From positions 34,743,180 through 34,807,179 of the forward strand of contig OX485808.1 in NCBI GenBank assembly GCA_950295325.1: a DNA stretch of 64,000 nucleotides, in the 5' to 3' direction. Position 1 is the stretch's first letter. Each line of letters begins with the position of its first letter. The notes below the pieces were generated by a model. That model was not told the DNA's origin, ran no database searches, and worked only from the letters and a program-made list of their open reading frames with translations. Position numbers and translations under genes: made by a program. Source of the DNA: Polytrichum commune. Lineage: Eukaryota > Streptophyta > Polytrichopsida > Polytrichales > Polytrichaceae. This document shows positions 1-64,000 of the stretch, one piece after another.

Positions 1-720
1 AATAAGATAAAATTGGAGCTTTTGGATATGGTATGTCTAATGTCTTGTGTAGTGTTGCCGCATCATCTTCATGTTTACCCTCTAATTCTAAAATGTTCAT
101 ATGTTTCTTCAAATGATGAAGATGGTAGCCCAATCCATTGCATCCACTTCAAGCCCACAAATAAAGACCCGCATAAGAGCATCAAGGGGCTTCAAGTTCA
201 CCCTATTGCGCAAGTGCCATCAAGTAGCAATGCTAGGAGGGTACCCTTTGACTATTCGGAAAAGTGCAACTACCTTTTAGACATCACCAACTATTCCGGG
301 GCTTTATAGCTATTGAGATTTGTTTAGACCCTAATTTAGCCTTGGACGGGTTCAAATCCACTTTGGACGGGTTCTAAATACAACATTAACAAAATCCCCC
401 CCAAAAAAGGTACAAATATCAATTACATTATGTCATATAGAGCATGTGAATATAAGCATAATGCAATCAATCCACTAATATCCAATCAAAATATCAATCT
501 TGAAGTGCTAGTGAATAAGAATTAGTATATTTAAACATGTTGAACATTTAAAAAACAAACAAGATACTTATCCTTAATAATATGACTTAACACCAACATA
601 GATCCTATGTTTATTTTTTAGAATCTACGTTTATATTCTAATTATATCTGACATAGATTATATTTAATTAAACTTCTATTTAATTAAATAATAATCCATT
701 AAATTAATTAATTAATTTAA
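1..720. other. AT-rich flank with one small open frame
   Basis: An open frame on the plus strand at 13-309 could encode 98 residues, but I recognise no domain and the length is compatible with chance. The rest, especially 400-720, is very AT-rich and rich in stops. No copy of the hAT terminal motif CAGGGTTGTCTAT occurs here, so the left end of the neighbouring transposon copy is either outside the window or lost. I cannot tell whether this stretch is host DNA or further cargo of that element. Confidence 0.4.
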
Positions 721-897
721 CTAACCTCCCCTCCCCTCCCTCTACCTCCCTCTCTCCCTCCCTCGCCTCTCCCTCCTCTCTCCCTCCCTCCCTCCCTCTC
801 CCTCCCTCCCTCCCTCCCCCTCCCCCCCCCCCCGTCCGACCCGTTCCCGCCCCGTCCGACCTCGTTCCCCCCCGTCCGCCCCCGTTCCCACTCTAGA
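721..897. repeat. C-rich satellite at transposase side of hAT copy 1
   Basis: A (CCCT)n-like tract passes into units of the type cccCGTCCGacc and cgttccc. This is the reverse complement of the G-rich CGGACGGGG minisatellite found at five other places in the window. It ends about 25 bp before the TATA box of the transposase gene of copy 1, as in copy 2. The pure (CCCT)n portion at 721-830 is not typical of the other blocks and may mark where copy 1 was cut or rearranged. Confidence 0.8.
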
Positions 898-920
898 TTC
901 GTTAACCTCCTCCATGAGTA

Positions 921-929
921 CTATAAATT
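921..929 (+). promoter_or_regulatory. TATA box of transposase gene, copy 1
   Basis: The sequence ctataaatt lies just downstream of the C-rich satellite and about 230 bp before the likely start codon. The same box and spacing occur in copy 2 (31131-31140 on the minus strand). Between box and ATG both copies have a conserved leader ending in tttgtatttgcag, which resembles a 3' splice site, so a small leader intron is possible. Confidence 0.6.
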
Positions 930-1158
930 AAGGGTTCAAGGTGCCATTTTTGCCTCCACTGTCATAGTGTGTCTCAAGACTTTTGATTCTCCTCCAAGGA
1001 GTGAGGATTGAATGCGTGAGACCCGATTGCAGAGGATACTTTGTCCATTCTGGTCACTGTGAATTAGGGATGCCCTTGTGGCACTCTTGAACAGGACCTA
1101 GTATGCGATCAAAGCTACTTGCTCTACATTGTTTGTATTTGCAGGTTTTGTTGAAGTC

Positions 1159-4100
1159 ATGCCACGCCGACATGATGCATGGGATCATTGGTACGAGGAT
1201 AAGGGGCTGGTTCCCGGTAAATCACAAAGGCAGGTTAAATGTAGGTTTTGCTCGTTCGTCATATCTTACCGAGGAAATAGAATGTTGGCCCACCTTGGTT
1301 ATAGACCTCCTTTAGGGGGTGCTTCTGATGTTTCCTCATGTAGGATGGTACCCCCGCATATTAGGGTCTTGTTTGAAAATTGCGGAGGCATTGTGCCCTT
1401 ACATGTAGGCATTGTAAATGAGGACTCTCCGATGCGAGATGATGTACCTCTAGAGCCTATTATAGCGGACTCCGTAGTTAGTGAAACAGAGCCTTTGCTT
1501 ATGTCCCAATCCACTCAGCATTCTGATCTTGTGATATATAGCACACCTCCTCGTGAACTACGTCAACTCAACATACCGGAGGGGTTCAATGTGTCAACAA
1601 AACAACTCCTCGATAGAGCATGGGCAACGGCTTTTTATGAAGCTAACATTCCTTTCAACATTGTGAGACATCCAGCATTTGTTCATGCTGTGCGTGAAAC
1701 TGCCTGTCATCGAATGCCAGCCTACACACCACCATCGTACAATGCCATCCGTACGAAGTTGTTAACTGATAAAAAGGTTGACCTAGACAGGGAAGTGAAG
1801 GAGAAGCTGGGGAATTCCGTTGACAAATACGGCGTTACAATATGTTGTGATGGATGGGACAATGTGCAAAACAAACCTCTCCTAAACGTTCTTCAATGTG
1901 GCACAAAGGGAGACGTCTTCTTGGGTACCATTGATACCACGGGGAATCACAAGGATCATGTCTACGTTGCTGCTCAAATTCAACCATTTGTGGAAAAGGT
2001 TGGTCGACATAATGTGGTCCAAGTTTGCACCGACAATGCCCCGGTTATGGCCTCCGTTTGCCGCGACTTGATTCCAGCAAATCCCGATCTATATGTTCAA
2101 GGATGTGCTGCGCATTGCCTAGATCTCCTCTTAGAAGATTGGGGGAAGGAGGAATGGGTTAAAAAGTTGGTAAAAAAAGGGCGCCATATTTGTGTTTTTA
2201 TAAAAAACCATCATGCTCCTCAAGCTATATTCCGGAGGTTGTCACCAAATCTCTCACTCCGCCTACCTGTAGAGACCCGTTTTGCAACAAGCTTCATCAT
2301 GATAGAACGTCTTCTCCAAGTACGCAATGCTTTGGAAAGAATGGTGGTTGATGATGATTGGTCTACTCTAATGCGTGATTTGAGGAGGAGATCAGGCACC
2401 GCTTGGACGAAGGGCTTTGCAGTGCGACGCTTTATACGTTCCGATGGATTCTGGAACACATGCGAAAATTTCTTGTATATGGTGATCCCGGTTGTTAAAG
2501 CTCTTCGTGTATTTGATGGCAAGGCGCCTGCAATGGGATTGGCTTGGAAGGTCATGCATGATTTACAAACCCATATTCGTGGATTCAGTAAACCTCCATT
2601 TCGCTTAAGCCCTGAGCTTGCTGCAAATGCTATGGTAACGTTTGAAAATAGATGGAGGTTGATGTTGAATGATCTTCATTGGGCTGGAGCGATGTTAAAT
2701 CCGCTTCTACGTGGTTGGGCCCCACTCCATGAGCATGAGAATTCGAGGACAATCCTAAATCGAGTTCTTCGCAGATTTACTCCAGATCAAGACACTTATG
2801 TCCAAATCCTCCACCAGTACTAAGATTTCCTTGAAAATCGAGGGCCTTTTGCTGATTCTACAGACCCGAACGTGCATGCCGCACCTCTCCATGAATGGTG
2901 GGATGCAATGGGAGGTGGAGCTAAGGCCCTCCAAACAATAGCGAGACGTATCCTTGCACAAGTATGTTCCGCGTCCGCATGTGAGCGCAATTGGAGCATG
3001 TATTCATATGTTCACAACAAGAGTCGCAATCGCTTGAAGCATAGTCGTGCTGAGGACCTCGTCTATATATATACCAATAGTAGGCTCATTCGACATCGGA
3101 GGGGCCCGAACCTGCACAATGGTACGAAGTGAATGAGGTCCATTCTGACAATGACCTTGACGAAGAAGATGACAACGAAGTTGACGTGGATCCAAATGAT
3201 AGGGCCGGAAATGATGACGACAACAATGTTGATGACATTGACGATGATTTGGATGATCTCGATTCAGAGAAATCTGATTCTGATGATGAAGATGAGGGTT
3301 ATAATAGTAATGATAGAAACCTTGGGGTGTTTGATTTTGATGAAGCGGATGTCCCCCATAATAACGACGGAATGCATGACGATCATGAGGGGTCTATTGG
3401 AGGTCCACCTTTTGAAACCCTCCATACTGGACAAGGTTGTCGCCTTGACCATAATGTTGCTATGGGGGCAACAGAGAATGTAGGAATTGAAGTAGATTCC
3501 TTGCAACCTCACAGCGATTCCCTTTCTTTTGGTGGAGGTGACAATGTACTACCCGCAAACGAGCCAACGCATGTTCAACAGGATCCACTTCCAGCCAGAG
3601 TACATTCTGAATCCATGGACGCCTCCCTCATATCCAACCATCGTACCGAAGTTCAAACGTCAAATGTTGTTGAAATGCCTATAACCCGATGTCATGCTCT
3701 TCAAGGAATTGCATCCACCTCTACTGTGCAAGTGCATGCACAACGTCAACATCGTCCTCTCACTCGAAGTATTGCCAATACTTCTAGATTGGGTGTTTCA
3801 CTAGCAACTACTGTGGGTGACTTTGGTTGCTATACACAATGTTTCAAGTCGTGGTAGAGATGGAGGGCGCCATAGAACTACGAGAGGTGTCAAACGTACT
3901 AGGAAGAGGTATCAAGGAAGATCGCTTCCGTTTACTGCTGAAGACTACAATGAAGATGAGGGTAGACCACATCTAGATGAAAATGGCATACATGATGCAG
4001 AAGGCTCCCGGCCCACCAAGAAGATAATTATCTCACAACGTGACCGAGAGTTGCGTCTTCGGAGCGCGACTCCCCAAACAGATGATGATTTCAGCACAGA

Positions 4101-4164
4101 CGAGTCTGAAGAGGACCCAAGATGTGTCGAAGCAAATGATCCCACAATACGGATTCGAACGTAA
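1159..4164 (+). pseudogene. hAT transposase (BED, DUF659, dimerisation domain), broken copy
   Basis: This is a homologue of the intact transposase at 30901-27704. An N-terminal BED-type finger (CRFC, then AHLGY) is followed by a DUF659-like RNase-H core with CDGW and CTDNA carrying the first two acidic catalytic residues. The C-terminal hAT dimerisation region, with CERNWS, is at 2872-3100. Broken as follows: an in-frame TAA at 2821-2823 where the other copy has a glutamine codon; a frame change near 3110-3120 before the acidic tail; and a deletion of roughly 190 bp near 3845 before the basic GVKRTRKR segment. The start MPRR was chosen because the upstream frame overlaps a splice-acceptor-like leader. 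It is unlikely to make active transposase, though the first 554 residues are open. Confidence 0.88.
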
Positions 4165-4757
4165 TAGTTTTGCAAAAATGTGGTCTTTCGGTGTTCCCAC
4201 GTACTCCCGTAATTTATTACTTACGTCAAAATTGATACAACCTTAGGGCCTTCGGTAAGACATTTAGACCACAAAGCGAATGCTACCTTCGTAGTTGTAT
4301 CGTTTATATGATGTATTATTCTTACGGTGAATAGAGTTTTGTTTTTATTTATTGAGCTTCTTGAAGCAAATGTTTTTATAAATATTGCAAGCCATCTATT
4401 GTTCGATTGTACATGCTTCGTTGGTGGCTTCCTATTTTTTGGAATATTTCTATGTGTTTTACATAATTATATATTTATATGTTATTCAATATTGGCTATG
4501 TAGTTATTAGTTAATAGTACTCTTGGTGAGACTATCATATGAATGACTATTATTCAAGTAAATTTTTAAAAATTTCAAAAAACATTAAAACATATGGCAT
4601 CCATATGATATCTTTTACACGTTCTAATCACTTTGAAATGAAAAAATTGTCAGTAAATCCTCTTCATATTACATATATTTTTAATATGAAATATGTTCAT
4701 TGTGTCCAAAATTTTCCTCCCTTCCTGTACAACTTTCTAAACAATCTACAAAAATTC
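4165..4757. other. Shared 3' region between convergent genes, copy 1
   Basis: About 590 bp of AT-rich DNA lies between the stop codons of the convergent transposase and RING genes. It is homologous to 27005-27703 in the second copy and so belongs to the element. I see no gene in it; it presumably holds the two facing polyadenylation regions. Confidence 0.7.
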
Positions 4758-7082
4758 CTAATCCGAATCTGAATCGAGGTCTATAGCCACTGAACTAGCT
4801 GGATGAAGATGAAGTCCTCGTCGTGCTCGTGATGATTCACTAGCTTCCATGCTTCGCGCTACTCCACGGGTGAGATATGAGCGACTTCCGGGAGACAATG
4901 GAACGGCATTACGTGGTCTGGGCCCACCATTTAGCCATTTCAAAACCGCATCACCCGTAACTTTATGCAAGATCGCATCAATTGCACTCAATTGCAGCCT
5001 ATTCTGGTGGTACCCCTCCTCTAATTGCAATTCAAGTCTCGGATCCCGTTCCATAGGCATGTCATCTGCATCTTGTTCCAAATCATGCTCCGATACTAAT
5101 TCGAGACCTGCTGCATTGTACCAAGGAGGGTGCTTGCCGCTCTTTAATTGTCTGCTTGTTGTATCCCAATGCCAACCAAGAGTTTGGTAAAAAAATCTTT
5201 TCAAGCCATGTTCGGGGGTGTTGTTGGGATATAACTCGTCTGCAACATACAAAATTTGACGTGCACTCCGTGTCCATGCTCCATTCTTGTTCTCGTTCCA
5301 TAGCTCAACCTTGGCACAATTGTATAACCAACTCCACTCAACACACTGCCCATCAAACTCTTGAAGTTCGAAAGGAAAGTCCCATGGCTTTAACACCCAG
5401 TCGTTAGGCATGCAATCCCGAAGGCCAAATTGGAGGTACAAACGAGGGTGAAAGGGTGATCTACAATGAGGACATTAGCGGTTCTTGATCATATTCCCTA
5501 TTAGACATTGTGGATGGAATTGGGCCCCACATGATCCAACTTGAAAGCATCCCTCTGGGCCAAATGGACATTGGCAAATCGCACACACGGATCCGTAAAA
5601 AACCATTGGATGTGGATTTGGCCATAACTTCTCACCAATCATGCGGACATGATATTCATGCACTTGTTGCATATCCCAATGGTGATTTTCATCCGGCACT
5701 TGCTTCCAATCGATGCTCCCGCTTGGCAATGTCCAATTACACTCATCCCACCAACTAGGGTACATCTGCTCATCTTCTGGCCACGAAGTGAGCATCATGT
5801 TCCGCATTCTCTGATTGCGGTTCCATTCTTTCTGGATGCTCTCAAACTCAGCTTCAAATTGCCGGGCCTTTGCTATAGCAAACAATGTGTCTGTCCTCAT
5901 ATTTTTGCGCTCTACAATCGCATCCAAGAGAAATTTCTTTAGCTTGCCATTCTGCTCCTCCAGTTGACCAAGAATATCAAGGTCAATCTTGGCTTTATAA
6001 TCAACAACAACTTCATTGACCACTTGAAGTTGTTGATGCATGTCAACCACCTCTTTTTGCAAAGCCTCCATCTTTGATTGCATTACTTGATTCATCGTAC
6101 ATACTTCCAAAGTTTGTGACTTTGCAATCCTGGCTTCTTCTAAAGCTGTGTCCCTCTCTACTTGCAAAGACTAAAAATTACTGTCAGTTGTTGCCATTGG
6201 TGCACTGCTTGAACTGCCAGCCCCCATCGTAAGTGTTACAACTTGATTTTCCAAATCGAGAATCCTTGCTTTGTACTCACGAATTTCCTCAGCATGTTGC
6301 TTACGCAATTCTTCCATTTTTCTCTCCAATGTGTCCTCTCCAAGTTCACCAAGGTTTACCTCGTTACCCACCTCGTTGACAAAATTATTGACCTCAACTT
6401 CTACAATGTTATCTTGGTTTACAGTATCCTCCATGCCGTCCTCCATATTTGCAACCACCTCCCCACTTACTGTCTCAATGTCATTGTCTGCTCGACAAGA
6501 ATGACGTGGCATTTTTGGTTCCCGATCATCTGGAACTGGGGTCCTAGGATCATCTACTAGTCTGGAATTCTCCCTGAACCATTCCGGAACGGGAATGTAT
6601 GGAATATCTAGAACTGTACACTTAGTAAATGCAATTTCAATACCTCTAAATTTCTTCTCATTCAGAGCACCCAAACTTGAGCAATCCACTCTAACTCGCA
6701 ACACGTGCTCCGTATACATCATACATGCCACTGACTTCGGAATTGCGCCCTTGCGCCATCTTTCCAAATTGGAGATATTTCTAAGGATTGTTAAAAATCT
6801 CCATTTTGTCTCCACATCTTAAAGTTGGTTATAATTCGCACTGATGGACCTGCAATGTATCTCGTGACAAGGTCTTGGCCACAAACGATCAAAGTGAGGG
6901 AAGCCCACATATTGCATTGCAATATTCGCAGTCCACGGCTGTGGTACCCTCTCCCAACCTGTCCTCGCTTTTTGGGTGTGGTCATCATAAATATCCCACT
7001 CCAACTCAGCGAATTTGCGTTGATATATTTTGGCCTCCCTTGATCTTCCACTTGCCATGTCTATAGATCCTCCACTTGCCAT
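4758..7082 (-). pseudogene. RING-like coiled-coil protein of the hAT element, broken copy
   Basis: This is homologous end to end to the gene at 24731-27004 and convergent with the transposase. The frame is preserved throughout but interrupted by three in-frame stops, at 6816-6818, 6168-6170 and 5472-5474; the last lies inside the zinc finger just before CPHC. Visible parts in order: a Gly/Ser-rich start (MASGG), a conserved globular region, an acidic stretch, a long coiled coil, the finger with CAICQCPF and CGAQFHPQC, a globular C-terminal part, and a tail ending LDSDSD. The last segment (5471-4758) is intact and shows the C-terminus that the other copy has lost to a stop. The start is the first ATG after the conserved leader. 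Confidence 0.82.
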
Positions 7083-7430
7083 ATCCACCCCAATTGTGGT
7101 TTCTAAGTCTAGTGTATAACTCTATAGTTTTAAAATACTACTTGCACTTCATAATAGTGCTACAAAAACATCCAAGCATACACTTCAAAATAGTGTTGCC
7201 GTGGAATAAGTTCAAAAATGTTGTTAAAAATTAAAGTAAAAAAACAGCCACCAAAAACACACCCACAAAACACGTGAGTATTTCCCCAATAGAGATAAAA
7301 GGGCCCCCAAATAGGGACCCCACACTCCCCCGAATGCCCCGCGTGCCCCACGCTCTCTTTAAGAGGAGGGCCGACCGGGCTCCCACAAGGAGTAGAATGA
7401 GGTAGATAAGTGGTCCCCCCACTTATATAC
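7083..7430 (-). promoter_or_regulatory. Promoter and leader of RING gene, copy 1
   Basis: The minus strand reads tatataag at 7429-7422, directly at the satellite edge, followed by about 340 bp of leader to the first ATG at 7082. The same leader is recognisable in copy 2 (23700-24730), where it has been lengthened by an insertion. No other gene is visible here. Confidence 0.6.
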
Positions 7431-7742
7431 CCCGTCCTCCCTCCCGTTCCCCTCCCCCGTTCCCCTAATCCCGTTCCCATCCATCCCGTCCTATCCAAAC
7501 CTCCTAAACCCGCTCCCATCCCCCGCTCCCCACGTTCCCACACGCTCCCCGCGTTCCCCCCCGTCCGCCCCCCCCCCTTCCCACTTACCTTCCCCTCCCT
7601 CCCCGTCCTCCCTCCCCGTCCGACCCTTCCCCCCCCCCCCCCCGTCCGACCCCACGTTCCCCCGCGTTCCCACACGTCCGCCCGCGCTCCCCACCCGTTC
7701 CCCCCGTCCGACCCTCCCGTCCGACCCTCTCCCCCATCCGAC
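7431..7742. repeat. C-rich/G-rich satellite upstream of RING gene, copy 1
   Basis: The plus strand is built of cccCGTCCGacc and cgttcccc units, so the coding strand of the RING gene sees the G-rich form. The block touches the TATA box of the RING gene on one side and the terminal region of the transposon on the other. Long proline-rich frames across it are a by-product of composition. Confidence 0.85.
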
Positions 7743-8031
7743 CTACACCCTCCTTAGTAATATTTTATTACTTTGATTTTAACAAAATGGTAAACACAAT
7801 GGCAAAATGGTTTACATGCCAAGGGAAATATGCACATCCACGTCGGCATTTTTTGCCACATAGGATGCCACCTTGGCAAGAAGGTAAGTATTTTACCCAC
7901 CCTACTAGGTTGACCCTAGTTTGACCCTACGAGGAGCCTATTGTGTCGTGACGGAGGGGTCCGACCCGACACGACGCGTCATGACGGCACGACCCCGTCA
8001 TGACGTTGCGATAGACAACCCTGCCCAATGA
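7743..8031. repeat. Terminal region and inverted terminus of hAT copy 1
   Basis: Homologous in inverted orientation to 15565-15835, the left end of the 23 kb element; it includes tttaccc, gccaaggtgg-like and GTGTCGTGACGGA segments. Two perfect 10 bp palindromes CGTCATGACG lie at 7977-7986 and 7996-8005. The terminus ...atagacaaccctg ends at 8023. The next eight bases, cccaatga (8024-8031), would be one half of the target-site duplication; the partner is not in the window. Confidence 0.85.
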
Positions 8032-8437
8032 TTTACTTAGAATATCGCATAATTGTTATTTTCATCCTTCAAATTGCGGCCGAGGGCAATCGACTTACAT
8101 CTAAAACTCTTATTCTAAATTGGATAGATATTTAATTGATCCAATAAATGACGTCGGCTGTGCCTAAATTCGGTTGCCACACATTCCACACAGCTATTTA
8201 TGCGCTGACATACCTTCCATCACCCTTGCCCATGAATTTTACAGCTGCTATAATAATTTTAGCAAACAGCCAATTATCCTACAAGCCTCTAAATTATCGA
8301 ACTCCATTCTCATCAGCTGGTGATGCTCTAGAGTAAGCCATTATCAATTCAATAAATGCATTGGCACGCGCCTCTTTTTATTGCCTTTCTACATAGCAAT
8401 ATCAATCCAGTTGAGTTGGTCTCAATCTCTACTCGCC

Positions 8438-11400
8438 ATGGCGGATTCAGTCTCAACCGCTGTGTTGGTTGTGCTCCACGCCCATGGCATGGGCATTCCT
8501 CTTACCTTTCGCGTGGATGAGAATGGACATGCTTCAGTGTCTAGTCAGCGTTTGAGTCTTAGATTCACTTTTCTAGAAGACACTATTAGTATTGAGGAGG
8601 AGGTTTTCGATGACCTCACGTCTGAACTAACTCACACAATTGGCCAGTTATCAATTCGTGATGAGAATGACTGCAAGATGTGGAGACTTGCTCCCGGCAG
8701 GTATAAGGTCTATGGATTGACAGATTCCCAGATGGCAGCATCTACGGAAATTCTTACCCCTAGCCGTTCATCTACGTGCACTATGCATACCCCTCTTCCT
8801 ACTGATGTAAAGGTCAAGGTAGAGCCAGGACCAAAGACTCCTCGTTTTGCAAAAGTTAAGGTCGAACCGGGCACTTTTAATTCAGTCATCACCCTTTCAT
8901 CAGACGACGATGACAGTCCTCGCAGATCCACGCCTTTCGTTCCTAGTCCACCCAACCATTCTGGTCAGTCGAAGTCTCTTGTAGTTGTTTCAGATAAGTG
9001 TCTTCCATTGCAACCGCCTTCTTCATGTGTGTGCGTCAGTATCGTAGACTGTTTGAAAAAGTTGGCTACTAGGCCAGGGGAGAAGAATCTCCTAAAGAAG
9101 CTTGACTACAGTTCCATTAGACATGAGAGAGTTGAGTACTTGCCTGCAATATTTAACGGTGATGTCATGTTTGAGTTGCCTCTTGCCGGTACTTCAGCCT
9201 CACAGACGCAAGCAAAATCTATGCAGGGCATGGATAAACGATACGATGGTCATGTCTAGACCAAAACCATCACGACCAACATCACTAATGATATGGGTCT
9301 CTCTTTTAATTTCGGTTCTCAAGTTGTGTCGGTCACCTGCGGTGTGAGAATAAGGAGTGCGCCTACCTGACCCGTGAGCATCGCATCTTCGAAGTGAACG
9401 AGACAGAGTTTGACGGATGTACCTTGCAAGCATTTGTTGTTGGCCAGGGTCCTCCCAAAGATTCGACTCTGGTTTGCAAGGTGTGTAAGGAACCTCCCGC
9501 TTGTCTTGCCACTTGTAGAGCTAAGATCTATTATGTATCGGGCAAGCGTAACAACACCCGTGTTTGCATCCACCTTGGAACCCATGAGCATCCTCTTAAA
9601 GTTGGCGACTATAGAGATACGAAGGTCAAAATTAGTAGCCTCATCAAAGATCAGATCGAGAAGACTCCACATGCCACGAAGAGTGCAGTTGTGTTGGAAG
9701 CAAGTAAGATGCTTGTTGGCAACTACTTGTTGAGGTCCGAGGACGATCCGCCAAAGACGCTTACTTTTGAGGAACTCGTTCCGGTGCTTGACCGATGCAA
9801 GGACATGGCCTCGGCCAACATCCGGAATAAGGTCGTCACCTTTAGATACTTGAGGAGGTATGGTGTGATGGATAGCATTACCAAGTTGTGGGGTCTCAGC
9901 AACTGGGCTTTTGTGCAAAAGAACATGTTTCCCGGTCAAGGTGCAGAGCTTGACAAGGTCTTCGTGTTCAAGATGTCGGAGGTGGGGCCTGGAAGTGGGG
10001 TGGACTTGGTGAAGCGAATGCAGCCCAAGGGGGACCTCGAGAATGCTTGGATAATTTCGACCACGTCAAACGGGTGAGGCAGTGGACCACCATGGCCTGT
10101 CATGTTTACGACTCGACTTATTGCTGTGTGATGACCATCGCATGTTGCGACATGCAATCCGAGGATATTGATGCGCAGATGGTGTTCTGGAAAAACCTCA
10201 ACGCAGTGATGGAGAGACATGGCGTCGAAAGGCCTTACTTCAAAGGATTCATGGCGGACAGTGCGCAGGCAAACTGGAATGCCGTCCGGGTCGTATACGG
10301 GAACGGCAAGAAGGAGGATCGCATGGACGATTGAGAGAGGACTTGTCAATTTCACTGGACCCAGTATCCACTAGGCCTGGTGGGTATCCGCTGGGGCCGT
10401 GACTGAAAAAACGTTGAGTAAATTGGAGTTGTGGCTTGCCTTTTGGCACTTCCACTATCGCCAATGGGGTGGATTTATGACAGGGGTAAGCTCATTCGAT
10501 TTTTGCCATGAACATCAATCCGGACTTTGAAGGGTGATATAGTTCTGAATTTCATGCTAACTTGACCTTGCATGCGATGCCCAGAAATTCACGGAGGTAG
10601 AACTTGCTGAGATGCCGTCTTGCAACCTTGCGGAGACTGTCCACAACAAGTGGCTTCAAGCATCCGGCAACAATGACGGTGATCTTTATGTCGCCACGGT
10701 GGATGACTATATCCGGGCATTCCTACAGGTCGTCAATTACTACCAGTACTTGAAGGGCGACGTGGGCGGGATTGGACCGAGCAAAAAAAACTAAGGCTGC
10801 GGATGGCGGAACGTAGGGCCCAGAAAACAGGTGACCCTAAGGTCCTCCAGGACCCCATGCTAGACATGCCCGGAGCCGACGAGTTCTGTACACGCGACCC
10901 TCACATGGCGGGAGAGGAAGTGTTTGGCTCGATGAAGCGGAAGCTAGACCTGCCCCTTGGAGCTGATGAAGAGTCGCACAGGCCTGATAAGGTCAACTTC
11001 TCGCATCCCCGTGGCATTGGTAGGGCTGTCAGGACTCGTTCCACTCACATGCCAATAATTCTTGAAGAGGAAGATTCCGATGTCCAAAAAATTGCACCCC
11101 CAACGCCACATGCCAACGATGTCATCCCGTCCCCCACCCCCAAGGGACGGATCCGGCACGTCTTTGTTGTCGAGGAGACTAGGGTGAACGTGAAGAGTGG
11201 CACATCGCTCGGTTGCCAAAGACTTCTGCCAAATGTTGTTGGGCCCAGAGAGCTGTCACCAAAAAGAAGTGTACTGAGAGAATCGTAAGGGGTGTGAAAT
11301 CAACCCCCGCCCCTACGTACACCGGTCTATGGCACAACACTAGGAGGAATGTGAAAGAGTCCACAGAGTTCTTCTTTTGCTCAGATGATATCGAGAGGTG

Positions 11401-11827
11401 CGTCAAGGGTAGGAGGCGCAAATGGGTCATTCAATACTCTGCGCAGCAGGAGAGACCAAGCATTCCAGATGTTTGGCCAGTGAAACTTGGTACAAACCTC
11501 AAGCAATGTGAGATCTTGGCCCTCGAAGCAGCCGGATTCCAACTGCTGCAAAAAGTGTCGGTCTCGCCCAGAAGGCTCTTTTCCACAACCCTGTCTCCGG
11601 CAAATCTAGACTCCGTGCCGGTGCCCGCGGATGCAGACAGGTATCCTAGCAAGAGAGAAGGGAAGATCGTCAAGCGCACCGCAACCCGTCCAAACCCTCA
11701 ACAGAGGCTATCCATGGGCTCTTCGGATTCCCTCAAAGCTCGACTCCGCTCGGTCACGATGATTCCTCACCCTGGCCATGGTTGCATCATTGCGCTAGAC
11801 TCGATGACGCCACCCGACGTGACATAA
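8438..11827 (+). pseudogene. MULE-like transposase gene with WRKY-GCM1-type finger, frameshifted
   Basis: Successive open frames read as one protein with frame changes: 8438-9259, 9394-10077, about 10047-10334, 10612-11288 and 11213-11827. The start ATG at 8438 has a good context (gccATGGcg). The N-terminal part (about 270 residues) has two VKVEPG motifs and VITLSSDDDD. The second part has a Cys/His arrangement (CKVCKEPPAC, then CIHLGTHEH) like WRKY-GCM1/FAR1-type zinc ligands. The third has MTIACCDMQ and FKGFMADSAQANW, which fit a MULE-type DDE core with its acidic residues. Later comes MPSCNLAETVHNKW and a basic C-terminal half. Family assignment is by motif resemblance; a domesticated gene with unrecognised introns is the alternative. 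It lies just outside hAT copy 1. Confidence 0.5.
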
Positions 11828-13082
11828 TACCAGATCACCATCAGCTCCCTTCCAGGTTGCACCTGCCCCGCATTCATGAAGACAATGACCAACTTTCGAG
11901 GGAGGAGTCAGTTCTCGTATTGCAAACATGTCTACTTCATCCTTTTAAAGGTCTGCCATCGCAATCCAAATGTAGACCTTTTCATCCACGCGCCAACCTT
12001 CAGCTTCAACGAGGTCAAAGTAGTCCTCGAGAGTGGAATCTTAACTCACCCTTTGGATCGGACCTAGGAATTAGTCTAGGAGTGTCCCTTTCTAAAATCA
12101 ACCTGGTCGATGAAGTAGTGCCTATTCATCCATGTTTCTAATCGAGTCCGGCATTGACTAAGTAATATAAGATTTGCACTCAGTAATATAAAATTGTCAG
12201 TTTGTCTCCACCCTGGTCAGATTGAGCATCTAATTCTTGATAGCAGTTCAATATATGTTGTGTATTCTCAAATCAACTATACCATCCATATCATGCTTTA
12301 CACAATTTGCTATAATAAATATAATCTCATGGATTATTTTTATTCCCTTCAAAATGTTGTATTACAATACTCAATTGTGCCATGTGTCTCTCTCCCGGTT
12401 GAACACTACATGTTCAATTTGGAGGTGTTTCCTATGTCTATCAACTCTACTTCCATGTTGCCAATCTCCTAGATGATTCGGACTTCAATTATACCAATCT
12501 CGAAAAAATCATTTTCATATATTCTTTCTTGGGATCATCCTTGGTTTTAAACATTTACTTATCTATTATATCACAATTTTTTAATCATTTTAGCACTTTC
12601 CGGTTTCCAATTTTAATGAGACCATTTCAAATTCAGGGTTTTTTTGATTATTTTTTGACCTATGCATTCCACGGAAATAGGTCATATTTTTACTATTCTT
12701 GGAATTTTCTGAGTATATTCGAATCTTTTACACTATGCCTAAATTTAGTCAGAGAACTTTGCTATTTTTACATCCTTTCCGCTCTCCGCTCTCCAAATCT
12801 CCGCTCTCTGCTCACCGCTCACATACAAGTGTCGTCCCACACCAGTGAGTGCAACCCAGGCCATGCATGCATGTTTTGAAACACATGGATTTTTGCATCT
12901 TAAATATTGTTTACCAATGACAACTAGACATTGAGAACCAGAGTGAGGGGAACGTTCAAATACGCAAGACTGTTGTTTTTATTGAATGAAAACACTTTGA
13001 AGCAACACGGCAAAAAAAGTTGGTGCGGATTGAGAGGGAGCTTCATCGCGCTCTTGAGAGGGTGGACTCTTCATACCACGTA
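11828..13082. other. AT-rich DNA, no gene recognised
   Basis: There are only short chance frames (for example 12194-12472 and 12529-12879), with composition and codon pattern unlike protein. A short ccgctctc-type repeat lies near 12780-12830. Nothing else is supported. Confidence 0.5.
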
Positions 13083-13790
13083 CAAACTAACATGAGTGTA
13101 AAAAGGGATATTGTTTGAGGCATCATCATATATAGTATACATAAGGGTGAGGTATCATTTTTCTCTAGAATCTACATCTAAAATGGGGATTAAGAATTTT
13201 GAAGTAAAGGTAGATTTACAAATGCGGACCCTTCGATTTAGAGAGAAAACGTGTTAGTTTCATCCAATTCATGTTTTCATTCATTATTGTCACATGGTAA
13301 AAGTCTTCAATGACCACTGTGTCCATTCTTATTAGAATTTGCATTTGGGTTTTAGGTTTTTACAAATTGGACGTTTTGGAGCGCTCATGTGCTTCCTTCA
13401 TTTTTGCTCTCCGGATTGTGGCTAAGTTGTTATGCTCTTGTTTTTCTTTGTTTCATGCAATCATTGAGTTACATGCTATGGATGAAAAAAATATTTAATG
13501 ACTTTCTCATTGGAACGTGAAAGAATATATTAAATATAAGAAATGCCATTAAAACTCATAATATACATTTTGTATATGCAGTGCAAACATTTATTCCATT
13601 GAATAGAAAAAACTTGCCATAAATACATGAGTCCATTTTCTAGTATGTTATTACAACATATACATTTTATTTTCTCTATAAACTTCTCATATATAGAGGT
13701 TTCATTTTATAGTGACCCACGCATGTCATTTAGGTTTCCAATGAAGATCCATCCTTTAGGAGCGTGTTGATGAACGATCAGAGGGGCAAG
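13083..13790. repeat. Dispersed repeat, copy A (partner at 58140-59390)
   Basis: It shares a long colinear series of matches with 58140-59390: the segments around ggatattgtttgaggcat, catccaattcatgttt, tgtccattctt, ggattgtggctaag, gtgacccac and gtcatttagg occur in the same order and strand. The second copy lies downstream of the LRR gene and holds about 550 bp extra. It may be an unnamed transposon or the decayed 3' flank of a lost gene copy. I see no coding capacity or terminal repeats. Confidence 0.6.
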
Positions 13791-15556
13791 GATGCCATCA
13801 GTGCTAGATCCACTTCCCAATCTCTTCGTCTTGACCTTCAATATGACACTAAACCTAGAATAAGTGTGCAATAGAAGCCGACAATGCTATAAGTTGAAGT
13901 TTTTGACACGTTTTTTCTTGTACAAATCTAAGGTGACGAGTATGATGTTGTCGTTTGTCTTCTCCAATTTGTCCAGGTCCTTGATAATTTCATAGCAAAC
14001 ATTGAACTTTGCCACTGTAGACTTGTTACCTCCCACCACATTTTGTTTCTAGGGATTTCACAAGGCATTCAACACCACCATCTAGTATGAGTCTAGTATA
14101 ATTTTGTGCAACATTTTTCCGAAAAATGATCCTTCCTTTACCCTATCTCCCATCCAGAGTCCATAGATGTGTGCATAAATCTTCAGCAGCACAACTCTTC
14201 CTCCTCCCGGGAGAAGTTCATGCCTTTTTTTGGTCCTTCCACCCGTGATGACGTCGGGATCTACTCGGCCTAACATGGCCAAAGAAAGCACAGTTACAAA
14301 ATTTTGGCGTTGGCGTGGGGGTTAGGGCATTCAATGCAAAAATGGTGGATTTCCTAACATTTGCATGGGCCGGGGAGACTTATGGCGTTGCCACAACCTC
14401 GTGAGGCTATGCCACTTTTTGGTCCCACCTTTGATAAATTCAATTCACCATTGCCCGACTCTTTGCCCAAACTATTGGGCACGGTCTTAGAGGATGCTCA
14501 ACAATTGGGCAACGGCTTCCCAAGTATGTAAGGTAGATGGAGGTTAATGTGGACACATCCAGCTCTATGGAATCATCGACCTGATGCATTCAAGTATAAG
14601 AAGCTTCAACAAGTTAGCAATTGCAAATCAAGACCAAAGAATTTGAAATAGTTGAAATCGGAATTAAGGAAGGTGTTGATCTAGGCTTCGGAATCAAGAA
14701 TCTATACTTCCCAATGTAGTGTTATAGGGGGGATCTCTTATATCATTCAATGTTGTGTAAGCAAACAACATCAGTAGGGGATTGTACATGGATCATTTGC
14801 CAATGAAAACCGAGTTTCGTACCAATATTGGTTGTGTCATGCCTCTAAATTGGTCACATGTAAGATAAAATGTTGCCAATTTTTTTTTTCATTATAGAAT
14901 ACCCACAATACAAGTTGGCTCGGCACCTCACAGCCACACGCCGCCTCACCTCAGGCACACAAATCAAGCATGTCATAGCTTAGTGGATAGCACTCCTAAT
15001 TATGGAGGATGGTGGTGTAGGTTCACTTTTGCAAAGTGACTAAGGGTTAGTTTCCATGTAGACCACTCACCACCAGATCCTAGAAGAAATGAAGGTTTCA
15101 CCCAGATTGTCCCTTCTTTATAACCTTGTTCTTGCTGCCATCACCACATACTTAAGTGAGAAAGGGTTAATTAGAATATTGCAACAACAAAGAGGAGCAA
15201 TGTTGTGCAGTGATGTTTTGCTCCTCTTAGTGTGTTATCCTTGGCATATTCTCTTTTCCTTTTGCTAATCTGTAGGTTTTTGGAAATTGTTTGCATGTTA
15301 CTATTTGGGTACCAAGTGTGGGTATTTTGAATTGTTGGCTCTAGGATTTTCGATTGCAAGATGTGATTAGGCTACACAAGTGTGGAGAGGAGTGGCTCAG
15401 TGCAATTGTTTTGCAACACTTTGTATGGGTCAAGCTCTAAGGTTTGTTGCACTCTGTGATCTTCCATCTGATTGCAAGTTTTGAGTATTTTCTGCAGAGT
15501 AGTGTAAGGTTTAAGGGTTTAAGAGTTTCCTTTAGATAAGAATATGAAACTCCATA
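13791..15556. other. Gene-poor host DNA left of the large transposon
   Basis: No convincing gene. A minus-strand open frame of 69 codons at 14082-14291 has no recognisable motif. A tRNA-like SINE head candidate at 14971-15250 is listed separately. The last 50 bp before 15557 form the left half of a host repeat unit that resumes at 38643. Confidence 0.5.
14971..15250 (+). mobile_element. Possible SINE with tRNA-like head
   Basis: tagcttagtgg (14976-14986) resembles an A box and gtaggttcactt (15017 on) resembles a B box, spaced about 40 bp, as in tRNA-derived plant SINEs. The downstream body is unremarkable, and I could not define a tail or target duplication, so the end is a guess. A true tRNA gene is unlikely because the stems do not close. 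Confidence 0.25.
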
Positions 15557-15564
15557 CCCTTTAA
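15557..15564. repeat. Target-site duplication, left half
   Basis: ccctttaa directly precedes the CAGGG terminus and is repeated exactly at 38635-38642. Eight bases is the standard length for hAT insertions. Confidence 0.93.
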
Positions 15565-15837
15565 CAGGGTTGTCTATCGCGACGTCATGACGGTGTCGTG
15601 CCGTCATGTCGTGTCGTGTCGTGACGGACCCCTCCGTCACGACACAATAGGGTCCACGTAGGGTCAACATAGGGGGAATGGACTAGGGTGGGTAAAATAC
15701 TTACCTTCTTGCCAAGGTGGCGTCCTATGTGGCAGAAAACGCCGACGTGGATGTGCATATTTCCCTTGCCAAGTAAACCATTTTGCCATTGTGTTTATCA
15801 TTCTGTTAAAATCAAAGTAGAAAAATATGACTAAGGA
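15565..15837. repeat. Left terminal region with palindromes
   Basis: The terminus CAGGGTTGTCTAT (15565-15577) is followed by palindrome CGTCATGACG (15583-15592) and then an inverted repeat with arms GTGTCGTGACGGA and its complement around a CCCC loop (15616-15645). The remainder to 15837 is AT-richer and matches copy 1. Repeated CGTCAYGAC-type motifs near hAT ends are expected transposase-binding sites; here that role is inferred. They are dense in CpG, so methylation could affect them. Confidence 0.85.
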
Positions 15838-16250
15838 GGGTGTGGGGCGGCCGGGGGCGGACGGTGGGGCGGACGGGGGAGGGGGGTGGTGCGGACGGCG
15901 GAGGGGGGTGGAGCGGACGGACGGGGGGTGGTGCGGACGGGTGAGGGGGGTGGTGCGGACGGACGGGGGGGTGGAGCGGACGGGGGTGGGGGGTGGAGCG
16001 GACGGGGGAGGGTGGTGGAGCGGACGGACGGGGGTGGGGCGGACGGACGGGGGTGGGGCGGACGGAGGGGGGTGGAGCGGACGGGGGTGGGGGGTGGAGC
16101 GGATGGGGGAGGGGGGGGGGGGGAGCGGACGGAAGGGGGTTGGGAACGGGGGGGGAACGCTGGAGCGGACGGGGGAACGCTGGAGCGGACGGGGGAACGC
16201 GGGGGCGGACGGGGGGAACGCGGAGGGGAGCGGGGGGGAGGGGAACAGCG
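15838..16250. repeat. Satellite A (G-rich, CGGACGGGGG type)
   Basis: More than 20 variants of gcggacggggg(t/a)gg run on the plus strand. It directly follows the left terminal region and is followed by the junction sequence starting gaacagcgtg. Runs of four or more G at short spacing give strong G-quadruplex potential. No promoter or gene is recognised at this block's right edge. Confidence 0.92.
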
Positions 16251-17061
16251 TGCAATTGCGGCCATATATTTTCTTCATATGAATTTTTGAGAGCCAAAAA
16301 ACCAAGACTATGTCCAAACTTCCAAAAAAAAGTGATTGTGAGTTATATAAATATAAATATAAGCAATTGTGAAGAGTCCTTGTGAGAGAATACCATTCAT
16401 AAAATTGCACACCCAATCAAAACTTTATTCAATATCAAGTTTACAAATCACGAGTGAATATGAATCAATGTAACTGGATGTGTAGTTTTTATCATCCATA
16501 TTATGGTTGTATTTCATCCGTTAACGTTTATAGAGTCAGATTTACAAAGAAGGGAGTACCATTTTGTTAACTGGTAACACGTTTAACATTTATAGTGTGC
16601 AATATGTGGGGAGTAGAAGAAAGTTAACATTTAGAGATGTTTAGGATCACGTGTACAACCGATATAACTATTGCAATATTGTGCTCAACTTTAGTTAACT
16701 AGATATAACTATAGTTGACTACATTTTGTGGCATACCAAAATTAGAATAAATATAGCTAACTGCATTTTGGCAAGACATATCACAAACAACTATAGTTAA
16801 CTTGAACTTAGCACATGGATGTGATAACAACGATGTGAAAGAACGATGTGGCCTCACGAGAGGCGAGAACCTTGGTTAGCCTCCCATAGACTTCTTCTCG
16901 ATTATGGAGCAAAAGCCTCATGGAGTATAAACATTGCACTAAGATCCATAAACCTCATACAATATATAAGTTTTGTATGAAAAAATGATGGCTTTATTTA
17001 CATCTCCAACGGTTACAAAATTGGTATGATTCAAAATTATTGCAAAAAAAACAAAAAAAAT
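16251..17061. other. Junction sequence and gene-free stretch before kinase gene
   Basis: It begins with gaacagcgtg and gcggccatatattttc, then tgaatttttgagagcc, a shortened form of the junction unit also at 19626-19790 and 23062-23200. The rest is AT-rich with many stops and probably serves as the 3' region of the minus-strand kinase gene. Confidence 0.6.
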
Positions 17062-18978
17062 CTATTTTGCAGTGTCACGGAAGCACATTGTCGGGTTAAC
17101 CATGTTGTATGGAGGCGACTTCAAAATGTTCACTACGTGTGTGATGGTTGACCTTTCCGCTGGATTGGTCTTCGTCAATGAATCCAATGCTAACTCAAAC
17201 CGCATATTCAAGCCATTTGGATCACTGTTTAGCTGAAACAAGGGGGAAGTTGCATCCCTGGCATAAATCTTCTTTGCCAAAGCACCCACTGAGAAGGACT
17301 CCGAGAGAAACGTGTGCCTATGTTTCCGAGCCATCCTCACGGGAGAGGTGGATGTTCCACGCTGCCCTCGTACATGGAATAATTCTGGACCAGCACAGTT
17401 GTATTTTGCTTTGTGCTTGTTCATCTCATCCACTGAATCTCTTCCATAGTTGGAGGGTGCGTCTTCACCTCCCCAGGATGCCATGCCCCAATCACACACA
17501 CCAATGTAAACCGTGTTCTCACGGTCTTGTGGGAAATGCAGCATGACATTGTTGGGATTAAGGTCATTGTGCAACACGTCATGCTTGTGCACTACATCCA
17601 CAATGCACATTAGAGCCCATGCCAAATAAGCTCGATGCCTTCGATATACAACCAACCGTTTCCGTGCTTCAAAGTCTGCCCCAGGCATGTGAAGGATTGT
17701 GCGCTCGTGGGTTTCCGGAACGCTGAAGTCATAGATCCTCATGTTTTTCAAGGAGCCTCCATTCCACCACATTGAATAGGATTCGTATGTTTTCATATCG
17801 AGGTATTGTAGCTTGATTACCCCAGGATGATCTACTGGACACGCCAATGCTTCAACTGAACGTTCCTTTCGATTCTCCAAACTATTCGTGGCCTTCATGG
17901 TCTTCTCAGCCCACTCTATCCAGCTAGGGATGAATGATGCTCCATGAATTGCGACTCTCCGCACCACTCCGAAGGTCCCTTGGAAGATTTCCTTATCCAA
18001 GGCTTTGATCTCCGCATTCCTAGGCAACCATATGACACCCTGCCGGCCCTGAGTGGCAATGTTGTCTGCCATCTGCCTGTCAATAAAAATGGGAAGGTTG
18101 CGGGCGGATGTTCATTTTGCTGCTATTACGCCTCTTTTCCAATTCTCTAGCTTCATGTACAGCTCGGACTTCCTGCCACTACTACTTCCTTCGCCAGGAT
18201 GCAAAGCATCATATGCCATTGTTGGATTGTAGATTGCTTCCACGGCTTGTTGTTCAATCCAGGTGCCCCAATCGCTCATGCCCCTAGCTTCTTCAAACTC
18301 TGCTCCAGCCGTGGCTTCCGTGAGAATAAGAATCAAATCGTTCCTCACCAACTCCAAACCCTTTGTACCATCATTGAGGTATTTTTTTTCCAAATAAACC
18401 ATGCTGTTATTTCTAAACCACTCCAACAGCACGACCCTACAATGGTTTCGAGCCTCATCGATCCGCGGGTCGCGTTTGCCTCTATTTTTCCTTTTCCTCG
18501 ATTGCGAACCTGATACCCCGGACCCCTCCTCCGTCCCTTCCGAAACTGCTGGGCGTTTCAGTCCCCGTCTTTCACCATGCTCCGAACCCTGAGGTACATC
18601 ACGTGTAGGGCTCTCCGGTCTTGATGTCCGCCGTGTCGGAGATCGTGGTGGCACGGACTCTCCACAAGTGGCTGCATTTATATCTGTGGAACTGCCTGAG
18701 CTTGGTCCCCTTCATGTTCTCCCTCTATGTCCACTGTTTCCCCGACTCCCACGTGTTCCATGGCTTTCACGTGTTTGGTTGCCTCCTGAATGACCAACCG
18801 CAAAGAACTCTTTGTCAAACCGAAAAGGATCTGGACGTGGGGGACGTGCTGCAGTACTTCCACTTCCGGCCTCGCTTCCCGTACCCTCTCCAGTATGCGC
18901 AGGTGCAGTGCTTTGGAGCCAAGAACGGTGCAGCCTCGTATCCTCGTCTTGGTAAGGAGCAATGTCCTCCCCCTCCAT
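17062..18978 (-). CDS. Protein kinase-like cargo gene
   Basis: The C-terminal 336 residues (18072-17062) form a whole kinase domain: Gly-loop-like QGTFGVV (about 31-37), a lysine in AEKTMK, a Glu candidate in RSVEAL, catalytic loop HNDLNPNN (Asp 170, Asn 175), and DWG in place of DFG (Asp 194). Upstream in the same frame lie a basic, Ser/Arg-rich segment and a helical segment (18711-18112), and before that a frame from ATG 18978 (MEGEDIAPYQ) ended by TGA at 18714-18712. A short stop-containing gap at 18114-18073 ends in tttttattgacag and could be an intron. So this is either a spliced gene, or one with one or two stops in which the kinase starts at MADNIATQ. It shares the satellite-plus-TATA promoter layout of the element's own genes. 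Substrate unknown. It may have been captured from the host. Confidence 0.7.
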
Positions 18979-19261
18979 CGTGAAAAAAACCGCGTGAGTG
19001 AGTGAATGTAGAAAGGAGTGAGTGAATGTAGAAATGAGTGCGTGAATCTGGAAAAAAAATTGCGAGGGTTCCCCCACAATTTGCCCTGCCCTCCCAAACC
19101 CCCTGAGACCCGCGCGGTGCCGCTGTCCTTGGGACGGCAACAAGGTCTCGGGTCCCTTTGTGGTGGGAGGAGAGGAAAGTGAGGGGAACTAAAGCCCCAC
19201 GGCTTTATATAGGCAAAAGGGAGCACAATCATTATGGGATCCCGGTCGGATTTGACATGGG
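18979..19261 (-). promoter_or_regulatory. Kinase gene promoter and leader
   Basis: The minus strand reads ctatataaag at 19212-19203, about 225 bp before the ATG at 18978 and about 50 bp from satellite B. The leader contains a short tandem repeat of cattcactcactc type at 18990-19050. Same architecture as the transposase and RING promoters. Confidence 0.6.
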
Positions 19262-19625
19262 GCACGAAAAGGACGTATGGGGAACGTGGGAACGCGGGGG
19301 CGGACGGAGGGAACGAGGGGGCGGACGTAAGGGAACTCGGGCGGACGGAAGGGAACGGAGCGCGGACGGGCGGGAACGGGCGGGAACATGGGGCGGACGG
19401 GAGGGGAACGCGGGGCGGACGGGAGGGGAACGCGGGGCGGACGGAGGGGAACGTCTGGCGGATGGGAGGGGACGCGGTAGGGAACTCGGGCGGACGGAAG
19501 GGAACGGGGAGCGGACGAGAGGGAACGGGAGGGAACGTGAATGCACGGAGGGGGAACATGGGGCGGACGTGAGGGAACTTGGGGCGGACGGGAGGGAACG
19601 TGAGGGAAGGGGGGCAGGGGAACAG
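19262..19625. repeat. Satellite B (G-rich, upstream of kinase gene)
   Basis: Plus-strand units of the form gggaacg-cggacgg(a/g)ggg. The unit contains a GGGAACG spacer more often than satellite A and so resembles satellite C. It lies on the 5' side of the kinase TATA box. Confidence 0.9.
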
Positions 19626-19796
19626 CGTGGAATTGCGGCCATATATTTTCTGGCAGTAGAAATATTATTGCATATTCATGTAGAGGACTTCATTACCTAT
19701 CCATGGATACCAAGAACTCATTTTTTGGACTTCATATGAATTTTTGAGAGCCAAAAAACCGAGACTATGTCCAAACTTTTAAAAAAAAGTGTAAAT
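19626..19796. repeat. Junction unit, copy 2 of 3
   Basis: It starts gaacagcgtg and gcggccatatattttc (as at 16238-16270), then continues with a stretch nearly identical to 23062-23190 (agtagaaatattattgc ... gactatgtccaaact). It sits directly beside satellite B. Copy 1 of 3 at 16251-16335 lacks the middle part. Confidence 0.85.
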
Positions 19797-20386
19797 GACC
19801 GAGTTCACACTATGGCCGTCCAAGTCGAGAGGCCGTGCGATTGAGTGGCCCAACTTTGTTGATAGTCCAAAGAAATGAACTGAAAATAGCCAATAAAATA
19901 TAGTAAGGGTAGCCTTAGTTGGCCTAAGTGTGAAGCCTCCAAAGGCCAAGCGCAAAGTCCAAACCTTTGGCCATGAACTCCCACGGCCTCTCGGCTTGGA
20001 TGGCCAAAGTGTGAAGCCTCCAAAGGCCAAGCCCAAAGTCCAAACTCAAAGGAGCATGCCACTTTATTCTTTGCTCAAAATAACCCCTCCAATCTAACGG
20101 CCAAGATCTTGTCAATGATTGATTATTTTAATGAAAAAAAAGTTCGGCCTCTCGACGGAAGTTTGGGTTGAGCATTTTGCTATACCCAAACTTTGCTCGA
20201 GAGGCCAAACTCTTGGCGCCATAACTTCCTAAAAGTGTTGCCACCTAGGCTCTTTTGGAGGCGACGTCCTTTGGACTTCGGCCTCTAGTGTGAAGGCCGA
20301 GAGGACGGACTTTGGGCATTTCAGCATTTTCATTGGTCCAAATGCTGAACCTCTCAAAGTTTGGCCATATTGTGAACCGGCCCTTA
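19797..20386. mobile_element. MITE with ggccggttcaca-type ends
   Basis: Imperfect terminal inverted repeats: gaccgagttcacactatggcc on the left, and ggccatattgtgaaccgg on the right. The interior holds repeated aaggccaagc(c/g)caaagtccaaa and gcctctcgg motifs in both orientations, and no coding sequence. It is nested in the cargo module just after the junction unit. I could not settle the target duplication, so the superfamily (hAT-like or Harbinger-like) is open. Confidence 0.6.
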
Positions 20387-21435
20387 GATTTGCAATACAT
20401 GTCTTATTCTTTTTTTGGCACAAATTGAAAATTCAAATTGAAAATACAACCAACCCAGCCGAAACAGCGCAGCCTAAGTGGAAATCTAGAAATAATGCTC
20501 ATTTGAGGCCTATCCTTCCAAGTAGGGACTAAGTTGCTACGGGTCACAATAAGACCTTTGACCCTCCAAATCAAATCAAATTTGTTAAGAATGTCATGGT
20601 AGGCCACGTCCGGGGCTTTTTCCAAGTCCCTAAGCATCTGTTTCCATTCAATCCTCCCATACTCTGATTTGTAATACATGTCATAAAAGCTAATGCAATT
20701 ATTGTTTTGAAGTCTACCATCAAATGATATGTAAGATCGTATGTTCACTTGTGGTTGGTTCTTTTTATGTACCAGTTTAAGCCAATACTAAAATAAAATA
20801 AACCTTATTCTATAAAATCTAGTGACACTACCATACAAGTTAGTAGAGATGTTGTATATTTTTTAAAATTATTCTATATATTTACATAACTACAACTTAT
20901 AATTTTGTGAAGAATATGTATACATAATACAACAAAGTTCAAATCAATACCTCTTTTGTGCACTCACATATACTCATACAGATTTAGTATAGTGCACCCC
21001 CCCCAAATGATCACTAATGTGGGCCACATTAAATTTAAGCCCACACCAAATCCCTAGTTTAATATCAATGTGGACCATATTAATTTGCTTTTCTAGAATG
21101 TTCTAATTTGTGTAAGGTGTTGGTAAGATATCTTTATGAAGCCTATAGGAACTCGGGGGATACACTCTACATTATGTTTGAGAATCACGTGCGTTCATGA
21201 CCCCTTCTAAAAACCCCAATGTATACCATAAGTTATATGTCTAAGTAGAGATTGTACCAACTTGAAGTAGTCCTCGCGATTTGCGAACGTTTAACTTTCG
21301 TTGTAGGCATCGTAAAAAAAAGCGGGTGGATCCGTTGGAAAGCTGGGAACCTAAACCCTCAAACCATGTATGGAAACACTTCTACATGACTGTGAGAACA
21401 AAACAACGGCACATATGTGGTAGCAATTTGGAATG
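20387..21435. other. Cargo stretch with possible gene fragment
   Basis: On the minus strand, 20748-20404 is open for 114 codons (with CISFYDMYYKSEYGR and later PTWKDRPQ). It looks more protein-like than random sequence but I recognise no family; it could be a captured exon. The remainder to 21435 is AT-rich and without features. Confidence 0.3.
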
Positions 21436-21437
21436 AC

Positions 21438-21468
21438 GTAGGGTTTAGGGTTTAGGGTTTAGGGTTTA
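21438..21468 (+). repeat. Interstitial telomere-like tract
   Basis: Four adjoining gggttta units, the plant telomere repeat. It is much too short to be a telomere. It abuts the 82 bp tandem repeat directly. Confidence 0.85.
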
Positions 21469-21469
21469 T

Positions 21470-21780
21470 GAACCACAAAGGTTGAAGCACAAATATGTGA
21501 ATTGTTGAATGAAAGGGCAAGGGGATGCGTGTGGGTTGTGAAACCATACGAACCACTAAGGTTGAAGCTCAAATATGTGAATTGTTGAATGAAGATGGCA
21601 TTCGGATGCCTGATATGCGTTGTGAAACCATATGGACCACAAAGGTTGAAGCACAAATATGTACTTTGTTGAATTAAAATGGCATTCGAATGCGTGTGGG
21701 TTGTGAAACCATACGAACCACTAAGGTTGAAGCACAAATATGTGATTTGTTGAATGAAAGGACAACCCATCAAATATAGA
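21470..21780. repeat. Tandem repeat, four units of about 82 bp
   Basis: Units begin gaaccac(t/a)aaggttgaagc at 21470, 21550, 21634 and 21715 and carry caaatatgtg and gttgtgaaaccata. A minus-strand frame (21845-21459) stays open through the repeat with a 27-residue period, but this probably reflects the repeat itself. Confidence 0.85.
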
Positions 21781-22025
21781 AGCTTCAAAGAGGTATCAAA
21801 GAGGTTTCTAATGCGGGTGTCGGGGGACTTTTTCAAAAAGTGCAACTAACTTTTTGACTTCACCAACTTTTTTTTTATTCCTATTGTGTTGTCTTTATCT
21901 TACCAACGAGAATTGGATCCTCTACATCTTGGATTACATCAAATATTGTATATTTCATAAAGTCCTTTGAGCTCAGTATATAAGTAGAGCATTTAGACTC
22001 ATACATATAACGAGGGTAGAGTATC

Positions 22026-22580
22026 ATGGATAGGATGGGAGAGAAGAGAGACATGTTTGAGGGTCTAGGATGTGATGAGGAGATAGAAAATTTAGGTGAT
22101 TCCGATATTCCATTCAATCCATCATCCGAGCGTGAAAGAGATGAGAGAAGTGCTAGAGATCGATTTCGTGATGACTATGTCATGACCCCCTTTTTACAAT
22201 CTACACAAGCATGAAAGTTGAGGGCGGAGGAGGACCAACGACGATATGCAGCGAAATTCGAAATCAATGCAGTGGAGAAGGACCTAACAAAAAGCGTGGG
22301 TGGAGATCCAAATGATGTGGTTGATTTGAGCGTGGATATTTGGGTGAAGCCCGGGGATGTGGATGACAATTCAATCGACATTGAAGATGTCAAGGTAGCG
22401 GGAGAATCTTCAAGGACTTTGCATTTTCGTAAGAAGAGGAGAGGATTATCGCCTCATCGGCTACCATTGAAAGAACGGATGAAAGACCGAACGATTAGCT
22501 ATGTTGATTTACTTCGACCGAATCCTCTCCAAAAAATGGACCCTCGACGGAAGCCACAAGCATCTACGAGGTTGCCATGA
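22026..22580 (+). pseudogene. Small charged protein frame with one stop
   Basis: One reading frame of 185 codons is interrupted only by TGA at 22212-22214. The first part is acidic and Arg-rich (MDRMGEKRDMFEG, SSERERDERSARDRF). The second has DPNDVVDLSVDIW and a basic segment FRKKRRGL. No family recognised. A TATA-like or satellite promoter is not visible in front of it. It may be the last exon of a captured gene or a leftover of a DNA-binding protein. Confidence 0.35.
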
Positions 22581-23061
22581 CGGAAGTCAAGTTGACGGAA
22601 TGAAGTGGAATATTAAATCGTGCATGGTTTGTTCATGTATGTGATTTATAAAGGACATTTGTACCGTCGTCGCAATAATAAAGTTATTACTTGTACAATA
22701 TGTTGTACCACTTCTATGATATTTTTTTTATTTAAAATTTCAACCAACCGCTTATTATTGCATACTTCTATGCATGTTCATCGTTGTCTTACAAATTTTG
22801 AAATTTTAATATTATATATAGAATAGCAAATATGTGTATTTTAGTGTATTTGTCCTTATGACAAATTGTTGTATAGATAAAAAATCTCCATAGGGGTGAT
22901 AATTTGTTGGTCATCATACTACATTGGTTACTTTGTTGCTTGAGGGATCCTTCATTAGTTTTGTGTGGATAAGTACACCGGTAATGATATTTTGTGTCAC
23001 ATATATTATTTGCGAAGGGCCTAAGTTAGATGGGGTGCGGATGGGGGGACGCGGGAATGTG
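22581..23061. other. Gene-free cargo DNA
   Basis: AT-rich DNA with no supported gene. It ends in a short satellite-like patch (ggtgcggatggggggacg, 23035-23056) directly before the third junction unit. Confidence 0.5.
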
Positions 23062-23202
23062 CAGTAGAAATATTATTGCATATTCATGTAGAGGACTTCA
23101 TTACCTATCCATGGATACCAAGAACTCATTTTTTGGACTTCATATGAATTTTTGAGAGCCAAAAAACCGAGACTATGTCCAAACTTCCAAAAAAAGTTAA
23201 AA
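23062..23202. repeat. Junction unit, copy 3 of 3
   Basis: Nearly identical to 19655-19780 over about 120 bp, from agtagaaatattattgc to gactatgtccaaact. It lies between a satellite patch and satellite C. Confidence 0.88.
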
Positions 23203-23697
23203 AGTGCAGATTCAAGGGGAACTCGGGAGCGGACGTATGGGAACGCTAGAGCGGACGCATGGGAACTCTAAAGCAGACGTAGGGGAACATGGAGCGGACT
23301 TATGGGAACGTTGGAGCGGACGTAAGGGAACATGGAGCGGACGGGGGGAACGCGATAGCGGACTGAGGGGAGCGGACGGAGGGGAACATGGGGCAGACGG
23401 AGGGGAACTAAGGGGCGGACGTAGGGAACGAGGGGGCGGACGTACTGGAACGCAGGAGGGCGGGCGGGCGGACGGAAGGGAACGGAGCGCGGACGGGCGG
23501 GAACGGGAGGGAACGTGGAGCGGAAGGAGGGGAACATGGGGCGGACGTGGGGGAACGCGGGGACGGGGGGGAACGCGGGGGGCGGACGTAAGGGAACGGG
23601 CGCGGACGGGAGGGAACGGGTGCGGACGGGGGCGGGAACGGGTGCGGACTGGGGGGGAACGGGTGCGAACAGGGTGGGAACGGGGAGCAGATGGAGG
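23203..23697. repeat. Satellite C (G-rich, upstream of RING gene)
   Basis: Plus-strand units such as gggaacg(t/c)(t/g)ggagcggacg and gggaacgggtgcggac. It runs straight into the TATA box at 23700. The RING coding strand carries the G-rich form here and in copy 1, whereas the transposase and kinase genes see the C-rich form. Confidence 0.92.
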
Positions 23698-24730
23698 GGT
23701 ATATAAGTGGAGGGGACCACTTACATACCCCACTCCACTCCTTGTGGGCGCCCGGACGACCCTCCTCTACTACAGAGTGCGGGGTAGCGAGGTGCTCGGA
23801 GGAGTTAAGGATCCCTTTTTTGGGATCCTTTTATACTTTTTTTACTGACCTGTTTGTGGGTGTGATCCACGTGGACCCCCCGGGTACGCAACTCCCGTAT
23901 TATATGGTCCTGATTATAATCACTTATAATGCGTTTTAGTCCAATATTGAGTGATACAATTTGTTTTAATGTAGGAAACCCTTGTAGCCCTTCTAACAAG
24001 GAATCCAAAAATGTAATTATATATAGGAAATGAATATATTTTGAAGCATATAATTGCATTAAAAACCTAATTATATGATTTTTTTTTAATACAGGTACCA
24101 TAGGTCAAACTACCCAACATTTTGGATTTTTTAATAAAATTTTAACATTGTGAATGAATTATAATTTTAATGGGAGGCAACTATTCGTGGCTTATAATTT
24201 TAATGGGAGGCTTAATAAATATGCAACCCAACTTTTTTTTCATCTCATTTTATTTGATTTGGTCTTTACCCAATTTTTTTTTTATCTCATTTTATTTAAT
24301 TTGGTCTTCACCCAACTTTTTGATCATTTTAATTTGATATAATTTGATATAATTTTTACAAAAGCCGTCCTCTAAGCCGTTTTAAGTACGATGCCCCCTG
24401 CGTATAATATGGGAGTTGCGTACCCGGGGTGGACCCGTTCCCTTGTGACGTGGCATATTGCATTTTTGGCATATTCCTTGTGACGCGCCCAGTCAACTGG
24501 CCTCTGCGTGAGCGTTGGTAGCGGGGTGCTCGAAGGGTGTGCTGAATTTTTGAACTTCAACTTTTAACGACATTTTTGAACTAATTCCACAGCAACACTA
24601 TTTTGAAGTGTATGCTTGGATGTTTTGTAGCACTATTATGAAGTGCAATTAGTAATTTAAAAATTAGAGTTCTAGATTAGAATTAGAAACTACAATTTGG
24701 GTGGATACGGTAAGTGAAGGATTTCCAGAC
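23698..24730 (+). promoter_or_regulatory. RING gene promoter and extended leader, copy 2
   Basis: TATA box tatataag at 23700-23707, at the satellite edge. The leader matches copy 1 up to about 23870 and again from about 24547; between them lies the inverted-repeat insertion 23873-24435 plus about 110 bp. The box-to-ATG distance is therefore about 1 kb instead of about 340 bp, so transcription or splicing of this copy may be altered. Confidence 0.6.
23873..24435. mobile_element. Small inverted-repeat element nested in RING leader
   Basis: Terminal arms of about 32 bp: left arm 23873-23904 containing gggtacgcaactcccgtatt, right arm 24403-24435 with its complement (aatatgggagttgcgtaccc). The interior is AT-rich and noncoding, with a tandemly repeated ttttatctcattttattt segment. 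Copy 1 lacks it, so it arrived after the copies separated. Superfamily not determined. Confidence 0.7.
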
Positions 24731-27004
24731 ATGGCAAATGGAGGATCTGGAGACATGGCAAGTGGAGGATCAGGTTGTCACAGATCACATGTACGCAAGG
24801 CCGCTGGGTTAGAGTGGGATGTTTATGATGACAACACCCAAAAAGCCAGGGCAGGTTGGGAGAATGTACCACAACCGTGGTCAGCGAAGACTGCAATGCA
24901 GTACGTGGGCTTCCCTCATTTTAATCGGTTGTGGCCAAGATCTTGTCACGAGCGACATTGCAAGGCCATCAGTGCGAGTTATATGCAGCTTGATGACGTG
25001 GAGGTAAAATGGAGATTCCTAACGATACTTAGAAGTATCTCCAATTTGGATAGATGGCCCAAGAGTGCAATTCCAAAGTCGGTGGCGTGTATGATGTATA
25101 CGGAGCACGTGTTGCGAGTTAGGGTGGATTGGTCAAGTTTGGCTGCTCTGTATGGTCAGAAATTTGGAGGTATTGGAATTGCATTCACTAAATGCACAGT
25201 TCCAGATATTCCATACACTTCCGTTCCGGAGTGGTTTAGGAGGAATCCTCGACTAGTGGATGAGCCTGGGGCCCCAATTCCAGAGGGTCGGGAACCAAAA
25301 AAACCACGTAATCGTAAACAACCAGCCAATGACGTGGAGATGGCCATCGAGGAGGCGTTTGAACATATGGATGAGGACATGGAGGCAAATATCGAGGTCA
25401 ACAACCTGATCAACGAGGTGGTTAACGAGGCCCTAAACGAGGTAAACCTTGGTGAACTTGGAGCGGACCCGATGGAGAGCAGAATGGAGGAATTGCGTAA
25501 GCAACATGCCGTGGAAATTCGTGAATATAAAGCAAGTATTTTCGAGTTGGAAAGTAAAGTTGCAACACTTACGATGGGGGAGGCTGGCAGTTCAAGTAGT
25601 ACACCAATTAACCTTCAGTCTTTGGAAGCAGAGAGGGACACAGCTTTACAGGAGGCCCAGATTGCAAAGTCACAAGCTCTGGAAGTATGTATGAGGAATG
25701 AAGTAATGCGAGGAAAGATGGAGGCGTTGCAAAATGAGGTGGTGGACATGCAACAACAACTTCAAATGGTCAATGAAATGGTTGTTGATCACGAAGCCAA
25801 GATTGGCGGACTAGAGGAGCAAAATGCAAGGTTGAAGAAATTTCTGTTGGATGCGATTGTAGAGCGCAAAAATATGAGGACAAGCACATTCCTTGCTATG
25901 GCCAAGGCTCATCAATTTGAAGCTGAGTTCGAGAGCATCCAGAAAGAATGGAACCGCAATCAGAGAATGCGGAACATGATGCTCACGTCATGGCCAGAAG
26001 ATGAGCATATGTATCCTAGTAGGTGGGATATAACTAATGAGTGGACATTGCCAAACGGGAGCATCGATTGGCGTCAAGTGACCGACCCAGATCACCATTG
26101 GGATGTGACCCAAGTGCATGAATATCCATTCCGCATGAGGGGTGAGTTGTTATGGCCAAATCCACATACAATGGTCTTCGACGGAACCGCGTGTGCGATT
26201 TGCCAATGTCCATTTGGCCCAGAGGGATGCTTTCAAGTTGGATCATGTGGGGCCCAATTCCATCCACAATGTCTAATAGGGAATATGATCAAGAAACGCC
26301 AATGTCCTCATTGCAGATCACCCTTGCACCCTCGTTTGTACCTCCAATTTGGCCTTCGGGATTACATGCCTAACGACTGGGTGTTAAAGCCATGGGACTT
26401 TCCCTTCGATCTTCAAGAGTTTGATGGGGAAAATGTTGAATGGAGTTGGTTATACAATTGTGCCAAAGTTGAGCTATGGCACGAGAACAGAGATGGTGAC
26501 TGGACACGGAATGCACGTCAAATTTTGTATGTTGCAGACGAGTTGTATCCCAACAAGCCCCCCGATCATGGCTTAAAAAGATTTTTGTACCAAACTCTTG
26601 AATGGCATTGAGATACAACCAGCAGACAATTAAAGAGAGGCATTCATCCTTCTTGGTACAATGCAGCAGGTCTCGAATCAGTATTGGAGCATAATTTGGA
26701 AGAAGATGCAGATAACATGCCTACGGAACGGGATCCGAGATTTGAATTGCAGTTAGAGGTGGGGTACCACAAGAACAGGCTGCAGTTGGCTGCAATTGAT
26801 GCACTCTTGCAAAGAGTTGCGGATGATGCGGTATTGAGATGGCTAAATGGTGGGCCAAGACCACATAATGCCGTTCCATTATCTCCTGGTAGTCGTCCAT
26901 ACCTCACCCGTGGAACAACGCGAAGCATGCAAGCGGGGGAATCATCACGAGCACGACGAGGATCTACTTCAGCTGCAATACACCTCGATTCAGATTCGGA
27001 TTAG
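24731..27004 (+). CDS. Variant RING-finger coiled-coil protein of the hAT element
   Basis: The start is the first ATG (MANGGSGDMASGG). Parts: Gly/Ser-rich N-terminus; globular region (about 20-200); acidic linker; coiled coil (about 250-410, rich in EEL/LQ heptads); zinc finger at about 488-527 with CAIC, a central SCGAQFHPQC, and CPHC; globular region with WSWLYNCAKVELW; tail LDSDSD. The finger has Cys-x2-Cys, Cys-x4-His-x2-Cys and Cys-x2-Cys; one usual RING ligand is Ala. A TGA at 26609-26611 (Trp in copy 1) ends the open frame at 626 residues; the remaining 130 codons to 27004 stay open. RING proteins usually act as ubiquitin or SUMO ligases; here that is inference. Its constant pairing with the transposase suggests a transposition or silencing-escape role. 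Confidence 0.78.
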
Positions 27005-27703
27005 GCATTTTTGTACCATGTTTAGAAAGTTGTATAGGAACGGAGGAAGACTTTGGATACAATAAACATATTTCATATTCAGAGAATATATAATATAAAG
27101 AGGATTTACCGACAAGTTGTCATTTCTAAGATCGTGTAAAAGATAGCATATGGATGCCACATGTTTTAATGTTATTCGAAACTTTTAAAAACTTACTTGA
27201 ATATTAGTAATTCATATGATAGTCTAACCAAAAGTACTATTGACTACATAGTCAATATTGAATACCACATAAAAATATAATTATATAAAACGGATAGAAA
27301 GGTCCTCAAAAAGAGGATGTCACCAACGAAGCATGTACAATCGAGCAATAGGGGATTGCAATATTTATAAAAGCATTTTCTTTAAGAAGCTCAATAAATA
27401 AACATAAAACTCCATTCACAGTAAGAATAATACAAAATAGTAATTAATAAAGGCATAACATGTTATTGGAGATTAATTGCAATGCCAAGTTGACAACCAT
27501 ATTGTATTTTAAATTTTTAAAAAAACATGCAATAAATAATTTTATTACTATAATAAAATGATACAACTTCGAAAGTAACGTTCGCTTTGTGGTCTAAAGG
27601 TCTTACCGAAGGCCCTAAGGTTGTAACTTGTATCAATTTTGACGTAAATAATAAATTATGGGAGTACGTGGGAGCACCGAAATACCACATTTGTGCAAAA
27701 CCA
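27005..27703. other. Shared 3' region between convergent genes, copy 2
   Basis: About 700 bp, AT-rich, homologous to 4165-4757 in inverse order. No gene is visible; presumably it holds the facing polyadenylation sites. Confidence 0.7.
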
Positions 27704-30700
27704 TTACGTTCGAATCCGTACTGTGGGATCATTTGCTTCGACACATCTTGGGTCCTCTTCAGACTCGTCTGTGCTGCAATCATCATCCGTTTGGGGAGTC
27801 GCGCTCCGAAGATGCAACTCTCGGTCACGTTGTGAGAAAATTATCTTCTTGGTCGGCCGGGAGCCCTCTGCATCATGTATGCCATTTTCATCTAGATGTG
27901 GTCTACCCTCATCTTCATTGTAGTCTTCAGCAGTAAACGGAAGCGATCTTCCCTGATACCTCTTCCTAGTACGTTTGACACCTCTCGTAGTTCTCTGACG
28001 CCCTCCACCCGTACCACGACTTGAGTGCACTTCATCTCTAATTCCATCTATAAAAACATCCCCCGTTGTACTTCTGCCTCCAACTCCAAGGCCACCTGTT
28101 CCGTTGGATTGACTGTGTGGAAGTGAAACTGATGCGGATGGAATTGCAATTGGTATGTTCTCAACAACATGTCGACGAACAGATTGACAACGTGGCGCCT
28201 CTGTAGTAACATTTCTTGAAACATTGTGTATAGCAACCAAAGTAGCACCCACCGCAGTTGCACGTGAAACACCCAATCCAGAAGTATTGGCAATACTTCG
28301 AGTGAGAGGACGACGTTGACCTTGTGCATGCACTTGCACCGTAGAGGTTGATGCAATTCTTTGAAGAGCACGGAATCGAGTTGTAGGCATTTCAAGAACA
28401 TTGGGCGTTTGATCTTCTATACGATGGTTGGATATGAGGGAGGCGTCCATGGATTCAGAATGTACTCGGGCTGGAAGTGGATCCTGTTGAACGTGCGTTG
28501 GCTCATTTGCGGGTAGTACATTGTCACCTTCACCAAAAGAAAGAGAATCGCTCCGAGGTTGCAAGGAATCTACTTCAATTCCTACATTCTCACTTGCCCC
28601 CATAGCAACATTATGGTCAGGGCGAAACCCTTGTCCAGTGTGGAGAGTTTCAAAAGGCGGTCCTCCAATAGACCCCTCATGATCGTCATGCATTCCGTCG
28701 TTATGTTGGGGGACATCCGGTTCATCAAAATCAAACACCCCAAGATTTCCATCACTACCATTGCCATCCTCATCTTCTGAATCATGATTCTCGGAATCGA
28801 GGTCATCCAAATTAAAGTCGATGTCATCAACATTGTTGTCATCATCATTTCCGGCCCTATCATTTGGATCCACGTCATCTTCGTTGTCATCTTCTTCGTC
28901 AAGGTCATCGTCAGAATGGACCTCATTCAATTCGTACCATTGCGCAGGTCTTGGGCCCCTCCGATGTCGAATGAGCCTACTATTGGTATATATGTAGACG
29001 AGGTCCTCGGCACGACTATGCTTCAAGCGATTGCGACTCTTGTTGTGAACATATGAATACATGCTCCAATTGCGTTCACATGCGGATGCGGAACATACTT
29101 GTGCAAGGATACGTCTTGCTATTGTTTGGAGGGCTTTAGCTCCACCTCCCATTGCATCCCACCATTCATGGAGAGGTGCGGCATGCACGCTCGGGTCAGT
29201 AGAATCAGCAAAAGGCCCTCGATTTTCAAGGAAATCTTGGTACTGGTGGAGGATTTGGACATAAGTATCCTCATCTTGAGCAAGCCTGCGAAGAACTCGA
29301 TTTAGGATTGTCCTCGAATTCTCATCCTCATGGAGTGGGGCCCAACCACATAGAAGCGGATTTAACATCGCTCCAGCCCAATGTAGATCATTCAACATCA
29401 ACCTCCATCTATTTTGAAACGTTAGCATAGCATTTGCAGCAAGCTCAGGGCTTAAGCGAAATGGAGGTTTACTGAATCCACGAATATGGGTTTGTAAATC
29501 ATGCATGACCCTCCAAGCCATTCCCATTGCAGGCGCCTTGCCATCAAATACACGAAGAGCTTTAACAACCGGGATCACCATATACAAGAAATTTTCGCAC
29601 GTGTTCCAGAATCCATCAGAACGTATAAAGCTTCGCACAGCAGAGCCCTTCATGTAAGAGGTGCAAGATCTCCTCCTCATATCACGCATTAGAGTAGGCC
29701 AATCCTCATCAACCACCATTCTTTCCAAAGCATTGCGTACTTGGAGAAGACGTTCTATCATGATGAAGTTCGTTGCAAAACGGGTCTCTACAGGTAGGCG
29801 GAGTGAGAGATTTGGTGACAACCTCCGGAATATAGCTTGAGAAGCATGATGGTTTTTAACAAATACACAAATATGGCGCGCTTTTTTTACCAACTTTTTC
29901 ACCCATTCCTCCTTCCCCCAATCTTCTAAGAGGAGATCTAGGCAATGTGCAGCACATCCTTGAAAATATAGATCGGGATTTGCTCGAATCAAGTCGCGAG
30001 CAGCGGAGGCCATAACTGGGGCATTGTCGGTGCAAACTTGGACCACATTATGTCGACCAACCTTTTCCACAAATGGTTGAATTTGAGCAGCAACGTAGAC
30101 ATGATCCTTGTGATTTCCCGTGGTGTCAATGGTACCCAAGAAAATGTCTCCCTTTGTGCTACATTGAAGAACGTTTAGGAGAGGTCGGTTTTGCACGTTG
30201 TCCCATCCATCATAACATATTGTAACGCCATATTTGTCAACGGAATTCCCCAACTTCTCCTTCACTTGCCTATCTAGGTCAACCTTTTTATCAGTTAACA
30301 ACTTCGTACGGATGGCATTGTACGATGGTGGTGTGTAGGCTGGCATTCGATGATGGGCAGTTTCACGCACAGCATGAACAAATGCAGGATGTCTCACAAT
30401 GTTGAAAGGAATGTTAGCTTCATAAAAAGCCGTTGCCCATGCTCTATCAAGGAGTTGTTTTGTTGACACATTGAACCCCTCCGTTATGTTGAGTTGACGT
30501 AGTTCACGAGGAGGTGTGCCATATATCACAACATCAGAATGTTGAGTGGATTGGGACATAAGCAAAGGCTCTGTTTCACTAATTACGAAGTCCGCTATAA
30601 TAGGCTCCAGAGGTACAATATCTGGCACCGGAGAGTCCTCATTTACAATGCCTACATGTAAGGGCACAATGCCTCCGCAATGTTCAAACAAGACCCTAAT

Positions 30701-30901
30701 ATGCGGGGGTACCATCCTACATGTGGAAACATCACAAGCACCCCCTACAGGAGGTCTATAACCAAGGTGGGCCAACATTCTATTTCCTCGGTAAGATATG
30801 ACGAACGGGCAAAACCTACATTTAACCTGCCTTTGTGATTTACCGGGAACCATCCCCTTATCCTCGTACCAATGATCCCATGCATCATTTCGGCGTGGCA
30901 T
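27704..30901 (-). CDS. hAT transposase, intact 1065-residue frame
   Basis: Cuts and joins the element's ends. Order: BED-type zinc finger (residues about 4-65; Cys 28, Cys 31, then AHLGYRP); DUF659/RNase-H core with Asp 231 (YDGWDN) and Asp 292 (CTDNAP); GCAAHCLDLLLED; helical insertion; hAT dimerisation region with the third acidic residue in CERNWS (about Glu 608), WWDAMGGG before it, and KSRNRLKHSRAEDLVY after it. A long tail follows: acidic Asp-rich segment (about 680-760), Ser/Thr/Pro-rich linker, basic GVKRTRKRYQGR. Typical hAT transposases are 600-800 residues, so the tail is extra. No stop or frame break. MPRR was taken as the start because the upstream sequence looks like a leader intron acceptor (tttgtatttgcag). 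Confidence 0.92.
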   Translation of the reverse strand: MPRRNDAWDHWYEDKGMVPGKSQRQVKCRFCPFVISYRGNRMLAHLGYRPPVGGACDVSTCRMVPPHIRVLFEHCGGIVPLHVGIVNEDSPVPDIVPLEPIIADFVISETEPLLMSQSTQHSDVVIYGTPPRELRQLNITEGFNVSTKQLLDRAWATAFYEANIPFNIVRHPAFVHAVRETAHHRMPAYTPPSYNAIRTKLLTDKKVDLDRQVKEKLGNSVDKYGVTICYDGWDNVQNRPLLNVLQCSTKGDIFLGTIDTTGNHKDHVYVAAQIQPFVEKVGRHNVVQVCTDNAPVMASAARDLIRANPDLYFQGCAAHCLDLLLEDWGKEEWVKKLVKKARHICVFVKNHHASQAIFRRLSPNLSLRLPVETRFATNFIMIERLLQVRNALERMVVDEDWPTLMRDMRRRSCTSYMKGSAVRSFIRSDGFWNTCENFLYMVIPVVKALRVFDGKAPAMGMAWRVMHDLQTHIRGFSKPPFRLSPELAANAMLTFQNRWRLMLNDLHWAGAMLNPLLCGWAPLHEDENSRTILNRVLRRLAQDEDTYVQILHQYQDFLENRGPFADSTDPSVHAAPLHEWWDAMGGGAKALQTIARRILAQVCSASACERNWSMYSYVHNKSRNRLKHSRAEDLVYIYTNSRLIRHRRGPRPAQWYELNEVHSDDDLDEEDDNEDDVDPNDRAGNDDDNNVDDIDFNLDDLDSENHDSEDEDGNGSDGNLGVFDFDEPDVPQHNDGMHDDHEGSIGGPPFETLHTGQGFRPDHNVAMGASENVGIEVDSLQPRSDSLSFGEGDNVLPANEPTHVQQDPLPARVHSESMDASLISNHRIEDQTPNVLEMPTTRFRALQRIASTSTVQVHAQGQRRPLTRSIANTSGLGVSRATAVGATLVAIHNVSRNVTTEAPRCQSVRRHVVENIPIAIPSASVSLPHSQSNGTGGLGVGGRSTTGDVFIDGIRDEVHSSRGTGGGRQRTTRGVKRTRKRYQGRSLPFTAEDYNEDEGRPHLDENGIHDAEGSRPTKKIIFSQRDRELHLRSATPQTDDDCSTDESEEDPRCVEANDPTVRIRT

Positions 30902-31144
30902 GACTTCAACAAAACCTGCAAATACAAACAAGTTAGAGCAAGTAACTTTGATCGCATACTAGGTCCTGTTCAAGAGTGCCACAAGGGCAACCCTAATTCA
31001 CAGTCACTAGATTGGACAAAGTATCCTCAGCATTCGGGTCTCACGCATTCAATCCTCACTCCTCAAAGGAGAATCAAAAGACTTGAGACACACTATGTCA
31101 GTGGAGGCAAAAATGGCACCTTGAACCCTCAATTTATAGTATTC
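30902..31144 (-). promoter_or_regulatory. Transposase promoter and leader, copy 2
   Basis: The minus strand reads actataaatt at 31140-31131, a few bases from satellite D. The leader is closely conserved with copy 1 (930-1158). Two leader features recur in both: gtgtctcaag after the box and the splice-acceptor-like tttgtatttgcag before the ATG. Confidence 0.65.
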
Positions 31145-31331
31145 GAATCGGACGGGGGAGCGGACGGGGAGCGGACGGGGAGCGGACGGAGGGGGGGAGC
31201 GGACGGGGGAGCGGACGAGGGAGCGGACGGGGGAGCGGACGAGGGAGCGGACGGACGGGGGGGGAGCGGATGGGGGGGGAGCGGACGGGGGAGCGGACGG
31301 ACGGGGGGGGGAGCGGACGGGAGAGGGGGGG
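31145..31331. repeat. Satellite D, proximal part
   Basis: Plus-strand array of gcggacgggggga-type units beside the transposase TATA box. It is split from its distal part (38311-38402) by the LTR element. Confidence 0.9.
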
Positions 31332-32312
31332 TGTCGCAACCCTTGCTAGCCCCCCTTGACAATCTTGCCAATTTTCAATTCTAGCAAAGGTTACGAGTGC
31401 TAACCATTCGCATTCCGCCATGCTAATGATTAGCTCCTCCTACCCCGGACCTTATAGTTCATAGGAGGGAACCAACCCTCCTACTTTGCTTTCGGGACTC
31501 ACCCCTTAATCGGTAACCCATTCCTAGATGTGGACTTCCATCCATGGAAGTCCAATCCCATGTTGATCATCGCGTTGCCGGAGCAACACTACAACAACCC
31601 GAACCATACTAGGCAACTATAGCCTCACAATGGGCCAATGCCCATGGAGGCCTTGCCGTTCGGCCTCGGGTGGGTGAGGCCACAGCACCTCACCCATATA
31701 AGCCTCTAGGACTTCACGCGGGGCCCCTACCCCACCGTCAACCAACCTCTTGTCTCTCTACCAAGAGTTGGGGCCAAGTGGACATTTTCCTTTAGCTGCT
31801 GGGCCTAGAACCCCCCCCCCCCCCAGCAGCTTCAGACCATCATAACTTCCTTGTATGATGTCCGATCATAACAACCAACCACTCCATCCTCATCTACGCG
31901 TCACGTAGATGCCGATGGACTCCTCACTTGCCCCATTTGAGCAAGTCTTGAGGAAGTTATGCCTGTTTGAACCTTGGCAGTCCCGGGAATCACTCCCAGG
32001 CACTGCTGTACCAGGGCGCTGTCCCGGGACAGCGCCCCACTCAAATGGCAATAACTCCTAGCTCACACCTCCGATTGAGGTGTTCTTGAGCTTTCTAGAA
32101 TCACCACGCCATGAGCTACGCATAACTCATGGCTTTACCCTTGTGCCTCCTAATATTCGTGGGTGGGAGGCGTTCCCAACGCCCGGGGCCCTCACCCACA
32201 CTAGGATCACTTGGGCCCTCTCACCAACGGCGCCACAAGTCCCGGGTGTCACTCCGGGGTCCCCCTTGTGCCCATGGTGTTTCGGGCACTCCTCATGGAG
32301 AGGTGCGCGACA
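31332..32312 (-). repeat. 3' LTR of the Gypsy element
   Basis: 981 bp, beginning tgtcgcaacc and ending gcgcgaca on the plus strand. A purine-rich tract (ggtgggggtgag on the minus strand) adjoins it on the internal side. Confidence 0.88.
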
Positions 32313-35300
32313 CTCACCCCCACCAAACGGAGTCGATGCCCTCATCGACTATACTCGTAGTCGGCACACCAATTCTCAAGTTGCCATCCTCTATGGTGCG
32401 GCATTGTGTTTACCTTAGGGCGCGACCCCCACAATGCATCTTCATATTTGGCATAGTCCCAAAGGTGTCGTTCCTAGGTGGTCCGTTAGCGATCTTGGAT
32501 CTCTCCTCCAAGGACCTAAACTACACTAGACCCACCTACTTTGGGACTCACTTGGGTTGCCCCTCCTTTGGGGCCTCCCCCGTTAGGCTCCACTAGCCTA
32601 ACATGACACATCTAGGCGAGACCTCAACGCTTCCACTAAGTTGTCTCGGTTGCAACTCCGAGATGGCTTTCCATTGTTAAGCCATGCCTCGATCGCACGG
32701 GGGTGATGCCAAGTCCCGCCCGACTCGGTTCCCACTTTGCTCTTTCGAGACATGGGTTCATGACTCCCATGCGCCAACTTTCGTTCGCTCGCGGGTAGCA
32801 CTTTTATGAGCACGCGCCATCACCTTGTCCCCGCCCGGACAAGCCCACAACTAAGAAGTTTCTTGGTTTTATCCAAGGCCCCTCCAAGCCATGGCCCCCA
32901 ATTACTCGGCTTACCCAACCTAGTTTGGCATATCTATTCCCCCTCTTCCATTAACCAAGCACAAGTACAAGACTAGGACCTCATCTCATACTTTTCTCTT
33001 TGCACCACTAAAGTTTGGACTTTATTCTCTCAAGCCAAAGATCAAGTTCATGTTGTGGAGCAATTAGCCTCGAAGCTAAGTGTGCTACTAGCGTCTCTCC
33101 CCCACTAAAGGAGATTGATGTCCTCATCAATGCCTACGCTTCATTTTATTGGAATGTCTAGCCTTAGTTTCTTCAAAGTGCTTTACCAATTCCTTGCCGT
33201 TCATCATGTCCCTTTTCATTTGGGCTTCCTACACTTGAGGATGCCCTCTTACCTCATGTTCCAAATGACGTCCACAAGGTCGGGAGGTGGCCTAATCACT
33301 TGCTTGTGATCGGGCCACAAGGTGTCGTCCTTAAATGGCTTTAGGAATGAGACATAAAATGTCGGATGCACTTTGATCTCGGGCGGTAATTCCAAATTAT
33401 ACATGTCCTTGAACATTTGTTCCACAATGGAAAACGAAGCTCCAATTTTGGACATGAACTTTGGAGTGAGGCCTTCCGGCTAAGTGAAGTTGTTCACATT
33501 CAACAACACCTTTTGGCCCACCTCATTCTCCACTTCGCGTCTTCCGGCATTCACTTGCACTTCGTAGCACCTTCGGGCTTTCTCCACCAACAACTTGGTC
33601 AACTTCAAGATTTGTTTACCATCCTTGGCCAAGTCCTCACCATCTTGGTTGAACTCTAGTGTTGAATGTGCCCCCTCGAGAGCTAGGTTAATAGGTTGGA
33701 GCGCATCCACTCCATAAGCCACCACGAAAGACCACCCGTTGGTAGCCAAGTGCGTGGCTACATTGCAATTACACTCCGCTCGACCCACATAGTCCGCCCA
33801 ATCTCCTTGGTCCGCCCCCACCAAGTTCCTCAAGCATTGCTTCAAGACTCCATTCACACGCTCCGCTTTCCCATCCATTTGGGAATGTAAGGCCGTGCTA
33901 AACCTTAGTTTCATTCCGACCTCCTTAGAGAAATGCATTGAAAATGCACTTGTGAACTTTGGATCTTGATCCCACACAATCACTCTCGGCAACCCGTGGT
34001 GCCTCAACCATCCTTTGAGAAAAGACTATGCGGTCTCCAACGCGGTGGCGGTTCCCACAATCGGCACCATGTGTGCCAACTTGGCCAAACGCTCTACCAT
34101 CAACAAGATGGCATCATACCCATGTGACTCCGGCAAACTTGTGATCCAGTCCATGCACATACTATGTCATGGTCCCGGCGGGATAGACAACGGTTGCAAG
34201 AAACCGCCTTGCTTTTGGTAAGAGGCTCGGGTCACTTGGCACTTCATCCAAGCCTTCACAAAGTGGGTTATATCCTCTTTTATGCACTGCCAATGGTACC
34301 TCCTTGACACCATTCTACGGCGGTTTTTTCTTTCTCCTCTATGGCCGGCAATAGGACTATCATATTCCTCCTTCAAAACCAATAGCCTCAACTTGCCTTG
34401 TGGCACATACACCCGACTTTGTTTACACTTGAACAATCCGTCCACCAACTTAACCTCCTTGAGCACCTTGCTCTTGCGAAGCTCACCTAAAAGCATTTGT
34501 GCTTTGGGGTAGTAAATTTACCCCTCCCGTATCTTGCATCACAAGTTTCCTTCGCCGGCACACATTAGCCACAAGGTTTGGATGGTTCTCATTGCTTGGA
34601 ACTCTTCCCGTCTACTTAGCGCATCCGGCACCACATTTCCACGGTCCAGTTTGTGGATTAGATCCACCTTCATAAGCGCCAAGCTATCATGCCAACGCAA
34701 TGACTTGGCGCTCACTTGCGCTTGTATGTCAAAATACTTTTAGGACACATTGTCCTTGTAGACCTTTACTTTGTGCGACCCCAACTAGTGTCGCCACATC
34801 TTCAAGTAATGCACTACCGCAAAGAAGTTCTTTGTCATGAGTTGGTTGTCTTCTTTGACAACCATCGAGCTTCATGCTCGCATATGCAATGGCCATCCAT
34901 CTTACACATAATCCACCATTGGCAAAATCACTCACCCCCGTATGCACCTCAAATGGTTTGTCAAGCTCCGCGAACTTGAGTACGGGCGGCGAAGAGAACT
35001 TGGCCTTAAGCTCCCCAAAGACTCGTGACAAACATCATCCCACTCTTGGGATAGCCATTTCTTCCACAAGTCGAACCATCGAGCTTCATGCTCTCATATG
35101 CAATGGCCATCCATCTTGCATCAACATCCGCCAATGGTAAAGTCACTCGCCCCCCGTATGCACCTCAAAAGGTTTTTCAAGCTCCGCGAACTTGAACACG
35201 GGTGGTAAAGAGGAACTTGGTTTTAAGCTCCTCAAAGACTTGGTGGCAAGGCTCATCCCACTCTTGGGATAGCCATTTCTTGCACAAGTTGGACAAGCTT

Positions 35301-37332
35301 TTACAACCATGGAGCTTAATGCTCCCATAAGCAATGGTCATCCATCTTGGATCAACATCCGCCAATGGTAAAGTCCTTCGCCTTCATGTGCACCTCAACA
35401 TGCTCATGAAAACCCGGAAATTTAACCACATCTTGTGAAGAGAACTTGCTCTTGAGCTCCCCAAAGGCTTGGTGACAAGGCTCATCCCACTCTTGGGATA
35501 GCCATTTTTTCCAACATGTTAACTAAGGTTCTAGCAACCTTAGAAAAACCATGAATGAAGTGGTGGTAGTAGTTGGCTAGGCCAACAAATGACCTAAGCC
35601 CTTTTCTTGAGTCAAGGGCCAATTCTCTTTTTGGATTGCCTTGACATTCTTCATGTTCGTCCACCAACTTCCTTTGTCACCACATACCTCAAGAACTCAA
35701 TCTCTCGTTGAGCAAAGTTATTTTTCACTTCTTGGCGGTAACTTTTTGGGCAACACATTGGTGAATACATCCTTGTATCTCACCAACATCCCACCAATGT
35801 GGTTTGGAGGAGGCCCATCTTTCCTAGCCTCCCTATACATTCCTTGGAGTTGCTCCAATTGAACCACGACCATTATGTTTTCTATTTTTCATTTGGTCCA
35901 TTAAGACCAAATTCAACTTGGGTCCTCCTACCATAGGAGTCCTTGTCAATTTGAACTTCAATTCTTTTCCATTATGACACATCATAATGCACCGCAAGCT
36001 CACCGGCTTGCACCTCACATCTATCATGTGAGTTTCAAAGTAGGTGGCCTTCACAATGACATGCATTTCATCTATTTCACATGGTGTGAAATTTTGACAA
36101 AAATCCAATGTCCCACATTGAAAGGTTACATGCATCGCGGCCTCCTTTGTCTCATGTGGTTCGCCCTTTCCAAACCGCACCTTGGTGGGCTTGCCCGCTC
36201 TATCAATCGGCAAGCCCCAACTCCCTTGTGAATTTTGGGCTCAAGAAGGAATGGTTTGCCTCTTTGTCAACCCATGAGACATTTCTCCCATTCATTTGAG
36301 CCTCAAGGTACAAAAGACTTGGCCTCGGCTTAAGGCTACTAGCCTTGGCCACAATGCCATCGTCTTACATTTGGTCCTCCGCAACTTGGCTTGGCTTGGT
36401 CCGCAAAGCCAACTTTAAACAATTCGTCCGCGGGACAAATTGGTTTGGTGCCACAAAACCAATTTCTAATAGTTTGTCCGCAAAACAAACATGTTTTGCC
36501 TTGGTAGCACAAAGCCACCTTCCCACACTCCGTCCGCGGCACAAACATGAATTGCCTTGGTAGGACAAACCCACCTCCCAACATTCCGTCCGCGGCACAA
36601 GTATGATTTGCTTTGGAAGCATAAACCACCTTTCAACATTCCGTCCGCGGCACCAACATGTTTTGCCTAAGTAAAATGGACCAAACAATTTGCACTCATT
36701 TCTTTGGGACCTACTTTGGCTAAAGCCACTTGTGGTGATGCGCCGCCAAACTTCTCTTTGGGACCATCGGCTTCAATGCTCTTGCAAACTTGATGGTCCC
36801 CACCATGTCCTCAAGAAGCCTTGGGGACTTAAACAGGGCATCCACCACCCGCTTTTAAAACCCCACCTAAAAGGATGCATTTCTTAGAAAACTCGTCCGT
36901 TTTAGGTGTATCCTTCATTTGTGCGTTTGAATAGCACACATAGGCCTTAAGAGGCCCCGGGTGCCTCATTAGCACCAAATTCATTCCAACATCAATACCT
37001 TACAAGCATTTCGAATTGGAATTTAAATCCAACATAAATGCCCTCCAAGGTTTTGGGTGCTTTCGGTATTCTAGGCCCCAAATGTTTTTTGAGGTTTGCG
37101 GGAGCCCTTTTCAAAGCACTCCTCCATTTTCCTTACCAAATCCACCCTCATGCCCACCATTGTCATTAGAACCAATGGTATGGTCAAATTCCACTTGCAC
37201 ATGATCCTTGTTCCAATTTGAGCCTCACAACCTTTTGGAAACCCCGGGCTCACCATCATAACCCGCATTTTTGATAGCCATGTTTCCCTCGAAGTGCGAG
37301 CTCAAAACTTGGAACCCTGCTCTGATACCAAA

Positions 37333-38310
37333 TGTCGCAACCCTTGCTAGCCCCCCTTGACAATCTTGCCAATTTTCAATTCTAGCAAAGGTTACGAGTG
37401 CTAACCATTCGCATTCCGCCATGCTAATGATTAGCTCCTCCTACCCCGGACCTTATAGTTCATAGGAGGGAACCAACCCTCCTACTTTGCTTTCGGGACT
37501 CACCCCTTAATCGGTAACCCATTCCTAGATGTGGACTTCCATCCATGGAAGTCCAATCCCATGTTGATCATCGCGTTGCCGGAGCAACACTACAACAACC
37601 CGAACCATACTAGGCAACTATAGCCTCACAATGGGCCAATGCCCATGGAGGCCTTGCCGTTCGGCCTCGGGTGGGTGAGGCCACAGCACCTCACCCATAT
37701 AAGCCTCTAGGACTTCACGCGGGGCCCCTACCCCACCGTCAACCAACCTCTTGTCTCTCTACCAAGAGTTGGGGCCAAGTGGACATTTTCCTTTAGCTGC
37801 TGGGCCTAGAACCCCCCCCCCCAGCAGCTTCAGACCATCATAACTTCCTTGTATGATGTCCGATCATAACAACCAACCACTCCATCCTCATCTACGCGTC
37901 ACGTAGATGCCGATGGACTCCTCACTTGCCCCATTTGAGCAAGTCTTGAGGAAGTTATGCCTGTTTGAACCTTGGCAGTCACGGGAATCACTCCCAGGCA
38001 CTGCTGTACCAGGGCGCTGTCCCGGGACAGCGCCCCACTCAAATGGCAATAACTCCTAGCTCACACCTCCGATTGAGGTGTTCTTGAGCTTTCTAGAATC
38101 ACCACGCCATGAGCTACGCATAACTCATGGCTTTACCCTTGTGCCTCCTAATATTCGTGGGTGGGAGGCGTTCCCAACGCCCGGGGCCCTCACCCACACT
38201 AGGATCACTTGGGCCCTCTCACCAACGGCGCCACAAGTCCCGGGTGTCACTCCGGGGTCCCCCTTGTGCCCATGGTGTTTCGGGCACTCCTCATGGAGAG
38301 GTGCGCGACA
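37333..38310 (-). repeat. 5' LTR of the Gypsy element
   Basis: 978 bp, matching the other LTR almost base for base. Two bases separate it from the tRNA-Met primer site. Confidence 0.88.
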
Positions 38311-38402
38311 GGGGGGGGCGGACGGTGGGGAACGGGAGCGGACGGTGGGGAACGGGGGCGAACGGGGGTTGGGAACGGAGGCGGACAGGGGGGCGGACGG
38401 GC
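38311..38402. repeat. Satellite D, distal part
   Basis: Continues the G-rich array (gcggacggtggggaacggg) on the far side of the LTR element and joins the right terminal region. Confidence 0.85.
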
Positions 38403-38634
38403 TCTAGTAAAATTTTCCCCACTTTACCTTTACTTTGCTGACATGTCATCACACGTGGACATTGTAAATCCTACGTGTCATAAATGGGTTAATGTAATTA
38501 CACAAAAAAATCGGTAAAATTCAAGTCCGTCAGGATAAAGACAGCATCCGGCATAATGTCGTGACGGATACGTGTCGTGACGGCACGACATTATGCCGGG
38601 ATTACCCTCCGTCACGACACAATAGACAACCCTG
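38403..38634. repeat. Right terminal region of the 23 kb hAT element
   Basis: It contains a 16 bp perfect inverted repeat: CCGGCATAATGTCGTG at 38548-38563, with its complement at 38584-38599 around a loop with another GTCGTGACGG. Then ccgtcacgacacaatag and the terminus acaaccctg ending at 38634. It differs from the left end beyond the terminus except for the GTCGTGACGG-type motifs. Confidence 0.88.
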
Positions 38635-38642
38635 CCCTTTAA
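38635..38642. repeat. Target-site duplication, right half
   Basis: ccctttaa, identical to 15557-15564. Confidence 0.93.
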
Positions 38643-40745
38643 GAGGTCCTAGTTAATTGAAGCAGTTGTTCTGTATGTTTCTGTCCATACTTACAGTGAT
38701 GTGGCTGGGGATATGATGGTGGCCTAAATTGGAATGCAAATCTTTTGTTACAGAGAGAAATGATTTGTAAGAACATCATAAGCATTGCTGGTAACCAGTT
38801 TAGGGTTTAAGGGTTTTTCCGAGAGGTCATACTCTACCAAATAATACTTTGCTGAAGGTCCTGGTCAATTCAATTGAAGTGGTCGTCTTACATATTTCTG
38901 TCCTTGCTTCCAGCGATGTGCCTCCAGTCAAACTGCTTGTGACTATTGTACTGTTTGTAGGATTTGATTAGAATTTTGCCTTTGGTTTCGTTTAGGTTTA
39001 TTTCCTTAGGTTCTTCTACTCTTGCAGCAACTGTGAACTACACAGATTATCCCAATTAGTGCATGTAAGAATTCGAAGTTACGCAGTGCAATAGCGTTTT
39101 ACTCAGGAGTTCAATTTTGACTCACCAAAGTTCAATAGGTTGTTCAGACAAAAAGCAAGGTCTGTTCAGTGGTATTGAGGGTGGGGGGTTCACAAGGAAA
39201 TCCACCTGGGCATTTGGCAAGGGCGACGGCGGAACTGGCCAATTTCCCGATCAGTTTGGCAACTTGCTGTTGGCAGCGGGACTGGCATCTGGCGTTGTGG
39301 CATCAGGACAACACCAACTCCCGGTGCAGGAACAGCGACAATACTTGAAGCTTTTTTGATCCACTGCACTCACGGTGACAACACTCGGCGTTTTTGGGAT
39401 CCCTTTCTGTCTGTATGTGTGTCGAGAAATCTGCTCATCCCTATGTGTATCTCTGTCTTCGGTGATTCCTTCTCATGGTTCCGAGGATGCGGGATCTTGC
39501 CCGGTCTCAACAGGTGAAGCTGACCCTTGCTAGCCTCATGTACTTCGCAATAAACCGCAATATAGTGTCACCAACACTAAATGTTAACCCAACATTATTT
39601 GTCAGTCTTTGCAAAATATTTTTGGAGATTACAGGTCTACACTGTTGCATTTACGTTCACTTCAAGTGGAGTTTCATCCCAGTTTCAGTCATCCATGACA
39701 ATATTTCATCACAAGCTGCTGACAAGAGAAGGTATGGTTTTGGCCAATGGATGAACTCATCCATCATCCATGACAATATTTTGCTCACGTATTCATAAGA
39801 AGTGTCATCCGAAAAGTTACTATAGTGACATAAAATATCATATGACACTAAATATCATATTTAGCGCAGCTTTCCAAAAAAAAAAGGGGCCACATGTCAG
39901 AAATTCTTCTTCAAGCAGGTGGTAAACATAATTTATTTTAATTTTTAAAGGTGGAAAAAATGGGGATTTACAAGTGCAAAAGGCGTCATGGTGGAGAAAA
40001 CTAGGGGGAGGTGGTGGGCATGGACCTTAGGTGGCGACATGGCATGTGCAAATGGACAAAGTAGGATAAGTTGATTAAAAAGAAATAAAATCATATTTTC
40101 ATTAAAGTGCTCCATGAGACATGATGGCGGGTTATTTACTGGGAGCCAATGAACATGGGCATGGGTATACATGCATGTGGCAAGTCAAAACGGGCATGGG
40201 CATATGGGGTTGGGTTCATCCGGGATACAATGCACATGTCCAAAGCTAATGGACTACGTGCTCAAAAGATGCTAACCATTTTAGGTTCAATAGTCAACAT
40301 GATTGGGGGAGGGGACCTACATCATCACTTAATGAGCAAGAAATCTTCACTTTGATCATGAATAAGTGACTCATATGAGCTCCGAAAATCATGAGGCAAA
40401 TGACAACAGGCACAATTTAGATTTTGTTAACCATCTTGCAATAATTGAGTGTTTCATATCCTTTCAAGAAGTGGGTGCAGATAGACAAGTATTCAACTCA
40501 CACACAATCTACCTTACGACTTGTGATTTATGATGCAAATGCTGTGCACTGATGACAGGTGGAGTAGCTACCTAGACTGGATTCGTGAATATTGTTGCAC
40601 TTGTTGTGGCTGCTGTTGCCATTGTCGTTTTTTGGAATATATATATGTTGTTGACTAAATTACCTGCAAGAGATTCTCCTGCAGGTATGCTTTACTTATT
40701 TCAACAATGCTTGAAGTTAATGATCATTGCATGCACACAGAACCA
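38643..40745. other. Host DNA right of the transposon, possible exon remnants
   Basis: 38643-38700 completes the host repeat unit cut at 15556; a diverged second unit follows at about 38805-38925. 39117-39359 is open for 80 codons (with GGGFTRKSTWAFGKG and FGNLLLAAGLASG) and looks protein-like. About 40576-40684 would encode a hydrophobic segment (NIVALVVAAVAIVVF) and ends at a possible donor, CAG/GTATGC. These may be exons of one host gene with a membrane segment, but I could not join them. 39630-39870 is a diverged repeat of 45535-45795. Confidence 0.3.
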
Positions 40746-40747
40746 TA

Positions 40748-42024
40748 CAGTCTAACCTTGATAATGTCACACCATCCGTTTCACCAAAAAGAGTGATATA
40801 AACAAGGTGTGACATATTTGATAATGTCACATTCTGAAGATTTGTGCATAATGTGATATTATCAAAAAAATAGGTAGAAAATCAAAATAAAATTACAATG
40901 TAAAAAAGAAAATAACAAATACGAGACTTCAATGTTTTTGAATGTAAAATCTAATTCAAAATTGTGAATAACAACAAGAGCACATCATAATGTGTCATTG
41001 AGATAAGGTAAAGACCTCTCACTAGAGACAAAGAAGCTTCTAATGTCACATTGTTTTGTTGATGTTAAATGTGCAACACCAATTCTAATGAGATTGTCAT
41101 GGATTTTTTCCATTTCTAACAACTCCAGAGTGTTGAAAATCTGAGAACCTTGGCTAGCCATAAAATTCAAAACATCTTTAGCATATTTTTGTGCATCGCT
41201 TAGCTTCACTACTTTAGACTCATCATTACTGCTATCAACAATCAATGGGTCTACTTCCATGGAACCAAGAACATGTTCGCCATCTTGCACTAATTGCACA
41301 AGCTCCTCAGTAGAATATTCCACCTCAAAATCATCTTCACCTTCCATGTTTATGTACTCCAAAGGACAAAGTATTTTCTACAGGCTTGCCTTCGACATCC
41401 AAACCCAAATTCAATGCGGCGATGAGATTGCCCAATTCCAAAGCTGCTTCCTTCATTTTGGACTTCATATGTTCATCAAAATTGTTGAGATCTGCATTCC
41501 ACTCTGTAGGCAATATGGCGGACTTTCTCCAACAATTTCTAATGGTTTGATCATCTAATTCATGCCATGCCGCCACACACCATAGCATAGCTTGAAATAG
41601 ATCAACATTCAGTTTCCCCAAATCTTCATTTGAGTTGTTATCAATTTGTTGCAAAGTCTAGGCAACAAGCTTGCGCTTATAGCACATTTTGAATGCTGCA
41701 ATCACTCCTTGATCCAAAGGCTGAACAACTGAAGTCACATTTGGTGGAAGGAACAAGATAGTGATATGGGAGAGTACAAAAGCATTAAACCCATCTATAA
41801 CTTTCTTGACCTCACCATGAATATCATCCAACCATCACATACAATCCATTCATACTTGGTATTATCACATTTACACTACGGATTTTGAAAAAAAATAGTG
41901 ACATTACCAAGGGTGATAGGGATAATAACGAGGGAGTTTTACACTATGAAAATCGGTTTCAAACTTTTAGGTGACAATATCAAGGTGTTCTATTAACAAG
42001 GGTGACATTATCAAGGTTAGACTG
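40748..42024 (-). mobile_element. Deleted pogo/Tigger-like Tc1-mariner element
   Basis: 1277 bp with perfect 23 bp inverted ends starting CAGTCTAACCTTGATAAT and TA on both sides (40746-40747 and 42025-42026). The minus strand codes for the C-terminal part of a pogo-type DDE transposase: a segment like VVQPLDQGVIAAFK (about 41740-41690), then AAWHELDDQTIRNCWRKS (in 41654-41337) and an acidic end (41362-40985). There is a stop between the first two and a frame change near 41340-41360. The N-terminal half with the DNA-binding domain is missing, so it is non-autonomous. Confidence 0.82.
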
Positions 42025-42026
42025 TA

Positions 42027-43235
42027 TAGTCTGACTCCAAGCATAAAAATTGTTCACCAAAAATCACAGACAGAAGTTGTTAAAACTCCATAAACAACAC
42101 TGTGGTCCATAGTGTAAACCGGTCCATAAACAGTACGGACGTTTTGAGATTAATCCAGCAACTGGAATGGCAGTCACACGGCTACAAAACATACCACTCA
42201 TTTTATAGGCACACACAAACCCCATTCAGCACTGATCAAATCGAGTGGAAGTTGAATTCATTCAGCCACAACCAAAATTGAGCGGCAAAGATGGTGTCAG
42301 GCGGCACTTTGTTCATGCTAAGAAAGAGTCCAGATTTGTCATAACAGATCTCACCTTTATTTTTTTACTTATGCTAGACTATAGGCGCGAGAAAGACCCA
42401 GTACAAAGACCCACCATATAAGATCGTTTTGAAGGCCTACGAGGGTAAACTCTATTGTTCAACATGAACCCTACTCTTGGTGTAGATGGTGTCAAGAAAA
42501 ACACCCTTTTGACATCCTAACCCTACCCCCCCCCCCCAAGTATGGATGATACATGTGCGATGCAAAAAATTGCAGTCATCCAACAATCATTTCAGAGTCA
42601 TGTACCCCTTATTTTCCTACTTGTGTTCAAACACACGCCTTGTTGGGTTCTTAGATCAAACCTAACCACACACCACTCAATTATAAGCATCCCTTTAAGA
42701 AATTTGACCGAATAAGGTCCACATACGATAAGTGATTGAGGGGCTGATCACACCAGCTAGTTATGACACCATCCGTCGGCATCTCCGGCTGTAATAGTGT
42801 GAAAAGTGGTGGACCGACAATCTAATTTTGAACATAGATCCCAACAATTTCACGGCAGGAACTGGACGGAAAGTTTGGCGTGATTGCCGCTCGGCACCGC
42901 CCTCCTTTTATTATGATTAGTATGTAGTATTACTATAGTATTATTATCACATATTTTCTAATGCCCAATGTACAGACTGAAACTTGTGCAGACAAGTGGG
43001 TGCAGGTACATGCGGAGCCCATTCTCTGGAGCAATTTCAGGGGCTGGTGGTAACCCAAACTATATATAATGGTGGACATAATAATGCACATCTGGACTAG
43101 AAGACCTAGACTTGGGACCTGGACCCAAGGAAGGGGTGCGCATTTGCTACTGTTGGGCTTCATCTAACAAGGCTTGGGAATCTAGGTCCCGTAGTTGAAT
43201 TATACTAGCATGCCCACACTTGTTGGTGTGGGCCA
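42027..43235. other. Host DNA with dispersed repeats
   Basis: No gene recognised. About 42600-42725 is repeated at about 46470-46580 (shared taacctaaccacacaccactc). About 43100-43195 shares gacttgggacctggaccc and following bases with 48430-48505. Confidence 0.5.
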
Positions 43236-45034
43236 CTACACTAAATATGATATTTAGTATTTGATACACTAAATACGAACGCGTACACTACATGTCAATA
43301 ACCCTATGAAAGTAAATGCTCCCTCCCCACCTGACTTCAACGAAGCCTAAAAGTTGGTTCTAAAAACACGGCCTCCACACCATCGACATTATCTAGTGCC
43401 AAGCCTAGTTTGCAAATGATGTGGCATGGCTTAAGAGTGGAGGTTTTAAGCCCCAAGCACCGACCCTCCCATCGGTACCTAGACATGAGGCAAGAATATA
43501 GAAGTTTTAAAAGTATCGCTCCCGCCCTTGTGATTGGTTGCTTTTTAGTCTTAGCTATGAGGGCATGAGGAGCTTCATTAACAAAAACCAATGGTAAGAT
43601 AGACGAGTAGTAAGGGATTGGGGGATGGGACAAAAACTATCCAACATTCATTGCTTGGTGGATAGAACCATGAACATGTGTGAAAGCTGCTTGACTAAAA
43701 CCTACTCAAAAATCTCCGGAGCAAGTTCTTGTAGGTGTATTGGGATAGCCGGATGCCTCCCCTATAACCTAGGGGCTCTACCCCGGTTTTAGAAAAGACT
43801 TTGTTTATTTGGTAAAGTCAGGTGGGGAGGGGGCATAAGTAACATCAAATGTAAACTAAATCACTAAATATCAACTATGGTAATATGTGGAAGTTACATG
43901 TTTGAATTTAGTGTTAGTAAGGATATGAAAATATTTAACAATGTTGTCAAGGAAGTTGCATACTTAGTGCTAGACTTGTGTGTGAAGGATCGGAACCTAT
44001 ATACCAGATTTAAGAAACAACTCCACAATGAACTGAAGAAACAATTTCATGGCCAAAAGATAGCACCTCTAAGCATGTCCCCTACATGTTCCTCCTTCTT
44101 GGTGTTGACCCTATACATGAAATCCGTTCTCCTACCTGGAGTGATGCACGTGATAGCCTCTAATTTCCAAGGGACGTTGTTCCTTTTGTTAAAGTTGGTG
44201 CAAATCGGGCCATAACCGGTCACTCATCCAAGTGGAGGCATTTCCAACAATTTTGTTGCATTCTCTATTCATGCATATGACATTTCATCCATAACCTATA
44301 ATCTATGTCCACGAGCATACCGCTTTCTGAACTTGTCATCCACTCTCCTCCCGATTGTTATCTAGTCCATAAAGTCTCCAAACCTTGCAAGGGGTCTTGC
44401 ATTTCACAAGGCAATGATGAAGGGCTTCCTTGATGTCATGCTTGCAATGCTGGATGTGCCATGCACTTAAAGCATGCCCACACTTGCTGGTGGGAGGGCT
44501 AGTCGTAGGCCCCCACCAGCAGGGAGCCACTTTTCTTCCGAAATTCGGCAGCGGCAATGACTGGGGGCAAGGTTTGCGCCACTCACCTGTTCGCAGGCAA
44601 TTTCGTAACTTTTCGGAAAAAAACAATTTGTACTATTAGCACCAATTTACTGTGAAGTCACGAACTTCAACCAGGTTAGGCCTCAAACTCACCGGCTCAT
44701 CTTGGTAACATTGGGAACCGAATTACTGTGAAGTTGCAACCTTCAACCGGGTTAGGCCTCAACACTAAATTTCAATTATTTGATAATTAGTGTCAGACAT
44801 AAATGCGCCACCACCTTCCCTACTAGCCGCTCGCCTTCTCCTTTTATCATTGTTACTTTTATTTTCATATCCTTACTAACACTAAATTTGTGCATGTGAT
44901 TTCCACATATTACCATAGTTGAAATTTAGTGTTTGACTTCATAGTTAATTTTACTTACTTTCATAGGGTTAGTGATATTTAGTGTATGCGTTTGTATTTA
45001 GTGTATCTAACACTAAAGATCATATTTAGTGTAG
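43236..45034. mobile_element. Foldback element with long inverted arms
   Basis: The left arm 43236-43318 (ctacactaaatatgat ...) matches the complement of about 44950-45034, and the inner left arm about 43840-43930 matches the complement of about 44868-44945. Together the arms are about 170 bp, split on the left by a nested element. Between the arms a plus-strand frame at 43877-44215 (112 codons) has no recognisable family. No transposase is seen. Confidence 0.65.
43319..43833. mobile_element. MITE nested in the foldback arm
   Basis: The ends are ctccctccccacctgactt and its near-perfect complement aagtcaggtggggaggggg. About 515 bp without coding sequence. Removing it restores the alignment of the two foldback arms, which shows the order of insertion. 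Confidence 0.7.
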
Positions 45035-47092
45035 TTAACCAATAGTTGAATTAGTTGGTTAGTTGTCCAAGGTCTGAACTATGATAGGGGAGAACCGGCA
45101 GTTAGTTACAGATGAACCGGTTGAGTTTGAGAAATAATCGGTTGAAGTTCAAGACTGCAGGAAAATTACCAATTATTTTAGAGGAATTTATAGAATATAC
45201 CCCGATTTATCCCAGGAAAACCGGAGGATGTCAACGTGTAACCGATTGGACTTGCAAACAATAGGGTCTCAATCGATTATGCCCAAAAATCTCCCCAATC
45301 ACTGGGTCCGAAGGATTTCACGTTTTTCTCAAGTTTTACTAGTCAAAGTGGGTAAAGAAATTTTCGTGAAGGTTCATGGGCAAAAAAAATTACATACTTG
45401 CTGGTGGGAGGGCCGCGAGAGAGCGTAGACGCCCACACCTATTGGTGGCAGTGAACGGGCGAACTCCGTTCACTACTGCCCACCACCTTCCCTACTAACA
45501 TTACTTGTCGTCCCTTGTAACTTTTCGGGAGTATTCTAGATTTACAATGTTGCAATTACTGTCACTTACAAAGTGATCCTTCATCCAAATTTCAATCATT
45601 CACGACAATGCTTCATCACATAAACATTAGGATGCAGAAATATATCCAACCTTGTTTCAACAATTGGCCTGTGGATGAACTAAAATTAAGGTGGGATGGC
45701 TGTACTAGTATCTTTATTCTTAAGAGGTGTTATTATAAACGTTACCACATTGACATAAAATACAACGTGACACTTAATACAATATGCAGTGTACCATATA
45801 CAGATAACCTCCATTTACAAGAGCCTCTTTTAATTACATGGCCTTGCCCTCAATTTTAATGCCTTTAGCCCTTTCAAAGGAGAACTGAGGGATGTCATGA
45901 GTGCGATACCATTTTTATTTATTTATTTGGTAATTTATTACGTAAAGGAGTTGTGATTTATTCTTACTTGCAGGAACATATTTCGTGTCTTGAGAGGTTC
46001 ACCATTTATACCCAATACCATGGGCTGAAAGTTGGCATGGGTAGGAATATTGTGGCATGGTGCTGTATTTTATGTGTGGGTTGAAAACCAAGATGGTTCA
46101 TACATTAATATATCACTTATTTTCAAATGTGAAACAATAACATGCTAATCTCAACATTGGAGTTTCTTTGGTCTTGGACCCTAGTGTACAAGTACCCTAA
46201 GGTATGTGGGTGTTATTTGGTTAGTTTTCATGTTCTCCAACTTTTGCTAATAAGATCTACGCAACTAAACATGTCTTGCATTAGTAGAATCCATGACAAA
46301 GCATGTGCAAAACTTGGATTGAAAATGAAACCCTCCTTGACTTATTTCTGATTATTGAAAGGACATGCGTGTTGATTCTTCATATGAATACCCATGTCCC
46401 CCCATCCTCCCAAAATTGTGTTGACTTTTGAATCAAGAATGGTTGATAAATGTTATGCATATAGTCTAGTCACTTTTAAACACATGCCTCGTTGGATTAT
46501 GTTCTCAAATCTAACCTAACCACACACCACTCAATATATAGGTGTCCCATTAAGATAATTGACTGAATGAGGCCCACGTATAGTCCTATCTCTTTAATAC
46601 AACATTTGATCAACCTCATATAATGACACAAATATTGTAAACCAAATATTGTAGTTAAAATCTATCTCTATAATATGACTCTGACATTGGTAATATGACA
46701 GTCTTATAGCTCCATAATTACCCATATTATAGAGGTAAAAAATGTATACATGACAGGTCCCACACATGTGTAAGTACATAGTTAATATTGAATTTATGTA
46801 ACTTTCACTTATGAAATGTGGATAAACAAATTTTTAATGTAAAATGATGTTAAAATATGGGAAATAAGGGAGCTAGGTTCTATATCTCAAAACCTAATCA
46901 AAAGACTCATCAAATTTTGTCTCTTTCCCATTACTTTCTCACCTAAACCCTAAACCAAGGTGCACAATATGTTTTCGAGCATTTTGAACTCCATATTTAT
47001 TAGATTGCTTTGATATGCATATTGTCAGCATTGGATGATATCGCCTTGGGATAGGGAATAGAGCCACTAGTTTTGACGTCAATGCAAAGCCC
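45035..47092. other. Repeat-rich host DNA, no gene
   Basis: 45100-45330 is a diverged copy of 50525-50745 (ctagttacaga-type start, aaccrgttgag, gcccaaaaa, ctccc). 45535-45795 repeats 39630-39870. A palindromic stretch around 45400-45490 (gtgggagggccgcg / caccaccttccc) resembles 44475-44830. No gene recognised. Confidence 0.5.
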
Positions 47093-48448
47093 TTGGACTT
47101 TTTGGATGTTGATGAGAGACCTCCACCTATTGTGAAATTAACTACATTTTGGATGGACAATCCTGTAGAGTTTACTGCTACATAAATAATGAAACTGCGC
47201 TAACAAGTCTTTCGCCCATGTCTAGTGGGGATGCTCTAAGGTAGAAAAATTGAAAACAATGAATGACCACTACTAGTTCACTAGACTAGGGGTAGAACGA
47301 TTCTTGTGTGAACCCAAAATGGCTAATTGTAAAAGTGGTAGCCCAAAAGAATGCAGTAATTGGCCGGCTAGATATTGTTTCACACCACTTGAGATCACTT
47401 TTGGGTGCCATTGAGTTACGTGTTTTGTGTGCGCTCGTATGCAAATTAGGATACTTTAATTCTCAAATTAAAGAGACTCTAGAATACAAATAAGAAGTTT
47501 GACTTACTTGACTCTTTAGGACAATAAAATTAATTATTTACATAGAATAACATTATGAAACAACTTGCATTTCCCATCATTTCCTCTACTCCATCTCTGA
47601 AAAATATTGCACAACTTTCAACCACTCTTTCTGGACATATCGGCTATTTTTCACCGTTTTCCATATATCTACCTTATTACTCCTTCGAAACAGATGCAAA
47701 CTCTTTTATTTTATCGGTTATAGATGCCTCAACCTCATACAAGGAGACCTGGACTTGGGACCTGGAACTTGGACTTGGGACTTGGGACTTGGACTTTTTG
47801 GATGTTGATGAGAGACCTCCACCTATTGTGAAATTAACTACATTTTGGATGGACAATCCTGTAGAGTTTACTGCTACATAAATAATGAAACTGCGCTAAC
47901 AAGTCCTTCGCCCATGTCTAGTGGGGATGCTCTAAGGTAGAAAAACTGAAAACAATGAATGAATGACCACTACTAGTGCACTAGACTAGGGGTAGAACGA
48001 TTCTTGTGTGAACCCAAAATGGCTAATTGTAAAAGTGGTAGCCCAAAAGTAATTGGCCGGCTAGATATTGTTTCACACCACTTGAGATCACTTTTGGGTG
48101 CCATTGAGTTACGTGTTTTGTGTGCGTTCGTATGCAAATTAGGATACTTTAATTCTCAAATTAAAGAGACTCTAGAATACAAATAAGAAGTTTGACTTAC
48201 TTGCCTCTTTAGGACAATGAAATTAATTATTTACATAGAATAACATTATGAAACAACTTGCATTTCCCATCATTTCCTCTACTCCATCTTTGAAGAATAT
48301 TGCACAACTTTCAACCACTCTTTCTGGCCGAATCAGCTATTTTTCACCGTTTATTACTCCTTCGAAACAGATGCAAACTCTTTTATTTTATCGGTTATAG
48401 ATGCCTCAACCTCAGACAAGGAGACCTGGACTTGGGACCTGGACCCAA
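47093..48448. repeat. Tandem duplication, two units of about 690 bp
   Basis: Unit 1, 47093-47788, and unit 2, 47789-48448, match almost base for base with an offset of 696 at the start; unit 2 has a few short deletions. Each unit contains the frame starting MCEPKMANC-like (unit 2) or MNPKWLIVK-like (unit 1), but these differ by frame and are probably not genes. Confidence 0.85.
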
Positions 48449-48561
48449 GGAAGTCGCGCAGTTGCTAACTGTTGAGCTTCATCGATCCAGGTCCCGATCA
48501 CCGACCCATTTGGCATCTGGAGACTGGAATCCAGTTTTGTCGATGGCGTGCAGTTTACCTC

Positions 48562-48841
48562 GCCATACCCAAAGTATTCTGTCGGCATTGCTTAGTTCCG
48601 AGTGTGTTCTCTGTCCGTCGCCGAAGTACTTTGCGGGCATAATCTAGTAGCCATTGTTTTTCTCTCGCCATAGCCAAAGTACTTTGTCTGCATTGCTTAG
48701 TGGTGAGTGTGTTCTCTCACCATAGCCGAAGTGCTTTGTCGGCATTACTTAGTAACCAGCGTGTTCTCTCGCCATAGTCAAAGTGCTTTTGTTGGCATAA
48801 CTTCCTAGTAGTCAGTTTGTTCTCTGCCATAGCCAAAGTTT
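48562..48841. repeat. Minisatellite of about 53 bp, five units
   Basis: Units of the form gccatagccaaagt-ctttgt-ggcatt-cttagt...gtgttctctc start near 48562, 48617, 48667, 48719 and 48772, with a partial one at 48827. Unit variation is moderate. Confidence 0.8.
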
Positions 48842-51800
48842 CCACTCGTCATTTCCAATTCATACACATAGTTACTTAGGCAGTTCTAGATTGATCTCGA
48901 GGTTTGTGTTGTGGCTTACCACGGCTGCACTCCCCTGGAATCCAAGTGTTGTACGATTATTAGAGAAGGGACCGCAATTGTGTGAATTAATTACCACCTC
49001 TGCGATGGGGGCTTGTGGCGCTAAAGAAGATGGCGCTCGACTGCGAGGTGGGCATTCTTAGATCTTCATGCTTTCGTCCAGTGTGTTCTTTCTGAATCAT
49101 TTGAAGATGTGCGTCATATTTTTGGTTCAAACGTCTACCCGTTTGGTTTATCTAGATGAGGGTTTGCGATTCTTATTTAAGTTCCTTTGTTGTGATGGTC
49201 GCTCTTTTTCATCTCGGTATCTTTTGTTGCAAAAGGCCGAGTTTGTAGAAGGTATGGATTTTCCTTATCGGTGTGAAAGAGATGAGGAAGTTGGAATTTT
49301 TGTCCGTCTGTTTATTGCTCCACATGTTGGTGAATGGACCATTTGCATGTCGGTGTTCTCTCTCACTCAATTGTGTTGGAGTATGTTGAAGGGAAACCAT
49401 TTTGGTCTGATATTCTATTTGTTCATATTAAACAATGTTGAAAGCTCCAACGCCAGCTTTAGGAAATTAGAGATCTGTGAATTTATTTAGGATGTTTATG
49501 AAGAGTCGGGATCTGTGTTGGTTGTAATATTAAGTTTGTTGTTGGTTGCAGACACTTGTACAGAGGATGTGTGCTCTTCACATATTGAGCATGTAGTTGC
49601 TTAGAATCGTGCCCGAGTCCATCGACCTTGGCCCAACGTGGAACCTATGAATAATTTGCTTTCGTTCCTTCACGCAGTTTTGCTGGAATTCCCTGGGGCA
49701 AATGATTGTAGTACCTTTAATACCTCACAGTCTGCAGCCTCCTCTTGCACCCTGAACTCTAGTTATTACGTTCATACAATTCATGGATCTTGTGGGCTAA
49801 GGATCTTATTGGCGGTGTTGCGGTCATCCTGCAGAATCATATTCTTATGCTTGTCACCTAGTTGCGCAACAACCTAAAACTGTGCTATCACTTGCACAAC
49901 ATAGTCTGTGTTGGTCGGTCGACGAGACAGAATAGAAGAACACTCTTGAGGCACCGCAAACCTCGAAATCTCCACCACCGAGACTCCTTTGATTCAACAT
50001 ACGCGATTCTAGGCGATTGGGTATTGAGATCCTCAGTTCTCTGATTTCGACCTTCTCCCTTCGCCTGCCTTCATTTCTTGTCTGGGGATAAGACTGAACA
50101 TATATACAAGGGACCATAGCACTCGGGTGAAAATCGACGATCACTTGGGTTTTCTAACTTTGTGGATGAACCGAGTCAGAGTAGCGTTCTTGATACATGC
50201 TGTTTTGAGAGATAATCTAGTACTGCAAGCCAGACACTTGGATTATCTTCACCTAGCAGCAACAGTTGTGGACGACCTTGGCAAGCTGAGAGGCGTGTTT
50301 ACAGAATCATAGCTCCTCGCCCACCTGCGGCGAAGCCCACCTTCCGAACAACTTGCTTGCAACTCGGGGAAGCCAGCCGCCGTGGATGGGAGCGATCTGA
50401 ACGGATCTGCAAGGAGACAAGTGAGATAGACTGCCATTATACCATGTTTGTCACACTCAACCCTACCGTGTTCTTTTCGCACATTGCTTACCTGTGAGCT
50501 AATAGAATCAATGAACGAGGTGATCCGATCGCTAGTTACAGATTGAACCAGTTGAGTTCGAGAAATGACCGGTTCAAATTATCGATCCATTTAAAAGTAT
50601 TTTACAAAATATCACCCAATATTTCTTGTAGAGTAATTTCTAAAAAACAAAACCCCGAAAGATGGCAACATCTAACCTGTTGGTCTTGGAAACAGTGGGA
50701 TGTCGACCAATTATGCCCAAAAACCTCCCGGGACACTGAATAGAATCAACATGGAGGGCATGCACAGTAAAATCCACAGGGCAATCTCAAGTGCGGGGTG
50801 ACTGTTCCAAATCTAAGTTGGTCGTTGTCTGTGTGATTGAATAAACCTGCCCCAACATCCAAAACCTTGGTTTGAAAATTCAATTGGAACTGTCGAGGTC
50901 AGGTTAATTGTGTGCTTTTCACAGGGGAACCTGTAGAGTAGTGCACCAGCTGTGAGGTCTATGGGTAATTTGACAGAATACCCACGGTGTTAGCATGTGG
51001 GTCAATGGGTTTAGAAATTCAACAGTGTCCTCCCCACTATGGAGTTTTTGTGACAGGTGTATGTGTCTAAACTCACAGGTGTTATTAAGAATTGACTTTT
51101 GTTGACAATAGGTCAGACTTTTCAATATATACTGTGCCACTAAGTCAGAATTGTCGTGGCTGGGATTGTTCGACTTCAATTACAGAACTCTGATATCTTG
51201 AAGACACCTTGGGCCCAGTGCTGCTTGCGGAGAGTCCGCTGTTGCCGGGGTTCAGTCCAATTTTTTCTTGCAGTACCAAGATTATTCTGTAGCCAGCTTG
51301 CTAGATCCCAGAAAACTTCTTGTTCTTTTGCGGGTTCTGTGATTTCAGAGACTTGGAGTAACTTGGAGAGAGGGTTATTGTACACAAGCATATTTCTCAT
51401 CCATCTGATATAAAAACTTGAACCCCTATAGATTTGTTGCTTATTCATTTCAAATAACCTTGAGTAGACTAATTAAGGCCTTTAAAGCTAATTTCGGTGT
51501 CAAATAACTTTTAAAAAGTAACCTCGGGGTTGCATACTATTTTGGCACTTTTATGTTGGATCAATGATAGGTACGCTTATTATACACAATAATCCCTTCT
51601 CTACGAGTAACTCGACTTTACCTAAAAGGCTGTGATGCGTGGTAACTTTACTTTCTGTGGAGAACTCACCCACTCAGTGAAGATAGCTGAACCTAGTCCC
51701 GACCACCACCTCATTTCCACAGCTTAAATATGCACTTCGGACATTATTCGGCAAGAACTTAAATTTAAAGTTTGAAGTTTTGGCGATCCGTGACTTGAAT

Positions 51801-53017
51801 TTTTTGATTATAAATACCTTGAACAGTGTAGTCCAACCTCTTATGTGGTCCATGTGTACATCAAGTGATGATGCAAGTTAGGGTCTACTAGGGTTTAGGT
51901 AACTTTGCTTCTATGATTGGTGACCGTTTATGTAACTATGACATATTCAACTGGTGGTATTCATGGTAGTTCAAGTTGTGCATACTTGCTTGTTGCCCTC
52001 GTCTTCAATTTTAGGATTCAAGCTTTAAATTTTTCTATAGCTCATTGCGGTGATTTTGGTCGATAAGGTTCTGAAGTGTTACCTTCGTACTTTTGCAGTC
52101 ACTTCAAAATTCTTATGGCATTTAAGTTTTTCTTCAAGGGTTTGGCTGATTGGATATTAAAGGTTCTTGTCCCTTACGTGGCACATTTCTTCACTCTTGC
52201 TACGTTTTATTTTGTGATGTGAAGCCTGTGCAACAACTTGTGCACCTTAGGTGTCCTGAGATCGTATGCGTAGTGTAGTGTAGTGTAGCAATTAATCAAT
52301 CAGGTAACCCACCTTGTCTCGACTCTTGTTGTTGATCTGTTGACGACTTCGAGGCGGTAATGGGGTTGTGTGTTGTCATGCTTGGAGTAGGGTCGAGGTT
52401 TCATCATCTCTCAATCTATTGATTGAGAGTGTCTATATTATGCCAAAGAAACTCCTCCTGTGCTATTGACATGAATATTCTTCCTCTTGATATGTTCCAT
52501 GTCCATCTTCTTAGTCTGCAACACTCTTGTTGTCCAAGTACAATTACATAATTTCACAATATATTTGATCGATTATTGTTGAGCCAAACTCGATTGTACT
52601 GTTCTGTATTGTGGTGTTTGATTTCTGGTCATTTTGAAGATCTGCTTTTGTATGTTGAAAGAATACATCACACTGCAAGGAGATCTTTAAGTAGTTGAGC
52701 GAAAGACGATAAGTAGCAAAAAATAACAACACATCGTGAAGTGAGGCATGAGGGATTTCTATTCATAAATACTCGGGATATTCTTTGCTCTTTAGCTAAT
52801 TGCAGCTTTATATTTTTTCTATTTGATATGAGTTATGAAAATGAAGAATCCTCAAACAACAGGTGAAGTGAATACTTTAAAAGTAATAAGTAGGTAAGTT
52901 ATTTACATTGTTGTGCCAACATTAGCCCTTTCATCCATTATACTACTGTTATGTTAGCCCGTTTTGGGACTCCTTAGTCTTTTATATGCAATGGATGGCC
53001 ATTGCATATGGGAGTTG
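48842..53017. other. Long stretch without a supported gene
   Basis: Open frames at 49068-49490 (140 codons), 49638-49877 and 51156-51413 exist, but none has a recognisable motif or consistent splice context. 50525-50745 is the second copy of the dispersed repeat at 45100-45330. I cannot exclude a host gene with small exons here. Confidence 0.35.
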
Positions 53018-53240
53018 CAACCGAGACAACTTAGTGGAAGCGTTGAGGTCTGGCCTAGATGTGTCATGTTAGGCTAGTGGAGCCTAACGGGGGAGGCCCC
53101 AAAGGAGGGGCAACCCAAGTGAGTCCCAAAGTAGGTGGGTCTAGTGTAGGTTAGGTCCTTGGAGGAGAGATCCAAGGTCGCTAACGGACCACCTAGGAAC
53201 ATCACCTTTGGGACTATGCCAAATTTGAAGATGCGGTTGC
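53018..53240 (+). mobile_element. Fragment of Gypsy element internal region
   Basis: About 220 bp match the complement of about 32440-32660, the noncoding part just inside the 3' LTR of the Gypsy element. No LTR is present here. An old, isolated remnant. Confidence 0.7.
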
Positions 53241-54351
53241 AAATTTGCTGACAATTGTAGTGAGGTCCAAAATTCACGTGTCGCCCAAAAATGTGGACCT
53301 GCACTTTGGGAGATTCCGAGTTTCTTCCTTGCCAACAACAATCTTCTCTTAAACCCTTGTAGCTCATTTTGTGCACATATTTGTAGAGAATTTGTTTATG
53401 GATCAGATAAACTTCTCAATTTTAGGTTTTGAGCATAGAATTATATTTTTACAATACATTACTTGAATGTTTCTCCAAAAGCACATTCTTCAGGGTTTTG
53501 CATTCGCGATACTATGACATAAACATGAGCGACACTCATTTGCACATCAATTGATGATGGATAGGGTATATTTAGTGAAGGAACTTGAGAGTTTGAAGAA
53601 GAGCTCCCACAACTTTAACATGTCTGAGATTACAAGATCTCTTAGATACAAATTCAGTCATTTTTGCATTACTGGTGCAGAGAAACAACGCTTGATTTGT
53701 GTAGTTACATCTAATGAAGAGGTAAAGTAAGTGTGACCGTCATCCATGATTGTGAACTTTGATGTTTTCGGGCCTTTGCGTTTTTGCAGTGTCTTTTACA
53801 TGTCTCAAAAATAGTAATTGATAGTGAAGGAACTTCAAACAAGTAATGGCTACCTTTAGAGTTGCAAAAGTGGGACAAAAGTGCAGGTTTGTTTTGTAAC
53901 TCTGGTAATAAAGTTGATTGGGCTTGTTCTAGTGTAGATGATTCACGACTCTCTATAAGGAGAAACTAAATCATCTTAGTTCTTTTTCATGCCAGAATAT
54001 CTTGTAGTCTCCAACAACAAAGAAGGGAAGAGCCAACAATCAAGACATCCCACTTGGCAAATGAATAAGACATATTGTGTGTCTCACACTTGTGTCAGTT
54101 TTCAAGGATTGAGTAAGGATTGCAACCCCCAAAAAAAATGTACTACAAATAGTTTTTTGGATAACCAAGGAAAACATCTCTCTAAAGAACTCGATTGTTC
54201 TATATATGTGGAAATGCTCATGGTGGCTCCGTACATCTTGGTAGGCGATCCACCATGTCACAATTAAGGATTAAAATCCTTGCTAGGATTTGGTTAATGT
54301 GGATCATATGATTGTGGACTTTCGACAATCTTGTAATCCTTACTATCCATA
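53241..54351. other. No clear gene; possible upstream exon
   Basis: A 92-codon frame at 53989-54267 (with THTCVSFQGLSKDC) looks moderately protein-like and lies just before the LRR gene. It could be an upstream exon, but I see no decisive splice sites. The rest is AT-rich. Confidence 0.25.
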
Positions 54352-57300
54352 ATGGAACCATCACGTTTCGGCTTCAACAAAGCCATCTCCATCCCCCGTA
54401 TGAAACCGGAGGACTCAAAAGAGACCAAAAGAGAGAAAGAGAAGCAAAGGTGCCTCGAAGATGATGCTATGCAAGAAATTATCTCCATCCCCCTTATGAA
54501 ACCCGAGGACTCAAAAGAGACCAAAAGAGAGAAAGAGAAGCAATGGTCCCTCGAAGATGATGCTATGCAAAAAACTGCGGGCACATGCCTCTCAATTAAG
54601 GTATGTCTCACCCCATCACCCATCTCATATGCTTAATGTAATCATAAGATTGGTGAATTGTTTTTGCAATGACAATTTCTCATCCTTTCTTTGTTGTTGT
54701 AGATATCACATGCTTCATCACACATCCGGAATATTAGTTTTACAACTTTTGTTGATATTTCATGAGTTTGTTGGGAATGAGACGCAACTTCCATTGTGCT
54801 CTTTGCAATTGCTGAGGTAGTTTTGGAACACTTGACGATGTTTGTTGAATTCGCAATGAGATTCTTGATGTGTTAAGAACGATATATTTGTATTTTGGTT
54901 GTCAAAGATTGTGTCTCGGTTGAAATTTCACTCCAATGTCATCATTTGTTGTCAAATATCGTTCCAATTTGGAATTGATGCATTTGACCCATTAAATTTT
55001 AGATCACAACATTTTAGTGGCACTAAAATCATTGAGGTCATAGGTGGATTTAAGGTGGGTATAGTAATCTTGGAATATGGATATTTTAGAGTGTATCACT
55101 ATATCTTATAATATATATAAAATAGAATCACACTTGCATTGTATATTGGAATCTATATTTCATATACATGATATGAATGATGAAGTATTTATTGTTCAGG
55201 TATAATTCTTAGAGGGTTATGTACTTTCTTACATATATTAGATCATCTTTATGTGACAACTACACCTTACAAAATTCTACAAAATGTGGCTCAATGATTT
55301 TGATTGGTGAGAAATTATTACATGATATGCCCATTTAATAATGAGTGATATGGGCCTCATTTCTTAGTGCTATTCAATTGACATATGGGGTTGCACTATA
55401 AGTTGATGAACTTGTCTCATAGTTGACCTCAATATTAGTTTATAATTGTTTTAAAATATGTGATGTAGAGTTGCAAATGTGTGACATATCTTATTCTTCA
55501 AGGATTAGGAATGAAAGTTTGATTATCAACAATGTAGAATGTGATGCAAAGAAAAAAATGTATACGTGTAGTAACAATAATTCTATTGTCATACCAAGTT
55601 GAATTATTGATATGATTATTATAAGCAAAATATGTGTCAATTAATGGTGGTGTAATGTTGCATATTATGTAAAATCATTCGCTAAGCTTTGGAAGAAACG
55701 TAATTAAAAATAGTTAGAAATGATGGCATGCAATCAAAATATGGTGGCAAGCCTTGGAGGAAACCTCATTGGAAGAACCTTGACTTGGAAAGACCACTTT
55801 CTTTTGTATTCATATTTAGATTTGTTTTAAGAAAATTTCTAAGAATTGTTTTCCTTATTATAGGTTCCTACACTATGGCCACATATAAACCAAATACTTC
55901 CACCAGAAGAGCGGTCAATACAATTGTCACCATCATTCTATCAACTAGAGTCCAATCAATACTTGGGAGAAGTATCAAAGGCGTTGGGCAACTTGACTTC
56001 ATTGAACTTGAGGATATTATCGGAGACATTGGGCAATCTGACTTCATTAGTTACATTGAACTTCAGTAGATGCGATGCATTGGGGGAATTGCCGGAGACA
56101 TTGGGCAACTTGACTTCATTGGTTACATTGGACTTGAGTACATGCGATAAATTGGAGGAATTACCAAAGACATTGGGCAACTTGACTTCATTGGTTACAT
56201 TGAATTTGAGTAGATGCTGTAAATTGGAGGAATTGCCGGAGACATTGGGCAACTTGACTTCATTGGTTACTTTGGACTTGAGCTATTGCCGGAGGTTGAA
56301 GAGATTGCCGGACACATTGGGCAACTTGACTTCAGTGGTTGCATTGAACTTGAGTAGATGCTATAAATTGGAGGAATTACCGGAGACATTGGGCAACTTG
56401 ACTTCATTGGTTACATTGGATTTGAGTGGTAACAAAAATTTGGAGGAATTACCGGAGACATTGGGCAACTTGACTTCATTGGTTACATTGAACTTGAGTA
56501 CATGCGATAAATTGGAGGAATTACCGGAGACATTGGGCAACTTGACTTCATTGGTGACATTGGACTTGAGTGGATGCAATAATTTGAAGGAATTACCGGA
56601 GACATTGGGCAACTTGGTTTCATTGGTTACATTGGACTTGAGTTGTTGCCGGACGTTGAAGAGATTGCCGGACACATTGGGCAACTTTACTTCAGTGGTT
56701 GCATTGAACTTGAGTAGATGCTATAAATTGGAGGAATTACCGGAGACATTGGGCAACTTGACTTCATTGGTTACATTGGACTTGAGTGCTTGTTGGAGGT
56801 TGAAGAGAATGCCGGAGACATTGGGCAACTTGACTTCATTGGTTACATTGGACTTGAGTGCTTGTTGGGGGTTGAAGAGATTGCCGGAGACATTGGGCAA
56901 CTTGACTTCATTGGATACGTTGAACTTGAATAGATGCGTTGAATTGGAGGAATTACCGGAGACATTGGGCAACTTGACTTCATTGGTTATGTTGAACTTG
57001 AGTGGATGCGTTGAATTGGAGAAATTACCGGAGACATTGGACAATTTGACTTCATTAGTTACATTGAACTTGAGTGAATGCAAAAATTTGAAGGAATTAC
57101 CGGAGACATTGGGCAACTTGGTTTCATTGGTTACATTGGACTTGAGTTATTGTTGGAGGTTGAAGAGATTGCCGAACACATTGGGCAACTTGACTTCATT
57201 GGTGACGTTGAACTTGAGTAGATGCGATGAATTGGAGGAATTACCGGAGACATTAGGCAACTTGACTTCATTGGTTACATTGAACTTGAGTACATGCATT

Positions 57301-57866
57301 GAATTGGAGGAATTACCGGTGACATTGGGCAACTTGACTTCATTGGTGACATTGGACTTGAGTATTTGTTGGAGGCTGAAGAGATTGCCGGAGACATTGG
57401 GCAACTTGACTTCATTGGTTACACTGGACTTGAGTGGATGCGATATATTGAAGAAATTGGGTATCTCGGATTTAAGCTATTCTAAGAATCTGAAGGTAAT
57501 ATTGGAATCCTTGTCACCTTGGTTTTGTTGGCATTCACGAAGTTTCATTTGTGATTTTGTAGATATGACGTATTAATATATGTTGCATTTCAATCCTAAT
57601 GCATTTGAAATTGACATGATCTATTTTATTAACATTCAAACTATTCCAAAGTTGAGAGTGTTTTAAATAAATGATATATAAATCATTTTTGCAAACTCCA
57701 TATCTTCCATCTTCAAATTCTTAAATTTGCAAGTTAATCCATTTTGTTGGTTTTTTAGGGTAAATATTCAAAAACATCGATGCAAGTTGAAAGTGAATTG
57801 ATTGCACGTCAAGAATCACAAAGTGGAACAAATTATGAGGAGGCATCATCTTCTCTAACGATTGAG
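54352..57866 (+). CDS. Leucine-rich-repeat protein, three-exon model
   Basis: Exon 1 54352-54600, ending aag/GTATGT. Exon 2 55864-57495, after ccttattatag and ending aag/GTAATA. Exon 3 57759-57866, after ttttttag and ending gag/GTATTA. All junctions are phase 0. Exon 1 encodes 83 residues with a 32-residue charged unit present twice (KPEDSKETKREKEKQ). Exon 2 encodes PTLWPHINQILPPEERS, then 21 repeats of 24 residues, TLGNLTSLVTLDLS-C--LEELPE, from about 55977 to 57465. Exon 3 is Ser/Glu-rich. LRRs of this sort form a binding surface, often in disease-resistance proteins. No NB-ARC, TIR or kinase domain is seen, so a resistance role is only a guess. The last exon with a stop is not identified. 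Antisense frames through the repeats are artefacts. Confidence 0.7.
55977..57465 (+). repeat. 72 bp tandem repeats encoding the LRRs
   Basis: 21 units of 72 bp with a near-invariant core (gacattgggcaacttgac ttcattggttac). Blocks of units recur: units 5-6 resemble units 10-11, and units 9-10 resemble units 16-17, which shows multi-unit duplications or conversion within the array. Confidence 0.88.
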
Positions 57867-58139
57867 GTATTATAAATATTACCCTTCAATGCTTCAGCAA
57901 GGTTTCCATAATGTATGCAATATGGAGGCTAAAAATATAAGTTCTTATTTTTCCATAATAAGTAGGTGATATTTAAAGAAATGACATTGGCCATGTGATT
58001 GTTTCTCACTTGCATGCATAACATTACAAAACTAAATCTCAAACCTTCCTCGCAAAAGAGCAACAAATGTTGGTAGTGGATAAGTGGATAAATTTTGTTG
58101 GGCATACATTTAATCCTAGCAATTGGACTCCTCATATGA
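57867..58139. other. Downstream of LRR exon 3
   Basis: About 270 bp that must hold intron or 3' region of the LRR gene. No further exon is identified. Confidence 0.4.
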
Positions 58140-59390
58140 CCTATGAATTAACATAAATGTAAGAAGGGATATTATTGGAGGCATTAATGTGCATAATAGA
58201 AATAAAGGAGAGGTATTATTTTTCCTAGTTTGTACATTTAAAAAGGCTATTTAGAATTTTGAAATAAAGGTATGTATACAAAAGACAACCCCGAGTTTAA
58301 GGATTTTTTTGATAATAAATGTGTTATTTTCATCCAATTCATGTTTCCATCCATTATTGTCATATGTTTGGGTGCAAGCATAGTAAAGTAGACCAAAAAA
58401 ATGCTTTTGTATCTTAAAACCATAGTTTTTTTGGTCAAACACCTAAAAATAGTAGCAAATTGTTGTTTAAATTTAACATTTTTTAATGCTCACATCTAAT
58501 GTTGCATTAAGTAGTCAAATGTAAAATACCAAGATGAGATCAGAAAAACTTATAATGAAAAGTAATGATAAAAAACAAATGGCGAGATATGGTTTTCGAC
58601 GTAAATTTCATGACCTTTATTAAATTTTCAAATTCTTTGAATTTATTATACAATTGAGGTCACTACTATATATATGTATAGAAAGTCATCAATTCGATGT
58701 AATTCTATCATATTTGAGTTACAATTTGGCAATTACTTATTCAATATTACGACTTGCATACCCACTTGCACTGTCTTCTAAATTTTGTAGATTGTTTTTG
58801 AGATTGTTTTTGTTAACATCATACTTTATGGTAGTTTTTTAATAAATTCAAATTTAATATATTACTTTCATTAATTTCATTTAAACTTGTGCAAGGATGA
58901 AGAATTGTCCATTTTACTGTGCTTGGATTCGGTAATAGTCCTCAATGACTACCTTGTCCATTCTTCTTAGGAATTATATTTAGGTTGTGGGTCTTACAAC
59001 CTGGAGGCTCTTGGAGCACTCGAGGGCTTCCTTGAGTTTGCTCTTTGGATTGTGGCTAAGTTATTGTGCTCGCCTTTGTCTATTTGATGCCATCATTGAG
59101 TTATATCCTATGGATTAAAAAAATGTTCAACAACTTTCTCATCGGAAAGTGAAAGTGGATTTAATAAATTATAAATGCTTATATAGTTCATAATTGTATA
59201 TGTAGTACAGGCATTTATCACATTAAATTGAAAATATTAACATAAATGTGTGAGTCCATTTTTAGCATGTCATTAATATGTATAAATTTATTTTCTCAAT
59301 AACCTTCTTGTATGTAAGGGGTGTAATTTCATAGTGACCCACATACGTCATTTAGGTTTTCAATGAAGAATGCACCCCTTGGGTATTGAA
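58140..59390. repeat. Dispersed repeat, copy B (partner at 13083-13790)
   Basis: Colinear with copy A but with about 550 bp extra in the middle (about 58375-58920). The extra part is AT-rich and without genes, possibly a nested insertion or a deletion in copy A. Confidence 0.6.
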
Positions 59391-60581
59391 TCTAATTGCT
59401 AAAAGGTGCTATTACACAACAAAGTGAGTGGCTTTAGGTCTTAGTGTCCAACATCAAAATGTAAAGGAAGAGTTCTTGTTGGCAAGGAAACAAATGCTAC
59501 TACTTGTGCTAAAAGCAACCTATTGCAAATGGAACATGTAGGTGTACCTCTCCAAGCTCTCCTACATGCACTAAGTAGCTTTGTTTGGTCATTTCTTGAT
59601 TCAAAGCTCTAATAAAAGTGCAATGCGCTAGTAAGAGTCTTAAATAAATCATAGCATCCAACATAGAATTTTTTTATTCTGTATTGGAGCATGTATTTTA
59701 GGGAGCATCATAGAGTTAGGCATAAAGTGTTGGGATTAACTGATATTTAAGTAAAATTGGACCAAGTCCAAGTCCAAAATTTCAACATGTTGAAGTCTAT
59801 CATAGGATCCTACAATAAGATTGCATGCTAAGGTCTTCCAGCAGGTTGGTATGGTAAGATCCTCCAATAAGATGTGCAAAGTCGATTATGACAGTTGTTT
59901 TGATTGTATTTTCACTATTCAACATCTATTGGCTTAGAAGTTGAAACGACCAAAAAGTCCAAAATTTGAATATATGTCTAGATTTACTTAAATACGTGAT
60001 GGGTCACACTCCCGGCGAGCTGGCTAAAATGTGGGTTTGAGCTAAAATGTGGGTTTGAGCTAAAATGTGGGTTTGAGAGCATATCCATAAAGTCACACAA
60101 GTTTTCTTAAGGTTTAAATTAATATGCTCAAAGAGTGGTATATGGCGATTAAAACTTTTCTAGCTTGTCATACTAGGATGAGTGGGCTAGCTAGCCTTGC
60201 ATAAGTGAATCTGGGACTTAGGGTCAAGGGTCCCATGGGCAAATCCTTATTTAGATTTTAAAGTTCTCTCTAAGTTCTTGAGATGACAAGAGGAAGTCCA
60301 AGAAGTATCACCCAATTTTTCAAAATAATCTTGCACACATGACAAGCTAATGACCTCTTAATTGAAATTTTTCTTAAAAATGGATCAAACCCATTGTGTC
60401 ATCCTGCTCTGAGGGACTTTACGCATAACTATATTAAGTCATAATATTGAAAGTGATATCACGATGAAAAGGAGCACACACCAATGTGGTCATTGCAACT
60501 AATCATCTGAAGTGGGCACATACAAGACTTGAGCAACTACATGAAAATGCAATTCAAACTAGTGGGACATGATATTTGCAG
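59391..60581. other. No gene; short tandem repeat
   Basis: Intergenic or intron DNA. At 60025-60078 the unit ctaaaatgtgggtttgag is repeated three times. The last bases (gatatttgcag) look like a splice acceptor for the next gene. Confidence 0.5.
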
Positions 60582-62651
60582 AGAGCAGATGGGGACCGGA
60601 AGATATTTTCTCACATTCTTGGTGAAGTTGAAGATGCAATTGATCAATCTCAAGCTCAAGCTCAAAGCAACACCCCATCTATCCCTTTTGATCGAAAAGA
60701 AGAAACAAGTGCAGCTGAGGTTCCAAATTCACAAGAGCCACTCAATCTTCAGCGAATCATGTGTTCCAAAGGTGATGGAGTCGCCGTTAACATGCACAAT
60801 TTGAAATCAAACCTTGAACATCCTGATTCTATTGAAACTACCGTAGCGGGTGAAATGGTGGATGACTCCCTGAGGCTTTGTTTTGAAAATGGAGAAATTA
60901 TGTCTCGAATGGTGGGAGTGGGTTTAGACTATGCAGTTGTCATGGTCAGTTGTGATTATGAGATTGTTGTGGAAGAAAAATCAGAGGACGTGTGGAGGAG
61001 CATTGTTCGTGGCGATGAAACAACAACAATCGAGAGACTTGTTGCAAGAATCTCAAACCATGTAGATTGTCTTGAAGGAAATTCAAGTCCATCACTGGAT
61101 CCTATTGGAATGGCAAAACTTATAGGTGTAGGGATTGAAGGACCGGGAAACTATGCAAATCGTGAAAAAAAACCTTCTATTCCGTGGAACGCTATCATTG
61201 AATTAGTGAAAATCATGTTCTGGACTAGATTCCAAAGCCATACGATGTCTGCCATCATTGCAAAATCAACTGATGCCAAGGTTCAAAGCGGAGTTCACGG
61301 TGCCAAGATCTGGGATTTGGAAGGAGAAAAGGAAGACGATATGAAGGACTTCAAAGTACCTCCAAGTTGGTGGAGCACAAAGTGGTGGCAAAACATTGTA
61401 GTTGACGATATTCAACTCAGTGCTCCTTTCAATTTCAATAAGGAATCCTCTAGTGGCAAGATTGGTCGTCAACAATCAGGTGATGCCAATGTCCAACGTG
61501 GCCAGAATCCAAGCTCTTCAAATGAGGATTCAAAACTTCATCATCAAACCTTTCCCAAGATCAACAGTCATGGTAAACGGAAAGATAAGGATGGAGGTGA
61601 CAACAATGATGAAGATGATGACCATAACAACGCCAAAAGAACATGTCAAGATGGTAGTGAGGTGGCATTACATATGGAAGAAGACGATGATATATCAACT
61701 GTATGTGTGACAGTGAAGCCTAAATATGGATGTTGGAGACCTCCAAATGCGGATGATGATCAAGATCCAGCAAACATAGAACCTCATTTGAAGTTTTGGT
61801 TCCACAAGAACACATCATCAAGAGAAATCAAGGTCCACATAAGTGTAAGGTTCGACCTTGGAGACTATGGTCCAACTGGCACACCGGGGCTTACATTCTT
61901 TGGATGGTTCCACGATGACTTAGACATATCTTTACGAAGCATGGAATGTGATTCGTCAAATTTGAATCATGACAACAAGATTTTGGAGCCATCAACGTTT
62001 GGCAAGAGCTCATGGAGAGAAAGATCTGAGTCTACTTCAAACCCTGCTCGTGTATGTGCTCACCTTCCTGTGTTAAATAGACCTTTCGACGTGAAGGGAA
62101 TGCTTAGGTGGGAAAAAGGTTGGTCTGCTACCCATACAAGAGAATCTGAGCAGATTTGTGAGATGATGAATCAACAATCTTGGGGTGGATTTATATTCAA
62201 GGCAAATTGTCGTGCAGGTGGAAGGCCCAGCCTAGCCTACAAGTTGAAGCATCCCATTCAAATACCAAATCAGGTTTGGGAGAAATCTTGTTATGACATG
62301 TTGGTTCAAAGCGGCATATGTTCCACCATCACTCCCGCCATAGAAGGTACTTGGGTGCCTTTGAATAATGAAGAGGCATCCGAATATCTGCTGGAGGCAC
62401 ATAGAGTGTTTCAAAAAAGGTGTAAAAATAATATGGTCTCCACTCACAACCGCTCATCCAGCAAGACACAAGATGACATCACGGTAAAATCTGAGCAAGA
62501 GTACAAAGTGAAACTATATGTGAATCATGCCATGACCCACATGAACCGATATGAGAAGAGTACAATCACACAAAACAAACCAATGAAAGGTGGTTTGATC
62601 GATTTAGAGGATAATTTCTATGGCATGGTAAGTTGCGCCAAGAGCACGTAG
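60582..62651 (+). CDS. Unknown plant protein, large exon
   Basis: A 689-codon open frame starts after an acceptor-like gatatttgcag. The true start codon is probably in an upstream exon; within the frame the first ATG is at about 60759. A donor-like ATG/GTAAGT at 62628 lies 24 bp before the TAG at 62649-62651, so the coding part may continue elsewhere. Seen: a region with repeated acidic and hydrophobic segments (residues 1-250), WWSTKWWQ, an Asp/Asn/Lys-rich low-complexity linker (about 330-375) with a basic patch, then a more compact C-terminal region with GCWRPP, FFGWFHDDLD, SWGGFIFKANCRAGG and EGTWVPL. I recognise no family, signal peptide or membrane segment. Length and regular composition argue for a real gene. 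Confidence 0.65.
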   Translation, partial: RADGDRKIFSHILGEVEDAIDQSQAQAQSNTPSIPFDRKEETSAAEVPNSQEPLNLQRIMCSKGDGVAVNMHNLKSNLEHPDSIETTVAGEMVDDSLRLCFENGEIMSRMVGVGLDYAVVMVSCDYEIVVEEKSEDVWRSIVRGDETTTIERLVARISNHVDCLEGNSSPSLDPIGMAKLIGVGIEGPGNYANREKKPSIPWNAIIELVKIMFWTRFQSHTMSAIIAKSTDAKVQSGVHGAKIWDLEGEKEDDMKDFKVPPSWWSTKWWQNIVVDDIQLSAPFNFNKESSSGKIGRQQSGDANVQRGQNPSSSNEDSKLHHQTFPKINSHGKRKDKDGGDNNDEDDDHNNAKRTCQDGSEVALHMEEDDDISTVCVTVKPKYGCWRPPNADDDQDPANIEPHLKFWFHKNTSSREIKVHISVRFDLGDYGPTGTPGLTFFGWFHDDLDISLRSMECDSSNLNHDNKILEPSTFGKSSWRERSESTSNPARVCAHLPVLNRPFDVKGMLRWEKGWSATHTRESEQICEMMNQQSWGGFIFKANCRAGGRPSLAYKLKHPIQIPNQVWEKSCYDMLVQSGICSTITPAIEGTWVPLNNEEASEYLLEAHRVFQKRCKNNMVSTHNRSSSKTQDDITVKSEQEYKVKLYVNHAMTHMNRYEKSTITQNKPMKGGLIDLEDNFYGMVSCAKST

Positions 62652-64000
62652 CAATGAACACCTGACTTGAATCTGCTAGACTCTTGTTCATTTTCAGTCC
62701 TCAAATATTCTTTTCAACATTCTGATTACTTTTTGTGAAGTATGACATTGTAAGTAGGTAATGTTTGGTTGAGCAGTCTTACACATTTCAATAGGCCTTT
62801 GTTTCTACACTAGAGGTTATTTGTACTATTTTTTAGAATCAAGATTGATGATCAATATATGGACAGTGGTCCAACTATACATGTATGAAGAACCTTGGAG
62901 ATTAATTAGGACTAATTAGGATTAATATGGACTAATTTTCCAGTATTGTCTTATCTTCTATTCACAATGTAAGTTTTGGTAATGCTTGTGCCCCATTTTC
63001 CATGTTCATTGCACATAGGTAAGCTCCTAGCATACAACTTTGCATATATTATCTTGATACTTTCTAAAGAAACCAGTTCCACCTTAATAAATACTCTACT
63101 TTCAAATTCTCCATCATAAAGATTAGGTTGAAGTACAATGTGTGAGCCAACATCCAGATTCAAATAAGATGAGATTTGTGCATAACCATTCTAATAGGTA
63201 CTTATCAACTCCTCACCACTCTATCCACTACCAAAGACATTGGTTTTGACCTTGTTTATCATAAGGTACGTGGCCCTATCATGGACGCTTCCAACACCAG
63301 AGACAATTTTGGCCAAGAAATTGGATCAAGAATTGTCTCAAACGGTTAGTACTTATTTGAATCACAACTATTAATATCAAAATTATTGAGTTTGACAATT
63401 GGAATTGAGATGCAAAAGTTATTAAGAGGTCAAAGTGAAGATTTTCTCCTCTTTTTGAAGTGATCACATAGACCTTCCCAATTGTCTTCAAAATTAGACC
63501 TAGAATGTTGTCTATATTCTAAGACGTAGTCCAATCTCGTCGTAACATGTGTGTTTGGTGTGTCCATTCTTGACAACAAGCCTTGCCATGTGCAACTCAA
63601 ATGTAGGAGTCGGATTAGAAAGAGCAACCACATAAGCCCCACATACCTAATTCGTTAGTGCAAACTTTACTCTGAATTATATTTCCCAGAGAATTAGTGC
63701 TCAATGCTTCTCTCCAGGTATCAAAGTATTACGGAATGTGCAACAATCTTGACAACATGAAATATAGCCATGGGATCGGATGCCCCAACCTAGTGCAAGG
63801 AGACTCATATTAAGTTTGAATCTGCACCAATATACAATTTTGAACATAGCCATCACGTGATGTATCCATTTTGAATGTTACATGAGCAGATAGGTTGAAC
63901 TCTAAACCTTCACAATTAGAAAAATCAAAAGAAATCCAAAACATTATGAAAAATTTAGAGGATGTTTGAATAATAAGAGTGTCCTACCATTAAATTTCCA
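62652..64000. other. 3' flank, no supported gene
   Basis: Small minus-strand frames (for example 63642-63430 and 63163-62951) have somewhat protein-like composition but no recognised motif. They may be remnants of a repeat. Nothing else seen. Confidence 0.4.

Follow-up and report, generated by a model that had tools for sequence, protein, structure and literature searches.

An unusually large and gene-rich hAT transposon family with RING and kinase genes in Polytrichum commune

Few DNA transposons have been studied as thoroughly as hAT elements, which usually measure a few kilobases and have one transposase gene between two ends. Pack-type elements carry fragments of host genes that differ from copy to copy and have no transposase. 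According to the available part of PMC12506042, hAT terminal inverted repeats are 5-27 bp long; ToxhAT (ToxTA) of wheat-pathogen fungi, a 14-kb element with non-transposase genes that was formerly called a hAT, now stands nearer Tc1/mariner, with a TA duplication and 74-bp ends, and is likely non-autonomous and single-copy; and Starships are defined by a DUF3435 tyrosine recombinase. MuDR and VANDAL elements combine a transposase with element-encoded accessory proteins and non-coding motif arrays, as described in the parts of PMC6446971 and PMC5735166 available to us. In the open-licence literature, no title or abstract that we found described a plant hAT carrying both a RING and a kinase gene, which is weak evidence of absence because open-licence papers alone were covered. 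The word "hAT" does not occur in the available parts of a giant-transposon review (PMC6431247) and a 2026 review of plant gene capture (PMC13317346).

The window analyzed here is a 64,000-nucleotide stretch of the Polytrichum commune genome (assembly GCA_950295325.1, contig OX485808.1, forward-strand positions 34,743,180 to 34,807,179). The window copy, which we call element B, spans 15565-38634 and had been proposed to be a 23,070-bp hAT transposon with matching ends and a perfect ccctttaa duplication. Both ends and the duplication proved exact. Its features, in window positions, are:

15557-15564, no strand: left target-site duplication ccctttaa, perfect over 8 bp
15565-15577, plus strand: 13-bp inverted end CAGGGTTGTCTAT, exact
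15565-15857, plus strand: left terminal region, with the CAGGGTTGTCTAT end and GTCGTGACGG/CCGTCACGAC subterminal repeats
15835-16244, plus strand: GGACGG-rich array 1, subterminal
17062-18978, minus strand: protein-kinase gene with two in-frame stops
19288-19627, plus strand: GGACGG-rich array 2, upstream of the kinase TATA box (near 19210)
19653-23195, no strand: spacer between 135-bp direct repeats (19653-19787 and 23061-23195)
23249-23670, plus strand: GGACGG-rich array 3, upstream of the RING TATA box (near 23700)
24701-27001, plus strand: RING/coiled-coil accessory gene, premature stop at 26611
27704-30901, minus strand: gene for a hAT transposase of about 1,065 aa with DUF659 and Dimer_Tnp_hAT, uninterrupted over 27704-30958
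31149-31331, plus strand: GGACGG-rich array 4, upstream of the transposase TATA box (near 31135)
31332-38310, minus strand: nested LTR retrotransposon, LTRs 99.6% identical, a later insertion into the GGACGG array
38311-38400, plus strand: GGACGG-rich array 5, right subterminal, joining array 4 across the LTR insertion
38401-38634, minus strand: right terminal region, closed by the inverted 13-bp end
38622-38634, minus strand: 13-bp inverted end CAGGGTTGTCTAT, exact
38635-38642, no strand: right target-site duplication ccctttaa, perfect over 8 bp

Subtraction of the nested LTR element (~7 kb, with an integrase-like frame that is weak in Pfam; rve E 0.2) leaves ~16.1 kb, in agreement with the ~16 kb of the original prediction.

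The transposase matched the Pfam families DUF659 (E=4.6e-35, 121 bits, cut-off 34.7) and Dimer_Tnp_hAT (E=3.7e-10, 39.9 bits, cut-off 21.4). In an alignment of 16 sequences, D250, C335, H338, and E628 were invariant and D311 nearly so; we take these five to be catalytic positions. Named relatives came from land plants, plus one with the identifier Chlat, presumably the alga Chlorokybus. The transposase had been described as intact, and it contains no interruption, but the other two genes of element B are both slightly broken. Element B thus combines the 8-bp duplication, 13-bp inverted ends, and Dimer_Tnp_hAT transposase with conserved residues of a hAT, and its family shares with Ac/Tam3-type hATs (DUF659 plant branch) these ends and duplications, the DUF659 and Dimer_Tnp_hAT transposase, subterminal repeats, and short non-autonomous derivatives. 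The family differs from them in its ~15.6-kb length, its two further genes, and the arrays before its genes. The suggested likeness to giant fungal elements held for size, Starships also being large multi-gene DNA transposons, but not otherwise: Pfam scans of the main element ORFs detected no tyrosine recombinase and no DUF3435, and the family has a hAT transposase, inverted ends, and 8-bp duplications. Unlike ToxhAT, it has 8-bp duplications, a transposase of its own, and many copies.

As proposed with the original prediction, we searched the same genome for other paired ends with 8-bp duplications (contigs are labelled C1, C2, and C6), and the search was positive. The 408-Mb genome contains 292 exact left and 392 exact right 13-bp ends, compared with 0 for reversed control patterns. 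On contig C1, 56 left and 77 right ends formed 34 facing pairs within 45 kb, while 500 random shifts of these ends gave a mean of 1.2 pairs and a maximum of 5, ruling out chance pairing. Pair sizes fell into two groups, 0.5-2.7 kb (n=21) and 15.0-35.8 kb (n=13), with 11 of the 13 long pairs between 15.0 and 18.4 kb. The short members consist of two ends and arrays and are deletion derivatives. Pairing used all ends on C1 and part of those on C2 (9/35 left and 19/23 listed right ends); C2 pairs were excluded from the counts except for one pair whose flanks were read.

Perfect 8-bp duplications bordered 14 of the 17 long copies for which both flanks were read (12 distinct insertions; 8 further pairs are included, 7 on C1 and 1 on C2). 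Among short copies, 9/11 had a perfect duplication and the remaining 2 matched at 7/8 positions. The three long copies with unmatched flanks were element A (below), L013, and L016, the last two having swapped flanks. For a 15,635-bp copy, the insertion site was empty in five other copies. The related empty site and the many perfect duplications support the earlier proposal of a large hAT and indicate that it transposes, extra genes included, as a single unit. An assembly of small hAT ends that bracket unrelated genes by chance, or of two insertions that mimic one element, would fit the abundance of short members (21/34 C1 pairs) and the mismatched flanks of element A; given the empty site, the duplications of the long copies, and the narrow size range of the long C1 pairs, we regard such a composite as extremely improbable. 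We conclude that element B very probably belongs to a multicopy, autonomous, three-gene hAT family with a basic form of ~15.6 kb that is mobile as a unit. At ~15-18 kb, the elements of this family are unusually large and gene-rich for hATs.

A second member, which was absent from the original prediction, has its left end within the window. Its features are:

C6:34734134-34751202 (window part 1-8023), minus strand: element A, an older copy of 17,069 bp
8011-8023: left end of element A
4761-7085, minus strand: RING gene of element A
1282-4161, plus strand: transposase gene of element A, broken

Its kinase gene and right end lie to the left of the window. Read from the window alone, element A seemed to be missing the kinase; this was wrong, as the gene lies outside the window, on the far side of the element. 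We also rejected the idea that its two ends are unrelated, since the far end is of the right-end type (90% identical); the flanks still differ (CCTTCAAT/CCCAATGA).

We determined how regularly the two further genes accompany the ends. A kinase match lay inside 12 of the 13 long C1 pairs and a RING match inside 10 of the 13, among the matches listed; the long pair at C1 36.34 Mb had neither among those matches. All seven long copies that we compared had both genes, with RING truncated in one. A kinase occurred within 25 kb of 50/58 RING loci (chance, 0.67), and, for 23/34 kinase loci on C1 and C2, an exact left end lay no more than 6 kb away to the right (chance, 0.12). Of 96 kinase matches and 62 RING matches, 95 and 58, respectively, entered the locus counts; those dropped were second fragments of listed loci. 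A separate nested hAT carrying the kinase was rejected, as no extra end within 2 mismatches was present inside element B. The Pack-type design was likewise rejected, because the same genes recur in seven long copies, the family has its own transposase, and the kinase is present in 12/13 long C1 pairs (among the matches listed).

The predicted kinase gene was supported by profile and predicted fold, although it carries two in-frame stops in element B. Sequence P0001 scored slightly under the Pfam cut-off for Pkinase (29.6 bits; cut-off 31.7) and slightly over that for the related APH family (24.8 bits; cut-off 23.2). With the predicted model (pLDDT 79.5), the top Foldseek match was RET kinase (E 2.7e-9), but at TM 0.43/0.63; a search of solved structures by sequence gave no match. 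Among 119 relatives, many of them fragmentary, the motifs HxDLxxNN, DWG, and GKTxKA were matched in 44, 69, and 27, respectively. The genome has 96 kinase matches, among those listed, at 95 places; 60 are stop-free inside the matched part, which covers a 446-residue query that excludes the first part of the gene. In element A, this first part contains stops.

The RING-like gene that had been predicted is supported by a relative, P0187, which scored 37.0 bits, above the Pfam RING cut-off of 27.3; the window copy (23.6 bits) and its near relative P0188 (25.6 bits) fell just under it, and the clade of these two lacks one zinc-ligand histidine of the RING-H2 pattern. The window frame ends at 26611 and the alignable gene continues to 27001. 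The structure model was poor (pLDDT 45.6), and a search of solved structures by sequence returned weak RNF38-type matches and nothing stronger. Among the matches listed, 5 of 58 RING loci span the whole gene with no stop, most being broken or partial; because so few are complete, the element may manage without this gene or rely on its product in trans. Uninterrupted copies of both genes (for the kinase, within the matched part) are present elsewhere in the genome.

The original prediction called the RING and kinase genes cargo. If an ordinary hAT had recently captured them from the host as passengers and then multiplied in one genome, the many broken or partial RING copies would be understandable, as would the three arrangements of the kinase module, which differ in position and orientation. 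Kinase-family proteins on many other contigs, perhaps outside transposons, also favor capture, and in no distant relative seen did the three genes occur together. However, in the distant relative L002, which is about 50% identical, a RING gene adjoins the transposase and an array; silent changes are near saturation and protein changes are restrained. Two transposase-kinase fusions, differently broken, occur in other data sets and fit deletions in the gene order of element B. Contigs of 418,933 bp appear in both the transposase and kinase lists and contigs of 476,656 bp in both the RING and kinase lists; judged by length rather than position, the genes seem to lie on common contigs elsewhere as well. 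Finally, arrays lie close to both termini of element B, and the same array-TATA layout precedes each of its three genes. An array with a TATA box was found upstream of 17/21 gene copies but only 2/26 TATA-like sites in flanking DNA; one of the 4 gene copies without the pairing is the L024 transposase, whose upstream DNA is mostly outside the data. Together with the recurrence of both genes in long copies, these data make recent capture improbable; judged by sequence, both genes appear to belong to the element itself.

Comparison of copies gave ratios of summed dN to summed dS of 0.36 for the transposase (first 609 codons), 0.45 for RING (omitting the truncated L016 gene and using the first part of L022), and 0.64 for the kinase. 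Selection on the kinase is less firmly shown, because 0.64 includes pairs above 1: ratios were 2.07-2.14 for the decayed L025-L027 against L013/L016. For element A against other copies, they were 0.49-0.59. A search of viral contigs for relatives found none, with one pattern match, L001.

How might constituent genes serve the element? The transposase would bind the 13-bp ends together with the GTCGTGACGG repeats close to them, moving the whole unit by cut-and-paste and mobilizing short derivatives in trans. We put the chances that the RING and kinase proteins have an accessory role at about even. The RING protein could be an adaptor of the ubiquitin-ligase type that contains a long coiled coil. 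It and the kinase might sustain expression of the element, or modify the transposase or host factors for silencing or repair, in a role akin to that of VANC in VANDAL or of the second MuDR protein. We are less sure of a further step, in which the arrays would act as common binding sites and so unite the genes in one regulon specific to the element. Within the element, the kinase module has changed both place and orientation, and recombination between arrays may be the cause. Drawing these steps together, we tentatively propose a modular class of giant hATs with their own RING (ubiquitin-ligase-like) and kinase proteins, in which GGACGG arrays at ends and genes would act as protein-binding sites, promoter elements, and recombination points that permute and invert modules between fixed ends; it would be the hAT counterpart of multi-gene elements with conserved helpers. 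MuDR and VANDAL belong to a different superfamily, and in the available parts of the sources MUDR duplications are 9-10 bp (PMC6446971) and the accessory proteins are not described as RING or kinase (PMC6446971, PMC5735166).

A narrower form of this proposal, which we hold with similar reserve, is that the kinase and RING proteins shield the element from host silencing or rival elements rather than aid transposition. In its favor, kinase motif columns H278, N279, D304, W305, and G306 were invariant or almost so in 29 aligned relatives, although the aspartate of the HND motif was less than 90% conserved in the same alignment. According to the available part of PMC5735166, the anti-silencing protein VANC21 binds motif arrays whose layout the arrays of this family resemble, but this likeness is limited to layout.

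This numerous 15-18 kb family demonstrates that cut-and-paste transposition is compatible with a small gene set that recurs from copy to copy. Whether transposons turn phosphorylation and ubiquitin-type control against host silencing is a question that can be put to it directly, and its three module arrangements are material for studying how a gene set is shuffled inside a transposon. The spacer of element B itself contains an empty target, AATGTCAT, at 20590-20597; at another locus, the equivalent site is filled by a sibling element.

The original prediction described a 23 kb hAT transposon with matching ends and a perfect 8-bp duplication. This was borne out for element B, which has ccctttaa on both sides and lies on contig C6 (the window being C6:34743180-34807179) of a 407.8-Mb, 64-contig genome. 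The transposase was correctly taken to be intact. The RING-like and protein kinase genes are also real, but each is interrupted in the window copy. An LTR retrotransposon is nested within a G-rich array of B; since its subtraction removes window 31332-38310, B without it measures ~16.1 kb. A fragment on the opposite strand (window 53005-53234) is 97% identical to the interior of this nested element.

Features of element B (window coordinates)
15565-38634: element B, 23,070 bp, exact 13-bp inverted ends
27704-30958, (-) strand: uninterrupted transposase frame, matching DUF659 and the hAT dimerisation domain
31332-38310: nested LTR retrotransposon, LTRs 99.6% identical

Other paired ends with 8-bp duplications, the check proposed with the original prediction, were found in the same genome. 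We counted 292 exact left and 392 exact right ends genome-wide, while reversed-pattern controls gave 0. Contig C1, with 56 left ends and 77 right ends, gave 34 facing pairs within 45 kb (mean of 1.2 and maximum of 5 in 500 random shifts). Of these pairs, 21 spanned 0.5-2.7 kb and 13 spanned 15.0-35.8 kb, with 11 of the 13 at 15.0-18.4 kb. A kinase match lay inside 12 of the 13 long pairs and a RING match, among the matches listed, inside 10. The RING gene of one long copy, L022, is frameshifted on direct comparison and absent among the RING matches listed. For one of the 13, a 17.4-kb pair with a perfect duplication (C1 36339445-36356855), neither gene was among the matches listed. The first 20 left ends listed comprised 11 short complete elements (duplications perfect in nine, 7/8 in two), seven long copies with kinase and two ends forming an inverted pair; none of the three family genes was found within the 10 kb read from each member of this pair. 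Left ends L029 and L030 (C1 24.626 and 24.636 Mb) face each other 10.8 kb apart, with ATTTTTGT outside each, and are an inverted duplication, not a single element. A short family member (L009, C1 7131924-7134219) stops where a partial kinase match starts and, since its end abuts this match, probably lies inside an older kinase copy.

We read both flanks of 17 long copies (B, A, L013, L016, L022, L024, L025, L026, L027 and eight others). Perfect 8-bp duplications were present in 14, representing 12 distinct insertions since L025-L027 have one common flank and were counted once. These three (C1 21.87, 21.92 and 21.95 Mb), identical in flank and nearly identical in kinase sequence, reflect a segmental duplication of element-holding DNA. 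The flanks of element A, CCTTCAAT and CCCAATGA, do not match each other. L013 and L016 are inverted relative to each other on C1, ~154 kb apart (L013-L015 at 2.33-2.37 Mb; L016-L018 at 2.52-2.53 Mb), with exactly swapped flanks (CTCGCGGG/ACATGCAC for L013, ACATGCAC/CTCGCGGG for L016), as would be expected from inversion by recombination between the two copies or from their joint transposition. The 15,635-bp L022 is inserted at AATGTCAT within the former spacer of another copy; in B, L013, L016, L024 and L025 the corresponding site is empty, with a single AATGTCAT. Element anatomy, this empty site and established knowledge of hAT elements support a model in which the hAT transposase would move the whole element by cut-and-paste.

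The distribution of the RING and kinase genes argues that they are constituents of the element. The kinase query P0001, which lacks the first ~190 codons of the gene, gave 96 matched stretches at at least 95 places (95 of 212 candidates scored), 60 of them without a stop in the matched part (counted by eye). Among seven copies compared, the whole kinase frame was uninterrupted in L013, L016, L022 and L024 and interrupted in B, A and L025. The RING query P0188 matched at least 58 loci (58 of 269 candidates scored), five full length and stop-free. A kinase lay within 25 kb of 50 of the 58 RING loci (0.67 expected). In 34 of these it was upstream and on the same strand; 14 resembled B, with the kinase upstream but on the opposite strand, and two resembled A, with the kinase downstream. 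On C1 and C2, 23 of 34 kinase loci had an exact left end ≤6 kb away on the correct side (0.12 expected). Summed dN over summed dS was 0.36 for the transposase (seven copies), 0.45 for RING (six) and 0.64 for the kinase (nine; some pairs >1).

The kinase is predicted to adopt a kinase fold (pLDDT 79.5), with RET as top Foldseek match (E 2.7e-9; TM 0.43 by query, 0.63 by target). Across 29 aligned relatives, H278, N279, D304, W305 and G306 show little or no variation; the HND aspartate is consensus, yet below 90% in this alignment. In a low-confidence model of the RING protein, helices at 259-294 and 310-421 make up a long coiled coil. The RING-H2-like finger of this protein scores above the Pfam cut-off in the relative P0187 and below it in P0188 and the window copy; the clade of these two is missing one zinc-ligand histidine present in P0187, P0189 and P0193 (alignment A3).

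CGGACGG clusters occur at five places on one strand of B and at two on the other strand of A; the rest of the window holds one match, at 10282, and the nested LTR element three, on the minus strand. In 17 of 21 gene copies, a TATA box and array motif lie ≤160 bp apart ahead of the gene; in 32.7 kb of flanking DNA, the motif fell within 160 bp either side of 2 of 26 TATA-like sites. The arrangement was not found for the L024 kinase, the L013 and L016 RING genes, or the L024 transposase, whose upstream is mostly outside the DNA examined. All 11 short derivatives examined retain the ends and 2-46 array motifs. In the copies with same-strand kinase (L013, L016 and L022), the array is inverted together with the kinase; by pairwise dS, their transposases separate from those of B, L024 and L025, in agreement with kinase orientation. 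Element A (window 1-8023 plus L012), an older second member in which the transposase and RING frames are both broken, differs from B in module order (RING, transposase, spacer, kinase). The arrays may mediate this shuffling of gene modules. As dS between A and B is unequal (~0.26 for RING, ~0.09 for transposase), exchange between copies is suggested.

Related sequences occur outside the genome. Contig L002 (CADCWO010000266.1) carries a transposase end with 51% identity, a RING frame of 875 codons without interruption (47% identity) and a GGACGG array. Silent differences from B are near saturation (0.75, 0.79), with replacement differences of 0.29 and 0.35. Its content is eukaryotic, yet it is binned to a cyanobacterial genome assembly, a contamination in the public record. 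In P0002 and P0119, from other data sets, the transposase tail is fused to the kinase at differing junctions, as would be expected from deletions in a B-type gene order; misassembly of short contigs may be an alternative source.

What might the accessory proteins do? The original prediction called the RING and kinase genes cargo, but passengers are less likely since the same genes are common to copies, restrained in change and alike in position behind arrays. We favor a model in which both proteins would help the element to counter host silencing or to regulate itself. PMC5735166 describes VANC21 of VANDAL21 binding one-orientation motif arrays in non-coding parts, with methylation lost; this would be the closest model for the arrays here, the likeness being in layout. 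Our literature search of open-licence papers found none describing a hAT family with RING and kinase genes, and scans of the element did not support a Starship identity. ToxhAT, a large cargo-bearing "hAT", is now regarded as Tc1/mariner-like (PMC12506042). The family described here shows the defining hAT features that we tested.

Elsewhere in the window, a 570-codon open frame with a 72-bp repeat period (55864-57576) matches leucine-rich repeats of resistance-type proteins, 47092-48443 holds a ~690 bp tandem duplication (94% identical), and 13063-13747 and 58124-59369 form a dispersed repeat pair (~76% identical).
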